Assembly: GCF_910592395.1 (NCBI RefSeq)
Contig: NC_088312.1
Location: 22,451,292-22,515,291 of the forward strand
DNA: 64,000 nucleotides
Source: Lineus longissimus
Lineage: Eukaryota; Nemertea; Pilidiophora; Heteronemertea; Lineidae
Direction: 5' to 3'
The notes below the pieces were generated by a model. The model made no database searches. It saw only the letters and a program-made list of their open reading frames with translations, and was not told where the DNA came from. A program made the translations under genes and the position numbers. Of this stretch, positions 1 through 64,000 are shown piece by piece (the stretch's first letter is position 1; each line of letters opens with the position of its first letter).

Positions 1-60
1 GATCTTTTCAATCCAGCTATGGATCAACTTTAGCATTCAGACACTGACACTGCAATTCTT

Positions 61-372
61 TCACTCCTTATCCATATTAATCAGTCTGTGCCTTTTACAC
101 ACAGACCCATAAGAAAATCTTTTTCCACAGATCTGACATTCATATGGTTTCTCTCCAGTATGAATCCTTTCATGTGTATTCCTATGAACTTTCTGACTAA
201 AGCGTTTTCCGCAGTAAGAACATTGGAATGGTTTTTCACCAGTGTGGACACGAATGTGATATTCTAAAAGCTTATTCGCAGAGAAGTCTTTACCACAAAA
301 GGAACAGGTGTACAATCTCAACTTGGACCGAGTTTCCGCCAGTGAAATCTGCGAAGGTTGCCATATTCGTAT
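61..372 (-). CDS. Gene A alternative terminal exon, 3 C2H2 fingers (leftmost)
   Basis: The acceptor (tatttgcag on the minus strand) lies just above 372, and the exon opens in phase 0 with IRIWQPSQ and ends at its own stop. Three fingers follow a ~25-residue leader. Helix residues (-1 to 6) are ANKLLEY, QKVHRNT and YGSVCKR. The third finger ends H-R-L-I-N, so its second zinc-binding His is Asn and that finger may fold poorly. Inferred role: DNA-binding tail of a gene A isoform, joined to the coiled-coil and linker exons 21 kb upstream. It is the most distal exon seen; the array may continue outside the window. Confidence 0.85.
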   Translation of the reverse strand: MRIWQPSQISLAETRSKLRLYTCSFCGKDFSANKLLEYHIRVHTGEKPFQCSYCGKRFSQKVHRNTHERIHTGEKPYECQICGKRFSYGSVCKRHRLINMDKE

Positions 373-664
373 CTGCAAATAGAAACAGAAATACCTGTTA
401 CTGACCTAAGTTCATGAAACCAACACTTCGCAGATCACAGAAACAATGCCATACAGTTTGCATTTCATCAATGTGGCTTGAGAGAAGATATCAACAAAGA
501 CGTACTCAGAAAAATGAAGATGAACTCTGAAAAACAAAGACAGACTCAGCAATACAGTTAACATAGTGCTTTTTGCAGATCTCTTATCACCTGACAACTG
601 CTAGACACATTTCACCTCAGAGATTATGGGTGTGAGATCATGACACTTGAGAAAAGCCTCTCAA

Positions 665-973
665 TTAGCTTTTAGGCTTCACGTGGACAATCTTATGGCG
701 TTTATACGATGAGCTATCCGAGAATCTTCTACCACAAAGTTGACACGTATATGGTCTTTCTCCAGTATGGATCCTTTCATGGGTCCTCATGCTTGAGCTC
801 TGAGAGAACGCCTTCCCACAGTGGCGACATGTGAATGGTTTGTCCCCAGTGTGGATCCGCAAGTGACGCTCAAGCCCTGTGCGGTCTGGAAAGACCTTTG
901 GACACCAACTACACCTCCTAACATTTATCGCACCCAAAGGACTGTTTACAAAAGACGGCAATGGAGCTGGCAC
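665..973 (-). CDS. Gene A alternative terminal exon, 3 C2H2 fingers
   Basis: The minus-strand acceptor ttgtttcag is followed in phase 0 by VPAPLPSFV. After a short hydrophobic/Pro leader come three complete CX2C-HX3H fingers with canonical TGDKPF and TGERPY linkers. Helices are DRTGLER, QSSSMRT and DSSSYKR. The exon stops shortly after the last His (HVKPKS). The third finger resembles those of gene B exons 34468 and 35967 (DHSSYIR, DHSHIRR), pointing to shared ancestry of the two arrays. Confidence 0.9.
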   Translation of the reverse strand: MPAPLPSFVNSPLGAINVRRCSWCPKVFPDRTGLERHLRIHTGDKPFTCRHCGKAFSQSSSMRTHERIHTGERPYTCQLCGRRFSDSSSYKRHKIVHVKPKS

Positions 974-1000
974 CTGAAACAAAACAGAGCAAAGTGTCAG

Positions 1001-1205
1001 GCCAAGGTCGCAAAATATCAGTAATGGTCAAGGTCACAAGTATTAGTAAAGGTCAAGATCATGAAACATCCGCAGAGTTCAAGGTAAAAAAATATCAGCA
1101 AAGGTCACAAATATCAGTAAAAGTCAAGGTAACAAAATAACAGAAAAGGTCAAGTCACAAACATCAGAAAAGGTCAAGGTCAAATATCAGAAAAGGTCAT
1201 GGTCA
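1001..1205. repeat. Degenerate minisatellite (AAGGTCAAGGTCACAAATATCAG-like)
   Basis: Short imperfect units built from AAGGTCA, TCACAAA and ATCAGTAAAGG repeat across about 200 bp, between array exon 665-973 and the pseudo-exon beside it. AGGTCA is also a nuclear-receptor half site, but the irregular spacing argues for a simple minisatellite. Confidence 0.7.
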
Positions 1206-1233
1206 TCATAACCAACGTAATCTTGATCTTTTT

Positions 1234-1500
1234 GCAATGACAATTTTTCCACAACAATATGGACTTCATGGAGGAAGTATCTTTGAAAGCTCTTCGACAC
1301 ACATGACAAACAAATGGTCTTTCTCCTGTGTGAACTCTTTAATGGCTCTTCACAAGAGCTTCCCGATTGAAGCTTTTCGTACAGCAAGAGCACTTATAAG
1401 GTTTCTCTCTTGTGTGGACCCTCATGTGCCTTTCAAAAGCACTCCTCGCGTTGAAGAATTTAGGACACGACGGATATTGGTGCCTCTCTGAACCGCCCGT
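1234..1500 (-). pseudogene. Decayed gene A zinc-finger exon
   Basis: Read on the minus strand, the order is ERHQYPSCPKFFNARSAFERHMRVH, TREKPYKCSCCTKSFNREALVKSH, a TAA, then RVHTGERPFVCHVCRRAFKDTSS and loss of frame. The first finger lacks its first Cys. A nonsense codon sits where HERVH would normally have Glu. The third finger loses its His pair after a frameshift. A TTACAG acceptor near 1497 would now enter out of frame. It is a former three-finger exon of the same type as its neighbours. Confidence 0.8.
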
Positions 1501-2641
1501 GTCTGTAAGACCTATTCCGTATTTAAAGAAAATACTGCAGTCAGGAATATGCTTTTAGCTGAGAGTATAGGCTAAGTTACAGAATGTTTCATGCCTTATC
1601 CCATGCTTTACTTCCCTATTTTCAGTTTAAAGTCGCCAATGAAAAGATACTCATGCATCCTGAGAGAGCAACCATCAATTTTAGATCAAGTCTGAAAATG
1701 GCAAAACTTCTCTAAATCCATCCATGCTAATAATGATATCCTATGCCAAAACACTAACATTTCCAAGCTTTTTAGTTTACACAGACGACAGAACGAGGAA
1801 TTATAATTACAAAAATCCTTTATTGTCTACAAATAGTTCCAAGTCTAGATTTACAAGATCAACCAAACAACATGTGAAGAGTTCCATCCCAAAATGCGAT
1901 ACACACCATATCTAACATTTTGGAGTTAACCTTATCACAGCATTACCCATATAATCGCTGATCAGTCCTCCAAATTTCAAAGCAATCTGGCCAACAGTAC
2001 AACTTATGATGAAAAATGGCCAAAATGGCCAAAATATCCAAATGCCTTTTCAGTCAAATTCCAAACTTTGAAGTCATTTTTCTCAAAATGGCCAAAATGG
2101 ATAAATCGTGTTTTGCAATGAAACACCTCATGTACAAGTCTTGTACAAGAACAAATAAACAAGTTACACAGACCTTATCATATCGTATTGAAAATTGAGA
2201 AAGAATTCGAAGTCCATGTGAGCAAAGGGCCTTGCACATGAAAACTGCAATTAGCAAAGAATCTAGGACTTGTATTGGGTGTTTTATCATAAATTTTCAT
2301 GTCCCAACAAATTTGTGATTCAATATAAATGTTTCTTTTATCTACAAATACAGTATACTTTTATGGTAGGATAATAACAAAAATATTTTGTTGAGCATCA
2401 AATGCTAAACCAAAGTTTATGGCAAACAAATGTTCATGCCGGTAAAATTCTTCAATATAATGAAGACACAGTGGTGTTTCTAATTCTATATGGTATGGAA
2501 TATTTTCGAGAAGTATTCAATTACATGGCCCTACTTAAGCCACAGAACAAGTGAAACCTAATACAAATAAATTTTAACATGATAAAATAAACTAAATAGA
2601 AGAAATAAGCCATCATGAACAAATTAACTAATTGAATTCCC
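1501..2641. other. Gene A inter-exon sequence, no gene seen
   Basis: AT-rich sequence with no finger motif on either strand. Short GGCCAAAAT repeats occur near 2010-2110. Open frames here are short and unlike any family I recognise. Confidence 0.5.
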
Positions 2642-2840
2642 TGACCCAGTAACCGCTCCAGAAAAAGGCCTGAGGTTACAGCACAGGAAATTTTACCACA
2701 CTTTATACAGGGGTTAGGAGCCATTGCCGAAATGCCAGGATTAATGACGTGGCACAACCTCCTCGGGCCATGTTACGGTATATTTCGCATGGGGAACATA
2801 TCTTGCACAAAATCATCAATTTTCTGGAGCGGTTGTGGTC
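2642..2840. mobile_element. MITE-like element with ~15-bp terminal inverted repeats
   Basis: AACCGCTCCAGAAAA near 2651 is the exact reverse complement of TTTTCTGGAGCGGTT near 2820. The ~170 bp between has no coding potential. Size and termini fit a non-autonomous DNA transposon. I could not fix a target duplication. Confidence 0.65.
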
Positions 2841-3037
2841 AGAGCGAAGTTTTGAATTGATCAGAGCACGGGACATGGCGTAAATATTCATATGAGGTAG
2901 GTTTGATGAAAATCCATGAGAAATTGTGTAAATAAGAGAGATACGAAATTGTTCGCACTATTTTCGGGACAACTACTAATCTATACTTGATGATAATAAT
3001 AATGATGTCTATTATTCAAAGAGCACCACTCAGGAGA

Positions 3038-3331
3038 TTAGCTGTCGAGGCCGTCCATATGGACGAGCATATGTGTATTCTTGCTTGAGGTATCCTTAAA
3101 CCTTTTCGCGCAGATCGGACATTCATATGGCCTTTCCCCAGTGTGAACACGCTCATGCCTCTTCAAATGACCTTTTTGTCGAAAGCATTTCTCACAGAAA
3201 GAGCACTCGAATGGTTTTTCTCCAGTGTGGATACGCACATGGTTTTCAAGGGCAGAATTAGACCCAAAGAACTTTGGACAACTCTGCCAGGAGCATTTTT
3301 TCCAGAAGAAGTGATTTGATTTGCGAAAGAT
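3038..3331 (-). CDS. Gene A alternative terminal exon, 3 fingers, first with CX4C
   Basis: The acceptor taatttcag precedes IFRKSNHFFW in phase 0. No ATG is present, as expected for an internal acceptor. Finger 1 is C-SWQS-C, with four residues between the cysteines rather than two. Fingers 2 and 3 are canonical. Helices are SNSALEN, QKGHLKR and DTSSKNT. The tail after the last His is HMDGLDS and a stop. The unusual CX4C spacing is still compatible with the C2H2 fold. Confidence 0.85.
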   Translation of the reverse strand: MFRKSNHFFWKKCSWQSCPKFFGSNSALENHVRIHTGEKPFECSFCEKCFRQKGHLKRHERVHTGERPYECPICAKRFKDTSSKNTHMLVHMDGLDS

Positions 3332-3698
3332 CTGAAATTAGAAAACATAGTGGTTGTGACACTTTGAACCAATTTCAGATAAAAGCCATCGTATAACTCT
3401 CGCTTGAGGATGGAGCAATATATGTACAGTGATATGATAGTAACTGAAAAACTAAAAAAAAAGGTAAAAATTACTAAAGTGTCCAATTTGGAGACACAAA
3501 ACTGCTCATTCTCATAGTCACCATACTACTAAAAAAAAAAAGATAATGAAGGGAAAAAATCAAATTGAACCAGACACTATACAATTTGGATCAAACTGAC
3601 CCACAATTGGAACAAATATCAAAGTATGATAGAAATAAACATAAAGGCGGAGGACAGCCTATTCATTTGGAATGATTTTCTCACAACTTCTATTCAAG

Positions 3699-3998
3699 TT
3701 AATCCAGATGCGTCAGCGCAATATGCACTTTCCTCTTATGCTGATCAGTAAATGATAAGCCACAAACTGCACAAGCAAATGGTTTCTCTCCTGTGTGAAT
3801 CCTTTCATGGCGCAGAAAGTTTCCTTTCTGACTGAAAGCCTTTCCACACACTTTACATTCAAATGGTTTTTCCCCAGTGTGGATACGAAGATGCTTAATC
3901 AAGTCGGCTTTTTGCACGCATAGCTTGCCACAGACCCGACAGGTGAAGACTTTGGGAGGAGTGAAAGACTGGCCTGTAAGGCTGTCCATCCACATTGT
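3699..3998 (-). CDS. Gene A alternative terminal exon, 3 C2H2 fingers
   Basis: The acceptor taatttcag precedes TMWMDSLTGQ in phase 0. Helices are QKADLIK, QKGNFLR and DQHKRKV, and the last finger has HX4H spacing. The exon ends four residues after the final zinc ligand region (THLD). The linkers are TGEKPF twice, the form that favours cooperative DNA binding by adjacent fingers. Confidence 0.9.
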   Translation of the reverse strand, partial: TMWMDSLTGQSFTPPKVFTCRVCGKLCVQKADLIKHLRIHTGEKPFECKVCGKAFSQKGNFLRHERIHTGEKPFACAVCGLSFTDQHKRKVHIALTHLD

Positions 3999-4186
3999 CT
4001 GAAATTAGAAAGAGGATAGCCATGAGATATGGACGATCAATAATATCAGATTGGCCTTATTAAGGAGGCTTTTTTTCCACTTCAGAGAGATTCTGAAATT
4101 ACTGAAGAAGTTTCTCCAATCTGCACATTGTCCTGAAACAGATAGATATCTAGTTTATTGGAATTGTGAGATAACTGGAGGTGCCA

Positions 4187-4555
4187 TGTCAAGGAACAAG
4201 GAGCTCGTTAATTAAATCAATTCCTATTTGAACAGCGCGTCAAAGGAACACAAAGGAAATTAACCGTTTCCTATTCGAACAGCATGTCAAGGAACACATA
4301 GCTAATTCATCAATTCCTATTTGAACAGCGCGTCAAAGGAACACAAAGGAAATTAACCCTTTCCTATTCGAACAGCATGTCAAGGAACACAGAGCTAATT
4401 CATCAATTCCTATTTGAACAGCGCGTCAAAGGAACACAAAGGAAATTAACCCTTTCCTATTCGAACAGCATGTCAAGGAACACAGAGCTAATTCATCAAT
4501 TCCTATTTGAACAGCATGGCAAAAAAACAAGTCACACAAAGCTAATTAACCCTTT
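4187..4555. repeat. 93-bp tandem repeat, ~3.5-4 copies
   Basis: CAATTCCTATTTGAACAGC recurs at 4218, 4311, 4404 and 4497, exactly 93 bp apart. Each unit pairs two related halves (TTCCTATTTGAACAGCGCGTC and TTCCTATTCGAACAGCATGTC), so it is itself an old dimer of about 46 bp. It lies between array exons 3998 and 5055 of gene A. No function is evident. Confidence 0.9.
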
Positions 4556-4761
4556 CACACACTGAAACACACACAGTGGATTCTAATTTAATCTGGTTGA
4601 CCTCTCCAGGAGATAGTACTAGGGAAAGTAACTCTCATTGGATGGGGAATATCCAAATCTGATACATTTGGTCTAATATTCGTATTGGCCAGGCACAGGA
4701 AGCTTTCAGAATTGCAATAATTGAGCCTCGATGCAAAATGACCTGATTTCTGATAACAGAA

Positions 4762-5055
4762 TCATTTCATATGAGTCATCATATGAACCTGCATGTTAGC
4801 TTTCCGTGTGAACGCCTTGTCACACAGAGAACATTTGTACTTCCTTTCACCGATATGGAACTCAGTCACGTGCGTCTTTAGATGTGATTGTTGTTTGAAG
4901 CGATTACCACAGTGGGGGCACTTGAATGGTTTTTCACCAGTGTGGATACGCAGATGAGTCTGAAAGGAACTTTTCCACGCAAATACTTTGTCGCAGAAAG
5001 AGCAAACAAAGCAGTTACTGCCATGAGCTGGAAAACCTGCCGACTGAATGAACGC
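4762..5055 (-). CDS. Gene A alternative terminal exon, 3 C2H2 fingers, no internal start
   Basis: The acceptor taatttcag precedes AFIQSAGFPAHGSN in phase 0 and the frame stays open to TGA at 4762-4764. The true frame has no ATG near its start, so it is easily missed; the longer ATG-led frame here is a shadow. Helices are WKSSFQT, QQSHLKT (HX4H) and RKANMQV. The second linker is FHIGERKYKC, longer and divergent, so fingers 2 and 3 may be less tightly coupled. Confidence 0.88.
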   Translation of the reverse strand, partial: AFIQSAGFPAHGSNCFVCSFCDKVFAWKSSFQTHLRIHTGEKPFKCPHCGNRFKQQSHLKTHVTEFHIGERKYKCSLCDKAFTRKANMQVHMMTHMK

Positions 5056-5483
5056 CTGAAATTAGAAAAGAGGAAGAACTGTAAGATTCTCTGCATGTGC
5101 GCTTTTTAGGAATACGTGAGCCAACTTGCCCATTATTGTCTCTTAGAAAATTGCCACTCCTGAAAAAAATGCCAAAGAAATTCGGCAATGACAAAAAATC
5201 AGTAATCAGAAACGCTGTAAAACTTTCGTGAATCTCATCTCAACTGATACTGCGAGGACAAAGATATGATCTAAATAACAAACACAACAATAATCAAGAA
5301 CACAAGCACCCAGTGGAAATGATCAGTCCTAGACCAAGCCCTAAACGCTAGCAGGATGTCAAACATCACCACCCACAGTGAATAGGAAGAGATTGAGTGA
5401 GATATGAAATCCACCTCCAAGTTCTGTGCAGCCATTTTCACCCGAACCACAGCAATGGTACGGTTGCTTGGCGAAGAACTCAT

Positions 5484-6104
<621 letters not shown>

Positions 6105-6315
6105 TCAATAACAAGACTTGAAACCGAGCGGTTATTACTTATAACCCTGCAACCAAAGTAATGGTTGTGCAAGATGCTTGTGGCTGTACGTGATGCCAAA
6201 GATGAAGAGGGCACAGAAAGGTACCCATTGGCATTGCGCCCATCTTACACAACTGTGACCAATGACACAACAGAACTCTCTCAGAACCTATCTCTCATTG
6301 AAAGCTTTCCACATG

Positions 6316-6654
6316 TTACATATTGTACTTGAAGTTCGGTTTCTCATGTGTGTTAAATTCGTGCATCCGTAAGCCCTCTTTCCGCTGGAAAGCTCTGCCG
6401 CAAATGTCACATTTAAATGGCTTTTCTCCTGTGTGGATCCGCTCATGACGTGTCAACGTCCCTTTAAGAGCAAACGTCTTCTCACAGTAAGAACATTTAA
6501 AACCCTGCGACTTCTGTTGAATAGTATAACCTTCGAAAACTTCTCGATTTCCAGGAATTTGGTGAAGTTGTGATAAATCTGAAGCCTTCGGATAAATTTG
6601 CCAGTTACCATGGCGACCACCCGTAGCAGACCATAACCCAGTCATTCCACCGAT
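6316..6654 (-). CDS. Gene A alternative terminal exon, 2 fingers, GMT-W leader
   Basis: The acceptor tattttcag precedes IGGMTGLWSAT in phase 0. The ~60-residue leader is followed by fingers with helices LKGTLTR and RKEGLRM, the second with HX4H. The tail HEKPNFKYNM nearly matches that of exon 9036 ([10 protein letters not shown]), so these two exons are close relatives although three array exons separate them. Confidence 0.9.
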   Translation of the reverse strand: MGGMTGLWSATGGRHGNWQIYPKASDLSQLHQIPGNREVFEGYTIQQKSQGFKCSYCEKTFALKGTLTRHERIHTGEKPFKCDICGRAFQRKEGLRMHEFNTHEKPNFKYNM

Positions 6655-6681
6655 CTGAAAATAGAAATGGGAATGACTGGG
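6637..6681 (-). promoter_or_regulatory. Perfect 12-bp inverted repeat bracketing a 3' splice site
   Basis: CCCAGTCATTCC at 6637-6648 (inside the exon) is the exact reverse complement of GGAATGACTGGG at 6670-6681 (in the intron). The loop of 21 nt contains the pyrimidine tract, the AG and the first exon bases. In the pre-mRNA this would place the acceptor in a hairpin loop. Confidence 0.7.
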
Positions 6682-6998
6682 ATGATATAGCGATACGATT
6701 TAGCCATTTTACGAAAACTGAAATTGCAAGAATTCAAAGTGAAAATGGTTGTTAAGAAATGCCCATTTACTGTACTTTCCAACTGTTATGAAAAGTTGTC
6801 TTACATTCTACTTGAGCACCCACAGAACCAAATAACTTTCAGTATCACAAGCATCATTCGGAAGGGCCAGGACCCCACCCACCACACAGATTGCTGCCAA
6901 AGATCGCACACCTGCAAGCATGTTTCCAAATTAGAGGAAGCCATCATCATCAAACCTAGTACAATAAAAGTCCCGAGTTCAAAAAGCTATACAACGCT

Positions 6999-7740
<742 letters not shown>

Positions 7741-7844
7741 GCTGAGAAACAAAATGATATACAGTTGGTATCTTGGTATGGGACAGCCATGGCATAGATA
7801 CGAGGAGATAACTTCAATCAAGTTTGACGGTAGAGAGGGCAAGA

Positions 7845-8063
7845 TTAATTAGCGACTCCGACTCGGCTTTGAAGTAGAGTCATCTCAAGACTCCTTGACT
7901 TCTGGAGAAACGTTTTGTCACAAAATGAACATTTGAAAGTCTGACCGATTCTAGGCCGACCTACGTTCCCACTTTCAGGAAAATGGCTGAGAAATTGAAG
8001 AAACCTGAATGTCATTTGATGGTCACAAACGCTTGTAGGCCATACCCTAGACATTCCAGTCAT
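7845..8063 (-). pseudogene. Broken gene A finger exon, one truncated finger
   Basis: The acceptor (tcgtttcag) and phase-0 start MTGMSRVWPT are intact. The only finger begins FKCSFCDKTFLQK, then runs into SRSLEMTLLQSRVGVAN and stops without any zinc-binding His. A deletion after the Cys pair, with a frame change, removed the rest. If spliced it would give an isoform without a working finger. It belongs to the GMT-W subfamily. Confidence 0.8.
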
Positions 8064-8095
8064 CTGAAACGAGATAATAGGAACGACTTAGGGTG
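8044..8095 (-). promoter_or_regulatory. Inverted repeat at 3' splice site of exon 8063, with covariation
   Basis: In the plus-strand view, intronic GGAACGACTTAGGGTG (8080-8095) faces exonic ACCCTAGACATTCC (8044-8057). Relatives have GGGGG/CCCCC at this place. Here both arms carry the complementary AGGG/CCCT form, so pairing is kept although the sequence changed on both sides. Confidence 0.55.
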
Positions 8096-8682
8096 CATGG
8101 CTGGGTGACTTAAGTTTTTGTTAAGCCCAAGCGCTCGGCAATTCAACTTGCTGCAGTCACTGCTCAAATCCAGATTCCAGATTGGACCTACAGGCAAAAA
8201 TGCCAATGCTAAAGACAAATATTGAGTTGATCTTCAGTCAACTGCTAAGTTTTGGCGGGTATCTTATACATTTGGGTCTGACTTTTCCTACACAGAGCTT
8301 GGACTTTAAAAAGAAAAATGTTCTGTCAACAGAGATATACATCAAGATAGCCCAGGAATGAACCTTTTTCAGAAATGCAACCAGACATCCACCATATGAC
8401 CATCTGGTGAACAAATTCTCTTGAAAACGGACCAAATTTGACCAAGGTCCAAACACACACGCCTACAAGTCCTCAAATATTGACTTAGACCTCTGAATTG
8501 CTGGAGTAATAACGAAGCCTTGACCTTCTTCAACTGGAAAGATTCTGTGGTCCTTGATAAGACAAGGTAGTAACTGAGCCTTGTTTGACACAAACATGTT
8601 GGAAGTCTACTGGAACTACATGATTTCCAGCATAGGCCTTGCCTCCTAAAACTAGAACTTACAGACACAAGCTGTCCAAGAT
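8064..8682. other. Inter-exon sequence, no gene seen
   Basis: About 600 bp between the broken exon and exon 9036. I see no finger motif or repeat structure here beyond the hairpin arm next to the acceptor of exon 8063. Confidence 0.4.
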
Positions 8683-9036
8683 TTACATTTTGAACATAAA
8701 GTTGGGTTGCTCGTGAATGCTAAATTTGTGTATCCTTAAGGCCTCACTGCGGCTGAAATCTTTGCCACAAATGTCACATTGATATGGTTTCTCTCCTGTA
8801 TGGATCCTCTCGTGTCGGACAAAATGACCTCGGTGGTTGAACGTCTTTGCACAGTACTGACATTTGTAAATTGTATAATGAACATTCCGGTGCCTTGGAC
8901 CACGACTGCATCTGCGGAGCCAACTGTGACCACCGGTGATGTCCCCAGTTTCAGGAAACATTCTTGGTTCAGGGAATGGCATGCTCTTCTGACAGCCACC
9001 AGCACTTGTAGATTGACCCCCCGACACTCCAAGAAT
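8683..9036 (-). CDS. Gene A alternative terminal exon, 2 C2H2 fingers
   Basis: The acceptor attctttcag precedes [10 protein letters not shown] in phase 0. The ~60-residue leader contains a basic stretch ([13 protein letters not shown]). Helices are HRGHFVR and RSEALRI (HX4H). The first finger is closest to exon 9426 (HRGNFVR), its immediate downstream neighbour, suggesting a recent tandem copy with one changed base-contacting residue at position 3 (H versus N). Confidence 0.9.
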
Positions 9037-9070
9037 CTGAAAGAATAGGAAACGGAATGACTGGGGGTGA
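9014..9070 (-). promoter_or_regulatory. Inverted repeat bracketing 3' splice site of exon 9036
   Basis: In the plus-strand view, intronic GGAATGACTGGGGGTGA (9054-9070) faces exonic GACCCCCCGACACTCC (9015-9030). The G/C-rich core still pairs; two mismatches and one G-U pair interrupt it. Confidence 0.5.
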
Positions 9071-9096
9071 GCAAAGAAAAAGAGAGTGAGGAAAGA

Positions 9097-9426
9097 CTAC
9101 ATGTACATGTTCCTATGAATTGTAATCTTATGTGACTTCAAACTGTCACTCTGATTGAATGCTCTGCCACAAATGTCACATATAAATGGTTTCTCTCCTG
9201 TGTGGATTCTTTCATGACGGACAAAATTTCCTCGGTGGTTGAAGGTCTTTTCACAAAATTGACATTTGTGAATTGAATAAACATTCTGGGGACCGATATC
9301 TGGACCAAGTTTGCCACGGTTACGCCCACGCTTTGTGTCTTTACGAAATATTCCATGCGGACGGCTCGGCATGATCGCCTGATGGTCACCACCGCATGTA
9401 GACCAACCCCCAGTCATGCCAATGAT
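9097..9426 (-). CDS. Gene A alternative terminal exon, 2 fingers, GMT-W leader
   Basis: The acceptor cttctttcag precedes IIGMTGGWST in phase 0. The leader contains a basic segment (GRNRGK). Helices are HRGNFVR and QSDSLKS (HX4H), with tail IHRNMYM. The tail resembles that of exon 10110 (VHRIVFM). The upstream frame stays open through the acceptor, which explains a longer ATG-led frame; the splice site is the better start. Confidence 0.9.
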   Translation of the reverse strand: MIGMTGGWSTCGGDHQAIMPSRPHGIFRKDTKRGRNRGKLGPDIGPQNVYSIHKCQFCEKTFNHRGNFVRHERIHTGEKPFICDICGRAFNQSDSLKSHKITIHRNMYM

Positions 9427-9458
9427 CTGAAAGAAGAGAAGTAGCAATGACTGGGGGT
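9406..9458 (-). promoter_or_regulatory. Perfect 12-bp inverted repeat bracketing a 3' splice site
   Basis: ACCCCCAGTCAT at 9406-9417 (exon) is the exact reverse complement of ATGACTGGGGGT at 9447-9458 (intron). The 29-nt loop carries the pyrimidine tract and AG. The exonic arm also encodes part of the conserved GMTGGW leader. Confidence 0.7.
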
Positions 9459-9807
9459 GAACCACAACTGCCGAATGAAAGTCACAACAGAGAAAATAGG
9501 CAAGAAGATATTTGATGGCCCAACCTAAAACGCAGAAGAAGATGACAGTACCAGAGGTTCTCCATGAGGCAATAGAGGAATGAAGTCAAATAAGACTGAA
9601 AAACCTTTGTCAAAATAAGCCAGCCAACTGTATATTTAGCGTACATAGTTAAGTCTCTACAGCAACTAAGTAGGGCCTACCAGCCTGTGAGATTCATAGC
9701 ACGTGTAGACAAGTCATGCCATGTTCATAACAAAGATGTCAGAGTTCCATCTTATGCCAAAAACAACATCCATTTAATATAATTATCAAACACATCCTGT
9801 GAAGAGA

Positions 9808-10110
9808 CTACATGAACACAATCCTATGAACCGCAATCTTATGCGACTTCAAACTGCCGCTCTGGTTGAAAGCTTTGCCACAAATGTCACATATAAATGG
9901 TTTCTCTCCCGTGTGAATCCTTTCGTGACGAACCACGTGTCCCTTCTGGGTGAATGTCTTTTCACAAAACCGACACTTGAGTGATGATAACTCTACTCCT
10001 AAGTTCCCAGAGTGCCCCAGCGATAAACCAAATGGCAGATGTTGCGAGGATTTTCGATATGTCAGAGTTTCACCAAGATTGGGAGACCACACCCCCGTCA
10101 TTCCGGGCAT
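9808..10110 (-). CDS. Gene A alternative terminal exon, 2 fingers, GMT-W leader
   Basis: The acceptor cttttacag precedes [10 protein letters not shown] in phase 0; the ATG is the first codon of the exon but need not be a start. Helices are QKGHVVR and QSGSLKS (HX4H). The leader of ~45 residues is rich in Ser and Gly. First-finger residues differ from its relatives mainly at helix positions 3 and 6. Confidence 0.9.
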
Positions 10111-10144
10111 CTGTAAAAGAAGACGGAGAGGAATGACTGGGGTG
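10090..10144 (-). promoter_or_regulatory. Near-perfect 15-bp inverted repeat bracketing a 3' splice site
   Basis: CACCCCCGTCATTCC (10090-10104, exon) faces GGAATGACTGGGGTG (10130-10144, intron). Fourteen of 15 positions pair. The acceptor lies in a loop of ~25 nt. Confidence 0.65.
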
Positions 10145-10316
10145 TTATAAAGATTCTGAGATCATGACATTTGTCAAGACCCAAGGAATCACACTGGAAC
10201 CTATTCGGACAATAAGGTAATGGAGAACTTTATTGCCAAAACCAGAAGGTAGCAGAAATAGACAATCAAGAACCATTCGTGGATGAAATTGACATGGGCT
10301 GGATTGGAACTACCGG

Positions 10317-10643
10317 CTACAGTGGTAATGAATGGCTGGTCATGTGACCATTCAAATGCGCCTTCTGCTCAAACTCCTCGCCACAGATTTCGCATCTGAA
10401 CCTCTTTGGCGCCTCCTGGTGGAGACGCATGTGAACTTTCATGTTCCATTTCAACGAGAAATGCTTCCCACACTCCGGGCAGACAAACTGGCCTGTATGG
10501 CTGACCATGTGTCGCCGGTGCGAGTTGCGACTGTACGATATCGCGTTGCAAATCTTGCATGTGATCATTTCAGTTTGGGGCATGTCCAGACCTGCCCAGT
10601 TGCCGAGTCCTCTTGCAGACATCAGTCCAAGTGCATGTGAGGG
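10317..10643 (-). CDS. Gene A alternative terminal exon, 3 C2H2 fingers
   Basis: The acceptor tatcttctag (TAG rather than CAG) precedes PSHALGLMSARG in phase 0. The three fingers differ from the local subfamily: helices are SRNSHRR, LKWNMKV and QKAHLNG, finger 1 has ISYS in place of the usual KxFx, and linkers are HTGQFVC and HQEAPKRFRC. The divergent linkers and fingers mark an older array member. Confidence 0.85.
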   Translation of the reverse strand, partial: PSHALGLMSARGLGNWAGLDMPQTEMITCKICNAISYSRNSHRRHMVSHTGQFVCPECGKHFSLKWNMKVHMRLHQEAPKRFRCEICGEEFEQKAHLNGHMTSHSLPL

Positions 10644-11288
10644 CTAGAAGATATAGACAAGAAGGGAGGATTAGAATCACGACTGCAAATAGATTTGAAT
10701 TGCTCTTTAGAGATTTCTGTCAACACTGGAATAGAATGTGACTTCAATAAACTGAAGAAACGACAAAGAGAAAATACAAGGGCTAAGTCTGGGCCATGAA
10801 GCCTAACAATGAAAAGAGGAACTGAATTCCTGAATGGATTGACCTGAAATGACAAACATTTGAGAAGACAGATTGACTACTGAAAACTTGAAACAATACA
10901 AGATACAGTCAGTTGAATGAATTGAAGTATCCTGTATTCACGAAGTGCAGCCTTTGTCAGTGCATATTCAGCAGTACTAGCGAAGAAGCATGGCAAGTAC
11001 TCCATACATTCACTTCATACAAATCAAAATGAAGGTTCATCCCAAAATACACAATGACAACGTGGATACCTATATATTATAACCCTACATGTATCACCTG
11101 TATTGCTATTATTAGAGTTCAAGTTGATCATTATCTTGCCCACCAGTGCAACAAGTCTACAAGTAGTAGTCTCTTCTCTACAACTGATCCCAGAGGTTAA
11201 CAGATGCAATTTCTGAGAAAGAAAACCTAGGTTGAAATGCTCAGTCAATTTGAATGGTAACTTTGCCATGACCATTCCATGCCTATGG
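10644..11288. other. Gene A inter-exon sequence, no gene seen
   Basis: About 640 bp without finger motifs or clear repeats on either strand. Confidence 0.4.
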
Positions 11289-11591
11289 TCAGAAAGCATC
11301 ATCTGGACTTTGTAACTGCAGGTTTCTTGTGCCATCTTGGCACTTCCGCACCCTCATCAAGTGCACCAGAAGATTCTGTTTCTGGGTGAATCTCATTCCA
11401 CATTTCGTACAACCAAATGGCTTCTCGTTTAAATGAGTTCCTTTAAAATGCCGCCGCAGATTAGACTTATCCGAGAAGGAGCGCTGACAGACCGAGCATT
11501 GGTGGGGTTTAGGTCCTTGCAGTTGGGTTGGATTCGCTATGTTCCCCGCCCTTGGGAAAGTCATGGTATAACTGTGCGGTTGCCATGGAAA
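11289..11591 (-). CDS. Gene A alternative terminal exon, 1 good and 1 variant finger
   Basis: The acceptor tttcttgcag precedes FPWQPHSYTM in phase 0. Finger 1 is a sound CX2C-HX4H unit with helix DKSNLRR. Finger 2 (helix QKQNLLV) has its first His but then reads LMRVRKC, so the last ligand could only be a Cys at unusual spacing. A ~24-residue tail rich in Gln and Asp follows. Either the finger is C2HC-like or it is decaying. Confidence 0.8.
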   Translation of the reverse strand, partial: FPWQPHSYTMTFPRAGNIANPTQLQGPKPHQCSVCQRSFSDKSNLRRHFKGTHLNEKPFGCTKCGMRFTQKQNLLVHLMRVRKCQDGTRNLQLQSPDDAF

Positions 11592-12062
11592 CTGCAAGAA
11601 AGAAGGAGACGATTGTAGAGGTGTCTAAGAAAGATTTTTTAGCCATACTGTTTATTTTAGTTATTTTACATGATGGGCACACTGGAAACTCGACTGGCTT
11701 GCAGTATAAAGACGGTGGCGCACTGCCCGAGTGTTGGAGATTTTGAAGTGGGCTTCCAACTCCTCGGAATCTCTGCAAGTATCAGAAGCGGGAGGTCGAA
11801 AACAATTTGTTTGAGAGGCCAAAATATGTTCACATGAAGATTTATCAACACCTGTAACTGATAACCACTGTCTATACAAGCCAGTTCCTTCTGGAAACAC
11901 ACATTTGCAGCAGTAACTCCTATTTTTTCATGACAAATACCAGGAAACCTTTCACATCCAATTTGTAAATAGCATTCAAAGGAATCGTCATGGATTGTTA
12001 AGGCCAAAACAAATTGTTTGACAGTACTGTCCTCATCAGATTCTGACTGACTATTTGGACAC

Positions 12063-12263
<201 letters not shown>

Positions 12264-12678
12264 TTAAAGTCTGTTCTACTCTTGTTACTTTAAGATAACG
12301 ACATTTTATCTTCCAATGAGCTGTGACAGTGAAACCTGTAAAAACAAGAATGGCCACAAAGTCACAAAGATGGTATTTTTGGTTTTCTACAATTATTTAT
12401 TTCAGCTACCAGTCTACAGTTCCTCTTGGGTTATTCACACTAAGACTATCTTGATGGAAATCAAAGTACCTGGAATAGCCAGCAAGGAGTATTCTACTTA
12501 ACCACATTCTTAGCTACATGTATCTAATCGTGGAATTGACTACAAACAAAAAAGTACAGTTTCTGCACCTTAAAAGTCTGGTGTATTAGAATGAGGAGGA
12601 GCAAATGTTGGTAAGACCAGGAGTTACACAGAGACTATGTCACAATCTGCCCCTTCACACGGATTGCTGTGCCATATT

Positions 12679-12957
12679 TTAGATTTTTCCTTCCAGTAAG
12701 TTATGTCTATGCAGCAGTTCATGCATCTGAAGACTACGCTTTGAGGAAAGATTCTTTCCACAAACGGAACAAGAGAAAGACCGCTTCTCTCCTGTATGGG
12801 TCAATTTATGTTGCACCAGAGTGTGTTTGCGTGTGAAGGACTTGCCACAGATTGGACAAGTCCATGGCCGGATTCCGGTATGTCGCCGCATGTGAACCGT
12901 CAAGTTGCCAGCGTTGGAAAGGTAGGCACTGCAAAGGAGACACTTGTGCGGAGTCAC
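12679..12957 (-). CDS. Gene A alternative terminal exon, 3 C2H2 fingers
   Basis: The acceptor gtcattccag precedes VTPHKCLLCSAYL in phase 0, with almost no leader. Helices are NAGNLTV, RKHTLVQ and SKRSLQM. The TGIRPW linker and the overall form match exon 12239, but this exon has an extra finger. The tail is RHNLLEGKI. Confidence 0.9.
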   Translation of the reverse strand: MTPHKCLLCSAYLSNAGNLTVHMRRHTGIRPWTCPICGKSFTRKHTLVQHKLTHTGEKRSFSCSVCGKNLSSKRSLQMHELLHRHNLLEGKI

Positions 12958-13139
12958 CTGGAATGACAAAGGATTGTCTCAGTGAGAGATTGACAACTTT
13001 TAACTTTAACCAAACCTTGGAACCTGAATAGAGCTGGGAAGAGTGAGAGGTTCCAATGAGAGATTTAGAGTTAACTTGGAAACCAACAGCTATGGCTTCC
13101 TTAGATTCTGGTCCAATGCAGAACAACTTTGCATCCCCC

Positions 13140-13486
13140 TTAAAGGGAACTGAAACCGACCGCCAAGCCAGTTCGTTTGACCTCGTTTTCATTTCCCGCG
13201 TATCGGGTGATCAGAACGAGGCATGAATGAAACATGGCGTCTAGCTGTCAATCATTGAGTGACGTCACTACTATGGAATTTACTCGTAAAACTCATGAAT
13301 GAAAGATCGCATGACTCACGTGATTCTCACATGATTCTCAATAATAACAAATTGAACTGCGCATGCTCGGGCACTGGGGGCGGAGCTACAAATCTGAACT
13401 CGAATAGGAAATTGGAAGTTTGACTTTCTCGGGCGGTGAAAGTCGAAAAGTTGAATAAATCGCTCGGCGGTTTTAGTTCCCTTTAA
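13140..13486. mobile_element. piggyBac-like MITE with TTAA ends
   Basis: The element begins TTAAAGGGAACTGAAACCG and ends CGGTTTTAGTTCCCTTTAA, i.e. inverted termini AAAGGGAACT flanked on both sides by TTAA. TTAA target duplication is the hallmark of piggyBac-type transposons. Its 347 bp have no useful reading frame. It lies between array exons 12957 and 14173. Confidence 0.75.
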
Positions 13487-13620
13487 CTACTTCACAACGA
13501 TGGACAGAAGATCTGTCAAATGAATGTTTTGTTAATGAGACTGAACCCATGGGATGCTGGTCTCAACAGTCTTTTTGATTGAAGGTCAGCTTTAACACTC
13601 CTCATACATGGTTTTTTAAA

Positions 13621-13872
13621 GGCCGCGGCTATTCTTACAACGATCCCTAATGCATTTTACATACAAACAACTGGTTATTCTTACGACGATCATTTTCACC
13701 TTTTTGGGCCTTAATCCTAACCCTGACGCTCACCCTGACCCTAACACTTACTCCTAGCACCAACCCTAACCCTAACCCTTCCTCTACACTAGTCTTATCT
13801 CCCAAGATCCTCAGTTTAATCTCTGAAATCGCATAAATCCTAAGTTACGACTAGTCGTAAGAATAGCCACTT
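13621..13872. mobile_element. MITE-like element enclosing degenerate telomere-type repeats
   Basis: Inverted termini GGCTATTCTTAC (13627) and GTAAGAATAGCC (to 13868) are flanked by a possible 10-bp duplication, GTTTTTTAAA. Inside, 13713-13780 is a decayed run of CCCTAA-like units (CTAACCCTAACCCT at its best part), the animal telomere repeat. It could be a transposon that captured or expanded such a repeat. Confidence 0.65.
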
Positions 13873-13891
13873 TGTTTTTTAAAAGAGTCAG

Positions 13892-14173
13892 CTATTTCAT
13901 CCAATTTGCATGTCCGACCCCGTGATACTCCAGACGGAGCCGTGATGCAAATCCCTTTCCGCAGAGATCACAGATGAACGGCTTAATGTTCATGTGGGTA
14001 GCCATATGGGCTGATAATGAGCTTTTCTGATTAAACGCTGATCCGCAAGTCTTGCATTTAAATGGTTTCTCTCCAGTATGAATGCGTAGGTGGACTTTCA
14101 AGTTCCAGGCATTTGCGAAGGTTTTCTTGCAAACATGACATATCGGGTTGTCCCTGTCGTGTCTTTGAAACTG
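13892..14173 (-). CDS. Gene A alternative terminal exon, 3 C2H2 fingers
   Basis: The acceptor is TTTTACAGCAG, a tandem NAG-NAG site, so the exon may start at 14173 or 14170 and gain or lose one Gln while staying in phase 0. The protein starts [15 protein letters not shown]. Helices are NAWNLKV, QKSSLSA and SRLRLEY. The second linker is MNIKPF. Gene B exon 33077 is its clear relative ([21 protein letters not shown]), a cross-array pair. Confidence 0.87.
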
Positions 14174-14774
14174 CTGTAAAAGAAGAAAGGTTCACTTTTA
14201 GCATAGACGTATACTTGGAACTTTTCTAACAAAAACCTGATTGTTAGTTGATCTATATGTTATGGCTATTTTAGAGTATTAGTAGGAGTCCTGCCATGAT
14301 CTCCAATGCTGTGGTATTTGGGTTTAAAGGGTGGCAACTGAAATAAGACAAGAGAAATTTTCTCAGTTCATTTGTGAAAGTTCATAGATCTATCAGAGTG
14401 GACCTTTAATATTGGTACCAAAAGAGTCTAAAGGTATGATAAATAGAAACATTGAGAGATTGACTTTTCTTTTGGACTCTGAACAATTGAACAAGTTGTC
14501 TGAACAAGCATCTGTACGACATCAACAACTACATTGGCAGTGTTTTATTGGTTCTGACATGTCTAGATATCAATTATAACAATCATTTTGGATGGATTAT
14601 CATCACCTCCAATGAACAACATTAAAAAAGAACACATGTGTATGATCAGTACACTCCTGGCACTGTATAGAAACACACATGGAACCCGCTCCAGCGAAAA
14701 TAGGCATTTGGGGTCAAAGACCATTATCTGTGATGTTTTAACGTTAATGTGCACAACCCGGCACTATGAAAACC

Positions 14775-15080
14775 TCACGTCTTTCCATGAACACATCGCA
14801 CATGCCTCCGGAAATTCGACTTGTCACTAAACGCAGATTTGCAAAGTTGACATTGAAATGGTTTTTCTCCTGTGTGGATCCTCATATGCGCTTTCAAAGC
14901 TGAATGATACGCGAAGACTTTCGAGCAGAAATGACAGCAAACGACCCTTGTCTCAATATTTGGAATCTGGTCATTAGGACCTCGAGGAAACGTTTCTTGG
15001 ATCGCTTGCAGTTGCTCCACTATAGATGATGCCAATAGGGGGTGTATCCTTGCGTCACTGCCAGATGTTGGGAACTTCGA
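14775..15080 (-). CDS. Gene A alternative terminal exon, 2 C2H2 fingers
   Basis: The acceptor gtcttccag precedes SKFPTSGSDAR in phase 0. A ~45-residue leader precedes fingers with helices YHSALKA and DKSNFRR (second with HX4H, ending VHGKT). The leader is predicted to be mixed helix/loop with Gln and Ile-rich parts and resembles no other exon here. Confidence 0.88.
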   Translation of the reverse strand, partial: SKFPTSGSDARIHPLLASSIVEQLQAIQETFPRGPNDQIPNIETRVVCCHFCSKVFAYHSALKAHMRIHTGEKPFQCQLCKSAFSDKSNFRRHVRCVHGKT

Positions 15081-15282
15081 CTGGAAGACAAAACAAGTCG
15101 TGGGATCAGAGAATGAAAAGCAGGGGGTACTCTTGGGGTCATTTCTTGCCAATGGCAACTTTTAGCTGAATTATCAGCTTATTTGTCAAACTGGAGTTGG
15201 TGAGTATGATGATGCTCTATCACAGATTGGATTTGGGAAGTACCAAAATATGAGACGACCAGCTTTTACGACAGACTAAATT

Positions 15283-15288
15283 TTATTG
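15283..15288 (-). terminator. Candidate poly(A) signal (AATAAA) after exon 16634-16104
   Basis: TTTATT on the plus strand reads AATAAA on the minus strand, about 820 nt past the stop of the first array exon and before the next acceptor. Such a signal would let exon 16634-16104 act as a terminal exon. This is a sequence motif only. Confidence 0.35.
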
Positions 15289-15700
15289 ATAAAATAGAGG
15301 AAATACATTGATCACAACATTACCTAACAAAAACAGTTCGATATTGATAAGACCATATGAATTGGAACTTTAACTTGACAGTTCAAGTCCAATCTAAAAT
15401 AACAATTGATTACTATTCAGCAAGCACTGCAGCTTTTCGTTACACAATGTATATATGTCGTTGACAGTCAGTCACTTAGCCACAAATTTCAAGACTACAA
15501 GCATGACAAGGAAGCGATGTAAACGTCACAACCTATCTCATTTATAATACTGGGCAAGCCTTGGGCACTTGCATCTAGCCACAACAATCACTATTTTTTA
15601 ACTTTCTCCGACATGATACTTGGTCAATAGTTATAAGATAACCAAGATTTCTAGATCTCGGCCAATACATTTTATAAAGGGAGTACAAGACCATTGACGA

Positions 15701-15892
15701 GAGTACAGTTGATAAAACCATTGAGAGTACATTTGATAAAACTACTGAGAGTACACTTGATAAAACCATTGGGAGTACACTTGATAAAACCATTGGGAGT
15801 ACACTTGATAAAACCACTGGGAGTACAGTTGATAAAACCACTGGGAGTACAGTTGATAAAACCACTGGGAGTACACTTGATAAAACCACTGG
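15701..15892. repeat. 24-bp tandem repeat, 8 copies
   Basis: GAGTACAGTTGATAAAACCA recurs every 24 bp from 15701 to 15892, with small changes (CACTTGAT, ACCATTGG, ACCACTGG). Because 24 is a multiple of three it is open in several frames on both strands, producing spurious open frames. It lies between array exons 16104 and 15080. Confidence 0.95.
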
Positions 15893-16103
15893 GAGTACAA
15901 ATGAAGGGAGTTCTTTATGAGAGTCAGGGGCCTCTGAAGACGCCAGATAAAACATGCCTTCCACACCACCTGGCATCATCTTGAACACCGGCAAAGAATA
16001 ATACTAAACAATTTCTTTGATTCCCAACAGTTCTTTCCGGCTGTCAAGACCCGAGAATCTGTCCTAACAACCAAGCTCGTTGCATGGTGCTGAGGTCAGT
16101 AAT

Positions 16104-16634
16104 TTAGTCAATTTCAATGACATCTGAGCGAATTTTCTGCGGAGTTGCTGTTGCACCCTCTGGCGTTGGAGTAATGGTCCTGCACGTTGGCTTCTGAGGT
16201 GTAGCGGAACCATCCAACTCCTGGGGAGTTCCTGTACTGCATCTACGCTTCAGTGAAGTTCGAGTAGCCTTGTCACACTTCAGCGGAGTGCCGGTTCCAT
16301 TGTGTTTCTTGCACACACTGTTCTCGACATGATTTTTCATGCCTTTTTTGGAAACGAAGCCCTTCCCACAATCATCGCATTGAAACGGCTTGTCCATACC
16401 AGTCTCATGGCACAAAAAGTGATTCTTCAACAGCTGATTGTTTGCAAACCTGCGGTCACAAATCTGGCAGATGAATGATTTAAGCTTTGTTGGGGTTTTT
16501 GACCTGCTGATACCGTGGGTCAACAGGTGGACGTTAAGGGCCTCCTTGGCGGCAAAGATCTGCTCACAAACAGGACACAACCAGTTTTTCTTGGCAGGGG
16601 AGCTTGTCTCTCGAGACACAACTGGTGTTGGGCT
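16104..16634 (-). CDS. Gene A first alternative terminal exon: 3 fingers plus TP-rich tail
   Basis: The acceptor gtcttgcag precedes SPTPVVSRETSS in phase 0. This is the array exon nearest the shared exons and the longest of gene A (176 residues). Helices are AKEALNV, NNQLLKN and SKKGMKN, the last finger with wide His spacing (HVENSVCKKH, where a Cys could also serve). A ~65-residue Thr/Pro-rich tail follows, with repeated TPQ/TPLK/TPTP segments, which are possible proline-directed phosphorylation sites. It ends SDVIEID, which resembles the SUMO-binding core VIEI of exon 2. It is unlike all other tails and may be the ancestral or default tail. Confidence 0.9.
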   Translation of the reverse strand, partial: SPTPVVSRETSSPAKKNWLCPVCEQIFAAKEALNVHLLTHGISRSKTPTKLKSFICQICDRRFANNQLLKNHFLCHETGMDKPFQCDDCGKGFVSKKGMKNHVENSVCKKHNGTGTPLKCDKATRTSLKRRCSTGTPQELDGSATPQKPTCRTITPTPEGATATPQKIRSDVIEID

Positions 16635-19600
16635 CTGCAAGACACAAAAGATACTTCGACTGAGACAGATTTCTAACACAAGGAATTCAACAGCGGAACA
16701 GTCAAAGTAAAATCAGAAGGATTTAACCAAAATGAACATCAACAAAACTCGGTCAACACACTTTATATGTTTTTTACCACAGACAATAGTTATCAGCTGG
16801 AACTTAGAGGCAGAAATAGGAGATGATGCATTCTAAGGAACAGAGGCCCAATGTGGCCAGAGACATGCAGGGTGGAACGAGTTAATCTCATAAGAGATAC
16901 CAAAGCCAACATGGTCAATGTGCAGACTTCCCTGGTTGTGGAGAAAGTACATTGTACATTCCAAGAAGTCATCGGGCTGGGAAATATTCAGAAGGGTCAC
17001 TCAAAGATGTTTAACTGAAGAAGACAGTAGCAGGACTAACTGTAAAACAGCTTGAAGTATGAAGCGCTCAGCAAAAAGAATGCCTGAAACAATGTTGGAA
17101 TTGAGACTCCGAAATGTATACTATATAACTATAGGCCCCTCCAAACATATGGTCTATGGAGACTGTAGTCAGTTAAAAACAAAAATGCAATCATTTCTAT
17201 TGATCTCTGAGGACATATTGACCTATGACAACCAATAGTGACTAATAAGTAGAGAAAGTATACATCAGCCGTCCATCAAAGTCATTAAACCTGAAATTAA
17301 AGATCTCTGATCTATCAGTATCAATCTTAGTACTTTTTCTACATGTTTTATTGAGTCGCTATACAATAAATTCTGCTATGAGATCACTTTTCGGTATAAT
17401 CTCAATGTTACAGAAACTAATCACACCATCTACATTGTAATTCTAATCTAAATGTAGTGTTTATGATAGAATCCCCTTTCCACTATCTTGAAGTGATTAC
17501 TCCTAACACATAATCTCCATAACATCATCAAGAAACAGAACAGTCAAGCCGACATTATCAGAATGGCCAAAGTTAGGGCAACCGAAAACACTGAAATGGA
17601 AGCAAATGTCCGATCCCTTTCACTTCAGAGTCACGTCTCTTCTCACAGACAGAGAAGACAAAGGAAAATCAGTCATTATTCTACAAAGTTAACAGAAATT
17701 GAGGGTGGGTGATATGTCCCAATCGAAGAATACAAACATTTTTTACTATAACTTCGAGCAGACAGGTGCCGTGTTTGGAGCTGACAGGTTCAATTCTGCC
17801 CAAAAGGGAAGAGAGATGGGACATTTTCTTCAAAACATTCAAACAAACCTATGAAACTGCCCACAAATGTCAATGTATCACAATGCTTCAAAAAAGTAAC
17901 AGGGTGAGAGTCAGATCCTTCTCCCGAAACCCGAACCATCACAACACTGACTTTTGGAAAGGTTTCTTGGCATGCAAATTGGTATTTGAAATGAGGCAAG
18001 TTGTGATGTTAAGTCTAGTTCTCATTTAAGTCATTGATAATGTGATGGTTGATGTCTATCTTGTCTATAGTGATGCGTTTTCATTCTACTCTAAAATCTT
18101 TCGCCTTGTGATAATTTGACTTAGTGGACGGTCCCTAGAATGATGGCTTATATGAGCAATCCAACTCCTCATTTACCTGTCAACTAGGCCTACATTGCTC
18201 CATCCTTTGTTGTGTCCTCAAAACCTCTCATTCTAAAACATGTCTTCTGCATAAAGGAATTCTAGGTTAATCACATGTTCACGTTCACGATCAAAAGAAT
18301 CAAAAGACAAGAAGACAGAACATTGAGGTCCAAGTCTGAGCAAGGCCCCTCACATGACAAAGCTCCTTTATCTCCAAAGCACAAGAGATAGCAAACCGCC
18401 TGACCCGCACTGTCTTTTGTGTTTCAGCATGTCCAGCCCATTGCGTGTTTATGTACATCTATCCATATGCCCTTCTCAAGGTAAAGACAATTTCAAGTCC
18501 AGTCTCATTCTGACTCAGGAATGTGAAGAGTCTTGATTGAATGAATATTTTCTTAACTGGAAATCCATGGACCTATTTTGTGAAAGTTACAGGCAGTTTT
18601 CCCACCAAGCTATACAAGAGCCTCAATGACTAATAGCATTTTCTATGACCAACACCAGACTCCTGTTAAATGCAGCAGACATGCTTTGAAAGAGGTTCCT
18701 TTTCTTTGCTCTTGAAGTGTGCCCTGGAATGCAAGATACAACAACAACTATCCTACCCAACTTTAGAAAGACCAGAAACTATAGTGTTACATTTTGCAAA
18801 GATCTATAGTGCATTTTTGTTAATATTAACTTGATAGCGGATCAAGCCCATACAAGTCTTTTTACGTTATGTTCTGAAATACCTCATTGCTCATCTTCAT
18901 TGATAAATTCACCTGATCTGACTGAAAAAGTCTTCAAACTGGCCTCAAGTATGAAGTAAGGTAAGATAATATTCTTGCTGACACATGGCCTACGGTGTGG
19001 ATTGCTCTAACAAGCCAAGCACGAGAGACGAGCAGATCTGATTCTGAGGAGTTGTGAGGTCGGGCTTTAAATTTTCTTAAAACGAAAAGGCATGCCAGTA
19101 CGAAGCATGAATCCAAAAGTAGACTCTTTTCACGAGTCAATGGTGGAGATCACTATAAATTCTCCTGATGAGTTTATTCTGTTCAAATATCTTCCATGAA
19201 TAACTTTTGTTGGGTCAAACATACAACAGTTCTTTCACTCCAAATGTTTCGCCTCTCAACTCCAAATGACCTACCCATCTCTAAATGTTGAATGAACATG
19301 GTGAAAGACCAAAGGAAATCTATTCTGTCTTCAGTTTTCTGATTATGTATGAGTGCAATGACAAACACACTGATCATTCTATCAATACGTTTTACTTCTA
19401 CTTCTAGTTCATCTGTCTCAAGTCATGCAAGTCAAAGGATCAGAACTGCATTGCGACTGAATAGATTTTCTAAAGCCATGAAAGCTGCTAAGCAATAGAT
19501 TTACACTCCACCTTGGACAAAATGGTTTTCTTGGTTACAAATTCCTTTTTTTCTGATTTCAATCCTTTTTTATAGGTATCACTATCAGTAGAATCAACCC

Positions 19601-21871
19601 AACAATTTGGAAGTCTTGGCGTTGAGTCAATTAGTTTCATCCTGGTAGTGTGAAGAGACAAGACCACACAAAGTGATGGCATCGAACCTTTTTTACAACT
19701 GACTAAACTCTCGAAGCTCACTTTTTCGTAATTATTATATATAAAGCCATTTTTGTCCAGGGAGGTGGTTCGAAAAAGACACCTCATCTGTGGTACCCAT
19801 AGCAATCAATGCACTGTATGCAAGATGTGACAAATTTTCTGTTGCTGCTAAATTTTACTTGCCGGTGCTTCTGTCAACCGTGGCATGGCACTTACTCAAA
19901 GTCCTCAAACTAAGGAGTACTGGCATGACATTTGTTATGATTTTAAGTCGAGTTAGTAGTTAACTACAAACTAAAGTAAGAGATGCCAGATTTCATCAGC
20001 TTTACTACCTGAAATCTTTAGAAACAAGCCAAAATAAATGCAGCGAGGAGAATTGCCAACTGTGTTATAAAGTTGCAGTTTCTACCAAGAAAAAACCCTC
20101 GCACCACAGATGAGTTGTCAAGCTAATATCTAAGTGAGTTGGTTAGAAAGTGACACACCCATACACTTCTCAAACGCATCAAAGAATGATTTGGCATTTC
20201 ATTGTAAGAAACAAGTCGTGATATTTGGACTTGGGACATAACTATTTCAACTATCTATCTTCTTGATAACGATAGGTGCTACAGCTACCTAACCTAGTAC
20301 ATGCATTTATATCTTTCTCATCAATAATCTCTCATATAAAACTGTTCATGTTGTACATGTACATAAAATGTAGGGCAGGCCTTTCCCATTTTTTAATCAG
20401 ATAATCAGATTAATAAAATCACTTGAATGAAGGGTTGATCAGTCAACTGTGTCCTCACATTTGCCTTAGATTTGTAACAAAGGCATGTGATCAAGGACAA
20501 TAGTATAGAACACAATGACATAAACTACACTTCAGCCAATAGGGCAAAATGTGAGTGGTCTACAGCCTCTTGTCATACGGCTGCACAGTGCTTCATGCCA
20601 AATAGTATACTGTATGCCAAGGCTATCACAAAGGCAGGTTTTTATACACGGAACTGCCAATATCATGAGTTGTTTCACACAAGGGAATGCCAAACCAACC
20701 TTCATCATGCTGCATGGAAGAAGAAAGCTCAAATATGTCGCTGGAGGGAAAAATTTACTTTTTGAAATCATCATGCTGAGCCAACCACTTAAAACCTCAA
20801 CATTGCAAAAGTGTGTTTCTGGCATCACTTTACTGCAACAGTTTGTTTTCAACAGCACTTTTGGCTTCAACTGTTGTAATGTGAGCGCAGAGTTAAAAGA
20901 GCATTGGATAAGGACTATGTATTAGCTGATTAGCTATAATGCACTGCCTTGGTCAAGTGGACTCAACTATGCAACAGCTGTACAAAATATTTGACAGGTG
21001 GGGTGATCCTTGCCTATGTCAGGCACCAACTGGGCTCCCCAAATGCAGGAAACAGCTTTCGATCGGAGTAATGGATGCAATGCCATCAACACACAACTTT
21101 TTTCCATGGCGATCTATAATTCACCTCCAGAAATATTGAGCCACCTTATCCACAAATCTCTTAAAAAGTTCAGTACTTCTTATTCAGCATTCTGCCAAGC
21201 AGAATCAAACTTGGGGATCAGCAAGTCGGCAAGTTTCAACATGTTATTGCTAGTATTTTTTACTAGTTAGCCGATGAATGGACAGCATAGAGTTCATTCT
21301 GCTGAAATCAGCAAAGGACTTTAGAATCGTGTTTGCTAACACTAAGAAAAATTTTATCAACTTTTTCTGCTATCTTTTTTTTAGGAAAGGAAGCAGAGAT
21401 TTGTGGTGGACATGTCACTGAGTAACCCTTGTGTCAGCAGTCTTGTGATGAACAGAGGCAGTCAGGGGGAGAGAGTTGCTGTTCAATTGCACAATATAAA
21501 GTCCTTATTTAGGAAAAATATCACAATAATATTAGGCAAGTTGAAATCAGTGCTCTTAAAGTTTTATAACTCAGCACACCTTTATACAGGAGATCCGATA
21601 CATGAACCTTTCACTATTTTAAACCATTGTAGTTTACTTTAACTTCCAAACTGATAAGGCACCTTAGGAGACGAACTGCCTTCGGTCACATGTTTGTCCG
21701 CTCGAACAGTTTTCCTGGAAGGAAACCTTGTCTGTAACTGAATGACAGCTACCGATTCGGTGAATTCAACAACTTGCCATTTGTTCTGGAATTCTCGACT
21801 GATTTTACTACCATCTGACACAAGACTGCTGTCACTTCAAATATAAGAATTTCATCAAAATCGATCCCTAC
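16635..21871. other. Gene A intron 2 (shared exon 2 to first array exon)
   Basis: A 5.2-kb stretch with no coding feature I can support. It aligns in inverted order with gene B intron 2 through several conserved blocks: 17310 with 30920, 17385 with 30860, 17550 with 30710, 17850 with 30520, 19020 with 29450, 20150 with 28490. This shows that the inverted duplication covered the intron. The blocks are clearly more diverged than the shared exons. Confidence 0.7.
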
Positions 21872-22486
21872 CTTTCCATCTCCGCCTTCCATGCTGCCAC
21901 CTGGTGACATCCCTGCTGAACTAGGAATCGGCCCCGATACCGGCACTGGGCCTTGACTACTATCACTTGTTCCTGAACTGGGAGTCCCAGGTTTTATCAC
22001 AGGCATTGGGCCAGATATTGGCACAGGCCCTTGATTACTAGTGTCACTGTCCATATATTGCAAACTGTCAATGTCAGGTTTCAAGTCCTCTGAAGCAGAA
22101 ACACTGAGGGGGAAAAACGTATCACTAGATGTCATGGCAGTATCTCTTTGAGAGACGTGTTCACTAATACTTGACATAGTTCTCGGTGGAGTCATAGACG
22201 GTGACACAAGATACTTGGAAGGTGAAGGTGCAGCTTTTTGAGGAGTTGTAAAACCAACTTGAGACGAAGCATCAGAGGGAGGAAGGTGATGCAATCGGCT
22301 GGAAGTATCACTGAAAGACGGTGAGGGGCTGGCAAATCTTCTCTGAGAATATGTGTCTTGTTCTGTCGATTGCGATTCAGTCATCGAGATGATGTTCGAC
22401 AATCCAAAATCATGTTCATTGGAGAGGTCGAGTGTGGGAGGCGAGTCGGGGATTTCAATCACAGCAGCAGGAGAAGGACCAGTTCT
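21872..22486 (-). CDS. Gene A shared exon 2: Ser/Pro-rich linker with SUMO-interaction-like motif
   Basis: Bounded by the acceptor catatttcag and the donor GGAAAG|GTAGGG; 615 nt, phase 0 at both ends. It starts RTGPSPAAVIEIPDSPPTLDL: a hydrophobic VIEI core followed by acidic residues and Ser-Pro, the form of a phospho-regulated SUMO-interaction motif. Further conserved blocks are HDFGLSNIISMTES, SDTFFPLS and GPVP(I/V)SGP repeats before a Gly-rich end. It is probably disordered, linking the coiled coil to the fingers. If not spliced, translation would run ~32 residues into the intron and give a finger-less protein. It matches gene B exon 2 with only scattered base changes. Confidence 0.9.
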
Positions 22487-22806
22487 CTGAAATATGATCT
22501 TATGAATTACAAATTGTTACCTAAAAAAGACAAAACATAGCCACTGTGGAATGCCAGGAATTTCCACCCGAGCATTATTTAATCAAATGAGGGACAATTC
22601 TGGGTAATGGGGCTCTGTTAATCCATCTTCTTGTTGTTTCTAGTGTAAACAACAACAATATTTCATTTCATATCTCATCCATTTCATGTACTTTCTATAA
22701 AAACGTCAGTCTTTGCTCGTCTTTCTAAAACGTCAGTCTTTGCTGTTCATTTGTGTAAGATAATGGCAATAGAATATCTGCTCTTGTACTCAACTGCGAT
22801 ACTTAC

Positions 22807-23538
22807 CGGTCTTTTCCTATTTTCATTCTGCATCTGTGACATCATACTCCTTTTTGTCAATTCATGTGACCGTTTCTCCAATTCATGGGATCGTCGTTCA
22901 AGCTCCAACTGTTCCTTTAACTCTAAATTCTCCTTCATGAGTTGATTTTGTAGCTTTTTAAGTAGATTATCTTTGATTTGAATTTGTTCTCGCGATATTG
23001 TCAATTCTGATCTCAGCCGTTCTAAATCACCTCTATATCGAATAACGTCATTTTGCTTACTTAAAAGTTCACTTCGAGATTTTTCTAACATTTCCATATT
23101 ACCAGACAAGTCTGATTGTACCCGTTGTAACATTCTTTCCTTGACAGAAAGTTGTGATTGTGCTTTGCTCAGAAGTCTTTCTTTTGTTCGAATCTCATCT
23201 TGTAATTTAGAAACCTCTTCGTTACCAGCGTCAACCACTGGTTTCATTTCTTCCAATTGTCTCTTTCGCTCTTTGATTTCTTTCTCCGCTATTTCAACAG
23301 AATTTTCTTTCACCACCAGTTCAGCTTGATATTTTGTGATGAAACTAAACAAGTCTGACCATGCCCTTGTGAGCACAGCACCTTTACAGTGAAGCTCCGT
23401 TTGCATGTTGACAAACGGGCTGTTCTCAGTCTCTTCTTCTTCTTCTTGTTCTTCATGTTCATCATCAGTAGGGCTCGACTCCTGAGTTGGAATGAAATCT
23501 TCTGTGTCTGCAACCGACATTGTGCTGTCCTTCATCAT
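22807..23538 (-). CDS. Gene A shared exon 1: coiled-coil N-terminus
   Basis: The start is the ATG at 23538-23536 (MMKDSTMSVADTEDF). An acceptor (tatttttcag) lies 30 nt upstream, implying a separate non-coding leader exon. The donor AGACCG|GTAAGT ends the exon in phase 0. The 244 residues comprise an acidic start (~residues 10-35, Glu run), a conserved block ELHCKGAVLTRAWSDLFSFI, then ~170 residues of heptad-rich charged helix, predicted to be a coiled coil. I recognise no named family; it is not BTB, SCAN or KRAB. Inferred role: oligomerisation or partner binding common to all isoforms. Confidence 0.9.
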
Positions 23539-23568
23539 CAAGACTAAGCCTAGTGAGAAACTAAGAGA

Positions 23569-25799
23569 CTGAAAAATATAAGAAAAACCTATATCATGTT
23601 CTATTGAAATGAAATCGTATCATTCTATTTGACAATTGTCAGTATGTATGAAAATATAAATGAACAGCGAACATCGCCATATTCAGTGCTTTGAAAGCAC
23701 ACACTAATTCATGGTCTTTATATTTATGCATATCAAAGAGTTTTATGTCTCATCTGGATGCATTGCATGGCCAAGATGATTTGAATGACATATGAAGGCC
23801 TTTATATTGCTTTCTGAGTATACATTTCAATAAACTTTTTATATTAAATTATTTGGATAAAATTAAAAATGATGCGATGGCTACACGCATTCAATGTAGT
23901 CTCTTCCACTCCAGTGTGTCTCCTGTCCATGAGATCTTAATAAAAGATTCCGATGACTGATACAGGAAATAAATTAAAGAAAGACAAATCATGGTTAACT
24001 CCAGTTGCCAGTGGAATCAGTAAATATTTGGGGATTTCAAGTGTGAAAACTGTATTGGCCATGGCTGGGTTTTTTTCTTTTATTTTTTGGTGTTTCATCA
24101 CACACACGGACACAGCACTGGGGATTTTCAAACATTGACTTTTACAGAAGAGGGAGGTCGTTTGCCCCCCCCCCCCCACACCCCTCCCATCGTTTACGCT
24201 ATTGCAACAAACGCCTAAGCCACCCCATGCCATGCATTTTACGAGTGGCCTCATTTTGGACACCTTTGAGACGACCCCTCAACCGTCAATCAACGGTTTT
24301 GATCTAGATTTTTGGCCATTCGCACAGCCCCTCAGCACAACGAGCCGAATTACGCAACCCAATCAACGACCACACGCAATCAGTGCCTTCCAGATCAATC
24401 TTAAATACCCAAGCTACCTCATCAATACTAACTATAAGCAAAACAGCATAATTACCAGCAGAAATCTTTCAATTTATAAGTGATCAAACTCGGACAATGC
24501 GGTCGGTCCGCCATTAATTACACGTGCACCTGTAAAGGAAGTTCGGAACTGAGGAGCCAATCAAAAGGATATACAGAGTGGCATTACAGCAATAAGTCAA
24601 ATGCTTATCGAGAATGTTCCAAAAAACAAGTTTGCATTGGACCCTTATTTCTATTTTAGCCAATGCCCTCTTGATCTGCTTTTGTGGCTAGGCTCATTAG
24701 TACTGTCGTCATCGAATACCAGGGTCAGTCACATGCTCCTCCTCTTTAGACTCCCTAGGCAGCCAATCGCGTCATCCAAATATGGTCTCCTTAGGGTGAG
24801 GAACGAGGCCGGTCCGGAGTGTACTCCTCTTGCACAAGTTACTAAGCTAAGCAGGCATAAGCGTACCATAGGATTGTCACCAAATATTGCCAGGGGAAAC
24901 CCATCCTGAAGATCAAATCAGGATGCCATCCTGAGGACCGGAGAGGGAAACCCCTCTGTACCCTTGCCGGCCTGAAACCTTGCCTAAAATGGGTCTCTCA
25001 CATTGGACAGTGGGAAGACTTTACTCGTGAGAATTAATCCCACGACGTCTGGATGAGGTTAAAAAACCTATGGTATCAGGACCCTTACACCAAGGGATAT
25101 TGATTCTTGTTACACCAATACAAAGTCCGAATCTCCTGCCGGATATCTGTAGTGTATAAACATGGTGTCTTCTCAGTTCGGTGTGCTTCTTGTCGATTTG
25201 AACAACAAAGAAAAGCCTTTCATTGATTATTGGTCGGTGTTTGCCTAATCTGTAAAGGTGAATATTCTATTTGTGCATTGAACTGGGTAATTATTGTTGT
25301 GTTCGCTAAGCTATTTAAATTGACACAGCAGCTTATGATCGTGAACAATTACAATTTACATATAAAAATGTTCAAAGATTTGTAGTTCTTCAAGTCGAGG
25401 ATATGTGTCGCGGTCGTACCAACTACAGGGTGGTTGAGAAAAATATACCTTTGGCTTATTCCCATTATACACTTGGTTACTCGTGGTTTGGTTTTTCAAG
25501 ACAACCTGGTAACTTTCATAAATACAGCATATCGACATTGTCATAGAAAGATTTGCTCTCTGAGCCTAATGAGTAATGTTATGTTATGTAATTTCCCTGG
25601 CCTAGCTACCGGCGAAGCAGCCCAACCAACAAACGTATGAAGTCTTTAGCCAGGCTAAAGTGTGCTTATCACTTACAAGTCCTTTTTATCTTCCCTTTAC
25701 TTCAAAATGTTGTTTTCAGCAAAATTAAGTGATGATACAACATGATGTTTAAAATTTAAAATAATGAGCAAATGCGCCAATAAGCAACATGACAGCCAG
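23569..25799. promoter_or_regulatory. Region between head-to-head genes A and B (putative promoters/leader exons)
   Basis: The two coding starts are ~2.5 kb apart and diverge. Both need upstream leader exons, so these and any shared bidirectional promoter should lie here. I cannot point to a TATA box or defined start. Contents: a C13 run at 24165-24177; a denser, repeat-like stretch from 24780 to 25080 with AAGCTAAGCAGG (24844); and no convincing coding frame. Confidence 0.4.
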
Positions 25800-25980
25800 T
25801 ACAGTTGACCTCTCTGTTAAGGACATCCATTACTGACAAGTGCTGTCCTTAATAGAGAGGTGTCCTGATAAGAGGTTAAATTGAATGGAAAACACCAATT
25901 TAGGACCAAGACCAGTGTCCTTAGAGAAGGTGTCCACTGCCCTTAATAGAGAGGTGTCCACTAAGGGAGGTTCCACTGTA
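25800..25980. mobile_element. MITE with TACAGT(T/G)GA-CCTC termini beside gene B exon 1
   Basis: Left end TACAGTTGACCTCTC and right end GGGAGGTTCCACTGTA are imperfect inverted repeats with TA borders, in the style of pogo/mariner-type elements. The internal part repeats GTCCTTAATAGAGAGGTGTCC. A sister copy lies at 30273-30448 and decayed ones at 54839 and 56287. This copy ends only 34 bp before the acceptor of gene B exon 1. Confidence 0.75.
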
Positions 25981-26073
25981 TTCACAGTAATTCTGATGCT
26001 TGTTTCTATTTCAGAAAAAAACAACAATATAGTACCTCTAATGAAGTAAAAGATACTTGTATTCTCTCTTGTG

Positions 26074-26814
26074 ATGATGAAGGACAGCACAATGTCGGTT
26101 GCAGACACAGAAGATTTCATTCCAACTCAGGAGTCGAGCCCTACTGATGATGAACATGAAGAACAAGAAGAAGAAGAAGAAGAAGAGACTGAGGACAGCC
26201 CGTTTGTCAACATGCAAACGGAGCTTCACTGTAAAGGTGCTGTGCTCACAAGGGCATGGTCAGACTTGTTTAGTTTCATCACAAAATATCAAGCTGAACT
26301 GGTGGTGAAAGAAAATTCTGTTGAAATAGCGGAGAAAGAAATCAAAGAGCGAAAGAGACAATTGGAAGAAATGAAACCAGTGGTTGACGCTGGTAACGAA
26401 GAGGTTTCTAAATTACAAGATGAGATTCGAACAAAAGAAAGACTTCTTAGCAAAGCACAATCACAACTTTCTGTCAAGGAGAGAATGTTGCAACGGGTAC
26501 AATCAGACTTGTCTGGTAATATGGAAATGTTAGAAAAATCTCGAAGTGAACTTTTAAGTAAGCAAAATGACGTTATTCGATATAGAGGTGATTTAGAACG
26601 TCTGAGATCAGAATTGACAATATCGCGAGAACAAATTCAAATCAAAGATAATCTACTTAAAAAGCTACAAAATCAACTCATGAAGGAGAATTTAGAGTTA
26701 AAGGAACAGTTGGAGCTGGAACGACGATCCCATGAATTGGAGAAACGGTCACATGAATTGACAAAAAGGAGTATGATGTCACAGATGCAGAATGAAAATT
26801 ATAGGAAAAGACCG
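26074..26814 (+). CDS. Gene B shared exon 1: coiled-coil N-terminus
   Basis: An acceptor (tttctatttcag) at 26003-26014 opens the exon; translation starts at ATG 26074 (MMKDSTMSVADTEDF). It ends AGACCG|GTAAGT in phase 0 after 247 residues. Against gene A it differs by two extra Glu codons in the acidic run, one N-to-D change, one added Tyr codon near the end and almost nothing else, even at third positions over several hundred bases. Upstream of the ATG and downstream of the donor the two copies cannot be aligned. Same inferred role: shared oligomerisation half of all gene B isoforms. Confidence 0.92.
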
Positions 26815-27028
26815 GTAAGTATTAGCGCAGTTTGCAGCATTGTCCACAACAACCAGTTCTAAGTTGCTGATAATAACTCTGTGGCATTGGATGGGTGGGC
26901 CACATAAGAAGTGCAAGCTTCAAGTTTGAAAGCAGTGCATAAGGTTCAGCAAAGATCTCCACAAGGACTTGGTTGGGCTCATTACCAAGACAGTTTGTCC
27001 ATCAATTTTCAAAATCTTCCTATTTCAG

Positions 27029-27643
27029 AGAACTGGTCCTTCTCCTGCTGCTGTGATTGAAATCCCCGACTCGCCTCCCACACTTGACCTCTCCAATGAA
27101 CATGATTTCGGATTGTCGAACATCATCTCGATGACTGAATCGCAATCGACAGAACAAGACTCTTATTCTCAGAGAAGATTTGCCAGCCCCTCACCGTCTT
27201 TTAGTGATACCTCCAGCCGATTGCATCACCTTCCTCCCTCTGATGCTTCGTCTCAAGTTGGTTTTACAACTCCTCAAAAAGCTGCACCTTCACCTTCCAA
27301 GTATCTTGTGTCACCGTCTATGACTCCACCGAGAACTATGTCAAGTATTAGTGAACACGTCTCTCAAAGAGATACTGCCATGACATCTAGTGATACGTTT
27401 TTCCCCCTCAGTGTTTCTGCTTCAGAGGACTTGAAACCTGACATTGACAGTTTACAATATATGGACAGTGACACTAGTAATCAAGGGCCTGTGCCAATAT
27501 CTGGCCCAATGCCTGTGATAAAACCTGGGACTCCCAGTTCAGGGACAAGTGATAGTAGTCAAGGCCCAGTGCCGGTATCGGGGCCGATTCCTAGTTCAGC
27601 AGGGATGTCACCAGGTGGCAGCATGGAAGGCGGAGATGGAAAG
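27029..27643 (+). CDS. Gene B shared exon 2: Ser/Pro-rich linker with SUMO-interaction-like motif
   Basis: The acceptor ttcctatttcag and donor GGAAAG|GTAGGG delimit 615 nt, the same length as in gene A. The protein differs from A at about one residue (EQDSYSQ versus EQDTYSQ). Base differences are a few silent changes (e.g. CTTGAC/CTCGAC). Similarity continues ~50 bp into the following intron and then stops. Without splicing the reading frame ends after IDFDKILIFEVTAVL, giving a possible finger-less isoform. Confidence 0.9.
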
Positions 27644-30272
27644 GTAGGGATCGATTTTGATAAAATTCTAATATTTGAAGTGACAGCAGTCTTGTGATGG
27701 TAAAGGCAGTTCAGGATTGTAAAAATGATGTGTAAGTTTTTGAAAAGGTGTGTCTTTGACTGCCGCACTCCCTTCAGCCACACCCACACAAAATATGCCT
27801 GGGGCTCTGTAACCCCAACAACAAGCTGTCTCCATAGGGCAGTCCATTCACTGAGGACAAGTTGTACCCATTGGTAGTTTGTCCCCAAGGACAAGTTGTA
27901 CCCATTGGTAGTTTGCCCCAAAGGACAAGTTGTTCTCACAAGGACTTTGAACACAAGATAGTCCTCTGCCTGGTTCTAGCTGAGAGTTGAGATTCTTCTG
28001 CTGCCTCCATCTATCACAAGAGGGCTGACACTAGGGTTACAAAGTGACATATCCACCACCAATCTCTGCTGTTTCACTTGCACAGTTGCATGTGTAATGG
28101 TATCATTCCTACATTTACTATCTCGGGCAAGACAGTGCTCAATCGATCAATTGAGGCAGTGAGTATGAGGCCTTCCAATTGAAATGGAAAATGGAAAACA
28201 CAACCATATTCTGTAGAGATATTTTGATAATCCGCAGGAGAAATAAACTTTTGGCAGTCGTCAAATATATTATTACGGGAACCACTGTACCAGTACAAAG
28301 GGAACTACATGAATCGAGAAACAAAGCTTCCTATGTGGTTGTGTTTACATGCTGGGGGGAGAGTGACTTCCAATCTCAGTGAGATTGACAAGAAAAGAAG
28401 ACATGGGCAATATGCATATATCTATATGTCCAAGTCCACAGAGCCATAAAATTATTCCTAATGAAATGCCAAATCATTCTTTGATGTGCTTGGAGAAGGA
28501 TACATGTGTCACTTTGTAACCAACTCACTTAGATTGAGCTCAACGACAACGCATCTGTGGTGGACCAGACATCGCTTTGCAAAACTTGACAATAACTTCA
28601 TCTGTTCTAAAACTTCCAGGTGAATTTGAGAAAAAAAGCTTATGACATCTGTCATCTAATCCTCGAGTTAAGTTTCTCATCCTTACCAAATCATTTGCTT
28701 ACCCCAGTTGGCTAAGCCTGTTGTATGATAGAAAATCAACTGCACGTTTTTGGGTACCTACCACAGATGGGTTGTTTTTTGATCCACCACCATGAGCAAA
28801 CCCAGCCTCTAATACATTTCTCAAATGTACTTGTACATTTGATGTTTTTTCACAGATGGAACAGTGAAGTAGGCTACATGTAAGTTGTGTGGCAATACAT
28901 GCAATATGACCATTACAAATTTTTGCGTAGATTTTGATATTGGAACGTGAAGAGTTCATGAAAATTTTGAAACAACAAAAACCTGGAAATATGTATGTTC
29001 ATGGTGGAGTGTAAAATTTCTTTAGAGATGGCTAAAAGAAAATCAATTCAACCACAGATTTGCCATGTTCTGATGCCTTGTTTTGAAATAGAAACTTAGA
29101 TGTTGAAACTAGTATTTAGTACTGGTAACCAATTAGAGAAACGATCTGTCTTGCACACTATTCAGACATGTCAGAGTCAGAAAGATAGAATAGGTTTTCT
29201 TTGGCCTTTCATCATGTTCATCAAATCTGGAGAGGCCGGTAGATCAATTGGAGTTGAGAGAGCAGCAAATGTCTAGAAAGAGAGGAATGTTTGCCCAAGC
29301 TTCATTTGATTTCTTGGGTACTTTACTTTATAGTATTTATAACATTATCAGGTGAAATCGTAATGACACCAGTTAGGAGGTTTCGGCCTGACTCCCTGCA
29401 GACAGCCCTCACAACTCCTTGAACTCTGCTCGTCTCTCTTGCATGGCTTGTTAGGGCAATCCACGTCGTAGGCCTTGTGTCAGCAAGAATCTTACCTTAC
29501 TTTAAAAAAGACTTGAGGCCAGTCCATGCTTTGATATTCTATGACTTTGGTTATGTCCGTCGAAATAATGGAATTTTGTGTCACCAAGAATTTCAATTAT
29601 GTTTGAAAGATTTCCAAAGGTAGTTCAGAAGTGAATCTGGCTCAAACAACAGCAATGTAAAAAGCCTATTCTGCCTTGGTCTTTGTGAAGTAGGGTGGGA
29701 TATTTGTTCTTGCATCTTCATTTCAGCAACACAGAGGCACAGAACTTCCCAGCATCTTCATTTCAGGAGCAGGGAGAAGATAATCTTTCAAAGTATGTCT
29801 GCTGCACTAACGCGTAAACAGGACCTGGTTTGTTTTAAAAAACTAAAAGTGAAAAAAGTGACTATTGTGAGTCCGCAGAAATGAGGAGAAAAAAGCAAGG
29901 GGCTCATTGGTATGGCATGCATTGGGGCCTGTGTAGACCTATCGTCTTTGGATGCTGATTTGAAACATGAGATATTCCTTATTCTTCACAGTCACTCAGT
30001 CACACGACTTTAACGAGTAAAACTAGGAGCAGTTGCCTTTTGAAGCGGTGGTACTCATGTCGGCTGTTAAATTTGAGAATACTTGAAATAATTTGTTAAT
30101 CCTGCTTGATTCTAGATTGAATGAGATCGGTGACCTGAAATGCCTTTAGGCAGCAGACATGTTTTGGAAGAGACCACAACCAAAGAAGGATAATTGTAGG
30201 CCTAGCGTAGGTAAAAAAGGGCCTGGATTGCTCTCACTAGTCATCTTCTTGAGACCGCCCAGAAAATTGAAG
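27644..30272. other. Gene B intron 2, proximal part
   Basis: No coding feature supported. It contains blocks matching gene A intron 2 in reverse order (around 28440-28560 and 29390-29505). A duplicated 27-bp phrase (AAGGACAAGTTGTACCCATTGG-like) lies near 27855-27925. Confidence 0.6.
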
Positions 30273-30448
30273 TACAGTGGAACCTCCCTCAGCGGACACC
30301 TCTCCAAGGACATCTTCTCTTAAGGACACTAGTTTTGGTCCAAATTGGTTGTTTCCATTCAATATGACCTCTCTAATCAGGGCACCTCTCTATTAAGGAC
30401 AGCACTTGTCAGTCCCGATGGGATCCGTGATAGAGAGGTTCTGCTGTA
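30273..30448. mobile_element. Second copy of the TACAGTGGAACC MITE
   Basis: It starts TACAGTGGAACCTCCCTC and ends GAGAGGTTCTGCTGTA, with the same internal phrases (TTAAGGACA, ATTCAATATGACC) as the copy at 25800. It is absent from the matching place in gene A, so it inserted after the inverted duplication. Confidence 0.75.
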
Positions 30449-30960
30449 GGTGTAGGGAACTGGACCAACTTGACTTGGCCAAGTTTGATCTAACAAAGAT
30501 GGATTTTGGTACATGTTGATATTTGTGGGTGGTTTCATAGGTTTGTTTGAATGTTTTGTTCAAAGTAAAAAGTCCATCATTTGAACATGAAATCCCCCTC
30601 CAGTTCCGCACTGTAGCTGGGCACATTGTAACTTGACAAACTTATTTTTTCAGAAATAGGACACATACCGTACTTTAATTTCAGTGTTCTCTTTCACCCT
30701 AACTTGGGCCATTCTGATGGCAGAATGACTGTACCGTTTGTTGAAATGCCATGACTGCATAGAGGTCGAATATCAGAAAGGGATTATTTCAGGACAGTGG
30801 AAACTTCAGGAAATGCAAAACATGTAACTAAACTAGTTTCTGTTGCATTGAGATTATACCGAAAAAGTGATCTCATGTCAGAGTTTCTTATAGTGACTTA
30901 GTAAGACGTGTAGAAAGCACTAAGATTGATAGATCAGGAATCTGTCTTGTAAACATTATG

Positions 30961-31890
30961 ATGGACCATGTGGTTGATCTGAACTCCAAAAGTGATTTCA
31001 GACCTTCTTTTTGCATAATAGGGGTTCATATGACTTGTCCATGTGTGATGATGATGGACCATGTGGTTGATCTGAACTCCAAAAGTGATTTCAGACCTTC
31101 TTTTTGTCCAAGTCTGATGATGATGGACCATGTGGTTGATCTGAACTCCAAAAGTGATTTCAGACCTTCTTTTTGTCCAAGTCTGATGATGATGGACCAT
31201 GTGGTTGATCTGAACTCCAAAAGTGATTTCAGACCTTCTTTTTGCATGATAGGGGTTTATATGACTTGTCCATGTCTGATGATGATGGACCATGTGGTTG
31301 ATCTGAACTCCAAAAGTGATTTCAGACCTTCTTTTTGTCCAAGTCTGATGATGATGGACCATGTGGTTGATCTGAACTCCAAAAGTGATTTCAGACCTTC
31401 TTTTTGCATGATAGGGGTTCATATGACTTGTCCATGTCTGATGATGATGGACCATGTGGTTGATCTGAACTCCAAAAGTGATTTCAGACCTTCTTTTTGC
31501 ATGATAAGGGTTCATATGACTTGTCCATGTCTGATGATGATGGACCATGTGGTTGATCTGAACTCCAAAAGTGATTTGAGACCCTCCTTTTTGCATGATA
31601 GGGGTTCACATGACTTGTCCATGTCTGATGATGATGGACCATGTGGTTGATCTGAACTCCAAAAGTGATCAGACCTTCTTTTTGCATGATAGGGGTTTGA
31701 CTTGTCCATGTCTGATGATGATGGACCATGTGGTTGATCTGAACTCCAAAAGTGATTTGAGACCCTTCTTTTTGCATGATAGGGGTTTGACTTGTCCATG
31801 TCTGATGATGATGGACCATGTGGTTGATCTGAACTCCAAAAGTGATTTCAGACCTTCTTTTTGCATGATAGGGGTTTGACTTGTCCATGT
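30961..31890. repeat. Tandem repeat of 93/69-bp units, 11 copies, open on both strands
   Basis: ATGGACCATGTGGTTGATC begins at 30961, 31054, 31123, 31192, 31285, 31354, 31447, 31540, 31634, 31721 and 31811. Most steps are 93 or 69 bp; the short type lacks the 24-bp segment around CATGATAGGGGTTC. Since both lengths are multiples of three, frames stay open for >200 codons on both strands. The last three steps (94, 87, 90) break this less regularly. It starts exactly where the A/B intron similarity ends. Confidence 0.95.
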
Positions 31891-32312
31891 CTGATATCTG
31901 GATCTTTTCTCTTGTTTCTCTCATTCATAAGAGGTTGATGGAGCACCTGGGTGTCCTTTCTAAACGATTCCCTGCCCTCTGATGATCTTTGTGGAATAGG
32001 TGGTTTCTTCTTCACGAGTCTGTAAAAAACTAGGAAAATCTTGGATTTAGCTCTGAATCAATGTATTAGTCTGATGATTGGTCAGTGCTAGCAAGTTCCA
32101 GCACCTACTCACTTTCAAGGAAAAATGTGCTTAAAATGACTTGTATTTTGTGGTTGTGTCGATGTTGTCTTTTGTTCGTCAATTTCTCCTTTTGAATCCA
32201 AATGTTTTCAGATCAAGACAGTATTTCTCACGTACATGTCTTGTGGTGATTTGGTCATCCCGCTGCCATTTAAAAGTACACCCTTCTTACAAATCCTGTA
32301 CATATTTTTCAG

Positions 32313-32648
32313 ATGGTTTACTCACACCAAGAAAGCCTCTGGCACTTGCGTAGAAGTCAAACGATAAAAACGCCGTACCAATGCGACGAATGTGAAAAGT
32401 ATCTTTCGTCGGGGACGGCACTGAAAAGGCACTTCCGAATTCACACAGGGGAGCGCCCCTTTAAGTGTGGCTGGTGCGGCCAGGGATTCACTTATAAAAA
32501 TGTCTTAAAAGCTCATGAGAGGATGCATACAGGAGAAAAGCCATATGTTTGTAAAGAATGCGGAAAATCTTACACGCAGATGAACTCGCTGCAGCAGCAT
32601 ATGATAAGTGTTCATCGAACTCGTGTACCCTCCCAGAGGTCTTTCTAA
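32313..32648 (+). CDS. Gene B first alternative terminal exon, 3 C2H2 fingers
   Basis: The acceptor atatttttcag precedes MVYSHQESLW in phase 0. Helices are SGTALKR, YKNVLKA and QMNSLQQ (last finger HX4H), with linkers TGERPF and TGEKPY. The tail is RTRVPSQRSF. An AATAAA at 32842-32847, ~195 nt past the stop and before the next acceptor, could end this transcript form. Confidence 0.92.
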   Translation: MVYSHQESLWHLRRSQTIKTPYQCDECEKYLSSGTALKRHFRIHTGERPFKCGWCGQGFTYKNVLKAHERMHTGEKPYVCKECGKSYTQMNSLQQHMISVHRTRVPSQRSF

Positions 32649-32841
32649 GCTTGACTCCAACACCTGGTACCGCAATGTGACAAGTCTTTTACTCTCTAAA
32701 GAATTTGGTGTCACAGTAGCATAGAAGCGTCCATTGAATTCATTTACCCATCCAGAGGCCTTTCTAAAGTTGACTTCCACACCTGTTAGCACAATGTGCG
32801 TAGCCCTACTTTCAGATGAATTTGGTGTCACAGCAGCATAT

Positions 32842-32847
32842 AATAAA
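32842..32847 (+). terminator. Candidate poly(A) signal AATAAA after exon 32313-32648
   Basis: A canonical hexamer between the first and second array exons of gene B. It is consistent with array exons acting as alternative last exons with their own 3' ends. Confidence 0.45.
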
Positions 32848-33076
32848 TTTTTGAGTCTTTGCTATCTTTCGTGATGTTTTCTTCCTTCCTTACTTGCCCT
32901 AGTTTCTGCAGTTTGTCTAGCTATGGAAATTGTTGTCTTTTGAATAAGCATTCAGATTTCAGTCTCAGTACCGGTACTACAACATTGAAAGGAAGTATCA
33001 AACTGACCTGTATTAAACAGGTGTTAAAGCTTTTTTGAGAAAAATCTGCTAAAAGTGATGCTTTCTTCTTTTACAG

Positions 33077-33367
33077 CCATGGCGGCGTTGGCCGTGCAAA
33101 CGACCCCGGAATTGTGACATTTGTGGGAAAACGTTTGCGACGGCGGGGACTTTGAAAGTCCACCTTCGGCATCATACTGGAGAAAAGCCATTCAAATGCG
33201 AGACGTGTGGACTCGGCTTCGTCCAGAAAATCTCGTTGAAAGCTCACATGAGAGCTCACGCGACGCCGGTTTTGCCATATTCTTGCGATATCTGCGGAAA
33301 AGCATTTCAGACTGAACTGCGACGGGATTATCACAAGCTTGGCGATCATGACGATTCTTCGAAATAG
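33077..33367 (+). CDS. Gene B alternative terminal exon, 3 C2H2 fingers
   Basis: The acceptor cttttacag precedes [12 protein letters not shown] in phase 0, a strongly basic leader. Helices are [14 protein letters not shown] and TELRRDY. The second linker, ATPVLPYSC, is non-canonical. It is the counterpart of gene A exon 14173. Just after the stop, RTRSHLKAHA can be read as a scrap of another finger. Confidence 0.88.
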
Positions 33368-33576
33368 CGGACTCGGTCACATCTGAAAGCTCATGCGTGA
33401 GCTAATCTGACTGGTGACCCCCGCACAATGTGGAGACCAAATATAGATTATTGTTGTTCAAATTGTAGCAGAGACTTGTCTTTAAAAGTAGAAAAGAGAC
33501 AAAATCTTCCTGTTCGGGGAGGAGACTTCGAACATCTTTCACATCATGGTAATTGATTCCCGATTTCTAATTTCAG

Positions 33577-33867
33577 ATGTCTCATTTTAACCAACTATTC
33601 ACTGGGAATTGTCTGAAACCTTTCAAGTGCTCAATCTGTAGTAAATCATTCACCAAGAAATCGCATCTAGACGCGCATCTCAGGTCCCATACTGGGGAAA
33701 AACCATTCAAGTGCAGGTTCTGTGGGCGTGGCTTCACTCAGAAGGGCCACGCTAACATACATGAGAGGATTCATACAGGAGAGAAACCATATGATTGTAA
33801 AGTTTGTGGGAGGAACTTTTCCAATAAGTCAAATCGAGATGTGCATTTGGGTTTACACAACAATTGA
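33577..33867 (+). CDS. Gene B alternative terminal exon, 3 C2H2 fingers
   Basis: The acceptor tctaatttcag precedes MSHFNQLFTG in phase 0. Helices are KKSHLDA, QKGHANI and NKSNRDV. Both linkers are TGEKP. It ends LHNN. Intron distance to the next exon is only ~170 bp, the compact spacing typical of this part of the array. Confidence 0.92.
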   Translation: MSHFNQLFTGNCLKPFKCSICSKSFTKKSHLDAHLRSHTGEKPFKCRFCGRGFTQKGHANIHERIHTGEKPYDCKVCGRNFSNKSNRDVHLGLHNN

Positions 33868-34038
33868 GATAGTGACACTAAAAAATATCAATGGTAACAA
33901 GTATAGACTTGGCTACTGTTTTGATATCGGTGACAGAAAACACCAATTAATGGCACTTAAGATATTTTAATTTTTGAATTAAAATGTTTTGAATCATTCC
34001 TGGCCCCAAGTCATGGCTGTTCCTTTGTCTAATTTCAG

Positions 34039-34341
34039 ATTCCTGGTCAGCTATTTGGACATGGGAATCGTCCAAAATGTCACATTTGCGGTAAATTGTT
34101 CAAGACAAAAGGGAGATTAGAGGACCATGTTCGTATCCACACTGGTGATAGGCCATTCAAATGTTCTTACTGTGGACGAGGCTTCTCGCAGAAAGGTTCT
34201 GTCAAAGTTCATGAAAGGATTCACACAGGAGAGAAACCATATGACTGTCATATTTGTGGGAAGACGTTCTCTGTCCGCTCAAACAGAAATGCTCATCTTA
34301 GTCTTCACCTTGGACAAGATAGGACCTTTTATCAGTCATGA
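34039..34341 (+). CDS. Gene B alternative terminal exon, 3 C2H2 fingers
   Basis: The acceptor tctaatttcag, inside a conserved 26-nt upstream motif, precedes IPGQLFGHGNRP in phase 0. Helices are TKGRLED, QKGSVKV and VRSNRNA; linkers are TGDRPF and TGEKPY. The third finger is close to those of exons 39401 and 40809 (DSSNRNA, DASNRNA). The ORF begins upstream of any ATG, as expected for an internal exon. Confidence 0.92.
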   Translation: MPGQLFGHGNRPKCHICGKLFKTKGRLEDHVRIHTGDRPFKCSYCGRGFSQKGSVKVHERIHTGEKPYDCHICGKTFSVRSNRNAHLSLHLGQDRTFYQS

Positions 34342-34467
34342 GTGTCTTATGCCATTATTCTGTTTTCAGTTTGTCCTCCGAAACAAGTTGGTCTGGTCTT
34401 GACAGGTTTAGGCCATTGTCTTGCCTTCAAAATACTAAATTGGTCCACCCTTTTCTTTTATTTGCAG

Positions 34468-34773
34468 ATATCTCGGTATTGCCGGCCTCCTGGTTTGCAT
34501 GCAGGGTGGAGCTCACCACTGAAGCCTCTGACATGTCCTTACTGTAACAAGTCCTTCCAGTTGAAAAGTTCCCTCAAAATTCATCTTCGGATGCACGCTG
34601 GTGAAAAAATATTCAGCTGTTCGTATTGTGGCAAGGGCTTTGCTACGAAAGGAAACTTGAAAACTCATGAGCGTATTCATACAGGAGAAAAACCATATCA
34701 GTGCCAAATTTGTGGGAAAAGATTCAGTGATCATTCGTCGTATATCAGACATAGAGTGGTCCACATGAAATGA
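34468..34773 (+). CDS. Gene B alternative terminal exon, 3 C2H2 fingers
   Basis: The acceptor tatttgcag precedes [11 protein letters not shown] in phase 0. Helices are LKSSLKI, TKGNLKT and DHSSYIR. The first linker is HAGEKIFSC rather than TGEKPF. The tail is VVHMK. The upstream frame is open into the intron, but the conserved acceptor sets the start. Confidence 0.9.
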
Positions 34774-34926
34774 CGTAACAGAAATTTTTTATTTCTGTTA
34801 CTTTTTCTCACAACTCTAGATTGGAAAAGACTTATTTTGGAATTTGCTAGACTTGTGTTTACAGTGCTCGATCAGTAAATGCGTAATCAGCTATCTCTGA
34901 ACTGATCTCTCGTTTTCTACTTTCAG

Positions 34927-35229
34927 GTGTCCCGGTGGAGCATTACTCTGGGTTCCAGGAATCCGTCGTTATCATTGATGAACTCTTACTCTGTTAAGCC
35001 ATTCAACTCAGCAGGTCTTGGAGGACATATTCGGCCTCATGCTGTTGGAAAGCCTTTTAAGTGTTCGTTCTGTGGTAAAGCCTTCAGTAGGAAGCAGCAT
35101 GTTGAAACTCATGAGCGTATTCACACAGGAGAGAAACCATACGAATGTCCTGTTTGTAAGAAGAGATTTTCTGATATTTCGGGGTTGAGGCAGCATAAAA
35201 CGGTTCATTTGAATGTTCAGAGCACATAG
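34927..35229 (+). CDS. Gene B alternative terminal exon, 2 fingers plus a ghost finger
   Basis: The acceptor tctactttcag precedes VSRWSITLGSR in phase 0. Where other exons carry finger 1, this one reads VKPFNSAGLGGHIRPHAVGK: the His side survives but the Cys pair is gone. Fingers 2 and 3 are sound, with helices RKQHVET and DISGLRQ. It is open to the stop and probably functional with two fingers, an intermediate stage of exon decay or trimming. Confidence 0.85.
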   Translation: MSRWSITLGSRNPSLSLMNSYSVKPFNSAGLGGHIRPHAVGKPFKCSFCGKAFSRKQHVETHERIHTGEKPYECPVCKKRFSDISGLRQHKTVHLNVQST

Positions 35230-35753
35230 TATAGTTTGAAGGAAGTTTTGAGGCGTTTTTCGTTCTGCTCATTGGACTCAGCAGATAGGAGGGAGATAGA
35301 AAATTGGCCCTAGTGCCAATTTTCTTGACCTTCCCCCTTCCAAAAGCTGTGAAGGAAACACGTGAGGAATTCATATTCCCCTCTATCCTTCGAGTTCCAT
35401 ATCTAGGTCTCTCTGTGACTTCTTCATTTCTTTCTGACAGAGATGTCAAATTTCCGATTTTAGACACATTATATAGCCTCTTCCTCTTACTTAATGGTAC
35501 ACTTGAGAGCTGGAGTATAAAGATCTCTGTTGCAACTCCCTGCGGATCTTTGAATTTTCTAAATTGGACCAAAAATAAGCATTTCAGAGGGGGTTTTGTG
35601 CTAGTGAGTGCTGGTCATATCAATGTTCTTATAACTTTTGCTGTACGACAGGTTTGAGAAACTCAATTTTCAGAATCTGCTGAAGTTGTGTTAGTTGATA
35701 GTGATGGAAAGCATTCGTCATCCCTAAATGGATTTCCCATAGTTTACTTGCAG

Positions 35754-35927
35754 GTTTCTCTGAACAGCAGGACAGGTTCGATTGAAGTTGAATCCCATGA
35801 AAGTTCTAATACTGTGCATGTGATAAGCCCTTTATCTCTAAAGGTTGTCTGGAAAATCATGTTTCGGATCCACCCTGGCGAAAACTTTAGTTGTTCTGAC
35901 TGTGGCCAGGGTTATCATCCATGGTAG
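35754..35927 (+). pseudogene. Decayed gene B finger exon
   Basis: The acceptor acttgcag is retained. The phase-0 frame gives VSLNSRTGSIEVESHESS, without a first finger, then FRIHPGENFSCSDCGQGYHPW and a stop inside finger 2. Another frame shows CACDKPFISKGCLENH, the missing finger 1, so a frameshift lies within. It was a normal three-finger exon. Confidence 0.75.
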
Positions 35928-35966
35928 CCAATGTTTAATGGGTCTCTCCTCCTTCTCTATTTGCAG

Positions 35967-36260
35967 TTGTCTGACAAGCACCGCCCGTGTGGGGGCCTCC
36001 AGGCTAAGACATGTTCATTCTGTAACAAGGTTTTTGGCACGAGAACTCTTCTCAATGTTCACACCCGAATCCACACTGGTGAAAAACCATATAAATGTTC
36101 TTACTGTGGGAAGGCTTTCAAACAGATGGGTCACGTGAAAGTCCATGAAAGAATCCACACAGGAGAGAAACCATTTGCTTGTGACATTTGTGGGAAACGG
36201 TTTAGTGATCATTCTCATATCAGAAGACATAAAATATGTCATCTGAATGTTCAACGTTGA
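35967..36260 (+). CDS. Gene B alternative terminal exon, 3 C2H2 fingers
   Basis: The acceptor tctatttgcag precedes LSDKHRPCGGLQ in phase 0. Helices are TRTLLNV, QMGHVKV and DHSHIRR. It is the tandem sister of exon 36341: the same KTCSFCNK start of finger 1, the same finger 2 scaffold, and the same ATGGG(T/C)CTCC phrase upstream of the acceptor. The helix contacts of fingers 1 and 3 differ. Confidence 0.92.
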   Translation: MSDKHRPCGGLQAKTCSFCNKVFGTRTLLNVHTRIHTGEKPYKCSYCGKAFKQMGHVKVHERIHTGEKPFACDICGKRFSDHSHIRRHKICHLNVQR

Positions 36261-36340
36261 TGAGGGAGTGGCTTTATTATCATTTCTTTGCAACACTATG
36301 AGAGCCAACCCTTAATGGGCCTCCCTTTCTCTATTTGCAG

Positions 36341-36637
36341 GTGCCACGCAGCCGTAAACCTCACCTGGCACGTGACTCCAAGACTTGCTCATTCTGTAAC
36401 AAGACGTTCACCTCAAAAAGCACACTCGATGCTCACATCCGCCTCCACACTGGTGAAAAGCCTTATAAGTGCTCTTACTGTGGCAAGGCCTACAGTCAGA
36501 TGGCTCACGTGAAAGTCCATGAAAGAGTCCACACAGGAGAGAAACCATTTGCTTGTAACATTTGTGGGAAACGGTTTTCTGTCAAGTCAAGCATGGCTGC
36601 CCACCTTACGACACACCTGAGGGAGATCCCTAAATAA
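36341..36637 (+). CDS. Gene B alternative terminal exon, 3 C2H2 fingers
   Basis: The acceptor tctatttgcag precedes VPRSRKPHLARD in phase 0. Helices are SKSTLDA, QMAHVKV and VKSSMAA. Compared with its sister exon 35967, finger 2 changes only G to A in the helix whereas finger 3 is replaced at most contact positions. The stop codon overlaps an AATAAA hexamer (36633-36638), probably by chance. Confidence 0.92.
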   Translation: MPRSRKPHLARDSKTCSFCNKTFTSKSTLDAHIRLHTGEKPYKCSYCGKAYSQMAHVKVHERVHTGEKPFACNICGKRFSVKSSMAAHLTTHLREIPK

Positions 36638-36686
36638 AATATCTTTCTAAAATGATTAGTAATGGGTAACCCTTTTCTACTTTCAG

Positions 36687-36986
36687 ATTCCTGGACTTGA
36701 TTATCAGGGTTCAGCTGTCACCAGTAACATTCATGCCTGTCAAATCTGTGGTAAACTCTGCCAAAAACGAAGCACACTTGAAGCTCATCTCAGGATCCAC
36801 ACTGGTGAAAGACCCTTCAAGTGTTCTTATTGTGGGAAAGGGTTTAGTCGAAAAGATCCAGTGCAGCGGCATGAGCGAATCCACACAGGAGAAAAACCAT
36901 ATAGATGTGACATTTGTGGCAAAGCATTCAACCAAAGTTGCAGCTTGAAAGCACATAAGGTTGTGCATTTCAAGCGGAGACATTAG
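36687..36986 (+). CDS. Gene B alternative terminal exon, 3 fingers, no internal start
   Basis: The acceptor ttctactttcag precedes IPGLDYQGSAV in phase 0 and the frame is open to TAG at 36984-36986. ATG-led frames here are in the wrong register. Helices are KRSTLEA, RKDPVQR (a Pro inside the helix, unusual) and QSCSLKA. The last finger and its KVVHFK tail match gene A exon 5801. Confidence 0.9.
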   Translation: MPGLDYQGSAVTSNIHACQICGKLCQKRSTLEAHLRIHTGERPFKCSYCGKGFSRKDPVQRHERIHTGEKPYRCDICGKAFNQSCSLKAHKVVHFKRRH

Positions 36987-37102
36987 CATTTTGATCCTGG
37001 ATGAATAGTAGAGTGATCAGGGGACTTGTGATATCGGAACCACTGGACTGTTTTAAACCAAGCTGATGAACCCATTTGGGTCTATTCCATTACAAGTGAC
37101 TA

Positions 37103-37190
37103 CTTGCCTTCTCTGTGACAAAGATTGCTTTATTTGCATTACGCTTGAAATTTGTTTCAGGACCACACTGGCAAAAAAAACTTTCGAAGC
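37103..37190 (+). pseudogene. Relic finger fragment
   Basis: The plus strand reads TCLLCDKDCFICITLEICFRTTLAKKTFE. This matches C-L-L-C-x-K ... TLEIHLRTHTGEKPFE with the His codons lost and the linker damaged. No acceptor or later fingers remain. Confidence 0.5.
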
Positions 37191-37373
37191 TAATTATTTT
37201 CAAACTTCATGGAAAAGCGCAACCTCTCTTGATTTCTTTTCTTGGGCTCAATACTTCTCATTGTGGTCTTTTGTTTCAGAAGTCCTGTGTGTCTGTGGTC
37301 TTCACTACTGAATAGTAAATCTAATTCTGAGTTTGTCACTTTCGCTTATGGCTGTTTCTTTGTCTAATTTCAG

Positions 37374-37670
37374 ATTCGTTCATTATCAGGTCGGGATGAA
37401 ACCGCTTGGTGTCCTTCTGATTGTCACATTTGTGGCAAACGGTTTGCCTCGAAAGCACATGTAGAAATGCACCTTCGTATCCACACTGGTGAAAAGCCAT
37501 TCAAGTGTTCCTACTGCGGAAAAGCTTTCAATCAGAAAGGACACGTAACACTCCATGAAAGGGTCCATACAGGAGAGAAACCATACAGATGTGACATTTG
37601 TAACAAGGCATTCAAGCAGAGTGGAACTTTGAAGTCACATCGGTTTGTCCATCTGAAACCTCAATTCTAG
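37374..37670 (+). CDS. Gene B alternative terminal exon, 3 C2H2 fingers
   Basis: The acceptor tctaatttcag, within the conserved upstream motif, precedes [12 protein letters not shown] in phase 0. Helices are SKAHVEM, QKGHVTL and QSGTLKS. The third finger parallels the QSGSLKS fingers of gene A exons 7328 and 10110. It ends HLKPQF. Confidence 0.92.
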
Positions 37671-37761
37671 GGTCGTGATATAGATGGAAGGATTGTGGAG
37701 TATTCTTATGTCTATTGTCAGGTTGTTTGGTTTTCTGGGTGATAAGAATCACACCTCTGAC

Positions 37762-37820
37762 TACAGCCTGGTGAAAAATTGTTCAGTTTTTCTTTCTGTG
37801 GAAAGAGTTTTCGAATGTAG
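37762..37820 (+). pseudogene. Relic finger fragment
   Basis: One frame gives AGEKLFSFSFCGKSFRM and a stop, i.e. the linker and Cys side of a finger (the first Cys already Phe). Only ~60 bp remain. Confidence 0.45.
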
Positions 37821-38079
37821 TTTCGATGTACTGTGAGATGGAAGAGACCACTATAGGTAATTTCGTGTAACTTGATCTGAGAGCTTCTTCCTACATACTA
37901 CCTTTAATGATCATACTAATATTCTCATTTAGGTGTTATTCAACTACTTTAATGGACAGCACGCTGGTTGCAGTTTTTCATGGCAAAGATGTTCCAAAAT
38001 ATTGTCTTTGGGCCTGTTTCCTCTGGCTGACTCGTATTGCCAAATTATGTGTAAGAGATCTTCCCATTTCTACTTTCAG

Positions 38080-38382
38080 ATCCAAGAACCTCTTGATGTT
38101 TGGCTTGCAAGCAATTCTCCGCGATTTAAGTTCCATTCTTGTTCTATCTGCAAGAAAGTCTTGCCGTCGAACGACGCACTCAAATCACACATGCGTATCC
38201 ACACTGGTGAAAAACCTTTCAAGTGCTCTTACTGTGGCAAAGACTTCAGGCAGAAACCTCATGTCATGAGGCATGAGAGGATTCACACGGGAGAGAAACC
38301 ATATAAATGTGACATTTGTGGAAAGGCTTTCTCTGATCCTTCCCACTTTAGGAAACACAGGATTTCTCATTTGGTTTCCTGA
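38080..38382 (+). CDS. Gene B alternative terminal exon, 3 C2H2 fingers
   Basis: The acceptor tctactttcag precedes IQEPLDVWLAS in phase 0; the open frame extends upstream into the intron. Helices are SNDALKS, QKPHVMR (a Pro within the helix) and DPSHFRK. Linkers are TGEKPF and TGEKPY. The tail after the last His is LVS. Confidence 0.9.
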   Translation: MQEPLDVWLASNSPRFKFHSCSICKKVLPSNDALKSHMRIHTGEKPFKCSYCGKDFRQKPHVMRHERIHTGEKPYKCDICGKAFSDPSHFRKHRISHLVS

Positions 38383-38389
38383 GCAACTG

Positions 38390-38524
38390 CCATGTGCTCA
38401 AGTGCTGGTAGTGCGGGAAAGCTTTTGCTCAGAAAACCTTGAAACTCACGAAAGGATTTATACAGAAGAGAAACCATTTGGATATCTGGCTTGTGGGCAG
38501 AGGTTTTCTGCTGGTGCTGTATGA
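38390..38524 (+). pseudogene. Relic of a two-finger segment
   Basis: Directly behind exon 38080, a frame reads ENLETHERIYTEEKPFGYLACGQRFSAGAV and stops. It preserves HER-I-(H) and EEKPF plus half a finger with its first Cys lost. Upstream bases still spell CGKAFAQK in another frame. No stop-free route remains. Confidence 0.65.
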
Positions 38525-38792
38525 TACAAATTATCAATAATTCTTGGCACTGTCTGTCGTCCCTCAAAGTCCATGTCTTCAATGATGTTTTCTTCTTTCT
38601 GGTATTGCTTCAAATACTTGTAGATCTGGGTCATTTCAATATTTTCCAGCAATCAGCACTCAACATATGACTCCGGGTTTCTTCAGACTCTTGATAGTCT
38701 TTTAGACACTTCTTGTTTAAACGCTATTTTTGCTCACCACTTTGTCCTCTCGTGTACCATAGGTTCATGGCTATTCATTTGTCTACTTTCAG

Positions 38793-39083
38793 ATGCGGGT
38801 TCCTTGGTTGCTTTCTCGTCAGAGCGGTGGTGCTGGTCCTGAAGTTTGCGCTGTTTGTAAGAAACTCTGTCCCTCCAAAGCTCACTTGAGAAGACACATG
38901 CGTATCCACACTGGTGAAAAACCATTCAAGTGTTCTTGCTGTGGAAAGGCCTTCTCGCAGAAAGGAACATTGAAAACTCATGAAAAGATTCATACGAGAG
39001 AAAAACCATATGTTTGCCGGATCTGCGGGAAGTCATTCACAACCAGTTTTCAAATAGATGTGCATCTAAAACTACATATGTAA
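38793..39083 (+). CDS. Gene B alternative terminal exon, 3 C2H2 fingers
   Basis: The acceptor tctactttcag precedes MRVPWLLSRQ in phase 0. Helices are SKAHLRR, QKGTLKT and TSFQIDV. The second linker is HTREKPY, with Arg replacing Gly, which may weaken coupling of fingers 2 and 3. Finger 1 has Cys after KL (KKLCPSK), like exons 36687 and 40809. Confidence 0.92.
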   Translation: MRVPWLLSRQSGGAGPEVCAVCKKLCPSKAHLRRHMRIHTGEKPFKCSCCGKAFSQKGTLKTHEKIHTREKPYVCRICGKSFTTSFQIDVHLKLHM

Positions 39084-39373
39084 CTCATAAGTAGTTTGAC
39101 GGACAAAAAGCCTCTCCTTGCACGTTGATGGTGTCTCAGTATCAGTCTCTATCAAAATGTCTTTGAAAACATTAGGACTTATTTTTTTCGCAAAACAACC
39201 CCCTGCGAAAAATCTCGTATGAAACTCTTTATATGCCTTGCAGTGTCAATGTAAATTCTTTTTCTACACTTACTACACTAGGAATTCTGGCTTTCAGGGT
39301 TTTATTGTCTTCCTGCATTTTGCTGGTAATTCGTAATTTTAACAAAACCCATCAATTCAAATCCTACCATTAA

Positions 39374-39700
<327 letters not shown>

Positions 39701-39828
39701 TCATGTCAACAGCTACATGAACTTTTCTGTTATTTTCAGGCGACGTGATGACATTTTGTTCTTAGAACGTCAAATGTCTTGCTCCCTTCGTCCTCCTGGC
39801 TCATGGCTGTTCCTTTGTCTACTTTCAG

Positions 39829-40110
39829 GCGTTTTGGTTGTCCTCTGGTCAGCATTTTGAGTGCCGCGTTTGCGGAAAACTGTTTCCCTCAAAGGCAGAG
39901 ATAGGACGGCACATGCGTATCCACACTGGTGAAAAACCGTTCAAATGTTCCTATTGCGAAAAATGCTTTAGTCAGAGTGGCAACTTGAAGAAGCATGTCC
40001 GCATCCATACCGGAGAGAAACCATTTCAGTGTCCTGTTTGTGGGAAGGGGTTCAGTGATAGTTCACATAGGAAGACACATATGATTAGTCACATTGTGCC
40101 TAGGGTGTAG
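39829..40110 (+). CDS. Gene B alternative terminal exon, 3 C2H2 fingers
   Basis: The acceptor tctactttcag, within the conserved upstream motif, precedes AFWLSSGQHFEC in phase 0, a minimal leader. Helices are SKAEIGR, QSGNLKK and DSSHRKT. It ends IVPRV. The following sequence is a relic exon split by a SINE. Confidence 0.92.
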   Translation, partial: AFWLSSGQHFECRVCGKLFPSKAEIGRHMRIHTGEKPFKCSYCEKCFSQSGNLKKHVRIHTGEKPFQCPVCGKGFSDSSHRKTHMISHIVPRV

Positions 40111-40119
40111 GTGGATAAG

Positions 40120-40676
40120 AATTCTTATACAGGCAAGAGGAACATTCATTAAAGGATTCATACCGAAGAGAAAAGGAGCCTATGGCCTAGTGGTTTACAC
40201 TGCTGGCCACCACGCAATAGGGCCCGGGTTCGATCCCGGGGAGAACCCATGATCGTATGTCTGGATGAACCGGCGTGGCTTTCAAGGAACTAAAATTCCT
40301 GGCTCTTCACAGTCCTTCGAATGAGACTCAAAACCGAGGTTCCTTGCACCTGGTGTCTATGCCAGGGCAAGCTAAGACCCCACCAAGTGAGAAACATGAG
40401 TAGCTTGCGTGGACTCTATCTCTCTCGCCAAAGTCGGACCACTAGGCCAATAAACCCAATTGGCGCCTAACCGTAGTGGCACGCAGGATATGCTCATCCC
40501 GCCTTGGAGGAGGATTACTCCCAGGAGAATGACCCCTCCAAGTGCAGAGCGAACGCTGAAGAAGAAGAAGAAGAAATACCGAAGAGAAACCATATGTTTA
40601 TCTGAGATGTGGGTGGCAAGTTCATGGCAATTCTAATCTGTCAAATCACAAGGTCAAGCATTTGAACAAAACATAT
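40120..40676 (+). pseudogene. Relic finger exon interrupted by a SINE
   Basis: Before the SINE the plus strand keeps a degraded ERIHT-like stretch (AAAGGATTCATACCGAAGAG). After it, the frame continues TEEKPYVYLRCGWQVHGNSNLSNHKVKH and a stop soon after. The finger has Tyr for its first Cys. It was probably already decaying when the SINE landed. Confidence 0.7.
40174..40575 (+). mobile_element. tRNA-derived SINE with 14-bp target duplication and (GAA)n tail
   Basis: The 5' part has a pol III A-box-like TGGCCTAGTGG and a B box GGGTTCGATCCC. A ~300-bp body follows, ending in a GAAGAAGAAG tail. ATACCGAAGAGAAA stands at both borders (40160-40173 and 40576-40589). Decayed relatives lie at 44192 and, inverted, at 58718. 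The perfect duplication suggests a fairly recent insertion. Confidence 0.9.
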
Positions 40677-40808
40677 AATGCTGGCTTTTCTGTCATTTTC
40701 AGAACATTAGACGACCGTTGGGTCTTGAACATAAATTTTCTTGATCCTTTGTGGTTGTAGGTCTTCTAAGCATTGTTAGTTCATGGTTGTTCCTTTGTCT
40801 ACTTTCAG

Positions 40809-41198
40809 AGATGTGGGTTATCTTCTCGTCCTAGAGGTGGCTGTAAGCGCGGTAGCAATGATCCTTTGAAGTGTACTGTATGTGGTAAAGCCTGTTCTTC
40901 CAAGGCTAAAATGGACCTTCACGTGCGTGTCCACGCTCATCTGATATGTGCTGTGTGTGGCCAACTCTGTACAACCAAGACCAGAATGGGCAGGCACATG
41001 CGTATCCACACTGGTGAAAAGCCATTCAAGTGTTCGTACTGTGGGAAAGCCTTCAGTCTGAAAGGCAACTTGACCATCCATGAACGAATTCACACAGGAG
41101 AGAAACCATTCAGCTGTCTGATTTGTGGAAAGATGTTCTCGGACGCTTCGAATAGAAATGCTCACTTGGCGAATCATATTAAGCCAAATTGGCAATAG
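40809..41198 (+). CDS. Gene B alternative terminal exon, 4 C2H2 fingers
   Basis: The acceptor tctactttcag, in the conserved upstream motif, precedes RCGLSSRPRGG in phase 0. Helices are SKAKMDL, TKTRMGR, LKGNLTI and DASNRNA. Fingers 1 and 2 are joined by a very short HAHLIC link and look like an internal duplication of one finger. Fingers 3 and 4 match the usual second and third fingers of the array. Confidence 0.92.
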   Translation, partial: RCGLSSRPRGGCKRGSNDPLKCTVCGKACSSKAKMDLHVRVHAHLICAVCGQLCTTKTRMGRHMRIHTGEKPFKCSYCGKAFSLKGNLTIHERIHTGEKPFSCLICGKMFSDASNRNAHLANHIKPNWQ

Positions 41199-41563
41199 CA
41201 ATTGAATCGGTGTCTTGATTATGGTGGTGGATTTCTGAAATCTGTAAACTACTGTAAATTCTCATTTTTGATTGCCAACATGTAGGTCTAATGATTTTTC
41301 CTTCTGTGGCTTGTTAAATATTCTAGGTGGTCAGTTCAGTATTCGAAGTATTTCGCTGCAATTTCAGAAACTTCATGCTTAGTTTCAGTTTCTATGTATA
41401 TCAGACTTTGTCAGCCAGCTTTACAGTTTGTATGTTTATCCAACATTTTCAGGCATTTATATACGTCTATCCAGCATTTTCAGATCTATATACTTTTACA
41501 GTTTTCAAAATTCATCTCCTTCTGTTGGTAGCAAACTCATTGAATCTTATTGTATAATTTCAG

Positions 41564-41974
41564 GGAGACCAAAGTTGTGACATGACTCTCCCTGACTTGA
41601 ACTACCAACCTGGCCCCGTTCGTGGTGTTCAGCGGTCAATGGGCTGCCCGTTCTGCCCAAAACGATTCCCCAGCAAGTACAAGTTGAAAACGCACATTCG
41701 AATCCACAGCGGAGAGAAGCCATTTGTATGCAGTTACTGCGATAAAGGCTTTAACCAGAATAGTAATCTGAAGAAACACATCCGTGTCCACACTGGCGAG
41801 AAACCATACGATTGTTTAGAATGTGGGAAATCATTCAAAGATGGCTCCCATCTGCGCACGCATATGATGAGACATCAAATTGAGAAGATGGGCCTATCGC
41901 AGTGTCCTGTTTGTAGGAAGATGTTTGAGAATGATACCGCCTTGCATAATCATATCACCTTGGAGCATACTTAA
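41564..41974 (+). CDS. Gene B alternative terminal exon, 4 C2H2 fingers
   Basis: The acceptor ataatttcag precedes GDQSCDMTLPD in phase 0. Helices are SKYKLKT, QNSNLKK, DGSHLRT and NDTALHN. Finger 4 is separated by an eight-residue non-canonical link (QIEKMGLS) and may act apart from the first three. It ends LEHT. Confidence 0.92.
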   Translation, partial: GDQSCDMTLPDLNYQPGPVRGVQRSMGCPFCPKRFPSKYKLKTHIRIHSGEKPFVCSYCDKGFNQNSNLKKHIRVHTGEKPYDCLECGKSFKDGSHLRTHMMRHQIEKMGLSQCPVCRKMFENDTALHNHITLEHT

Positions 41975-42724
41975 GACATGGTTGACTATTGTGAGATTAT
42001 AGAATGCTGCATATCGTTGATAAGTCCCTTGTCTTGACCTCCGATTGGTACTGAGACGAATTATCTTCAGGCATATTTTGGTGTTCATTTCTAGTAGTTT
42101 TTCAGCTGGGTTTTGATTTGATACATCTAGTATCTGACCGTCCCAGTTTCTTCACCTTCTGGATCCAATCATAATGTGGTCTCTTGCACAAGTTATCATA
42201 TTCATAGTGAATTGGAACTAGTCGAGTTCTTGACATTATGTCATCTGAGTTTTTGATAGATGTCCAACTGGAGTTGTCAGTTTTGTTAATTGGCTGGTTT
42301 AGTCCATTCCTCATTAAAATCTTGGCTGGAGAAGTATTGTCCATAGAATGTCTTATCCTTTCTGTGTTCTTACAAAAGCATTCAGACCTTCCTGAGGCGA
42401 GAGAGCTGTTCACTACCTCGTCACCCCTTTTGCTTGTACTGTTGGAGGGCGTTCAGTCTGACAGGTCAACATGTCGGTTTTCAGGGTAATACCTAGTGGG
42501 TCTCATGAATCAAATGAAACGGACTCTAGTCCACAAGTCTATTGTTTGTTTCTCTGTTTTCTTGTATTATTTCCTAATTTCAGCGTCGATTATGAGTTTT
42601 CTGAAAGACCAAATCTTGGTGACCTGTTTAATTTCAGATTCTGTGCTTCATAATCATGTTTCTTTTAAATCAGTCGTAAGATTATTGATTCTAATATCTT
42701 GTGTCAAACTTTCTATAATTTCAG

Positions 42725-43051
42725 CTCTGTTACCCGTTCCTCCCCACCTCACAGACTCGAGTTGGTAAGGATTATTCCTGTAAAATTTGTACTGACGTAT
42801 TTGTAAGCCAAGCATGCTTAGACGTGCATGAACAAATCCACTCTGCCACTAGGCCATTTCAGTGTCCATTTTGTAAGAAGACCTTCAGTGCAAAAAGCAA
42901 TATGAATGTACACATGAGGCTCCACACAGATATCCGACCTTTTCAATGTGTGGAGTGTGGCAAGAGGTTTAACAGGAGCACTCATTTGAAGACTCATATG
43001 TTTACTCATTTGAAAGTAGGCAACAAACAGAAATTTGGCAACCCATTCTGA
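42725..43051 (+). CDS. Gene B last alternative terminal exon, 3 C2H2 fingers
   Basis: The acceptor ctataatttcag precedes LCYPFLPTSQTR in phase 0. Helices are SQACLDV, AKSNMNV and RSTHLKT; linkers SATRPF and TDIRPF are non-canonical, as in gene A exons 12239 and 12957. The ~1-kb 3' region ends in a good AATAAA (44118). It is the most distal exon of gene B. Confidence 0.9.
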   Translation, partial: LCYPFLPTSQTRVGKDYSCKICTDVFVSQACLDVHEQIHSATRPFQCPFCKKTFSAKSNMNVHMRLHTDIRPFQCVECGKRFNRSTHLKTHMFTHLKVGNKQKFGNPF

Positions 43052-43129
43052 AGAACTTTTTGACGTTCAACAATTGTAAGGCCTTTTGATTTTATCAGTC
43101 TCATTAGACGCTTGTATGTAAAATTGTAC

Positions 43130-43332
43130 ATTTCATGCAGTTTTTTTGTCAGCAAAATGAGTCGCATGTCGCTTCGAGCTTGACAGGTTGAGATGGACTG
43201 GTTGTTCATTTCACTATTGTCTGCCTTTTGTGAAATTTGAGTATATCAATTTCTTTTATTATGTCCTGGTGTCATTTTAGGCTCATCTTCTGTGCGACAT
43301 GCGACTCATTTTGCCGTGGTGGGTCACATATA
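43130..43332. mobile_element. MITE, relative of the element at 63402
   Basis: Shares ~200 bp with 63402-63597 (e.g. GACAGGTTGAGATGGACTGG, TTGTCTGCCTTTTGTGAAAT). The right terminus GGGTCACATATA is intact and the left is damaged. It lies in the presumed 3' UTR of the last gene B exon. Confidence 0.75.
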
Positions 43333-44117
43333 AGCTTATGTACTCTTATGAAAACTCAAGTTTCACCGATGTATGACCCCTGCATTATTTACCACAAAAT
43401 TAACAGAAAGGCCAGGTTTATTATGACGTTGTGACCATTGGACAAATAAGTTTTTAACCTTGGTCTATCCAAAATGAACATGTTTTATGGCAGCAAATGA
43501 CCATGTGCATGATATCTCAAAGTTCTTTGGTATTTCGAAAGGGACTTAGACTGGTGAAGCCAGAGCCTGGTGTTCAGTGTTTGAGAAGGAAATCAAGTAA
43601 CAGTGTAACCATTGTATATCTGTTTTTGACTCTTAAAAGTTAAGGTCAGCCTATAATTGCCTGAGCAGATCACATATTGTCATGATTTGTTTTAATACCA
43701 GCCAGGCATGGAAATATCCTGTAGGCCTATAAATCGATGTATCTCATTTGTGACATGGCTGATGATATGGTGATTTTGCAGCAATTCTAAATAATTGAGA
43801 TAATTCTGCTAACTATTCATATGTGTGTCAAGAAGACATTAGCCAAAACCAAATACAGTATGTTAATTCCATTGTTTTTGTGTCTCCAGGGATCTATTTT
43901 CCAATCATTGCATATCTTCTTTCCGACGACTGTTAACTTGGTACAGAATGTTTAAGGGCCTTGGTTGCTTGTTCTCAGTGTAGTGTTATACATCACAATC
44001 TGTAAGTGAGGCAGCTGTCTCTGTTTTGGATGTGTTAATCCCGGCCAGGCAGGAGATTCATTGACAACTTCATAGTTATTTTTTGTAATATTACATTGTA
44101 AATAAGTAGATCGAATC

Positions 44118-44123
44118 AATAAA
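44118..44123 (+). terminator. Poly(A) signal AATAAA at end of gene B array
   Basis: A canonical hexamer about 1.07 kb past the stop of exon 42725-43051, followed by T-rich sequence. No further gene B exon lies beyond it, so it is the likely distal end of the gene. Confidence 0.55.
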
Positions 44124-44191
44124 CATATATGAATTTTGAAATTACTTGTAAAATCTTTTTGCATTTCATTTGTTTAATAACCTGACTTTGA

Positions 44192-44490
44192 GGAGCCCCG
44201 TAGTGTAGTGATTAAAACTGCTAGTTACTACGCAAGAGGGCCTTAGGTGATTCCACGGAGAATTCCGTAATTGTGTTTCTACATGAACTGGCATGACCTT
44301 TCGAGAAACTGAAATACCTAGCTCTTCGGATTCCTTTGAATCAGGTTCCTTGTATGTTTTGTCTGTGACAGGGCAAGCTAAGTATCTCACCAAGTGAGAA
44401 GCCTGAGCAAGTTGCTATGCCCTCCCCTCCCCATTGGCAGAGTGGTCAATATGATGACTGTGTCCAAGTATATAAGAAGAAGACCATTGT
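44192..44490 (+). mobile_element. Decayed SINE of the 40174 family
   Basis: The same order of landmarks as the intact copy (GGAGCC, GTAGTG, CTAGTTACTACGCAA, CAGGGCAAGCTAAG, CACCAAGTGAGAA, AAGAAGAAG), but the B box has lost GGTTCGA. Confidence 0.8.
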
Positions 44491-44732
44491 TTCATCATAT
44501 CTGTGGGGTGTCCCAACATTGTCTTTTGGGGACAATGTTGGGACAAGGTTGACCAAACCTTTCAGAACCGTCCCTCAAGTCAAGTCTGGCATACCATGCT
44601 TGTGACTATGTCTCTGGTGTAACCTTGTAGAACTGACCCACTGGTCAGTCTGATCAGTAGGTGAAGAGTCCATGTACCAGGTCATTTTATACGTTGTGAA
44701 ACTCTTCAAAGAGATGCAGTGACAGTTGTGAC

Positions 44733-45080
44733 TTGTGTGTCAGGTTCAACATGGTACCCCATGTCTCTTCTGGATGTGCCCTCCCCTTCATAGCGCACCA
44801 TCAGTGTTGCTACAGAGTGTACCAAGTCTTTGCTGGATGTGCCCTCCCCTTCATAGCGCATCATCAGTGTTGCTACAGAGTGTACCAAGTCTTTGCTGGA
44901 TGTGCCCTCCCCTTCATAGCGCATCATCAGTGTTGCTACAGAGTGTACCAAGTCTTTGCTGGATGTGCCCTCCCCTTCATAGCGCACCATCAGTGTTGCT
45001 ACAGAGTGTACCAAGTCTTTGCTGGATTTGCCATGCCCCTTTACCAGGCGTAATTTGTCTGATCTGGATGTGTACTCTCC
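44733..45080. repeat. 63-bp tandem repeat, ~5 copies
   Basis: CTGGATGTGCCCTCCCCTTC starts at 44770, 44833, 44896 and 44959, and a diverged unit at 45022, exactly 63 bp apart. It stays open in several frames because 63 is a multiple of three. I see no start, splice or family signal that would make it a gene. Confidence 0.95.
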
Positions 45081-45238
45081 CCATGTAGTGCACCATGTTT
45101 CTACAGGGTGGACCATGTCTCTGGGATCATGGTTTTCAGAACTGATTCTTTACTTAGGGGGAACGATTGTGATGGTCCAAGATAGTTGTGGTCAGGATAT
45201 ATTTTTTTAAAGTCTAAAATTTCCCATGGTTTACATGG

Positions 45239-46665
45239 ACTGATTCGGCCTGGCTGTAACTGTCTCAGCTCTCTCATCATGTTGTCAACACGGTGGAGCA
45301 GCCAGGACTGATTCGGCCTGGCTGTGACTGCCTCATCACTCACCATATTGTCAACACGGTGGAGCAGTCAGGACTGATTCGACCTGGCTGTGACTGCCTC
45401 ATCTCTCATCATGTTGTCAACACGGTGGAGCAGCCAGGACTGATTCGGCCTGGCTGTGACTGCCTCATCTCTCTCGCCATGTTGACAACTTGACAGAGCA
45501 GCCAAGACTGCTGTGGCCTGGCTGTGACTGTCTCATCTCTCTCATCATGTTGTCAACACGGTGGAGCAGCAAGGACTGATTTGGCCTGGCTGTGACCGTC
45601 TCATCTCTCTCACCCACCATGTTGTTAACACGGTGGAGCAGTCAGGACTGATTCGGCCTGGCTGTGACTGCCTCATCTCTCTCATCATGTTGTCAACACG
45701 GTGGAGCAGCAAGGACTGATTTGGCCTGGCTGTGACCGTCTCATCACTCTCACCCACCATATTGTTAACACGGTGGAGCAGCCAGGACTGATTCGGCCTG
45801 GCTGTGACTGCCTCATCTCTCTCGCCATGTTGACAACTTGACAGAGCAGCCAAGACTGCTGTGGCCTGGCTGTGACTGTCTCATCTCTCTCATCATGTTG
45901 TCAACACGGTGGAGCAGCAAGGACTGATTTGGCCTGGCTGTGACCGTCTCATCTCTCTCACCCACCATGTTGTTAACACGGTGGAGCAGTCAGGACTGAT
46001 TCGGCCTGGCTGTGACTGCCTCATCTCTCTCATCATGTTGTCAACACGGTGGAGCAGCAAGGACTGATTTGGCCTGGCTGTGACCGTCTCATCACTCTCA
46101 CCCACCATATTGTTAACACGGTGGAGCAGTCAGGACTGATTCGGCCTGGCTGTGACTGCCTCATCTCTCTCATCATGTTGTCAACACGGTGGAGCAGCAA
46201 GGACTGATTTGGTCTGGCTGTGACCGTCTCATCACTCTCACCCACCATATTGTTAACACGGTGGAGCAGTCAGGACTGATTCGGCCTGGCTGTGACTGCC
46301 TCATCTCTCTCGCCATGTTGACAACTTGACAGAGCAGCTAAGACTGATGTGGCCTGGCTATGACCGTCTCATCTCTCTCACCATGCTGTCAACACGGTGG
46401 AGCAGCCAGGACTGATTTGGCCTAGCTGTGACCGTCTCATCTCTCTCATCATACTGTCAACAAGGTGGGGCAGCCAGGACTGATTCGGCCTGGCTGTGAC
46501 TGTCTCATCTCTCTCACCGTGCGGTCAACAAGGTGGTGAAGCAAGGGCTGATTCGGCCTGGCTGTGACCAACCGTCTCATCTCTCTCACCATGTTGGAAA
46601 CACGGTGTAGCAGCCAGGACTGATTCGGCCTGGCTGTGACCGTCTCAAATCCCTTCAAGCAGTGA
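45239..46665. repeat. 66-74-bp satellite, ~20 copies with 140-bp higher order
   Basis: The unit carries GACTGATTCGGCCTGGCTGTGAC ... TCATCTCTC ... TGTCAACACGGTGGAGCAG. Variants alternate (TTCGG/TTTGG; ATCATG/CACCCACCATG), giving a ~140-bp period in the middle part. Both ends carry the same phrases (AATTTCCCATGGTTTACA and GGTCCAAGATAGTTG), so an older repeat flanks the array. Confidence 0.92.
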
Positions 46666-46943
46666 CACACCACAGTGTGCTGGTCCAAGATAGTTGCGGT
46701 CAGAATATATATTTCAAAAAGGTTTAAAATTTCCCATGGTTTACAATTTGGACATTTTGATATTTTCTTTTAATGATACCTCTTTTATGGTATGATATTA
46801 AAAAGTATATCAGAGAAGATGTCATAGTATATATATCAAAGAAATTTCTCATGTATCTAGATTTGAAAAGTTACATTATCTTAATAATTAAATGATTCTT
46901 TTAATGTGATATTCCTGATATTTGTCCTTTAAACCTGGCCTAG

Positions 46944-49330
46944 AACACACCTGTCCAGGAATGTTGATGAGAAATGCAGAGCACGCTCCCTCTTCTTCCA
47001 GTTCCTAGATTCGCCGGCCCTCTTATACCACCACCTTATACCATTATGAATATTATCACGAAGAAAACCCCTTCACCTGAACTTTTCAAGCTGAGCTACA
47101 CACTGATTTAGGTGTTCGAGCACTCCAGAGAATGATTTGACATGTCGGTGCTAAATTCATTATCAGTGATGAACATTTAGTTTGTAACTACAGTGATGAG
47201 CTGCAGGCGGATAGATTCAAATTACATATCATCTTCCTGGTCACCTAAATCCCACACCCAAACTGTCCCTTCAAATCACGTGCACGGAGCTATATAAATA
47301 CGATTGTCGTGTGCTTGCGCACTTCCGACTACAAAGGAATCGAATCTTAATTCAAATTCGCCATTGCTGACATCATGGGCGCCAAAGACTATTTCTTTTG
47401 ACCCTGTTGACCTCGCTTCTAAAAATTTTTTTGAGAAAGCCATTCAAACATTAAAATCAACTACGAACATGATCTATAATATCACAGAGCTATATAAATG
47501 CGATATATTAAGAAATAACTGTCGCATTATCGAATTATACGGTTAGCTTGGAACTATTTGTACCCAATTACCCTTCCGCCAGCGTATAACCTCGTCACAA
47601 TCATGGCGCTTCTTCAATATGCCGACGACTTGACCAACGAAAATCCCGGTCTACCATTAAAGCCTTGATGGCCTCGGCGGTTTGACGGTTGCACTGTGGA
47701 ATGGTTGGTCACGAGTTCGAACCCCGGCGAATCTATTTTTTCGAGATTTTTGAAAAATGTTCTCGTTATTATTCATTCATGTAAGTTTATCAGGCGCGGA
47801 TCCAAGCGGGTATACCAGACGCACGGCTCCTAATTGATGTAAACTTTTTTAAATTGACGACTCATGAAATTTTGGAACACATCTGTCCAGGAATGTTGAT
47901 GAGAAATGCAGAGCACGCTTGCGCACTTCCGACTACAAAGGAATCGAATCTTAATTCAAATTCGCCATTGCTGACATCATGGGCGCCAAAGACTATTTCT
48001 TTTGACCCTGTTGACCTCGCTTCTAAAAACTTGTTTGAGAAAGCCATTCAAACATTAGATTCCAGTCGATTCTTTTGGAGTCGGAAGTGTGCAAGCACAC
48101 GGCAATCGTATTTATATAGCTCCGTGCACGTGACTTGAAGGGACAATTTGGGTGTGGGATTTAGGCGACCAGAAAGATGATATGTAATTTGAATCTATCC
48201 GCCTGCTCATCACTGTAGTTACAAACTAAATGCTCATCACTGATAATGAATTTAGCGCCGACTTGTCAAACCATTCTCTGGAGTGCTCGAACACCTAGAA
48301 TCAGTGTGTACTTCAGCTTGAAAAGTTCGGGTGAAGGGGTTTTCTTCGTGATAATATTCATAATGGTATAAGATGATGATAAGATGACGGGAAATCTAGG
48401 AACTGGAAGAAGAAGGAGCGTGCTCTGCATTTCTCATCAAAATTCCTGGACAGGTGTGTTCCAAAATTTCATATCAATAAGGAGCCGTGCGTCTAGTGCA
48501 CCCGCTTGGATCCGCGCCTGATAAACGCACATGAATGAATAATAACGAGAACATTTTTCAATAAAACTCGAAAAAATAGATTCGCCGGGGTTCGAACTCG
48601 TGACCATCCAGCCACAGTGCAACCGTCTAACCGCAGAGGCCATCAAGGCTTTAATGGTAGACCGGGATTTTCGTTGGTCAAGTCGTCGGCATATTGAAGA
48701 AGCGCCATGATTGTGACGAGGTTACGCTGGCGGAAGAGTAATTGGGTACAAAGAGTTCCAAGCTAACCGTATAATTCGATAATGCGACAGTTATTTCTTG
48801 ATATATCGCATTTATATAGCTCTGTGATATTATAGATCATGTTCGTAGTTGATTTTAATGTTTGAATGGCTTTCTCAAAATGTTTTTAGAAGCGAGGTCA
48901 ACAGGGTCAAAAGAAATAGTCTTTGGCGCCAATGATGTCAGCAATGGCGAATTTGAATTAGATTCCAGTCGATTCTTTTGGAGTCGGAAGTGTGCAAGCA
49001 CACAGCAATCGTATTTATATAGTTCCGTGCACGTGATTTGAAGGGACGATTTGGGTGTGGGATTAGGCGACCAGAAAGATGATATGTAATTTGAATCTAT
49101 CCGCCTGCTCATCACTGTAGTTACAAACTAAATGCTCATCACTGATAATGAATTTAGCGCCGACTTGTCAAACCATTCTCTGGAGTGCTCGAACACCTAG
49201 AATCAGTGTGTACTTCAGCTTGAAAAGTTCGGGTGAAGGGGTTTTCTCCGTGATAATATTCATGATGGTGTAATATGATGGTATAAGAAGACCGGTGAAT
49301 CTAGGAACTGGAAGAAGAGGGAGCGTGCTG
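46944..49330. repeat. Large nested palindrome (~1.1-kb arms)
   Basis: The segments appear in order a-b-c-a-part(b,c) and then inverted b-a-c-b around an axis near 48057. Segment a is CACCTGTCCAGGAATGTTGATG (46950; inverted ~48450). Segment b holds GGTGTTCGAGCACTCCAGAG (47111; inverted ~48275 and ~49175). Segment c holds GGGCGCCAAAGACTATTTC (47379, 47980; inverted ~48915). Arms differ by small changes. It is probably nested foldback-type elements. The right copy of b is cut by the next element at 49331. Confidence 0.8.
47665..47740 (+). repeat. tRNA-like segment inside palindrome (SINE-type, A and B boxes)
   Basis: GATGGCCTCGGCGG and, 40 nt later, GAGTTCGAACCCC look like pol III A and B boxes. 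The inverted partner is at about 48588-48655. I could not draw a good cloverleaf, so this is more likely a SINE head than a tRNA gene. Confidence 0.5.
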
Positions 49331-49563
49331 AGCTCGGTCTCTAAAGTCTGGAGGTCCGGATTCCGTGAGCGCTGACAGTCTAGTGGCGCGGCCCACGGAT
49401 AGATCGAGAGGGCGGTTTGGGGTTCCGCCGAAGGTGCTCGCATGCATTGGTCGTATCCCCGAAACCTTTACAAAACAAAAAATCTGGTGGCATCGATCCA
49501 ATGACGGTAAAGGAATTGACGGTGAAGGATCTCGTGGCATATCGGATGCGCATCCGATGACGG

Positions 49564-49628
49564 TAATATATACATATATATATGTGTATATGTGTATATG
49601 CGTATATATATATATATATATATATATA
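49564..49628. repeat. (TA/TG)n microsatellite
   Basis: An alternating purine/pyrimidine run at the apex of the foldback, between the inverted copy of the 56-bp unit and its direct array. Confidence 0.9.
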
Positions 49629-49633
49629 ACCGT

Positions 49634-49969
49634 CATCGGATGCGCATCCGATATGCCACGAGATCCTTTACCGTCAATTTCTTCACCGTCATCTAATGCG
49701 CATCCGATATGCCACGAGATCCTTCACCGTCAATTCCTTTACCGTCATCGGATGCGCATCCGATATGCCACGAGATCCTTCACCGTGAATTCCTTTACCG
49801 TCATCGGATGCGCATCTGATATGCCACGAGATCCTTCACCGTCAATTCCTTTACCGTCATCGGATGCGCATCCGATATGCCACGAGATCCTTCACCGTCA
49901 ATTCCTTTACCGTTATCGGATGCGCATCTGATATGCCACGAGATCCTTAACCGTCAATTCCTTTACCGT
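49634..49969. repeat. 56-bp tandem repeat, 6 copies
   Basis: CATCGGATGCGCATCCGATA begins at 49634, 49690, 49746, 49802, 49858 and 49914 (some units vary: CATCTAATG, TATCGGATG). Each unit starts with its own 18-bp palindrome ATCGGATGCGCATCCGAT. Confidence 0.95.
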
Positions 49970-50147
49970 CATTGGATCGATGCCACCAGATTTTTTGTTT
50001 TTGTAAAGGTTTCGGGGATACGACCAATGCATGCGAGCACCATCGGTGGAACCCGAAACCGACCTCTCGATCTATCCGTAAGGACACGCCACTAGAGTGA
50101 CCGTCACGCTTACGGACTCCGGACCTCCAGACTTCAGAGACCGAGCT

Positions 50148-50929
50148 TACCTTACAAATACTATTGCCTACTCGGCGCCTCACTTATATGTGTTGTTTTT
50201 TCACATACATTGTTCTCGTGGTTTACGGAAAAGTAGGCCTAAAATGTTATAGTGTCTAAAAACAATATTCAGTTAATGGAATTACACTTTTTTCCATTAC
50301 TGCTTGCTTAATATTGCCCTATTACCTTTTTCATGAATCAATTTTGAGCATTATGTTTACAACGTAGATATTATAGCACAAAGTATGAGTCTAAAATGCC
50401 AAATACTTGCAACTATTATGTTAATCACTGAAATCTTAGTGTACTAATTGCTCGCTATAAGCTAGGTTATGGCGCCCCTAAACCAACGTACTGACAACGC
50501 TACCTCCCCGGAAATCAAACTTTAACGTGAGTAAATTGTAATCTTACTCTCTATATACCAAAGTGATTTACCTAGGAATACAGTTGAACTTCACTGAAAA
50601 CTAATGATGTGTTGATGAGTTCAATGAATCCTTCGATTCCTTTGGTTTTCTTGGCGAACTGACGTCCGACAATGACCCGTTGACGTGTACCTGCAATACG
50701 CCATTGCCATAGTGTGTAAACAGATCTATTGTTGGACGAAACTCAGCCCCTCACAAACTGGTCGATTTCGCCAATGATGACACTGCTTCTAGGGTGTACC
50801 ACAGCCAACAAGGAGAGTTGCATCACCATCTCCATTCAAGTAGCCCTGGTATGGCTAGCACTCAATCTGAAAATGAGAGTAATATCTCTTGTCTGCTAGC
50901 CTAGAATAGATTGGTTGCCTGATGCCACT
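50148..50929. other. Upstream of gene C: probable promoter/leader region
   Basis: No coding frame. GGCGCCCCTAAACCAACG (near 50472) has a loose counterpart upstream of gene D (GGCGCCCCATATAGTAGG, near 59767), a possible conserved promoter-proximal element. This is a weak suggestion only. Confidence 0.3.
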
Positions 50930-51091
50930 ATACTATAGATCCATGCACTTGATTGGGAACAATGTTTACATAACGTGGTGTTGATCATCGTCACGTCACA
51001 AGCAGCATGCATTTTTACATTAGTGTAACGTGATGTGACGCGAAATCTTCGTAAACGTTGTTCCCAATCAAGTGCACCGATCTATAGTATA
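50930..51091. mobile_element. MITE with ~35-bp inverted ends, abutting gene C exon 1 acceptor
   Basis: TACTATAGATC.(A/G)TGCACTTGATTGGGAACAA.GTTTAC stands at both ends in opposite orientation, with TA borders. Total ~162 bp. The right end is 20 bp from the AG that opens gene C exon 1. Confidence 0.85.
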
Positions 51092-51198
51092 CACTGGTGG
51101 TTGTCTTTCAGGTTTGTCTTGCCAGGCATATTCACCATCAGTTCTTTGTCTTCCAGAGAAACGAAGTACTGTAAAGACATGCCCTCTCCCTGATATTG

Positions 51199-51882
51199 AT
51201 GATGAAGGACGGCATCATGTCGGTCGCAGAAACAGAAGAAGAATTCAGTCCAATTCAGGAATCCAGTCCAAGTGAGGGACAAGATGAAAGATGCTCTTTT
51301 GAGAATATGCAAACAGAGCTGCACTGTAAAGGTGCTTTGCTTACGAAGGCGTGGTCAGACCTGTTTTGTTTCATTACAAAATATCAGGCAGAACTTGTGA
51401 TGAAAGAAAATTCCGTTGAAATAGCAGAGAAGGAAATTAAGGAGAGGAAAAAGCAGTTGGAAGAAATGAAAACAGTTGCTGGTGATGATGAGAACTTACA
51501 TGATGTGATTTGTGCAAAGGAAAGACTGCTGAGGAAAGCACAATCCGAACTTTCTGTCAAGGACAGGATGTTGCAAAGGGTGCAGTCCGACTTGTCCAGT
51601 AATACAGAACTGTTAGAAAAATCTGAATGTGATCTGTTAAAGAGACAAAATGAGCTTGTGCGATATCGAGGGAATGTTGAACAGTTGAAATCTGAGTTGA
51701 AAATTAAACAGGAACAAATACTTATCAAAGACACTTTGCTGAAAAAGTTACAGAATCAACTCATGAAGGAGAATGCGGAGCTGAAAGAACAGTTGGAGCT
51801 TGAACGACGGGCGCTGCAGTTAGAGAAACAATCTCATGACTTGACAAAAAGAACCATGTTGTCGCCGGGGCAGAAGCGTGCA
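51199..51882 (+). CDS. Gene C shared exon 1: coiled-coil N-terminus
   Basis: The acceptor ttgtctttcag ends at 51111; the ATG is at 51199 (MMKDGIMSVAETEEEF). The donor CGTGCA|GTAAGT ends the exon in phase 0 after 228 residues. It aligns with gene B exon 1 throughout (ELHCKGALLTKAWSDLFCFI, IAEKEIKERKKQLEEMK, LLKKLQNQLMKEN) but with many replacements and a shorter acidic segment. It shows what normal divergence between copies looks like, in contrast to the near-identity of A and B. Confidence 0.92.
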
Positions 51883-52039
51883 GTAAGTGTATGGTACCTC
51901 TTACCGAAGACAGGTACAGGTAAAACACAATGATTTGTATTAGAGTTATAAAAAGCATATTTGGAAAAGATGTTGATAACTGGTGCTTCTGGCTATTTTA
52001 GATCAGGATCTTATTTTCTGTGTGTTGTTTTTTTTTCAG

Positions 52040-52594
52040 AGGACCACTGCTCCTTCTGGTGTGATTGAGATCCCAGATTCACCTCCAACCCTCGACCTCC
52101 CAGATGATCATGATTTTGGATTGTCCAACATTGTCTCAATGGCCGAATCGCAAGCAGAATCCTCCAAACGGGACCGAAGAATATCCTCACGACTGCCAAG
52201 CAGTGTGACAAGTGCATCTCAGTCATACTCTGATCATTCCAGCCGTTTGCCCCACATGCCCCCTGCCGATGCTTCATCTCAAATAAGTCCTGCAATGCCT
52301 CAAAGAGTCACCCAGTTCCCCAAAACATTTATTGGCTCAACTAGTGACAATGGGACGGTCAGTGAAACAATTGCTATGACAACGAGTGACACGTTTTTCC
52401 CACTTAGTGTATCCGAGGATACAAAGTCTGGTATTGACATTTTGGGTGGTATGAAAATAGACGCTGACATTCAAGGTGGTGTGCCTCAATCGGCGACCCC
52501 TAGCTCAGGTACAAGTGATAATGAAGGCCCAATGTCGGTCCCTGGGCCAATTGCAAGTCCAGGGATGTCTCCAGATGGCGGAGCAGACGGAAAG
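52040..52594 (+). CDS. Gene C shared exon 2: Ser/Pro-rich linker with SUMO-interaction-like motif
   Basis: The acceptor tttttttcag and donor GGAAAG|GTAGGA bound 555 nt, phase 0 at both ends. It keeps GVIEIPDSPPTLDL, HDFGLSNIVSMAES, TSDTFFPLSV and the Gly-rich end, while the rest is diverged and shorter. The selective conservation of these four blocks indicates functional sites in an otherwise disordered linker. Read-through gives ~30 residues then a stop. Confidence 0.9.
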
Positions 52595-53598
52595 GTAGGA
52601 ATCTGTTTTAGTCTGAATTTTCGATTTTACAGTGACGGCAGTCTGTTGTTGAGATGTGTAGCTGGGAGAAGTAATGAAGACTTCAGATGAAAAAGCCACT
52701 TCACAAAAATTATATTAAAGTAACGCTGACATCTGCCTCACATCTCCCAATTCATACAGAAGGCTGTAATAAAATAATTTGAGTTTTGTTGACTGAAGTT
52801 CTGGTGGTTTCCACCATGAAAAAATTGGTTCATTTAGAATGTATCTTCATCCAACATCAGTGTTTCGTGCCAGAAAGCAAGCCCTCTGGTGATGGTCAAC
52901 AGATGTATGTCGTGGTTTTGTTCCGACTGGAGACACTTTATGAAAAAATCCTAGGTGAGGTTTTGATGAATTCCCTGCCGTGTGGTGTCAACTCTTGGGG
53001 AATACTTGGTCTTTCAGCAGTTTCATTTTAGTAATAGGTCTTGGAGTTGGATGGAAGAAGAGGATCTGATTTAGCTAATATGGCGTTGTCAGAAATAACG
53101 ACCCAGTGTTCAGTTCGAAAATTCGAGTAAATGCATTGCATGAGAAATTTCTTTCCTCAGGGACGCTAAATTTTTTATTTTCAGTGGATTTTAGACTTTT
53201 CTTGTTACTAATGCTAAATTTGATAGCTGGAGTGGAAAGTGCTCGATTTGAAGTCTCTGTGGATCATTGAATTTTCAGATTTGGATATTGGACCAAAAAA
53301 TAAGCATTGTGCCTGTGAGGGTTGATCTGCAAGGATAAGATATTTTACAAGAAAAAAACTTCAGACTTCTTTCCTTTGCTCATTGGCATCCCTATTTCCT
53401 TCAGTTCCTCCCAACAAGTTGTGGTGAATTATTTTTTTCATTCCAGATGTGGTTTATTGTCTCCTCTCAAAAGGACGAGATATTGTGAATAAGGGTAGAT
53501 GTTGTGAATATTATTATAAAGAATGTGAATAAAGTGAAAGATACCAAAAACATGAAGGTCTTGTTTTGTTTTTCTTACCCTCATCTATTCTCTTTCAG
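52595..53598. other. Gene C intron 2
   Basis: About 1 kb with no coding feature I can support, much shorter than intron 2 of genes A and B (~5 kb). Confidence 0.5.
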
Positions 53599-53939
53599 AC
53601 AGATTGCATTGGACTTGATCTGCAGTGCGATGAGGAGGAGCCCATTGGGAGGGTGGGACCTGCTTGCCCACCAAAGGAAAAAGCGGACAATTTTGTGTGT
53701 AAAATTTGTGGAAATAGTTACAAAAGACGAGACAATCTTCGACGCCATCAACGCATTCATTTCGGCCTGATGAAAACTTGCGATCTTTGTCACAAACAAT
53801 TTGCGGATAGCTGCGATCTGCGACGTCACCTTGAGAGTAAGCATGAAGGCATTCGCTACCCTTGTCCTCAGTGCCCCAAATCATACAGTAACAAACTAAC
53901 ACTACAAAAGCACATTGACACTCATAATGAAATATACAG
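53599..53939 (+). CDS. Gene C alternative module 1, first part: 3 fingers, donor present
   Basis: The acceptor tctctttcag precedes TDCIGLDLQCDEEE in phase 0. Fingers have helices RRDNLRR, DSCDLRR (HX4H) and NKLTLQK. Unlike other array exons it does not stop: it ends EIY then AG|GTACGT, a donor in phase 2, matching the phase of exon 54405. The links between fingers are FGLMK and EGIRY, not TGEKP. Confidence 0.88.
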
Positions 53940-54404
53940 GTACGTAGCTGTGAAATTTGAATTCTTGTTCTATTTTTAGTGCTCAAATCAAAAGTCTATT
54001 CCATTACTCTTTTGCTGGTTTCCCGCTTTGCTTCGACGGACTTTTGATTCCGTGATCCCTCCTGCACAGCAATTGTCAAAATGATGGACATGCTTGATTT
54101 TGAGGAGCAGTAGCATCACTAATGCTGTTCAGTCAAAGCATCTGCTGAACTAAGGACGTTTTGGCACAAGGGGCCTTTTAAAAATCTCCCGATTCCCTGC
54201 AGCCCAGCATCTTAAATGGTTGTAGTCCAGTTGCTCGTTGAAGAAAACCTGCGCAGTCACCTGAGTCAAGTTTATAACTAAGATGTCTGATCAGGTAGAC
54301 AGTGCTGCTCATAGCAGATCAGCAGGAATAGGGAGATGAATACTGCCTCTAGTAAACTGCTAATGCCATGCTGAAAATGTGAATTTCACATGTTTCCCTT
54401 CCAG

Positions 54405-54744
54405 ATACAAGTGCTCCAAATGTCCACGGGGTTTCAACACCGGCTCTACCTTTAAACAGCACATGGACCGGCACAATGGAATCAAGCCCCACCTATGTGC
54501 GTCCTGCGGAAAATTCTTTACACTTGCGGCGGATCGGAATCGTCATTATGTTAGCTGTGCAAATTTAGAGTCGTACATGTGCAGTGTTTGTGGAAAGACG
54601 TTCAAGGATATCCGCTATTTCAAGGATCACCAAAAATATCATAATGACCCGTCTTCTCTGAAGTGCAAGTTTTGTGAGAAGATATTGGCATTTAATTCTT
54701 GTCTTCGGAGACATATGAAACTCTGTAAGAAAAGACCAAAGTAG
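54405..54744 (+). CDS. Gene C alternative module 1, second part: 4 fingers, two C2HC
   Basis: The acceptor cccttccag adds one base to complete an Arg codon, then YKCSKCPRGF. Helices are TGSTFKQ, LAADRNR, DIRYFKD and FNSCLRR. The second and fourth fingers end HYVSC and HMKLC, so Cys replaces the last His. The joined module has seven fingers (681 nt together, a whole number of codons). It ends KKRPK. Confidence 0.9.
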
Positions 54745-54838
54745 AATGTAGCTGGTTGTCTCCATTCTAGGTTATGCTAGTGGAACATTTCAAGTGGCTC
54801 AAAGTGTTATGTTTCATGTGAAATTTCAAATCCCAAGC

Positions 54839-54925
54839 ACAGTGGAACCTCTCCCAGCAGACGCCTGAAAGATGATGTACGAGTTGGCGTCAAGGGACAG
54901 CGTCATGGCAGAGGTTGTGATTTTG
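54839..54925. mobile_element. Fragment of the TACAGTGGAACC MITE
   Basis: CACAGTGGAACCTCTCCCAGC starts it and GGCAGAGGTTGTG ends it. Only ~85 bp remain of a ~180-bp family. Confidence 0.55.
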
Positions 54926-55368
54926 TCAGTTAACCCCCTAACTTGACCCTATTCCTACGTGACTCATGCTTCTTTTTAAAACATTCCAAAGATGTCCCAG
55001 TGTACCGTAATCGATTGTTTATAAGCCTGAAATTCATCAGGCCGCCCTTCTTAGAACCATTTCTATACCATCCTTACCTACTTACATGTATGTGGACTGG
55101 TGTTTTGTCTGCCCGTTGTAAAATTGGTACTTTCTGATACCAACTACGATAATTAACATCACTTCTGTATTATTGGGTTATTATATTGTAAACGTATTTG
55201 TATTATTTGGGGAAAATTAATCTAAAAGTTTTTATTAGTCTTCATGTTGCAACAGAGTATGTGTTTTTCCACGCTATTCATTCAAAATGCCCTTTCTTTA
55301 CAAATTTCTTGTTCATTTCCAACTTTTTCAACAAAAGTAGTAAAGAAAATCTGAATTTGTTTTTGCAG

Positions 55369-55668
55369 GGGTCCTGGAAACGATCGCGTGGTCCTCATGT
55401 CTGCGGAGAATGTGGCAAGGTTCTGTCGTCTTCTCAGTCGCTCACTGTTCATTTAAGATTACATACCGGGGAGCGACCATTTCAATGTTCCAAGTGTAAC
55501 AAGAGTTTCGTTCAGAAGGTGAATCTTCAAGTTCATATGAGGACTCACTCGGGCTATAAGCCGTTCGCTTGTCGGGACTGTGACGCCAGGTTTACTCAAC
55601 AGAATGGATTACGAATTCATATCGTCAAGAAACATCCTAATTTTAAGAAGTCTGCCAGCTTGCTTTAA
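55369..55668 (+). CDS. Gene C alternative terminal exon, 3 C2H2 fingers
   Basis: The acceptor gtttttgcag precedes GSWKRSRGPHVC in phase 0; the frame is also open far upstream, in the intron. Helices are SSQSLTV, QKVNLQV and QQNGLRI (HX4H). Linkers are TGERPF and SGYKPF. The tail is basic (KKHPNFKK). Confidence 0.9.
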   Translation, partial: GSWKRSRGPHVCGECGKVLSSSQSLTVHLRLHTGERPFQCSKCNKSFVQKVNLQVHMRTHSGYKPFACRDCDARFTQQNGLRIHIVKKHPNFKKSASLL

Positions 55669-56286
55669 GCAAAATTCTGGCCAATCCTATCTGCCTGTAG
55701 GTTGGAATGGCATAACTTGTGGATCTGTTCCTAAAAGGTTTTGGCATTCTGAACATCATGAAAATAACGTCTTACTTCCATTTTAATACTCAAAAGAAAT
55801 CATTTTGACCATTTTCATCATGTCTGTTCTTGGTGTATGTGTCTTTGTGTGTCTTTAGTCTGCTTTTGGTGTTGCAGACTTGACTCAGTGTTGTCCCCCT
55901 ACAGTGTCCTCAATTACATTCATCAGAGATAGGCCGGGTTTACAAAGCATTCATGTCACGTGTCCCAGCTTGAACTGTACATTGTATGTATCCCACCTCT
56001 GTCACGTGTCACATGTGAAATATCACGAGGATAATTGACTTTAAGCTTGAATGACAAGAGAGAGCATTAGCAAAGTGACTCTGTGAAATGTCAGTAGCCC
56101 ACTCTTGGGGAAAAGACTTGCTAAGTCTTAAGAAGTGACAACTTACTGATAGTGACAGCGTGAACTCTTTGTGAACCCAGTCTTCGAGGCAGGTTAAGTG
56201 CCTTATTCATTATCTGCTTGAATTGTTTGTGCATGTTGTAGGTTATCACTGGCTTGTGTACTGTATCATTGTTTCTTGTTTGTATA

Positions 56287-56470
56287 TACAGTAGAACCTC
56301 TCTATTGTGTACACCGTAGGGACTGAGAGTTGCTGTCCTTTATAAACAGGTGTCCCAATACCAGAGGGCAAATTGAATGAAAATGACCAATTTGGCACCA
56401 AAATCAGTGTCCTCCATAGATGTTCAGTTTACAACAATAAAGGGGTTTACACTGAACGTGATAAAGGACA
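56287..56470. mobile_element. Decayed copy of the TACAGTGGAACC MITE
   Basis: TACAGTAGAACCTCTCTATTG at the left and internal phrases shared with 25800 (GGGACTGAGAGTTGCTGTCC, AATTGAATGAAAA..ACCAATTT). The right terminus is not recognisable. Confidence 0.6.
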
Positions 56471-56761
56471 ACTCGGTGGTTAAAAATAAATCAAAATTAT
56501 GACCAGATTTTCAGAGTTCATTATTCTGATTGTTGTTATGCATGCCCAAACTTTCCGTGAATGTAAGTTCACCCTCTTTCTGTATTCTAAGGTCAATTGC
56601 TGTGTCATATAAGGTGAGAATATATAATAAAAAGATGGTTAAAATATTGGACTTTTTCTGTCATTTTGTTTTTGGGATGCGCTTCCTCTATGAGAAAAGG
56701 GGTTGCCCTTGTAATGATCACAATGAGCTGCTTATTCAGTGATACAATCGAGCATTTCTAA

Positions 56762-56854
56762 CCAGTACCACTACCACCACCACCACCACTACCACCACCA
56801 CTACCACCACCACTACCACTACCACTACCATTACCACTACCACTACCACTACCA
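56762..56854. repeat. (CCA.CTA)n microsatellite
   Basis: Trinucleotide run of ACC/ACT units, ~90 bp, on the pyrimidine-poor strand upstream of the eight-finger exon. Confidence 0.95.
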
Positions 56855-57016
56855 TTTTTGACCAGAGAAGCCGGGCTAGACAAAGAGAATATGCCTCACA
56901 CAGACAGTGGGGTTCGAACCAGGAAACTCTGACTACTGACGCTGACGGAGAATGCTAATGTTGCTTTAATTCCATTGAAGCTAGTTTTCTAGAATCTCTT
57001 CTCTTTCTCATTTCAG

Positions 57017-58078
57017 AAGACGAGCGAGTTTAAAGGGGATTTATTAGCTGCCTTGTCTTTGATTGGAGCTGGCGATTGTGCAACTCAGATTGGCCCTGTC
57101 AGTGGCAATGTCAGTGTAACTGGCACGCCAACTACACGAGGTCCCATTGTTGATGTCAGCTCACCTGTGATTCTTGTCACTACAAATGTTGGCAGCAGCA
57201 CACGTGCCTGTGCAAGTGATGACAGAAGTGAGCCAACAGAAAAAAGGAAACCAGGTCAAAAAAGATTCAAGTGTCCAGTTTGTGAAAAAGCGTTCAAAAA
57301 ACATGGTGAAATGATTAATCATGGCCGGACTCACACCGGTGATAAACCGTTTAAATGTTCATTCTGTCCCAAGGCGTTTGCCGTCGAGGCCAAGGTCAAG
57401 TATCATGAGATGATCCATACGGGAGAGAGACCCTGGAAGTGTACCATCTGTGGGAAAGAGTGCATTAGTATAACGGCATTGAGACATCATCTGCTGACGC
57501 ATAAGGAGTTGACTTCTGGGATCGATTCAGTCATGGAGGTGAGGCGGCTCGCGTTGGTTGAGGGTTCCACAACAAAATCAACCAAATGCCAGATTTGCCA
57601 GAAGGATGTTCGGGGAGTGGGAAATTACAGAAAGCATTTGGTTTGGCACGAAGAGTTGGCACCTTTGATTCATATCATGTGTTCGGAACAAAAACGGGCG
57701 CGGAAAATTCAATCGCAAGGACCAAAAGAACAGTTACAGTGTCCTGTCTGTGCTAAAGTTTTCAAAAAAAAGTATTGTCTGCGTGATCATATGCTTATTC
57801 ATACTGGTGAAAAACCATTCCTCTGCTCAATTTGTGGGAAAGGTTACCGTACTGAAGTCATCCTGAAGCAGCACGAGCAGACGCATTCCGATATTAAACC
57901 GCCCAAAACTCAGCAGTGTCCTAATTGTAATAAGGCATTCAAGGATATTACTGCTCTGCGCGAGCATGAAAGGATTCACACAGGAGAGATGCCATGTACC
58001 TGTCAACTTTGTGGAAAATCATTCAGATTTAAGTCAAACCTGAGAGCCCACTTTCTAACACATCAGAAGAAAATTTAA
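57017..58078 (+). CDS. Gene C alternative terminal exon, 8 C2H2 fingers
   Basis: The acceptor ctcatttcag precedes KTSEFKGDLLAALS in phase 0. At 353 residues it is by far the largest array exon. A ~75-residue Thr/Val/Ser-rich leader precedes three fingers (KHGEMIN, VEAKVKY, SITALRH), a ~30-residue spacer, a fourth finger (GVGNYRK), a basic spacer, and four more (KKYCLRD, TEVILKQ, DITALRE, FKSNLRA). The spaced clusters could contact separate DNA stretches. This layout resembles a free-standing zinc-finger protein, so it might be a captured or ancestral tail. Confidence 0.92.
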   Translation, partial: KTSEFKGDLLAALSLIGAGDCATQIGPVSGNVSVTGTPTTRGPIVDVSSPVILVTTNVGSSTRACASDDRSEPTEKRKPGQKRFKCPVCEKAFKKHGEMINHGRTHTGDKPFKCSFCPKAFAVEAKVKYHEMIHTGERPWKCTICGKECISITALRHHLLTHKELTSGIDSVMEVRRLALVEGSTTKSTKCQICQKDVRGVGNYRKHLVWHEELAPLIHIMCSEQKRARKIQSQGPKEQLQCPVCAKVFKKKYCLRDHMLIHTGEKPFLCSICGKGYRTEVILKQHEQTHSDIKPPKTQQCPNCNKAFKDITALREHERIHTGEMPCTCQLCGKSFRFKSNLRAHFLTHQKKI

Positions 58079-58257
58079 GGAGACGCCTGTTCTTCACGGT
58101 TGTTTTCAATTCCAGGTGACTGAGTCGACTCATGGTTAGAAAACTTTCTTCCAGAACCATTTTCCTTCAAGGTCCATTTTCCTTGTTTTTAAGAATTTCG
58201 TTAATTCTTTTTTCATGCGATCATAGAATCATGGATATTTCTGTTGTATAATTTCAG

Positions 58258-58572
58258 ACTCATACTGTCCATATTGGAAGCTTTCATTCAGAAGACAGTG
58301 GTGACCAGGCTGTATTTCCGTGCTCGATATGTGGCAAACATTTGGCGTTCAGGTCAGCTTTGGAGTCCCATCTTCGTATCCACACTGGTGAAAAACCATT
58401 CAAGTGCTCCTACTGTGGGAAAGGCTTCAAAAGACAGGACACGAGGAAGATACATGAAAGGATTCACACGGGAGAGAAACCATTCAAATGTGATCTCTGT
58501 TTGAAGAGCTATTCTGACCGGTCGTCGCTGAGAAAGCACATACTTGCTCACATGCATTCACTGGTATCATGA
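58258..58572 (+). CDS. Gene C last alternative terminal exon, 3 C2H2 fingers
   Basis: The acceptor ataatttcag precedes THTVHIGSFHSED in phase 0. Helices are FRSALES, RQDTRKI and DRSSLRK, with TGEKPF linkers. Of the gene C modules this is the closest to the A/B arrays ([21 protein letters not shown]). It ends HMHSLVS. Confidence 0.92.
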   Translation, partial: THTVHIGSFHSEDSGDQAVFPCSICGKHLAFRSALESHLRIHTGEKPFKCSYCGKGFKRQDTRKIHERIHTGEKPFKCDLCLKSYSDRSSLRKHILAHMHSLVS

Positions 58573-58717
58573 TTATTTTCCTTACATCATGCGGACTGAT
58601 GTCAGGAAGGGCTTACAAAGTTGTTCACATGCAATTTTTATGCAGTATAAGTGATTATTTTCCGTACATAGTGACTGATTTCAGGAACTTACAGGTAGCT
58701 AAGCTACTCATGTTTCT

Positions 58718-58925
58718 CACCTGGTGGGGTCTTTTGTCGGCCCTGGCATAGACACGAGATGTTAGGAACTGGTTTTACATCTCATTCAGTGGACTGTGAA
58801 GAGCCAGGAATTTTAGTTCCTTGATAGCCAAGTTGGCCCATCAAGAAATACAATCCTGGATTTTCCCCGGATCGAACCCAGGCCCTATTGCGTGGTAGCC
58901 AGCAGTGTTAACCACCAGGCAAGCA
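58718..58925 (-). mobile_element. Inverted, truncated copy of the 40174 SINE family
   Basis: On the minus strand it shows CCTGGTGGTTAACACTGCTG, CACGCAATAGGGCCTGGGTTCGATCC, GGAACTAAAATTCCTGGCTC and TGTCTATGCCAGGGC. It lacks the distal part and tail. Confidence 0.85.
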
Positions 58926-59085
58926 GTTTTCCTAATGAAAATGACTTCATCATGTTCTGAGTTCTTATTTTTGTCATTGTGTTTCTTGTGAAGTAGATTG
59001 AAGTACAGCTTCTATGATTCTTGCTAAAGATAATGTAATGCAGTGTTCCTGTGTATCTTACCAAAAAATATGTACAAATATCTGA

Positions 59086-59091
59086 AATAAA
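59086..59091 (+). terminator. Poly(A) signal AATAAA at end of gene C
   Basis: A hexamer ~515 nt past the last gene C stop, followed by TACATATTC and T-rich sequence. Gene D follows. Confidence 0.5.
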
Positions 59092-59194
59092 TACATATTC
59101 TTAAAATTTCTGACATTCAGTGTTTCTGTTTGTGAATTATCCTACAATGGGACACTCAAGACTCCTTTGAGAACTTTGAATCAACACAACCGTT

Positions 59195-59375
59195 GCCTTG
59201 AGCAGTGTCTGGATTTGGTCAGGTTGTGACAATGTCCCTGAGCAGTATCTGAATTCGGACAGGTTGTGACAATGAACTTTAGCAGTGTCTCGATGATATA
59301 TATAAGCCCTGGATGTGGACATCAGGTTGTGACAATCATTTGTCTCTGAGCACTTGATTGGTTGTGACAATCCTC
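59195..59375. repeat. Degenerate ~60-bp tandem repeat, 3 copies
   Basis: GAGCAGTGTCTGGATTTGG then CAGGTTGTGACAATG recur near 59201, 59239 and 59279, and decay to GGTTGTGACAATC near 59350. Confidence 0.7.
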
Positions 59376-60406
59376 CCAGTAGAAATGCCATTGTGACCTC
59401 TCTGAAGGTTTGAGGGTCGACAAGACTTGAGCAAGTAGACCGTGAAGCTTGTGAAATTGATCCAAAGTTGCAGAAACATCTGTGGAGCAATATTTAGACT
59501 TGGACAGGTTTTGACCCTCCTACAAGCAGCACTAGTGCCCAGCACGGGATGGGGGTCTATTTACACAGTGCAGTTGTGCTTGGATTTGCTTAAAAAAACC
59601 CCCGCCCTGTGGCACGTTTTAGTGCACAAGAATACTTGTCACATGTCATTGGCAGTCTCCCGTCTCCGTACTACCGCACGGTTATCTCCTCCAAGACCAC
59701 ATATATTTGTAAAGTTATTACTTTTGAGATGGCCCCTACGCCCACAATACGATTTATTCGTAATCGGCGCCCCATATAGTAGGTTGTCGCAGTTGGATTT
59801 CAGATCCGACTATCCTTACTGACCTCGCATCTCAACAAAAGAATCCATAATTTGACTCAATTTTGAACTGCATTTGATGATAAAATTGCCAAAACAACCC
59901 CTCACTCATGTAATTCATATAAAACTTGTTGTCATAGAGGTAACTCATATATCTTTACTTAGTGGGGCCATGTTGTCTTTGTTTAAAAACAAATGCGATG
60001 TCTTTTATACGCATGTTTTAGAAGGGCTTCGAATGCGAGATACACTGTGTACACAGGGTGATTCAGAAAAAAAGCGTGCTGTCAATGTAAAACTCATGGG
60101 TTGATCACACACTAGACTTTTGAGTTACGTTAGAGAGTTTGTTATGAGTCTATATCGAAACATCAGTTGCATGTCATGATACTGATGATGATTAATGAGT
60201 TTATGATGTTGATATTGATGAACAAAACTGAAAATTAACTGTAGGCCCAATAGGGCAGTCAACTCCTCCTCAACGATCTCAAAAGCTTGGAGTGCAAGAA
60301 TGAATTGATTGATAAAGATTTTAAGTGCAAATCCCCAAAAGTGAACGTCTTTATTACCCAGTACCTGTTATCTATTTATAGGTTGTTTACGTGGTGCTGT
60401 GTGTTA
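59376..60406. other. Upstream of gene D: probable promoter/leader region
   Basis: No gene supported. The stretch 59590-59830 is richer in C and G than its surroundings and may hold the gene D promoter. An acceptor-like TTTATAG at 60375-60381 lies 25 nt before the start codon. Confidence 0.35.
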
Positions 60407-61051
60407 ATGATGAGAGACGAAGCCATGCCTGAGTCACATGAAGAAAACACCGCTGGGACGGCTGAGAATATGCAGGCTGAACTCCATAAGAAGGGCGCTG
60501 TGCTCACCAAGGCTTGGGCCGATCTCTTCAGCTACTTAACAAAATATCAAGCAGAACTGACTGTGAAAGAAAACACCATGGAAATAGCGGAAAAAGAAAT
60601 AGAAATTCGGAAAAAACAGTTTGAAGATATGAAACCGGTGTCGCCAGATTGTGAGGAATTTGCCAAGCTACAAGATGAGATTCATGGAAAGGAACGCCTG
60701 TTGACAAAAACACAATCGGAGCTGACAGCTAAGGATCAACTTTTACAACGAACTAACTCTGACTTGACCTGTAATATGGAAATGTTACAACAGGCTAGGA
60801 ATGAGGTGTTGGACAAACAAAATGATCTTATTCGATACCGAGGTGATATTGTGCGTTTAAAATCGCAATTAGCGGTCCAACAGGAACAGGTTTCAATAAA
60901 AGACAATTTGTTGAAGAAGTTGCAGACTCAGCTAATGAAGGAGAATGATGAGTTGAAAGAGCAGTCAGAGTTAGATAGGCGAGCGCTGGAATTGGAACGA
61001 CGGGCTCATGAAATGACCAAGAGAAGTCTGAGGGAGATTGAAAAATCTGGG
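60407..61051 (+). CDS. Gene D shared exon 1: coiled-coil N-terminus
   Basis: The start ATG at 60407 (MMRDEAMPESHEEN) aligns with MMKD of the other copies; an acceptor (tatttatag) lies just upstream, so the longer open frame is not needed. The donor TCTGGG|GTAAGT ends the exon in phase 0 after 215 residues. It keeps ELHKKGAVLTKAWADLFSYL, IAEKEIEIRKKQ and LLKKLQTQLMKEND. It is the most diverged copy, with the shortest acidic start. Confidence 0.9.
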
Positions 61052-61387
61052 GTAAGTACAGGTATATAACTGCCACTTGTCCTGCTGATGATGTTAGTGG
61101 AGCAGAACATTTTACTCTCGGAAGATTGAGCAAAACTTTGAGGCCGAAAAGCATACTGGTACGTCTAGCCTACGTGTAAACTTTGTTCTGTCACGTGATC
61201 AGTGAACCAGAATTGATGTCACCTTGTATCTTCATACAGTCTTATAGTTGAGTGAAATTTGTCCTGCTGGTATTCATCAAAGGCAAACTTGGCCTCATAA
61301 AATTTTGATGTTGGACAAAGTCAGAAACATCTTCAGGCATTTGTGCTTTGAAAATTTTGTTTCTTAAACTGTTTTGTTTATTTTTAG

Positions 61388-61993
61388 CGATCCTCCGCCA
61401 ATCCTGTGATAGAAATTCCCGATTCGCCACCAACCTTAGACCTCTCCGTCGAACATGCTGATTTCGGTCTTTCAAACATCATCTCGATGACCGAAACGCC
61501 CACCGCGCCATCATCATCAATGGACCATTCCTCTCTTCGTTTTTCACAATCATCCGTTCAGGACAGTGCGTTATCTCACCTTTCGAGTAGCATGCCGGAC
61601 TTCTCATCCCGTCTCTCCGGCATGGCTGCGTCGTCACAATCACGTGAGGCTTCATGGCGGACAACCCAGCCGCAAATCTCACCGTCCCAATCAAAATTTG
61701 GTGCTGTATCACATTCACAATCTCGTGCTTCTCTTCTGGCACATGACTCTAGTGCCATGACCTCGTCTGCCAGTGATACCTTCTTCCCTCTCAGCGTTGA
61801 CGCCACTGCCGAGGATAGCAAGGGTGCAATTGACACCAGTGCAATGAACATGATAACTGAAAGTGATATGGGCCCCGTGCCGATATCGGGGCCAATTCCA
61901 TCCACGCCGGGCACCAGTGACAGTAGTCAGGGCCCAGTGCCGATGTCTGGTATGTCTCCAGGTGGCAGCATCGAGGGAGGCGGAGATGGAAAG
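61388..61993 (+). CDS. Gene D shared exon 2: Ser-rich linker with SUMO-interaction-like motif
   Basis: The acceptor tatttttag and donor GGAAAG|GTAGGG bound 606 nt, phase 0. It begins RSSANPVIEIPDSPPTLDL and keeps ADFGLSNIISMTET, SDTFFPLSV, GPVPISGPIP and SPGGSIEGGGDGK; the middle is Ser-rich and unique. No finger exon follows within the remaining 2 kb, so its array must lie beyond 64000. Confidence 0.9.
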
Positions 61994-63401
61994 GTAGGGA
62001 TCAGTTTTCGACAATCGTTCTTTTCGAAGTAGAAACTGGATGTTTTGTGGTCGATGAAAATAGTGACTCCAGGATTTCTGGTTTTCCCCAACAATAATTT
62101 GGACAGCAGTGTGTACATCTTCCACATTCATTTGAAACATTTCCTTTCGAAAAAGCACCACCAACGCATATGAAGGGGGAACGTTTTTGACCTTCAAAAT
62201 TATACCAGATGAAACATGATCCACTTCCTGGAAGATTAATTTTCAAAAAATTAGTAAGAAAAGTAAAGTTTGGAAGTGGCCCCTGTTGTCTGTTAGGAAA
62301 AGAATCCCTTTCAGCACTATTTTCATTGGTTACAAGACGTCTGCTGTCTGTGTGCATTGAGGTATGTAACAGAAAAAGCCATGGTCTTGAATTCAAGTCG
62401 AGGGGATTCGCACAAGTCTTTCCTAAGACTGCTATAAAAGGTAACTTGACGAAGGGCAACTCCTTGCTTGGGTTAATAATGCACAAGCATCAGTCTTGGA
62501 TTCTTGCGACATTGGCCTACATTGTATGCTAGTCATTACTAATGATATACAATTACAAGGCCTCCGTTAAGTTTGGCTTGACATAAAAAGGCAGCCTCAA
62601 AACCACGCTAGAGGGTGCTTGATGAATATCGAATGGCAGATAGGCTATTCATCTTGAGTGGTAATTGAAATCCACAGAAGAAAGTTTTAGCAGTTTGTAA
62701 TATATGTCAGTATGTGATGTGGTGGCAATGATAGAAATGTACCAAAAGTGAATCCCATGGCTTTCCCTGTTATAGGACTTGTAGAATTTACAGAAGGTTG
62801 ATAATATGTCTACAGTGTGAGGAATTACAATGCAGAAAAAGGAATTCACGTGTTTGAAGTCGTCACTCGAATCTTTGAAGCTTTACAAGAAGTAGCAACA
62901 AAAAGTCGTGAATGGCTTCAGTGATAAGCCATTTCATCATTATCACAGCCATTTCATCATTATCACAGTCAAAATAAGTTGGCACTTGAAACTACAAATG
63001 TAACCTGGTTTAAAATATCATTTAGTGAATCTCAATCCAATGAAATACACGCACCAAAAGACGTATACCGGTACTCATCTTGGCACCACATGTAGATATT
63101 TTTGGCAACCTTCTGTAAGATTTGATCTGTCCAGTAGTACATACCAACATGCACCCTCGAAACCTCTCTCTGTAGTGCTGCTTAGGTTAATTCAGTTTCG
63201 CGACAACATACCCAAGAGTTGAACTTTAGAATATAGTCCCAACATTTTGTATTGGAGGCGATTTCCACAAAGCTTTTTCATCTCTTAAAAAGTAACTTTT
63301 GATACATATGTTACATATGTAGAAGGGTAACTTGTTCAAGAGCAAATTTTGACCGGACCAGACGAGTGATGTCCATTGGCATCGTTATGTTTACCAGTCA
63401 T
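61994..63401. other. Gene D intron 2, proximal part
   Basis: No finger motif or other gene recognised. A short duplication AGCCATTTCATCATTATCAC occurs at 62928 and 62948. Confidence 0.5.
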
Positions 63402-63597
63402 ATATGTGACCCATCACAGCAAAACTAAGCGCATGTCGCTCTGAGCTTGGCAGGTTGAGACGGACTGTTTGTTCATTTCTCTATTGTCTGCCTTTTGTGA
63501 AATACGAGCACACCTATTATTTCCATTATCTCCTGGTGTCATTTAGGCTCATCTTCTGTGCGACATGCGCCTGGTTTTGCTGTGACGGGTCACATAT
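63402..63597. mobile_element. MITE with ~33-bp inverted ends and TA borders
   Basis: ATATGTGACCC(A/G)TCACAGCAAAAC at the left matches the inverted right end (GTTTTGCTGTGACGGGTCACATAT). The two ~35-bp termini also share GCGCATGTCGC. A decayed relative lies at 43130-43332. TA at both borders suggests a Tc1/mariner-type mobiliser. Confidence 0.85.
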
Positions 63598-64000
63598 TGA
63601 GTCTTGAGTGTGTTGCCTTTTGCATAAATTGAATGTCTATTCAAGACCTTCATAACTGAATTAACCTGAAGTGAAAGGAAGTTCTTCCTTGTAAAAATAC
63701 AAAAAAGAAAGACTTTTAGTTTTGCATACAGTTGTTTTTACCTGATTCTTGGTACCTTATATGTACATAAATTGATGGTGCATGTATTAGTTTTTCAGTC
63801 CAACTAAAATACTAGATCCCAATCCTCATTGAAGAGGCTTTGGTTTGAAGAACTTCTTTTCTGCTTCTTAGTTGTTTCATGTTCATGTTATTGCCAGGAG
63901 TAAGTTTCACATCTGAGACCTTGAAACTGGTTTTCTCACCCTGAAATTCAAAGAGAAAAATTGGCATTTGCTGGTCATGAATTGTTGCTTAGAAAAAGAT

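Follow-up and report, generated by a model that had tools for sequence, protein, structure and literature searches.

Short zinc-finger exons arrayed behind coiled-coil head exons in Lineus longissimus point to lola-like alternative 3′ splicing with an unrelated head

How might one pair of shared head exons serve tens of short zinc-finger exons lying in a row behind it? The window analysed here (the whole stretch of 64,000 nt) holds four head genes, A to D (Table 1), of which a previous sequence-only reading had recognized A, B and C. To our knowledge, the only other genes to join alternative finger tails to a shared head are BTB genes of insects, lola and mod(mdg4) among them. The reading that we prefer, at a probability of roughly 0.85 given the sequence patterns described below, is that these genes would use lola-like alternative 3′ splicing in cis, with a head unrelated to that of lola, and that the arrangement has been multiplied along one chromosome.

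Exon 1 of the head encodes a coiled coil, which structure modeling predicts as two long helices (43–100 and 109–244), and exon 2 a low-complexity segment in which the motif VIEIPDSPP is conserved (a putative SUMO motif, judged by its pattern). The shared exons had been described as ending in phase 0, and indeed exon 2 of A and exon 2 of B end at the same AAG/GTAGGG donor, which leaves phase 0 in both. None of the eight head exons in the window reaches any Pfam cut-off; E-values for 22 other exon 1 sequences are spread across coiled-coil families (best 1.1e-5, ATG16, 2/23), matches of the head in the PDB are coiled coils at E 0.0014 or worse, and Rfam gives no match at gathering scores. The head is, as claimed, unlike BTB: this domain is absent from the eight window exons in Pfam and from the families listed for 23 exon 1 sequences at E 0.01, and of 89 matches genome-wide only two fall on the chromosome labeled C5 (C5:309828 and C5:310669), with none near a head place. 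KRAB and SCAN are absent from the same eight exons (E 1) and from the families listed for the 23 sequences (E 0.01). An apparent fused head in gene 22384k, where the frame is open across intron 1, was rejected as a merely open intron.

The head exons of A and B are 98% identical (dS 0.04–0.05) despite an unalignable intron between them, a combination that makes exon-limited homogenisation of the two heads probable. Such homogenisation as a rule for head-to-head pairs was rejected, the 9.2 Mb pair having dS of 0.34 and 0.90.

Table 1. Head exons and zinc-finger modules in the window.
Feature	Position	Strand
Gene A head exon 1, coiled coil, phase-0 end	22807..23538	-
Gene A head exon 2; VIEIPDSPPTLDL, SDTFFPLSV, GMSP motifs; phase 0 to 0	21872..22486	-
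Gene B head exon 1	26074..26814	+
Gene B head exon 2; donor after 27643	27029..27643	+
Gene C head exon 1	51199..51882	+
Gene C head exon 2	52040..52594	+
Gene D head exon 1	60407..61051	+
Gene D head exon 2; finger frames on same strand start outside window	61388..61993	+
A01	16104..16634	-
A02	14775..15080	-
A03, sister of B02 in tree	13892..14173	-
A04	12679..12957	-
A05, short, 58 aa, reduced	12063..12239	-
A06, atypical second finger, reduced	11289..11591	-
A07	10317..10643	-
A08	9808..10110	-
A09	9097..9426	-
A10	8683..9036	-
Decayed module in A, approximate limits; acceptor kept, breaks off within first finger	7890..8095	-
A11	6999..7328	-
A12	6316..6654	-
A13	5484..5801	-
A14	4762..5055	-
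A15	3699..3998	-
A16	3038..3331	-
Decayed module in A, approximate limits; stop between fingers	1230..1500	-
A17	665..973	-
A18; array extends past window edge	61..372	-
B01	32313..32648	+
B02, sister of A03 in tree	33077..33367	+
B03	33577..33867	+
B04	34039..34341	+
B05	34468..34773	+
B06	34927..35229	+
B07	35967..36260	+
B08; 49 nt to next acceptor	36341..36637	+
B09	36687..36986	+
B10	37374..37670	+
B11	38080..38382	+
Decayed module fragment in B	38398..38508	+
B12	38793..39083	+
B13	39401..39700	+
B14	39829..40110	+
B15, 4 fingers	40809..41198	+
B16, 4 fingers	41564..41974	+
B17	42725..43051	+
C01 first exon, phase-2 end	53599..53939	+
C01 second exon	54405..54744	+
C03	55369..55668	+
C04, 8 fingers	57017..58078	+
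C05	58258..58572	+

Behind the heads of A and B lie 35 intact terminal finger exons, the number originally counted: 18 in A (16634 to 61) and 17 in B (32313 to 43051), with a median length of 100 aa (range 58–176); in each, the frame stays open from a phase-0 acceptor to a single stop. Gene C has four modules, the first of them split by a phase-2 intron, again as described. All 39 modules of A, B and C differ in their strings of contact residues. The sequence-only reading had put the number of DNA-binding specificities at about 20 per gene; the distinct contact residues are in line with differing specificities, and the number was an underestimate, the array of gene A running past window position 1 to a total of at least 36 modules.

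Are these modules in use? At least three decayed modules lie inside the A and B arrays and A05 and A06 are reduced, which would fit a situation in which few modules per gene are used and the majority are silent duplicates on their way to decay. We consider this improbable, since 35 intact modules stand against the three decayed ones found, and since core residues have been kept although silent sites are near saturation. Fourfold-site identity between modules is close to chance (0.285 versus 0.254), and the core Phe, which played no part in finger detection, is retained in 79 of 91 A/B fingers; that contact positions change about twice as often as other positions was set aside as a sign of positive selection, the figure being drawn from low-divergence finger pairs that are not true recent duplicates, with silent sites near saturation. 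The fixed zinc ligands were rejected as a sign of constraint, this being circular (the ligands served to detect the fingers).

The system is larger than the two arrays first described. With one head exon as query, 44 head places were found genome-wide, 43 on C5, the chromosome that carries the window, and one on C11; exon 2 of B, used as query, reveals an exon 2 at only 23 of the 44, so that the second exon has diverged or is absent at the others, and each of the 23 merged exon 2 places directly follows, in the 3′ direction, a head exon 1 that shares its strand. A further sample of 24 gene stretches (22 other genes, plus the outer parts of A and D) yielded 125 finger exons, every one with a distinct contact string. 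Within the stretches examined, 21 of 26 sampled head genes have two or more modules, three have one and two have none; gene 649k, with one finger exon behind its head within the 10 kb examined, is plausibly a single-tail form. The 164 modules in these 26 partly sampled genes suggest several hundred overall. When module B08 served as query (150 of 1,713 candidates scored), the best 42 of the matches listed were all on C5; 60 of the 62 listed there lie in frames no longer than 210 aa, and the frames off C5 with a listed match all reach 267 aa or more. C14 and C8 carry groups of long poly-finger frames.

Strand and spacing bear on whether the modules might instead be transcribed from their own promoters and joined in trans to a separate head RNA. 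Drosophila mod(mdg4) operates in this manner (all of its mRNAs are trans-spliced from separately promoted exons, and trans-splicing is reported for lola too; PMC12692577), and some of the gaps between A/B modules, the largest being 2064 nt, could accommodate promoters. Trans-splicing requires no shared strand, however, and the modules lie on the strand of their head in 125 of 125 cases outside the window and 39 of 39 within it; the gaps, moreover, go down to 49 nt with a median of 409 (n = 33), which leaves scant promoter space. On these figures joining in trans seems improbable.

For each window module the 250 nt upstream of the first finger were scanned while ignoring frames and stops, a procedure under which one third of best sites should be phase 0 by chance; 36 of the 39 modules have a phase-0 site as their best acceptor, bearing out the conserved phase-0 acceptor originally noted, and for 33 of the 39 the best acceptor is the assigned one. 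The mean score of assigned sites is 19.5, compared with 9.0 for the full set of 3,526 YAG sites in the window (both strands), only 1.36% of which reach the assigned median. In the 24 further stretches, where acceptors were sought inside the open frame, the best site is phase 0 for 119 of 125 finger exons. Three of the six exceptions are all the modules of gene 6735k, whose exon 2 ends in phase 0, such that an extra linker exon would be needed (there is one candidate, of 41 nt); in two others a phase-0 site comes within 2 points, and the last is weak. This uniformity of phase, together with the match of strand to the heads, argues against the array exons being independent small zinc-finger genes that happen to sit beside head genes. 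Tandem finger genes are common, and C14 and C8 have their groups of long poly-finger frames, yet among 163 finger frames there are 73 that lack a Met before the first finger detected and thus could not start at an ATG of their own; we judge this explanation very improbable.

That each module ends at its own stop, as had been stated, holds automatically for any open reading frame; we therefore assessed terminal nature by the distance from last finger to stop and by counts of donor-like sites (6/8 or better, the level at which exon 2 donors match). In 148 of 165 frames no more than 20 aa separate the last finger from the stop (37 of 39 window frames and 111 of 126 frames sampled outside the window), the median distance being 5–7 residues, and donor-like sites between the two are fewer than in shuffles (17 versus 27). 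Downstream of the stop there are no strong donors for any of the 39 window modules, and three among 160 when the loci sampled outside the window are included (6.3 in shuffles). Nearby stops without an excess of donors indicate terminal rather than internal exons, and the idea that the modules are successive exons of a single long poly-finger protein, in favour of which C01 shows that an intron can split a module, is on these counts vanishingly unlikely.

Signals for 3′ ends are less clear-cut, which weighs against the preferred reading. AATAAA or ATTAAA within 300 nt of the stop occurs in 42 of 160 flanks, with no excess over shuffles (43.1), and a canonical poly(A) signal is absent from 18 of 33 A/B gaps. 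AATAAA alone occurs 32 times against 22.7 in shuffles (SD 4.4), yet 34 times on the antisense of those flanks; its density in module flanks is roughly double the density in the introns between head and array, and the peak of GU-rich hexamers lies 150–200 nt past the stop.

The exon anatomy and phases first described are thus confirmed, and those parts of the lola-like interpretation that sequence can address are supported. Vertebrate KRAB zinc-finger clusters also grow in tandem as C2H2 DNA readers with differing contact residues, by whole-gene duplication, with one long finger exon each and a possible SUMO link; here, by contrast, short finger exons multiply behind a retained head without KRAB or SCAN, reaching 17 in B and 36 or more in A. 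The genes fruitless, broad and tramtrack likewise place alternative finger 3′ exons after a shared domain, with few tails and BTB heads. The tails of mod(mdg4) are of FLYWCH type and its modules occupy both strands, whereas all modules sampled here follow the strand of a head that lacks BTB. More than 30 mod(mdg4) isoforms join alternative 3′ exons to constitutive ones (PMC12692577). The closest likeness in layout, as read from exon anatomy, is with lola: common 5′ coding exons, a single donor and many C2H2 3′ exons in fixed phase. Drosophila lola has a common 5′ part with at least 20 alternative 3′ ends, 17 of them with one or two fingers, and differing DNA targets (PMC5127561); its shared part contains BTB, in contrast to the BTB-free coiled coil here, where tails usually have 2–4 fingers, one gene has at least 36 of them and the genome has 44 head places. 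Dscam and the clustered protocadherins also combine constant parts with arrayed alternative exons (PMC4835542), but are cell-surface proteins with variable internal or 5′ exons. Docking–selector pairing of the Dscam kind was looked for here and not found (mean z −0.13, 2 of 39 below −2, taking the 54 nt after the exon 2 donor as docking site).

Under lola-like splicing in cis, each head gene would be transcribed from its own 5′ end into a long pre-mRNA. Its two constitutive coding exons, the long coiled coil and then the low-complexity segment with VIEIPDSPP, would end at a phase-0 donor that is spliced to one among many downstream acceptors, each opening a terminal exon of usually 2–4 C2H2 fingers and a stop, so that each protein would carry one tail. 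Per gene the outcome would be a set of regulators with a common pairing and partner surface and differing DNA targets; dimerisation through the coiled coil may be envisaged, as may binding to SUMO and to DNA and the pairing of A products with those of B. Tandem duplication would supply new tails, some of which would decay. A wider and more doubtful proposal is a chromosome-wide combinatorial regulator system of about 44 paralogous coiled-coil heads, most with alternative tail arrays. Exon-limited conversion would keep the head sequences similar in at least one pair of neighbours as the tails diverge; products of different genes might then pair with one another and recognize DNA sites in very large number, possibly recruiting SUMO-dependent silencing, and the whole could be a fast-evolving system of genome defence or of identity.

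If lola-like splicing in cis is correct, a BTB-free system with the logic of lola would be a separate invention, on a scale (dozens of tails per gene and dozens of genes, nearly all on one chromosome) that is not described in the literature we found. The paralogous arrays form a natural set for studying how one donor chooses among tens of acceptors. Animal transcription-factor specificities would here multiply through duplication of exons rather than of genes, and one gene could yield dozens of differing gene regulators.

Four head genes lie in the window, which spans C5:22451292-22515291: A on the minus strand and B, C and D on the plus strand, each with two coding exons that meet at a phase-0 junction and end in a phase-0 donor. 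Exon 1 encodes a coiled coil of 215–247 aa, for which the predicted structure (four sequences; pLDDT 82, pTM 0.44) places helices at 43–100 and 109–244; exon 2 is low-complexity, with islands (VIEIPDSPPTLDL, FGLSNI, SDTFFPLSV and GMSP) invariant in all four genes. None of the eight window head exons reaches the Pfam cut-off; for 23 family members the Pfam families listed are coiled-coil types (best E 1.1e-5), and PDB matches of the heads are coiled coils at E 0.0014 or worse. An in-frame stop directly upstream of the ATG in B and C, together with an acceptor-like site further upstream, makes a noncoding 5′ exon likely in these two genes. The intron start after the exon-2 donor (GTAGGRATC..TTTT; after 21872, 27643, 52594 and 61993) is similar in all four genes, a likeness extending some 50–60 nt among A, B and C, and may serve in splicing control.

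Downstream of the heads, the module counts of the sequence-only reading hold: within the window there are 18 finger exons in A, 17 in B and four in C, one of the latter with a phase-2 intron inside. Its claim of phase-0 opening is likewise borne out, the best acceptor being in phase 0 in 36 of 39 modules (fixed scoring scheme, 250 nt upstream of the first finger, open frames ignored). Each module was also said to end at its own stop, and the stop indeed follows the last finger at a median of 5 aa in the window (7 aa in the loci sampled outside it); since every ORF has a stop, which alone is uninformative, module ends were tested separately. Donor-like sites between last finger and stop are rarer than expected (17/165 versus 27 in shuffles), and of these 17 the window one at 7 of 8 fits the real internal donor of module C01. 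Close stops and scarce donors together identify the modules as predicted terminal exons. Moreover, 22/38 window frames and 51/125 locus frames have no Met upstream of the first detected finger, leaving these frames no ATG from which to begin translation independently. C2H2 fingers recognize DNA through positions −1, 2, 3 and 6; the contact strings at these positions differ in all 39 modules, with 104 distinct quartets among 112 single fingers.

We searched the genome (391 Mb, 30 contigs) with the B exons, the match counts being lower bounds. Exon 1 returned at least 46 rows, which become 44 head places once a broken pair is counted as one and a 29-residue match on C1 is left out; 43 lie on C5 (one a weak match of 61 residues) and one on C11. 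Exon 2 returned at least 24 rows at 23 places, every one directly 3′ of a head, and was not recognized with this query at 21 heads. Sampling outside the window (27 stretches of 10 kb) took in 22 more genes as well as the outlying parts of A and of D, yielding 125 frames with at least two fingers: all lie on the strand of the head, all have distinct contact strings, and 119 have a phase-0 best acceptor, sought here inside the open frame, unlike in the window test. Within the stretch sampled, 21 of the 26 genes (A–D included) have at least two modules, three have one and two have none. Gene A continues with 13 further frames in the adjoining stretch and five further rows beyond it on the same strand, with no other minus-strand head intervening, for a total of at least 36 modules; the C11 copy has eight. 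The arrangement is thus a property of the family rather than of a single locus. The head in C5:649300-659299 has a single exon behind it in the 10 kb sampled, encoding a long linker plus five fingers, and is plausibly a single-tail ancestral form. As a contrast case, long poly-finger frames (about 670–1400 aa) are grouped at C14:13.26–13.34 Mb and at C8:10.4 and 12.1 Mb.

These arrays are best explained by alternative 3′ splicing in cis, in which the exon-2 donor would join one of many module acceptors. The only sampled gene with every module out of phase 0 (6735k, in L022, C5:6726000-6735999) has all three displaced in the same way behind an exon 2 ending in phase 0; one phase per gene is expected from a common donor, and a search for a phase-converting internal exon gave one candidate, a putative 41-nt linker exon (L022 6619-6579). 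In lola (PMC5127561), a common part carries alternative finger ends with different targets, and heterodimers form in two-hybrid tests; the predicted arrangement here follows the same logic. mod(mdg4) is described as trans-spliced from separate promoters (PMC12692577), whereas every sampled module here shares the strand of the head, which favors cis joining. Both genes carry BTB, which was tested for in the present heads and is absent, so by domain these are not members. No such head or array is described in the accessible parts of the open-licence papers searched, and the system is tentatively novel.

AATAAA/ATTAAA shows no excess after modules (42/160 versus 43.1 in shuffles); AATAAA alone occurs 32 times versus 22.7, but 34 times on the antisense strand, and is about twofold denser than in head-to-array introns. 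GU-rich hexamers peak at 150–200 nt, and some gaps between modules measure 49–80 nt. Either 3′-end formation relies on weak signals, or neighboring modules trail the chosen one as 3′ UTR. A docking signal for module selection was sought and none was found.

Fourfold-site identity between modules is close to chance (0.285 versus 0.254) while the core Phe, no criterion for finding fingers, is retained in 79/91 A/B fingers, which points to old scaffolds held under constraint. In the module tree, whose bootstrap had not settled, A03 pairs with B02 (98/96) near the two heads, and growth is placed inside A (A08–A13, 99/99); at least three decayed modules point to birth and death. Heads of one neighborhood tend to group in a tree of 28. 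An ORF at 7361-7669, without a Pfam family above cut-off, presumably resembles the final part of the reverse transcriptase from a non-LTR retrotransposon.

Compared segments and repeats in the window (largest minisatellite about 20 copies of 68 bp)
Feature	Position	Remark
Head exons, A	21872-23538	
Head exons, B	26074-27643	
Span of the shared patches in intron 2, A	17319-21461	
Span of the shared patches in intron 2, B	28001-30931	
Minisatellite arrays	45237-46647, 44759-45041, 31035-31895, 49629-49977	
Dispersed repeat	40185-40406 with 58701-58920	about 84% identity
Dispersed repeat	43150-43331 with 63417-63597	about 84% identity
Inverted repeat	46943-49329	arms about 0.9 kb, 91% identical, extra internal copies; like a foldback element

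The A and B heads stand head-to-head, 2.5 kb apart, one of six such pairs within 6 kb on C5. Their exons are 98% identical (dS 0.036 and 0.050), whereas homology above chance is lacking in intron 1 (320 and 214 nt; score 23 versus a shuffled maximum of 24) and the head-to-array introns share only seven collinear mirror-image patches (69–88%), either duplication remnants or conserved elements. Had the pair arisen by recent duplication, its introns should still resemble each other; the head exons were therefore probably homogenized by conversion, with divergence confined to introns and tails. The head-to-head pair at 9.2 Mb is not homogenized. Such conversion would hold the predicted pairing surface of the 53 or more tails of A and B identical.
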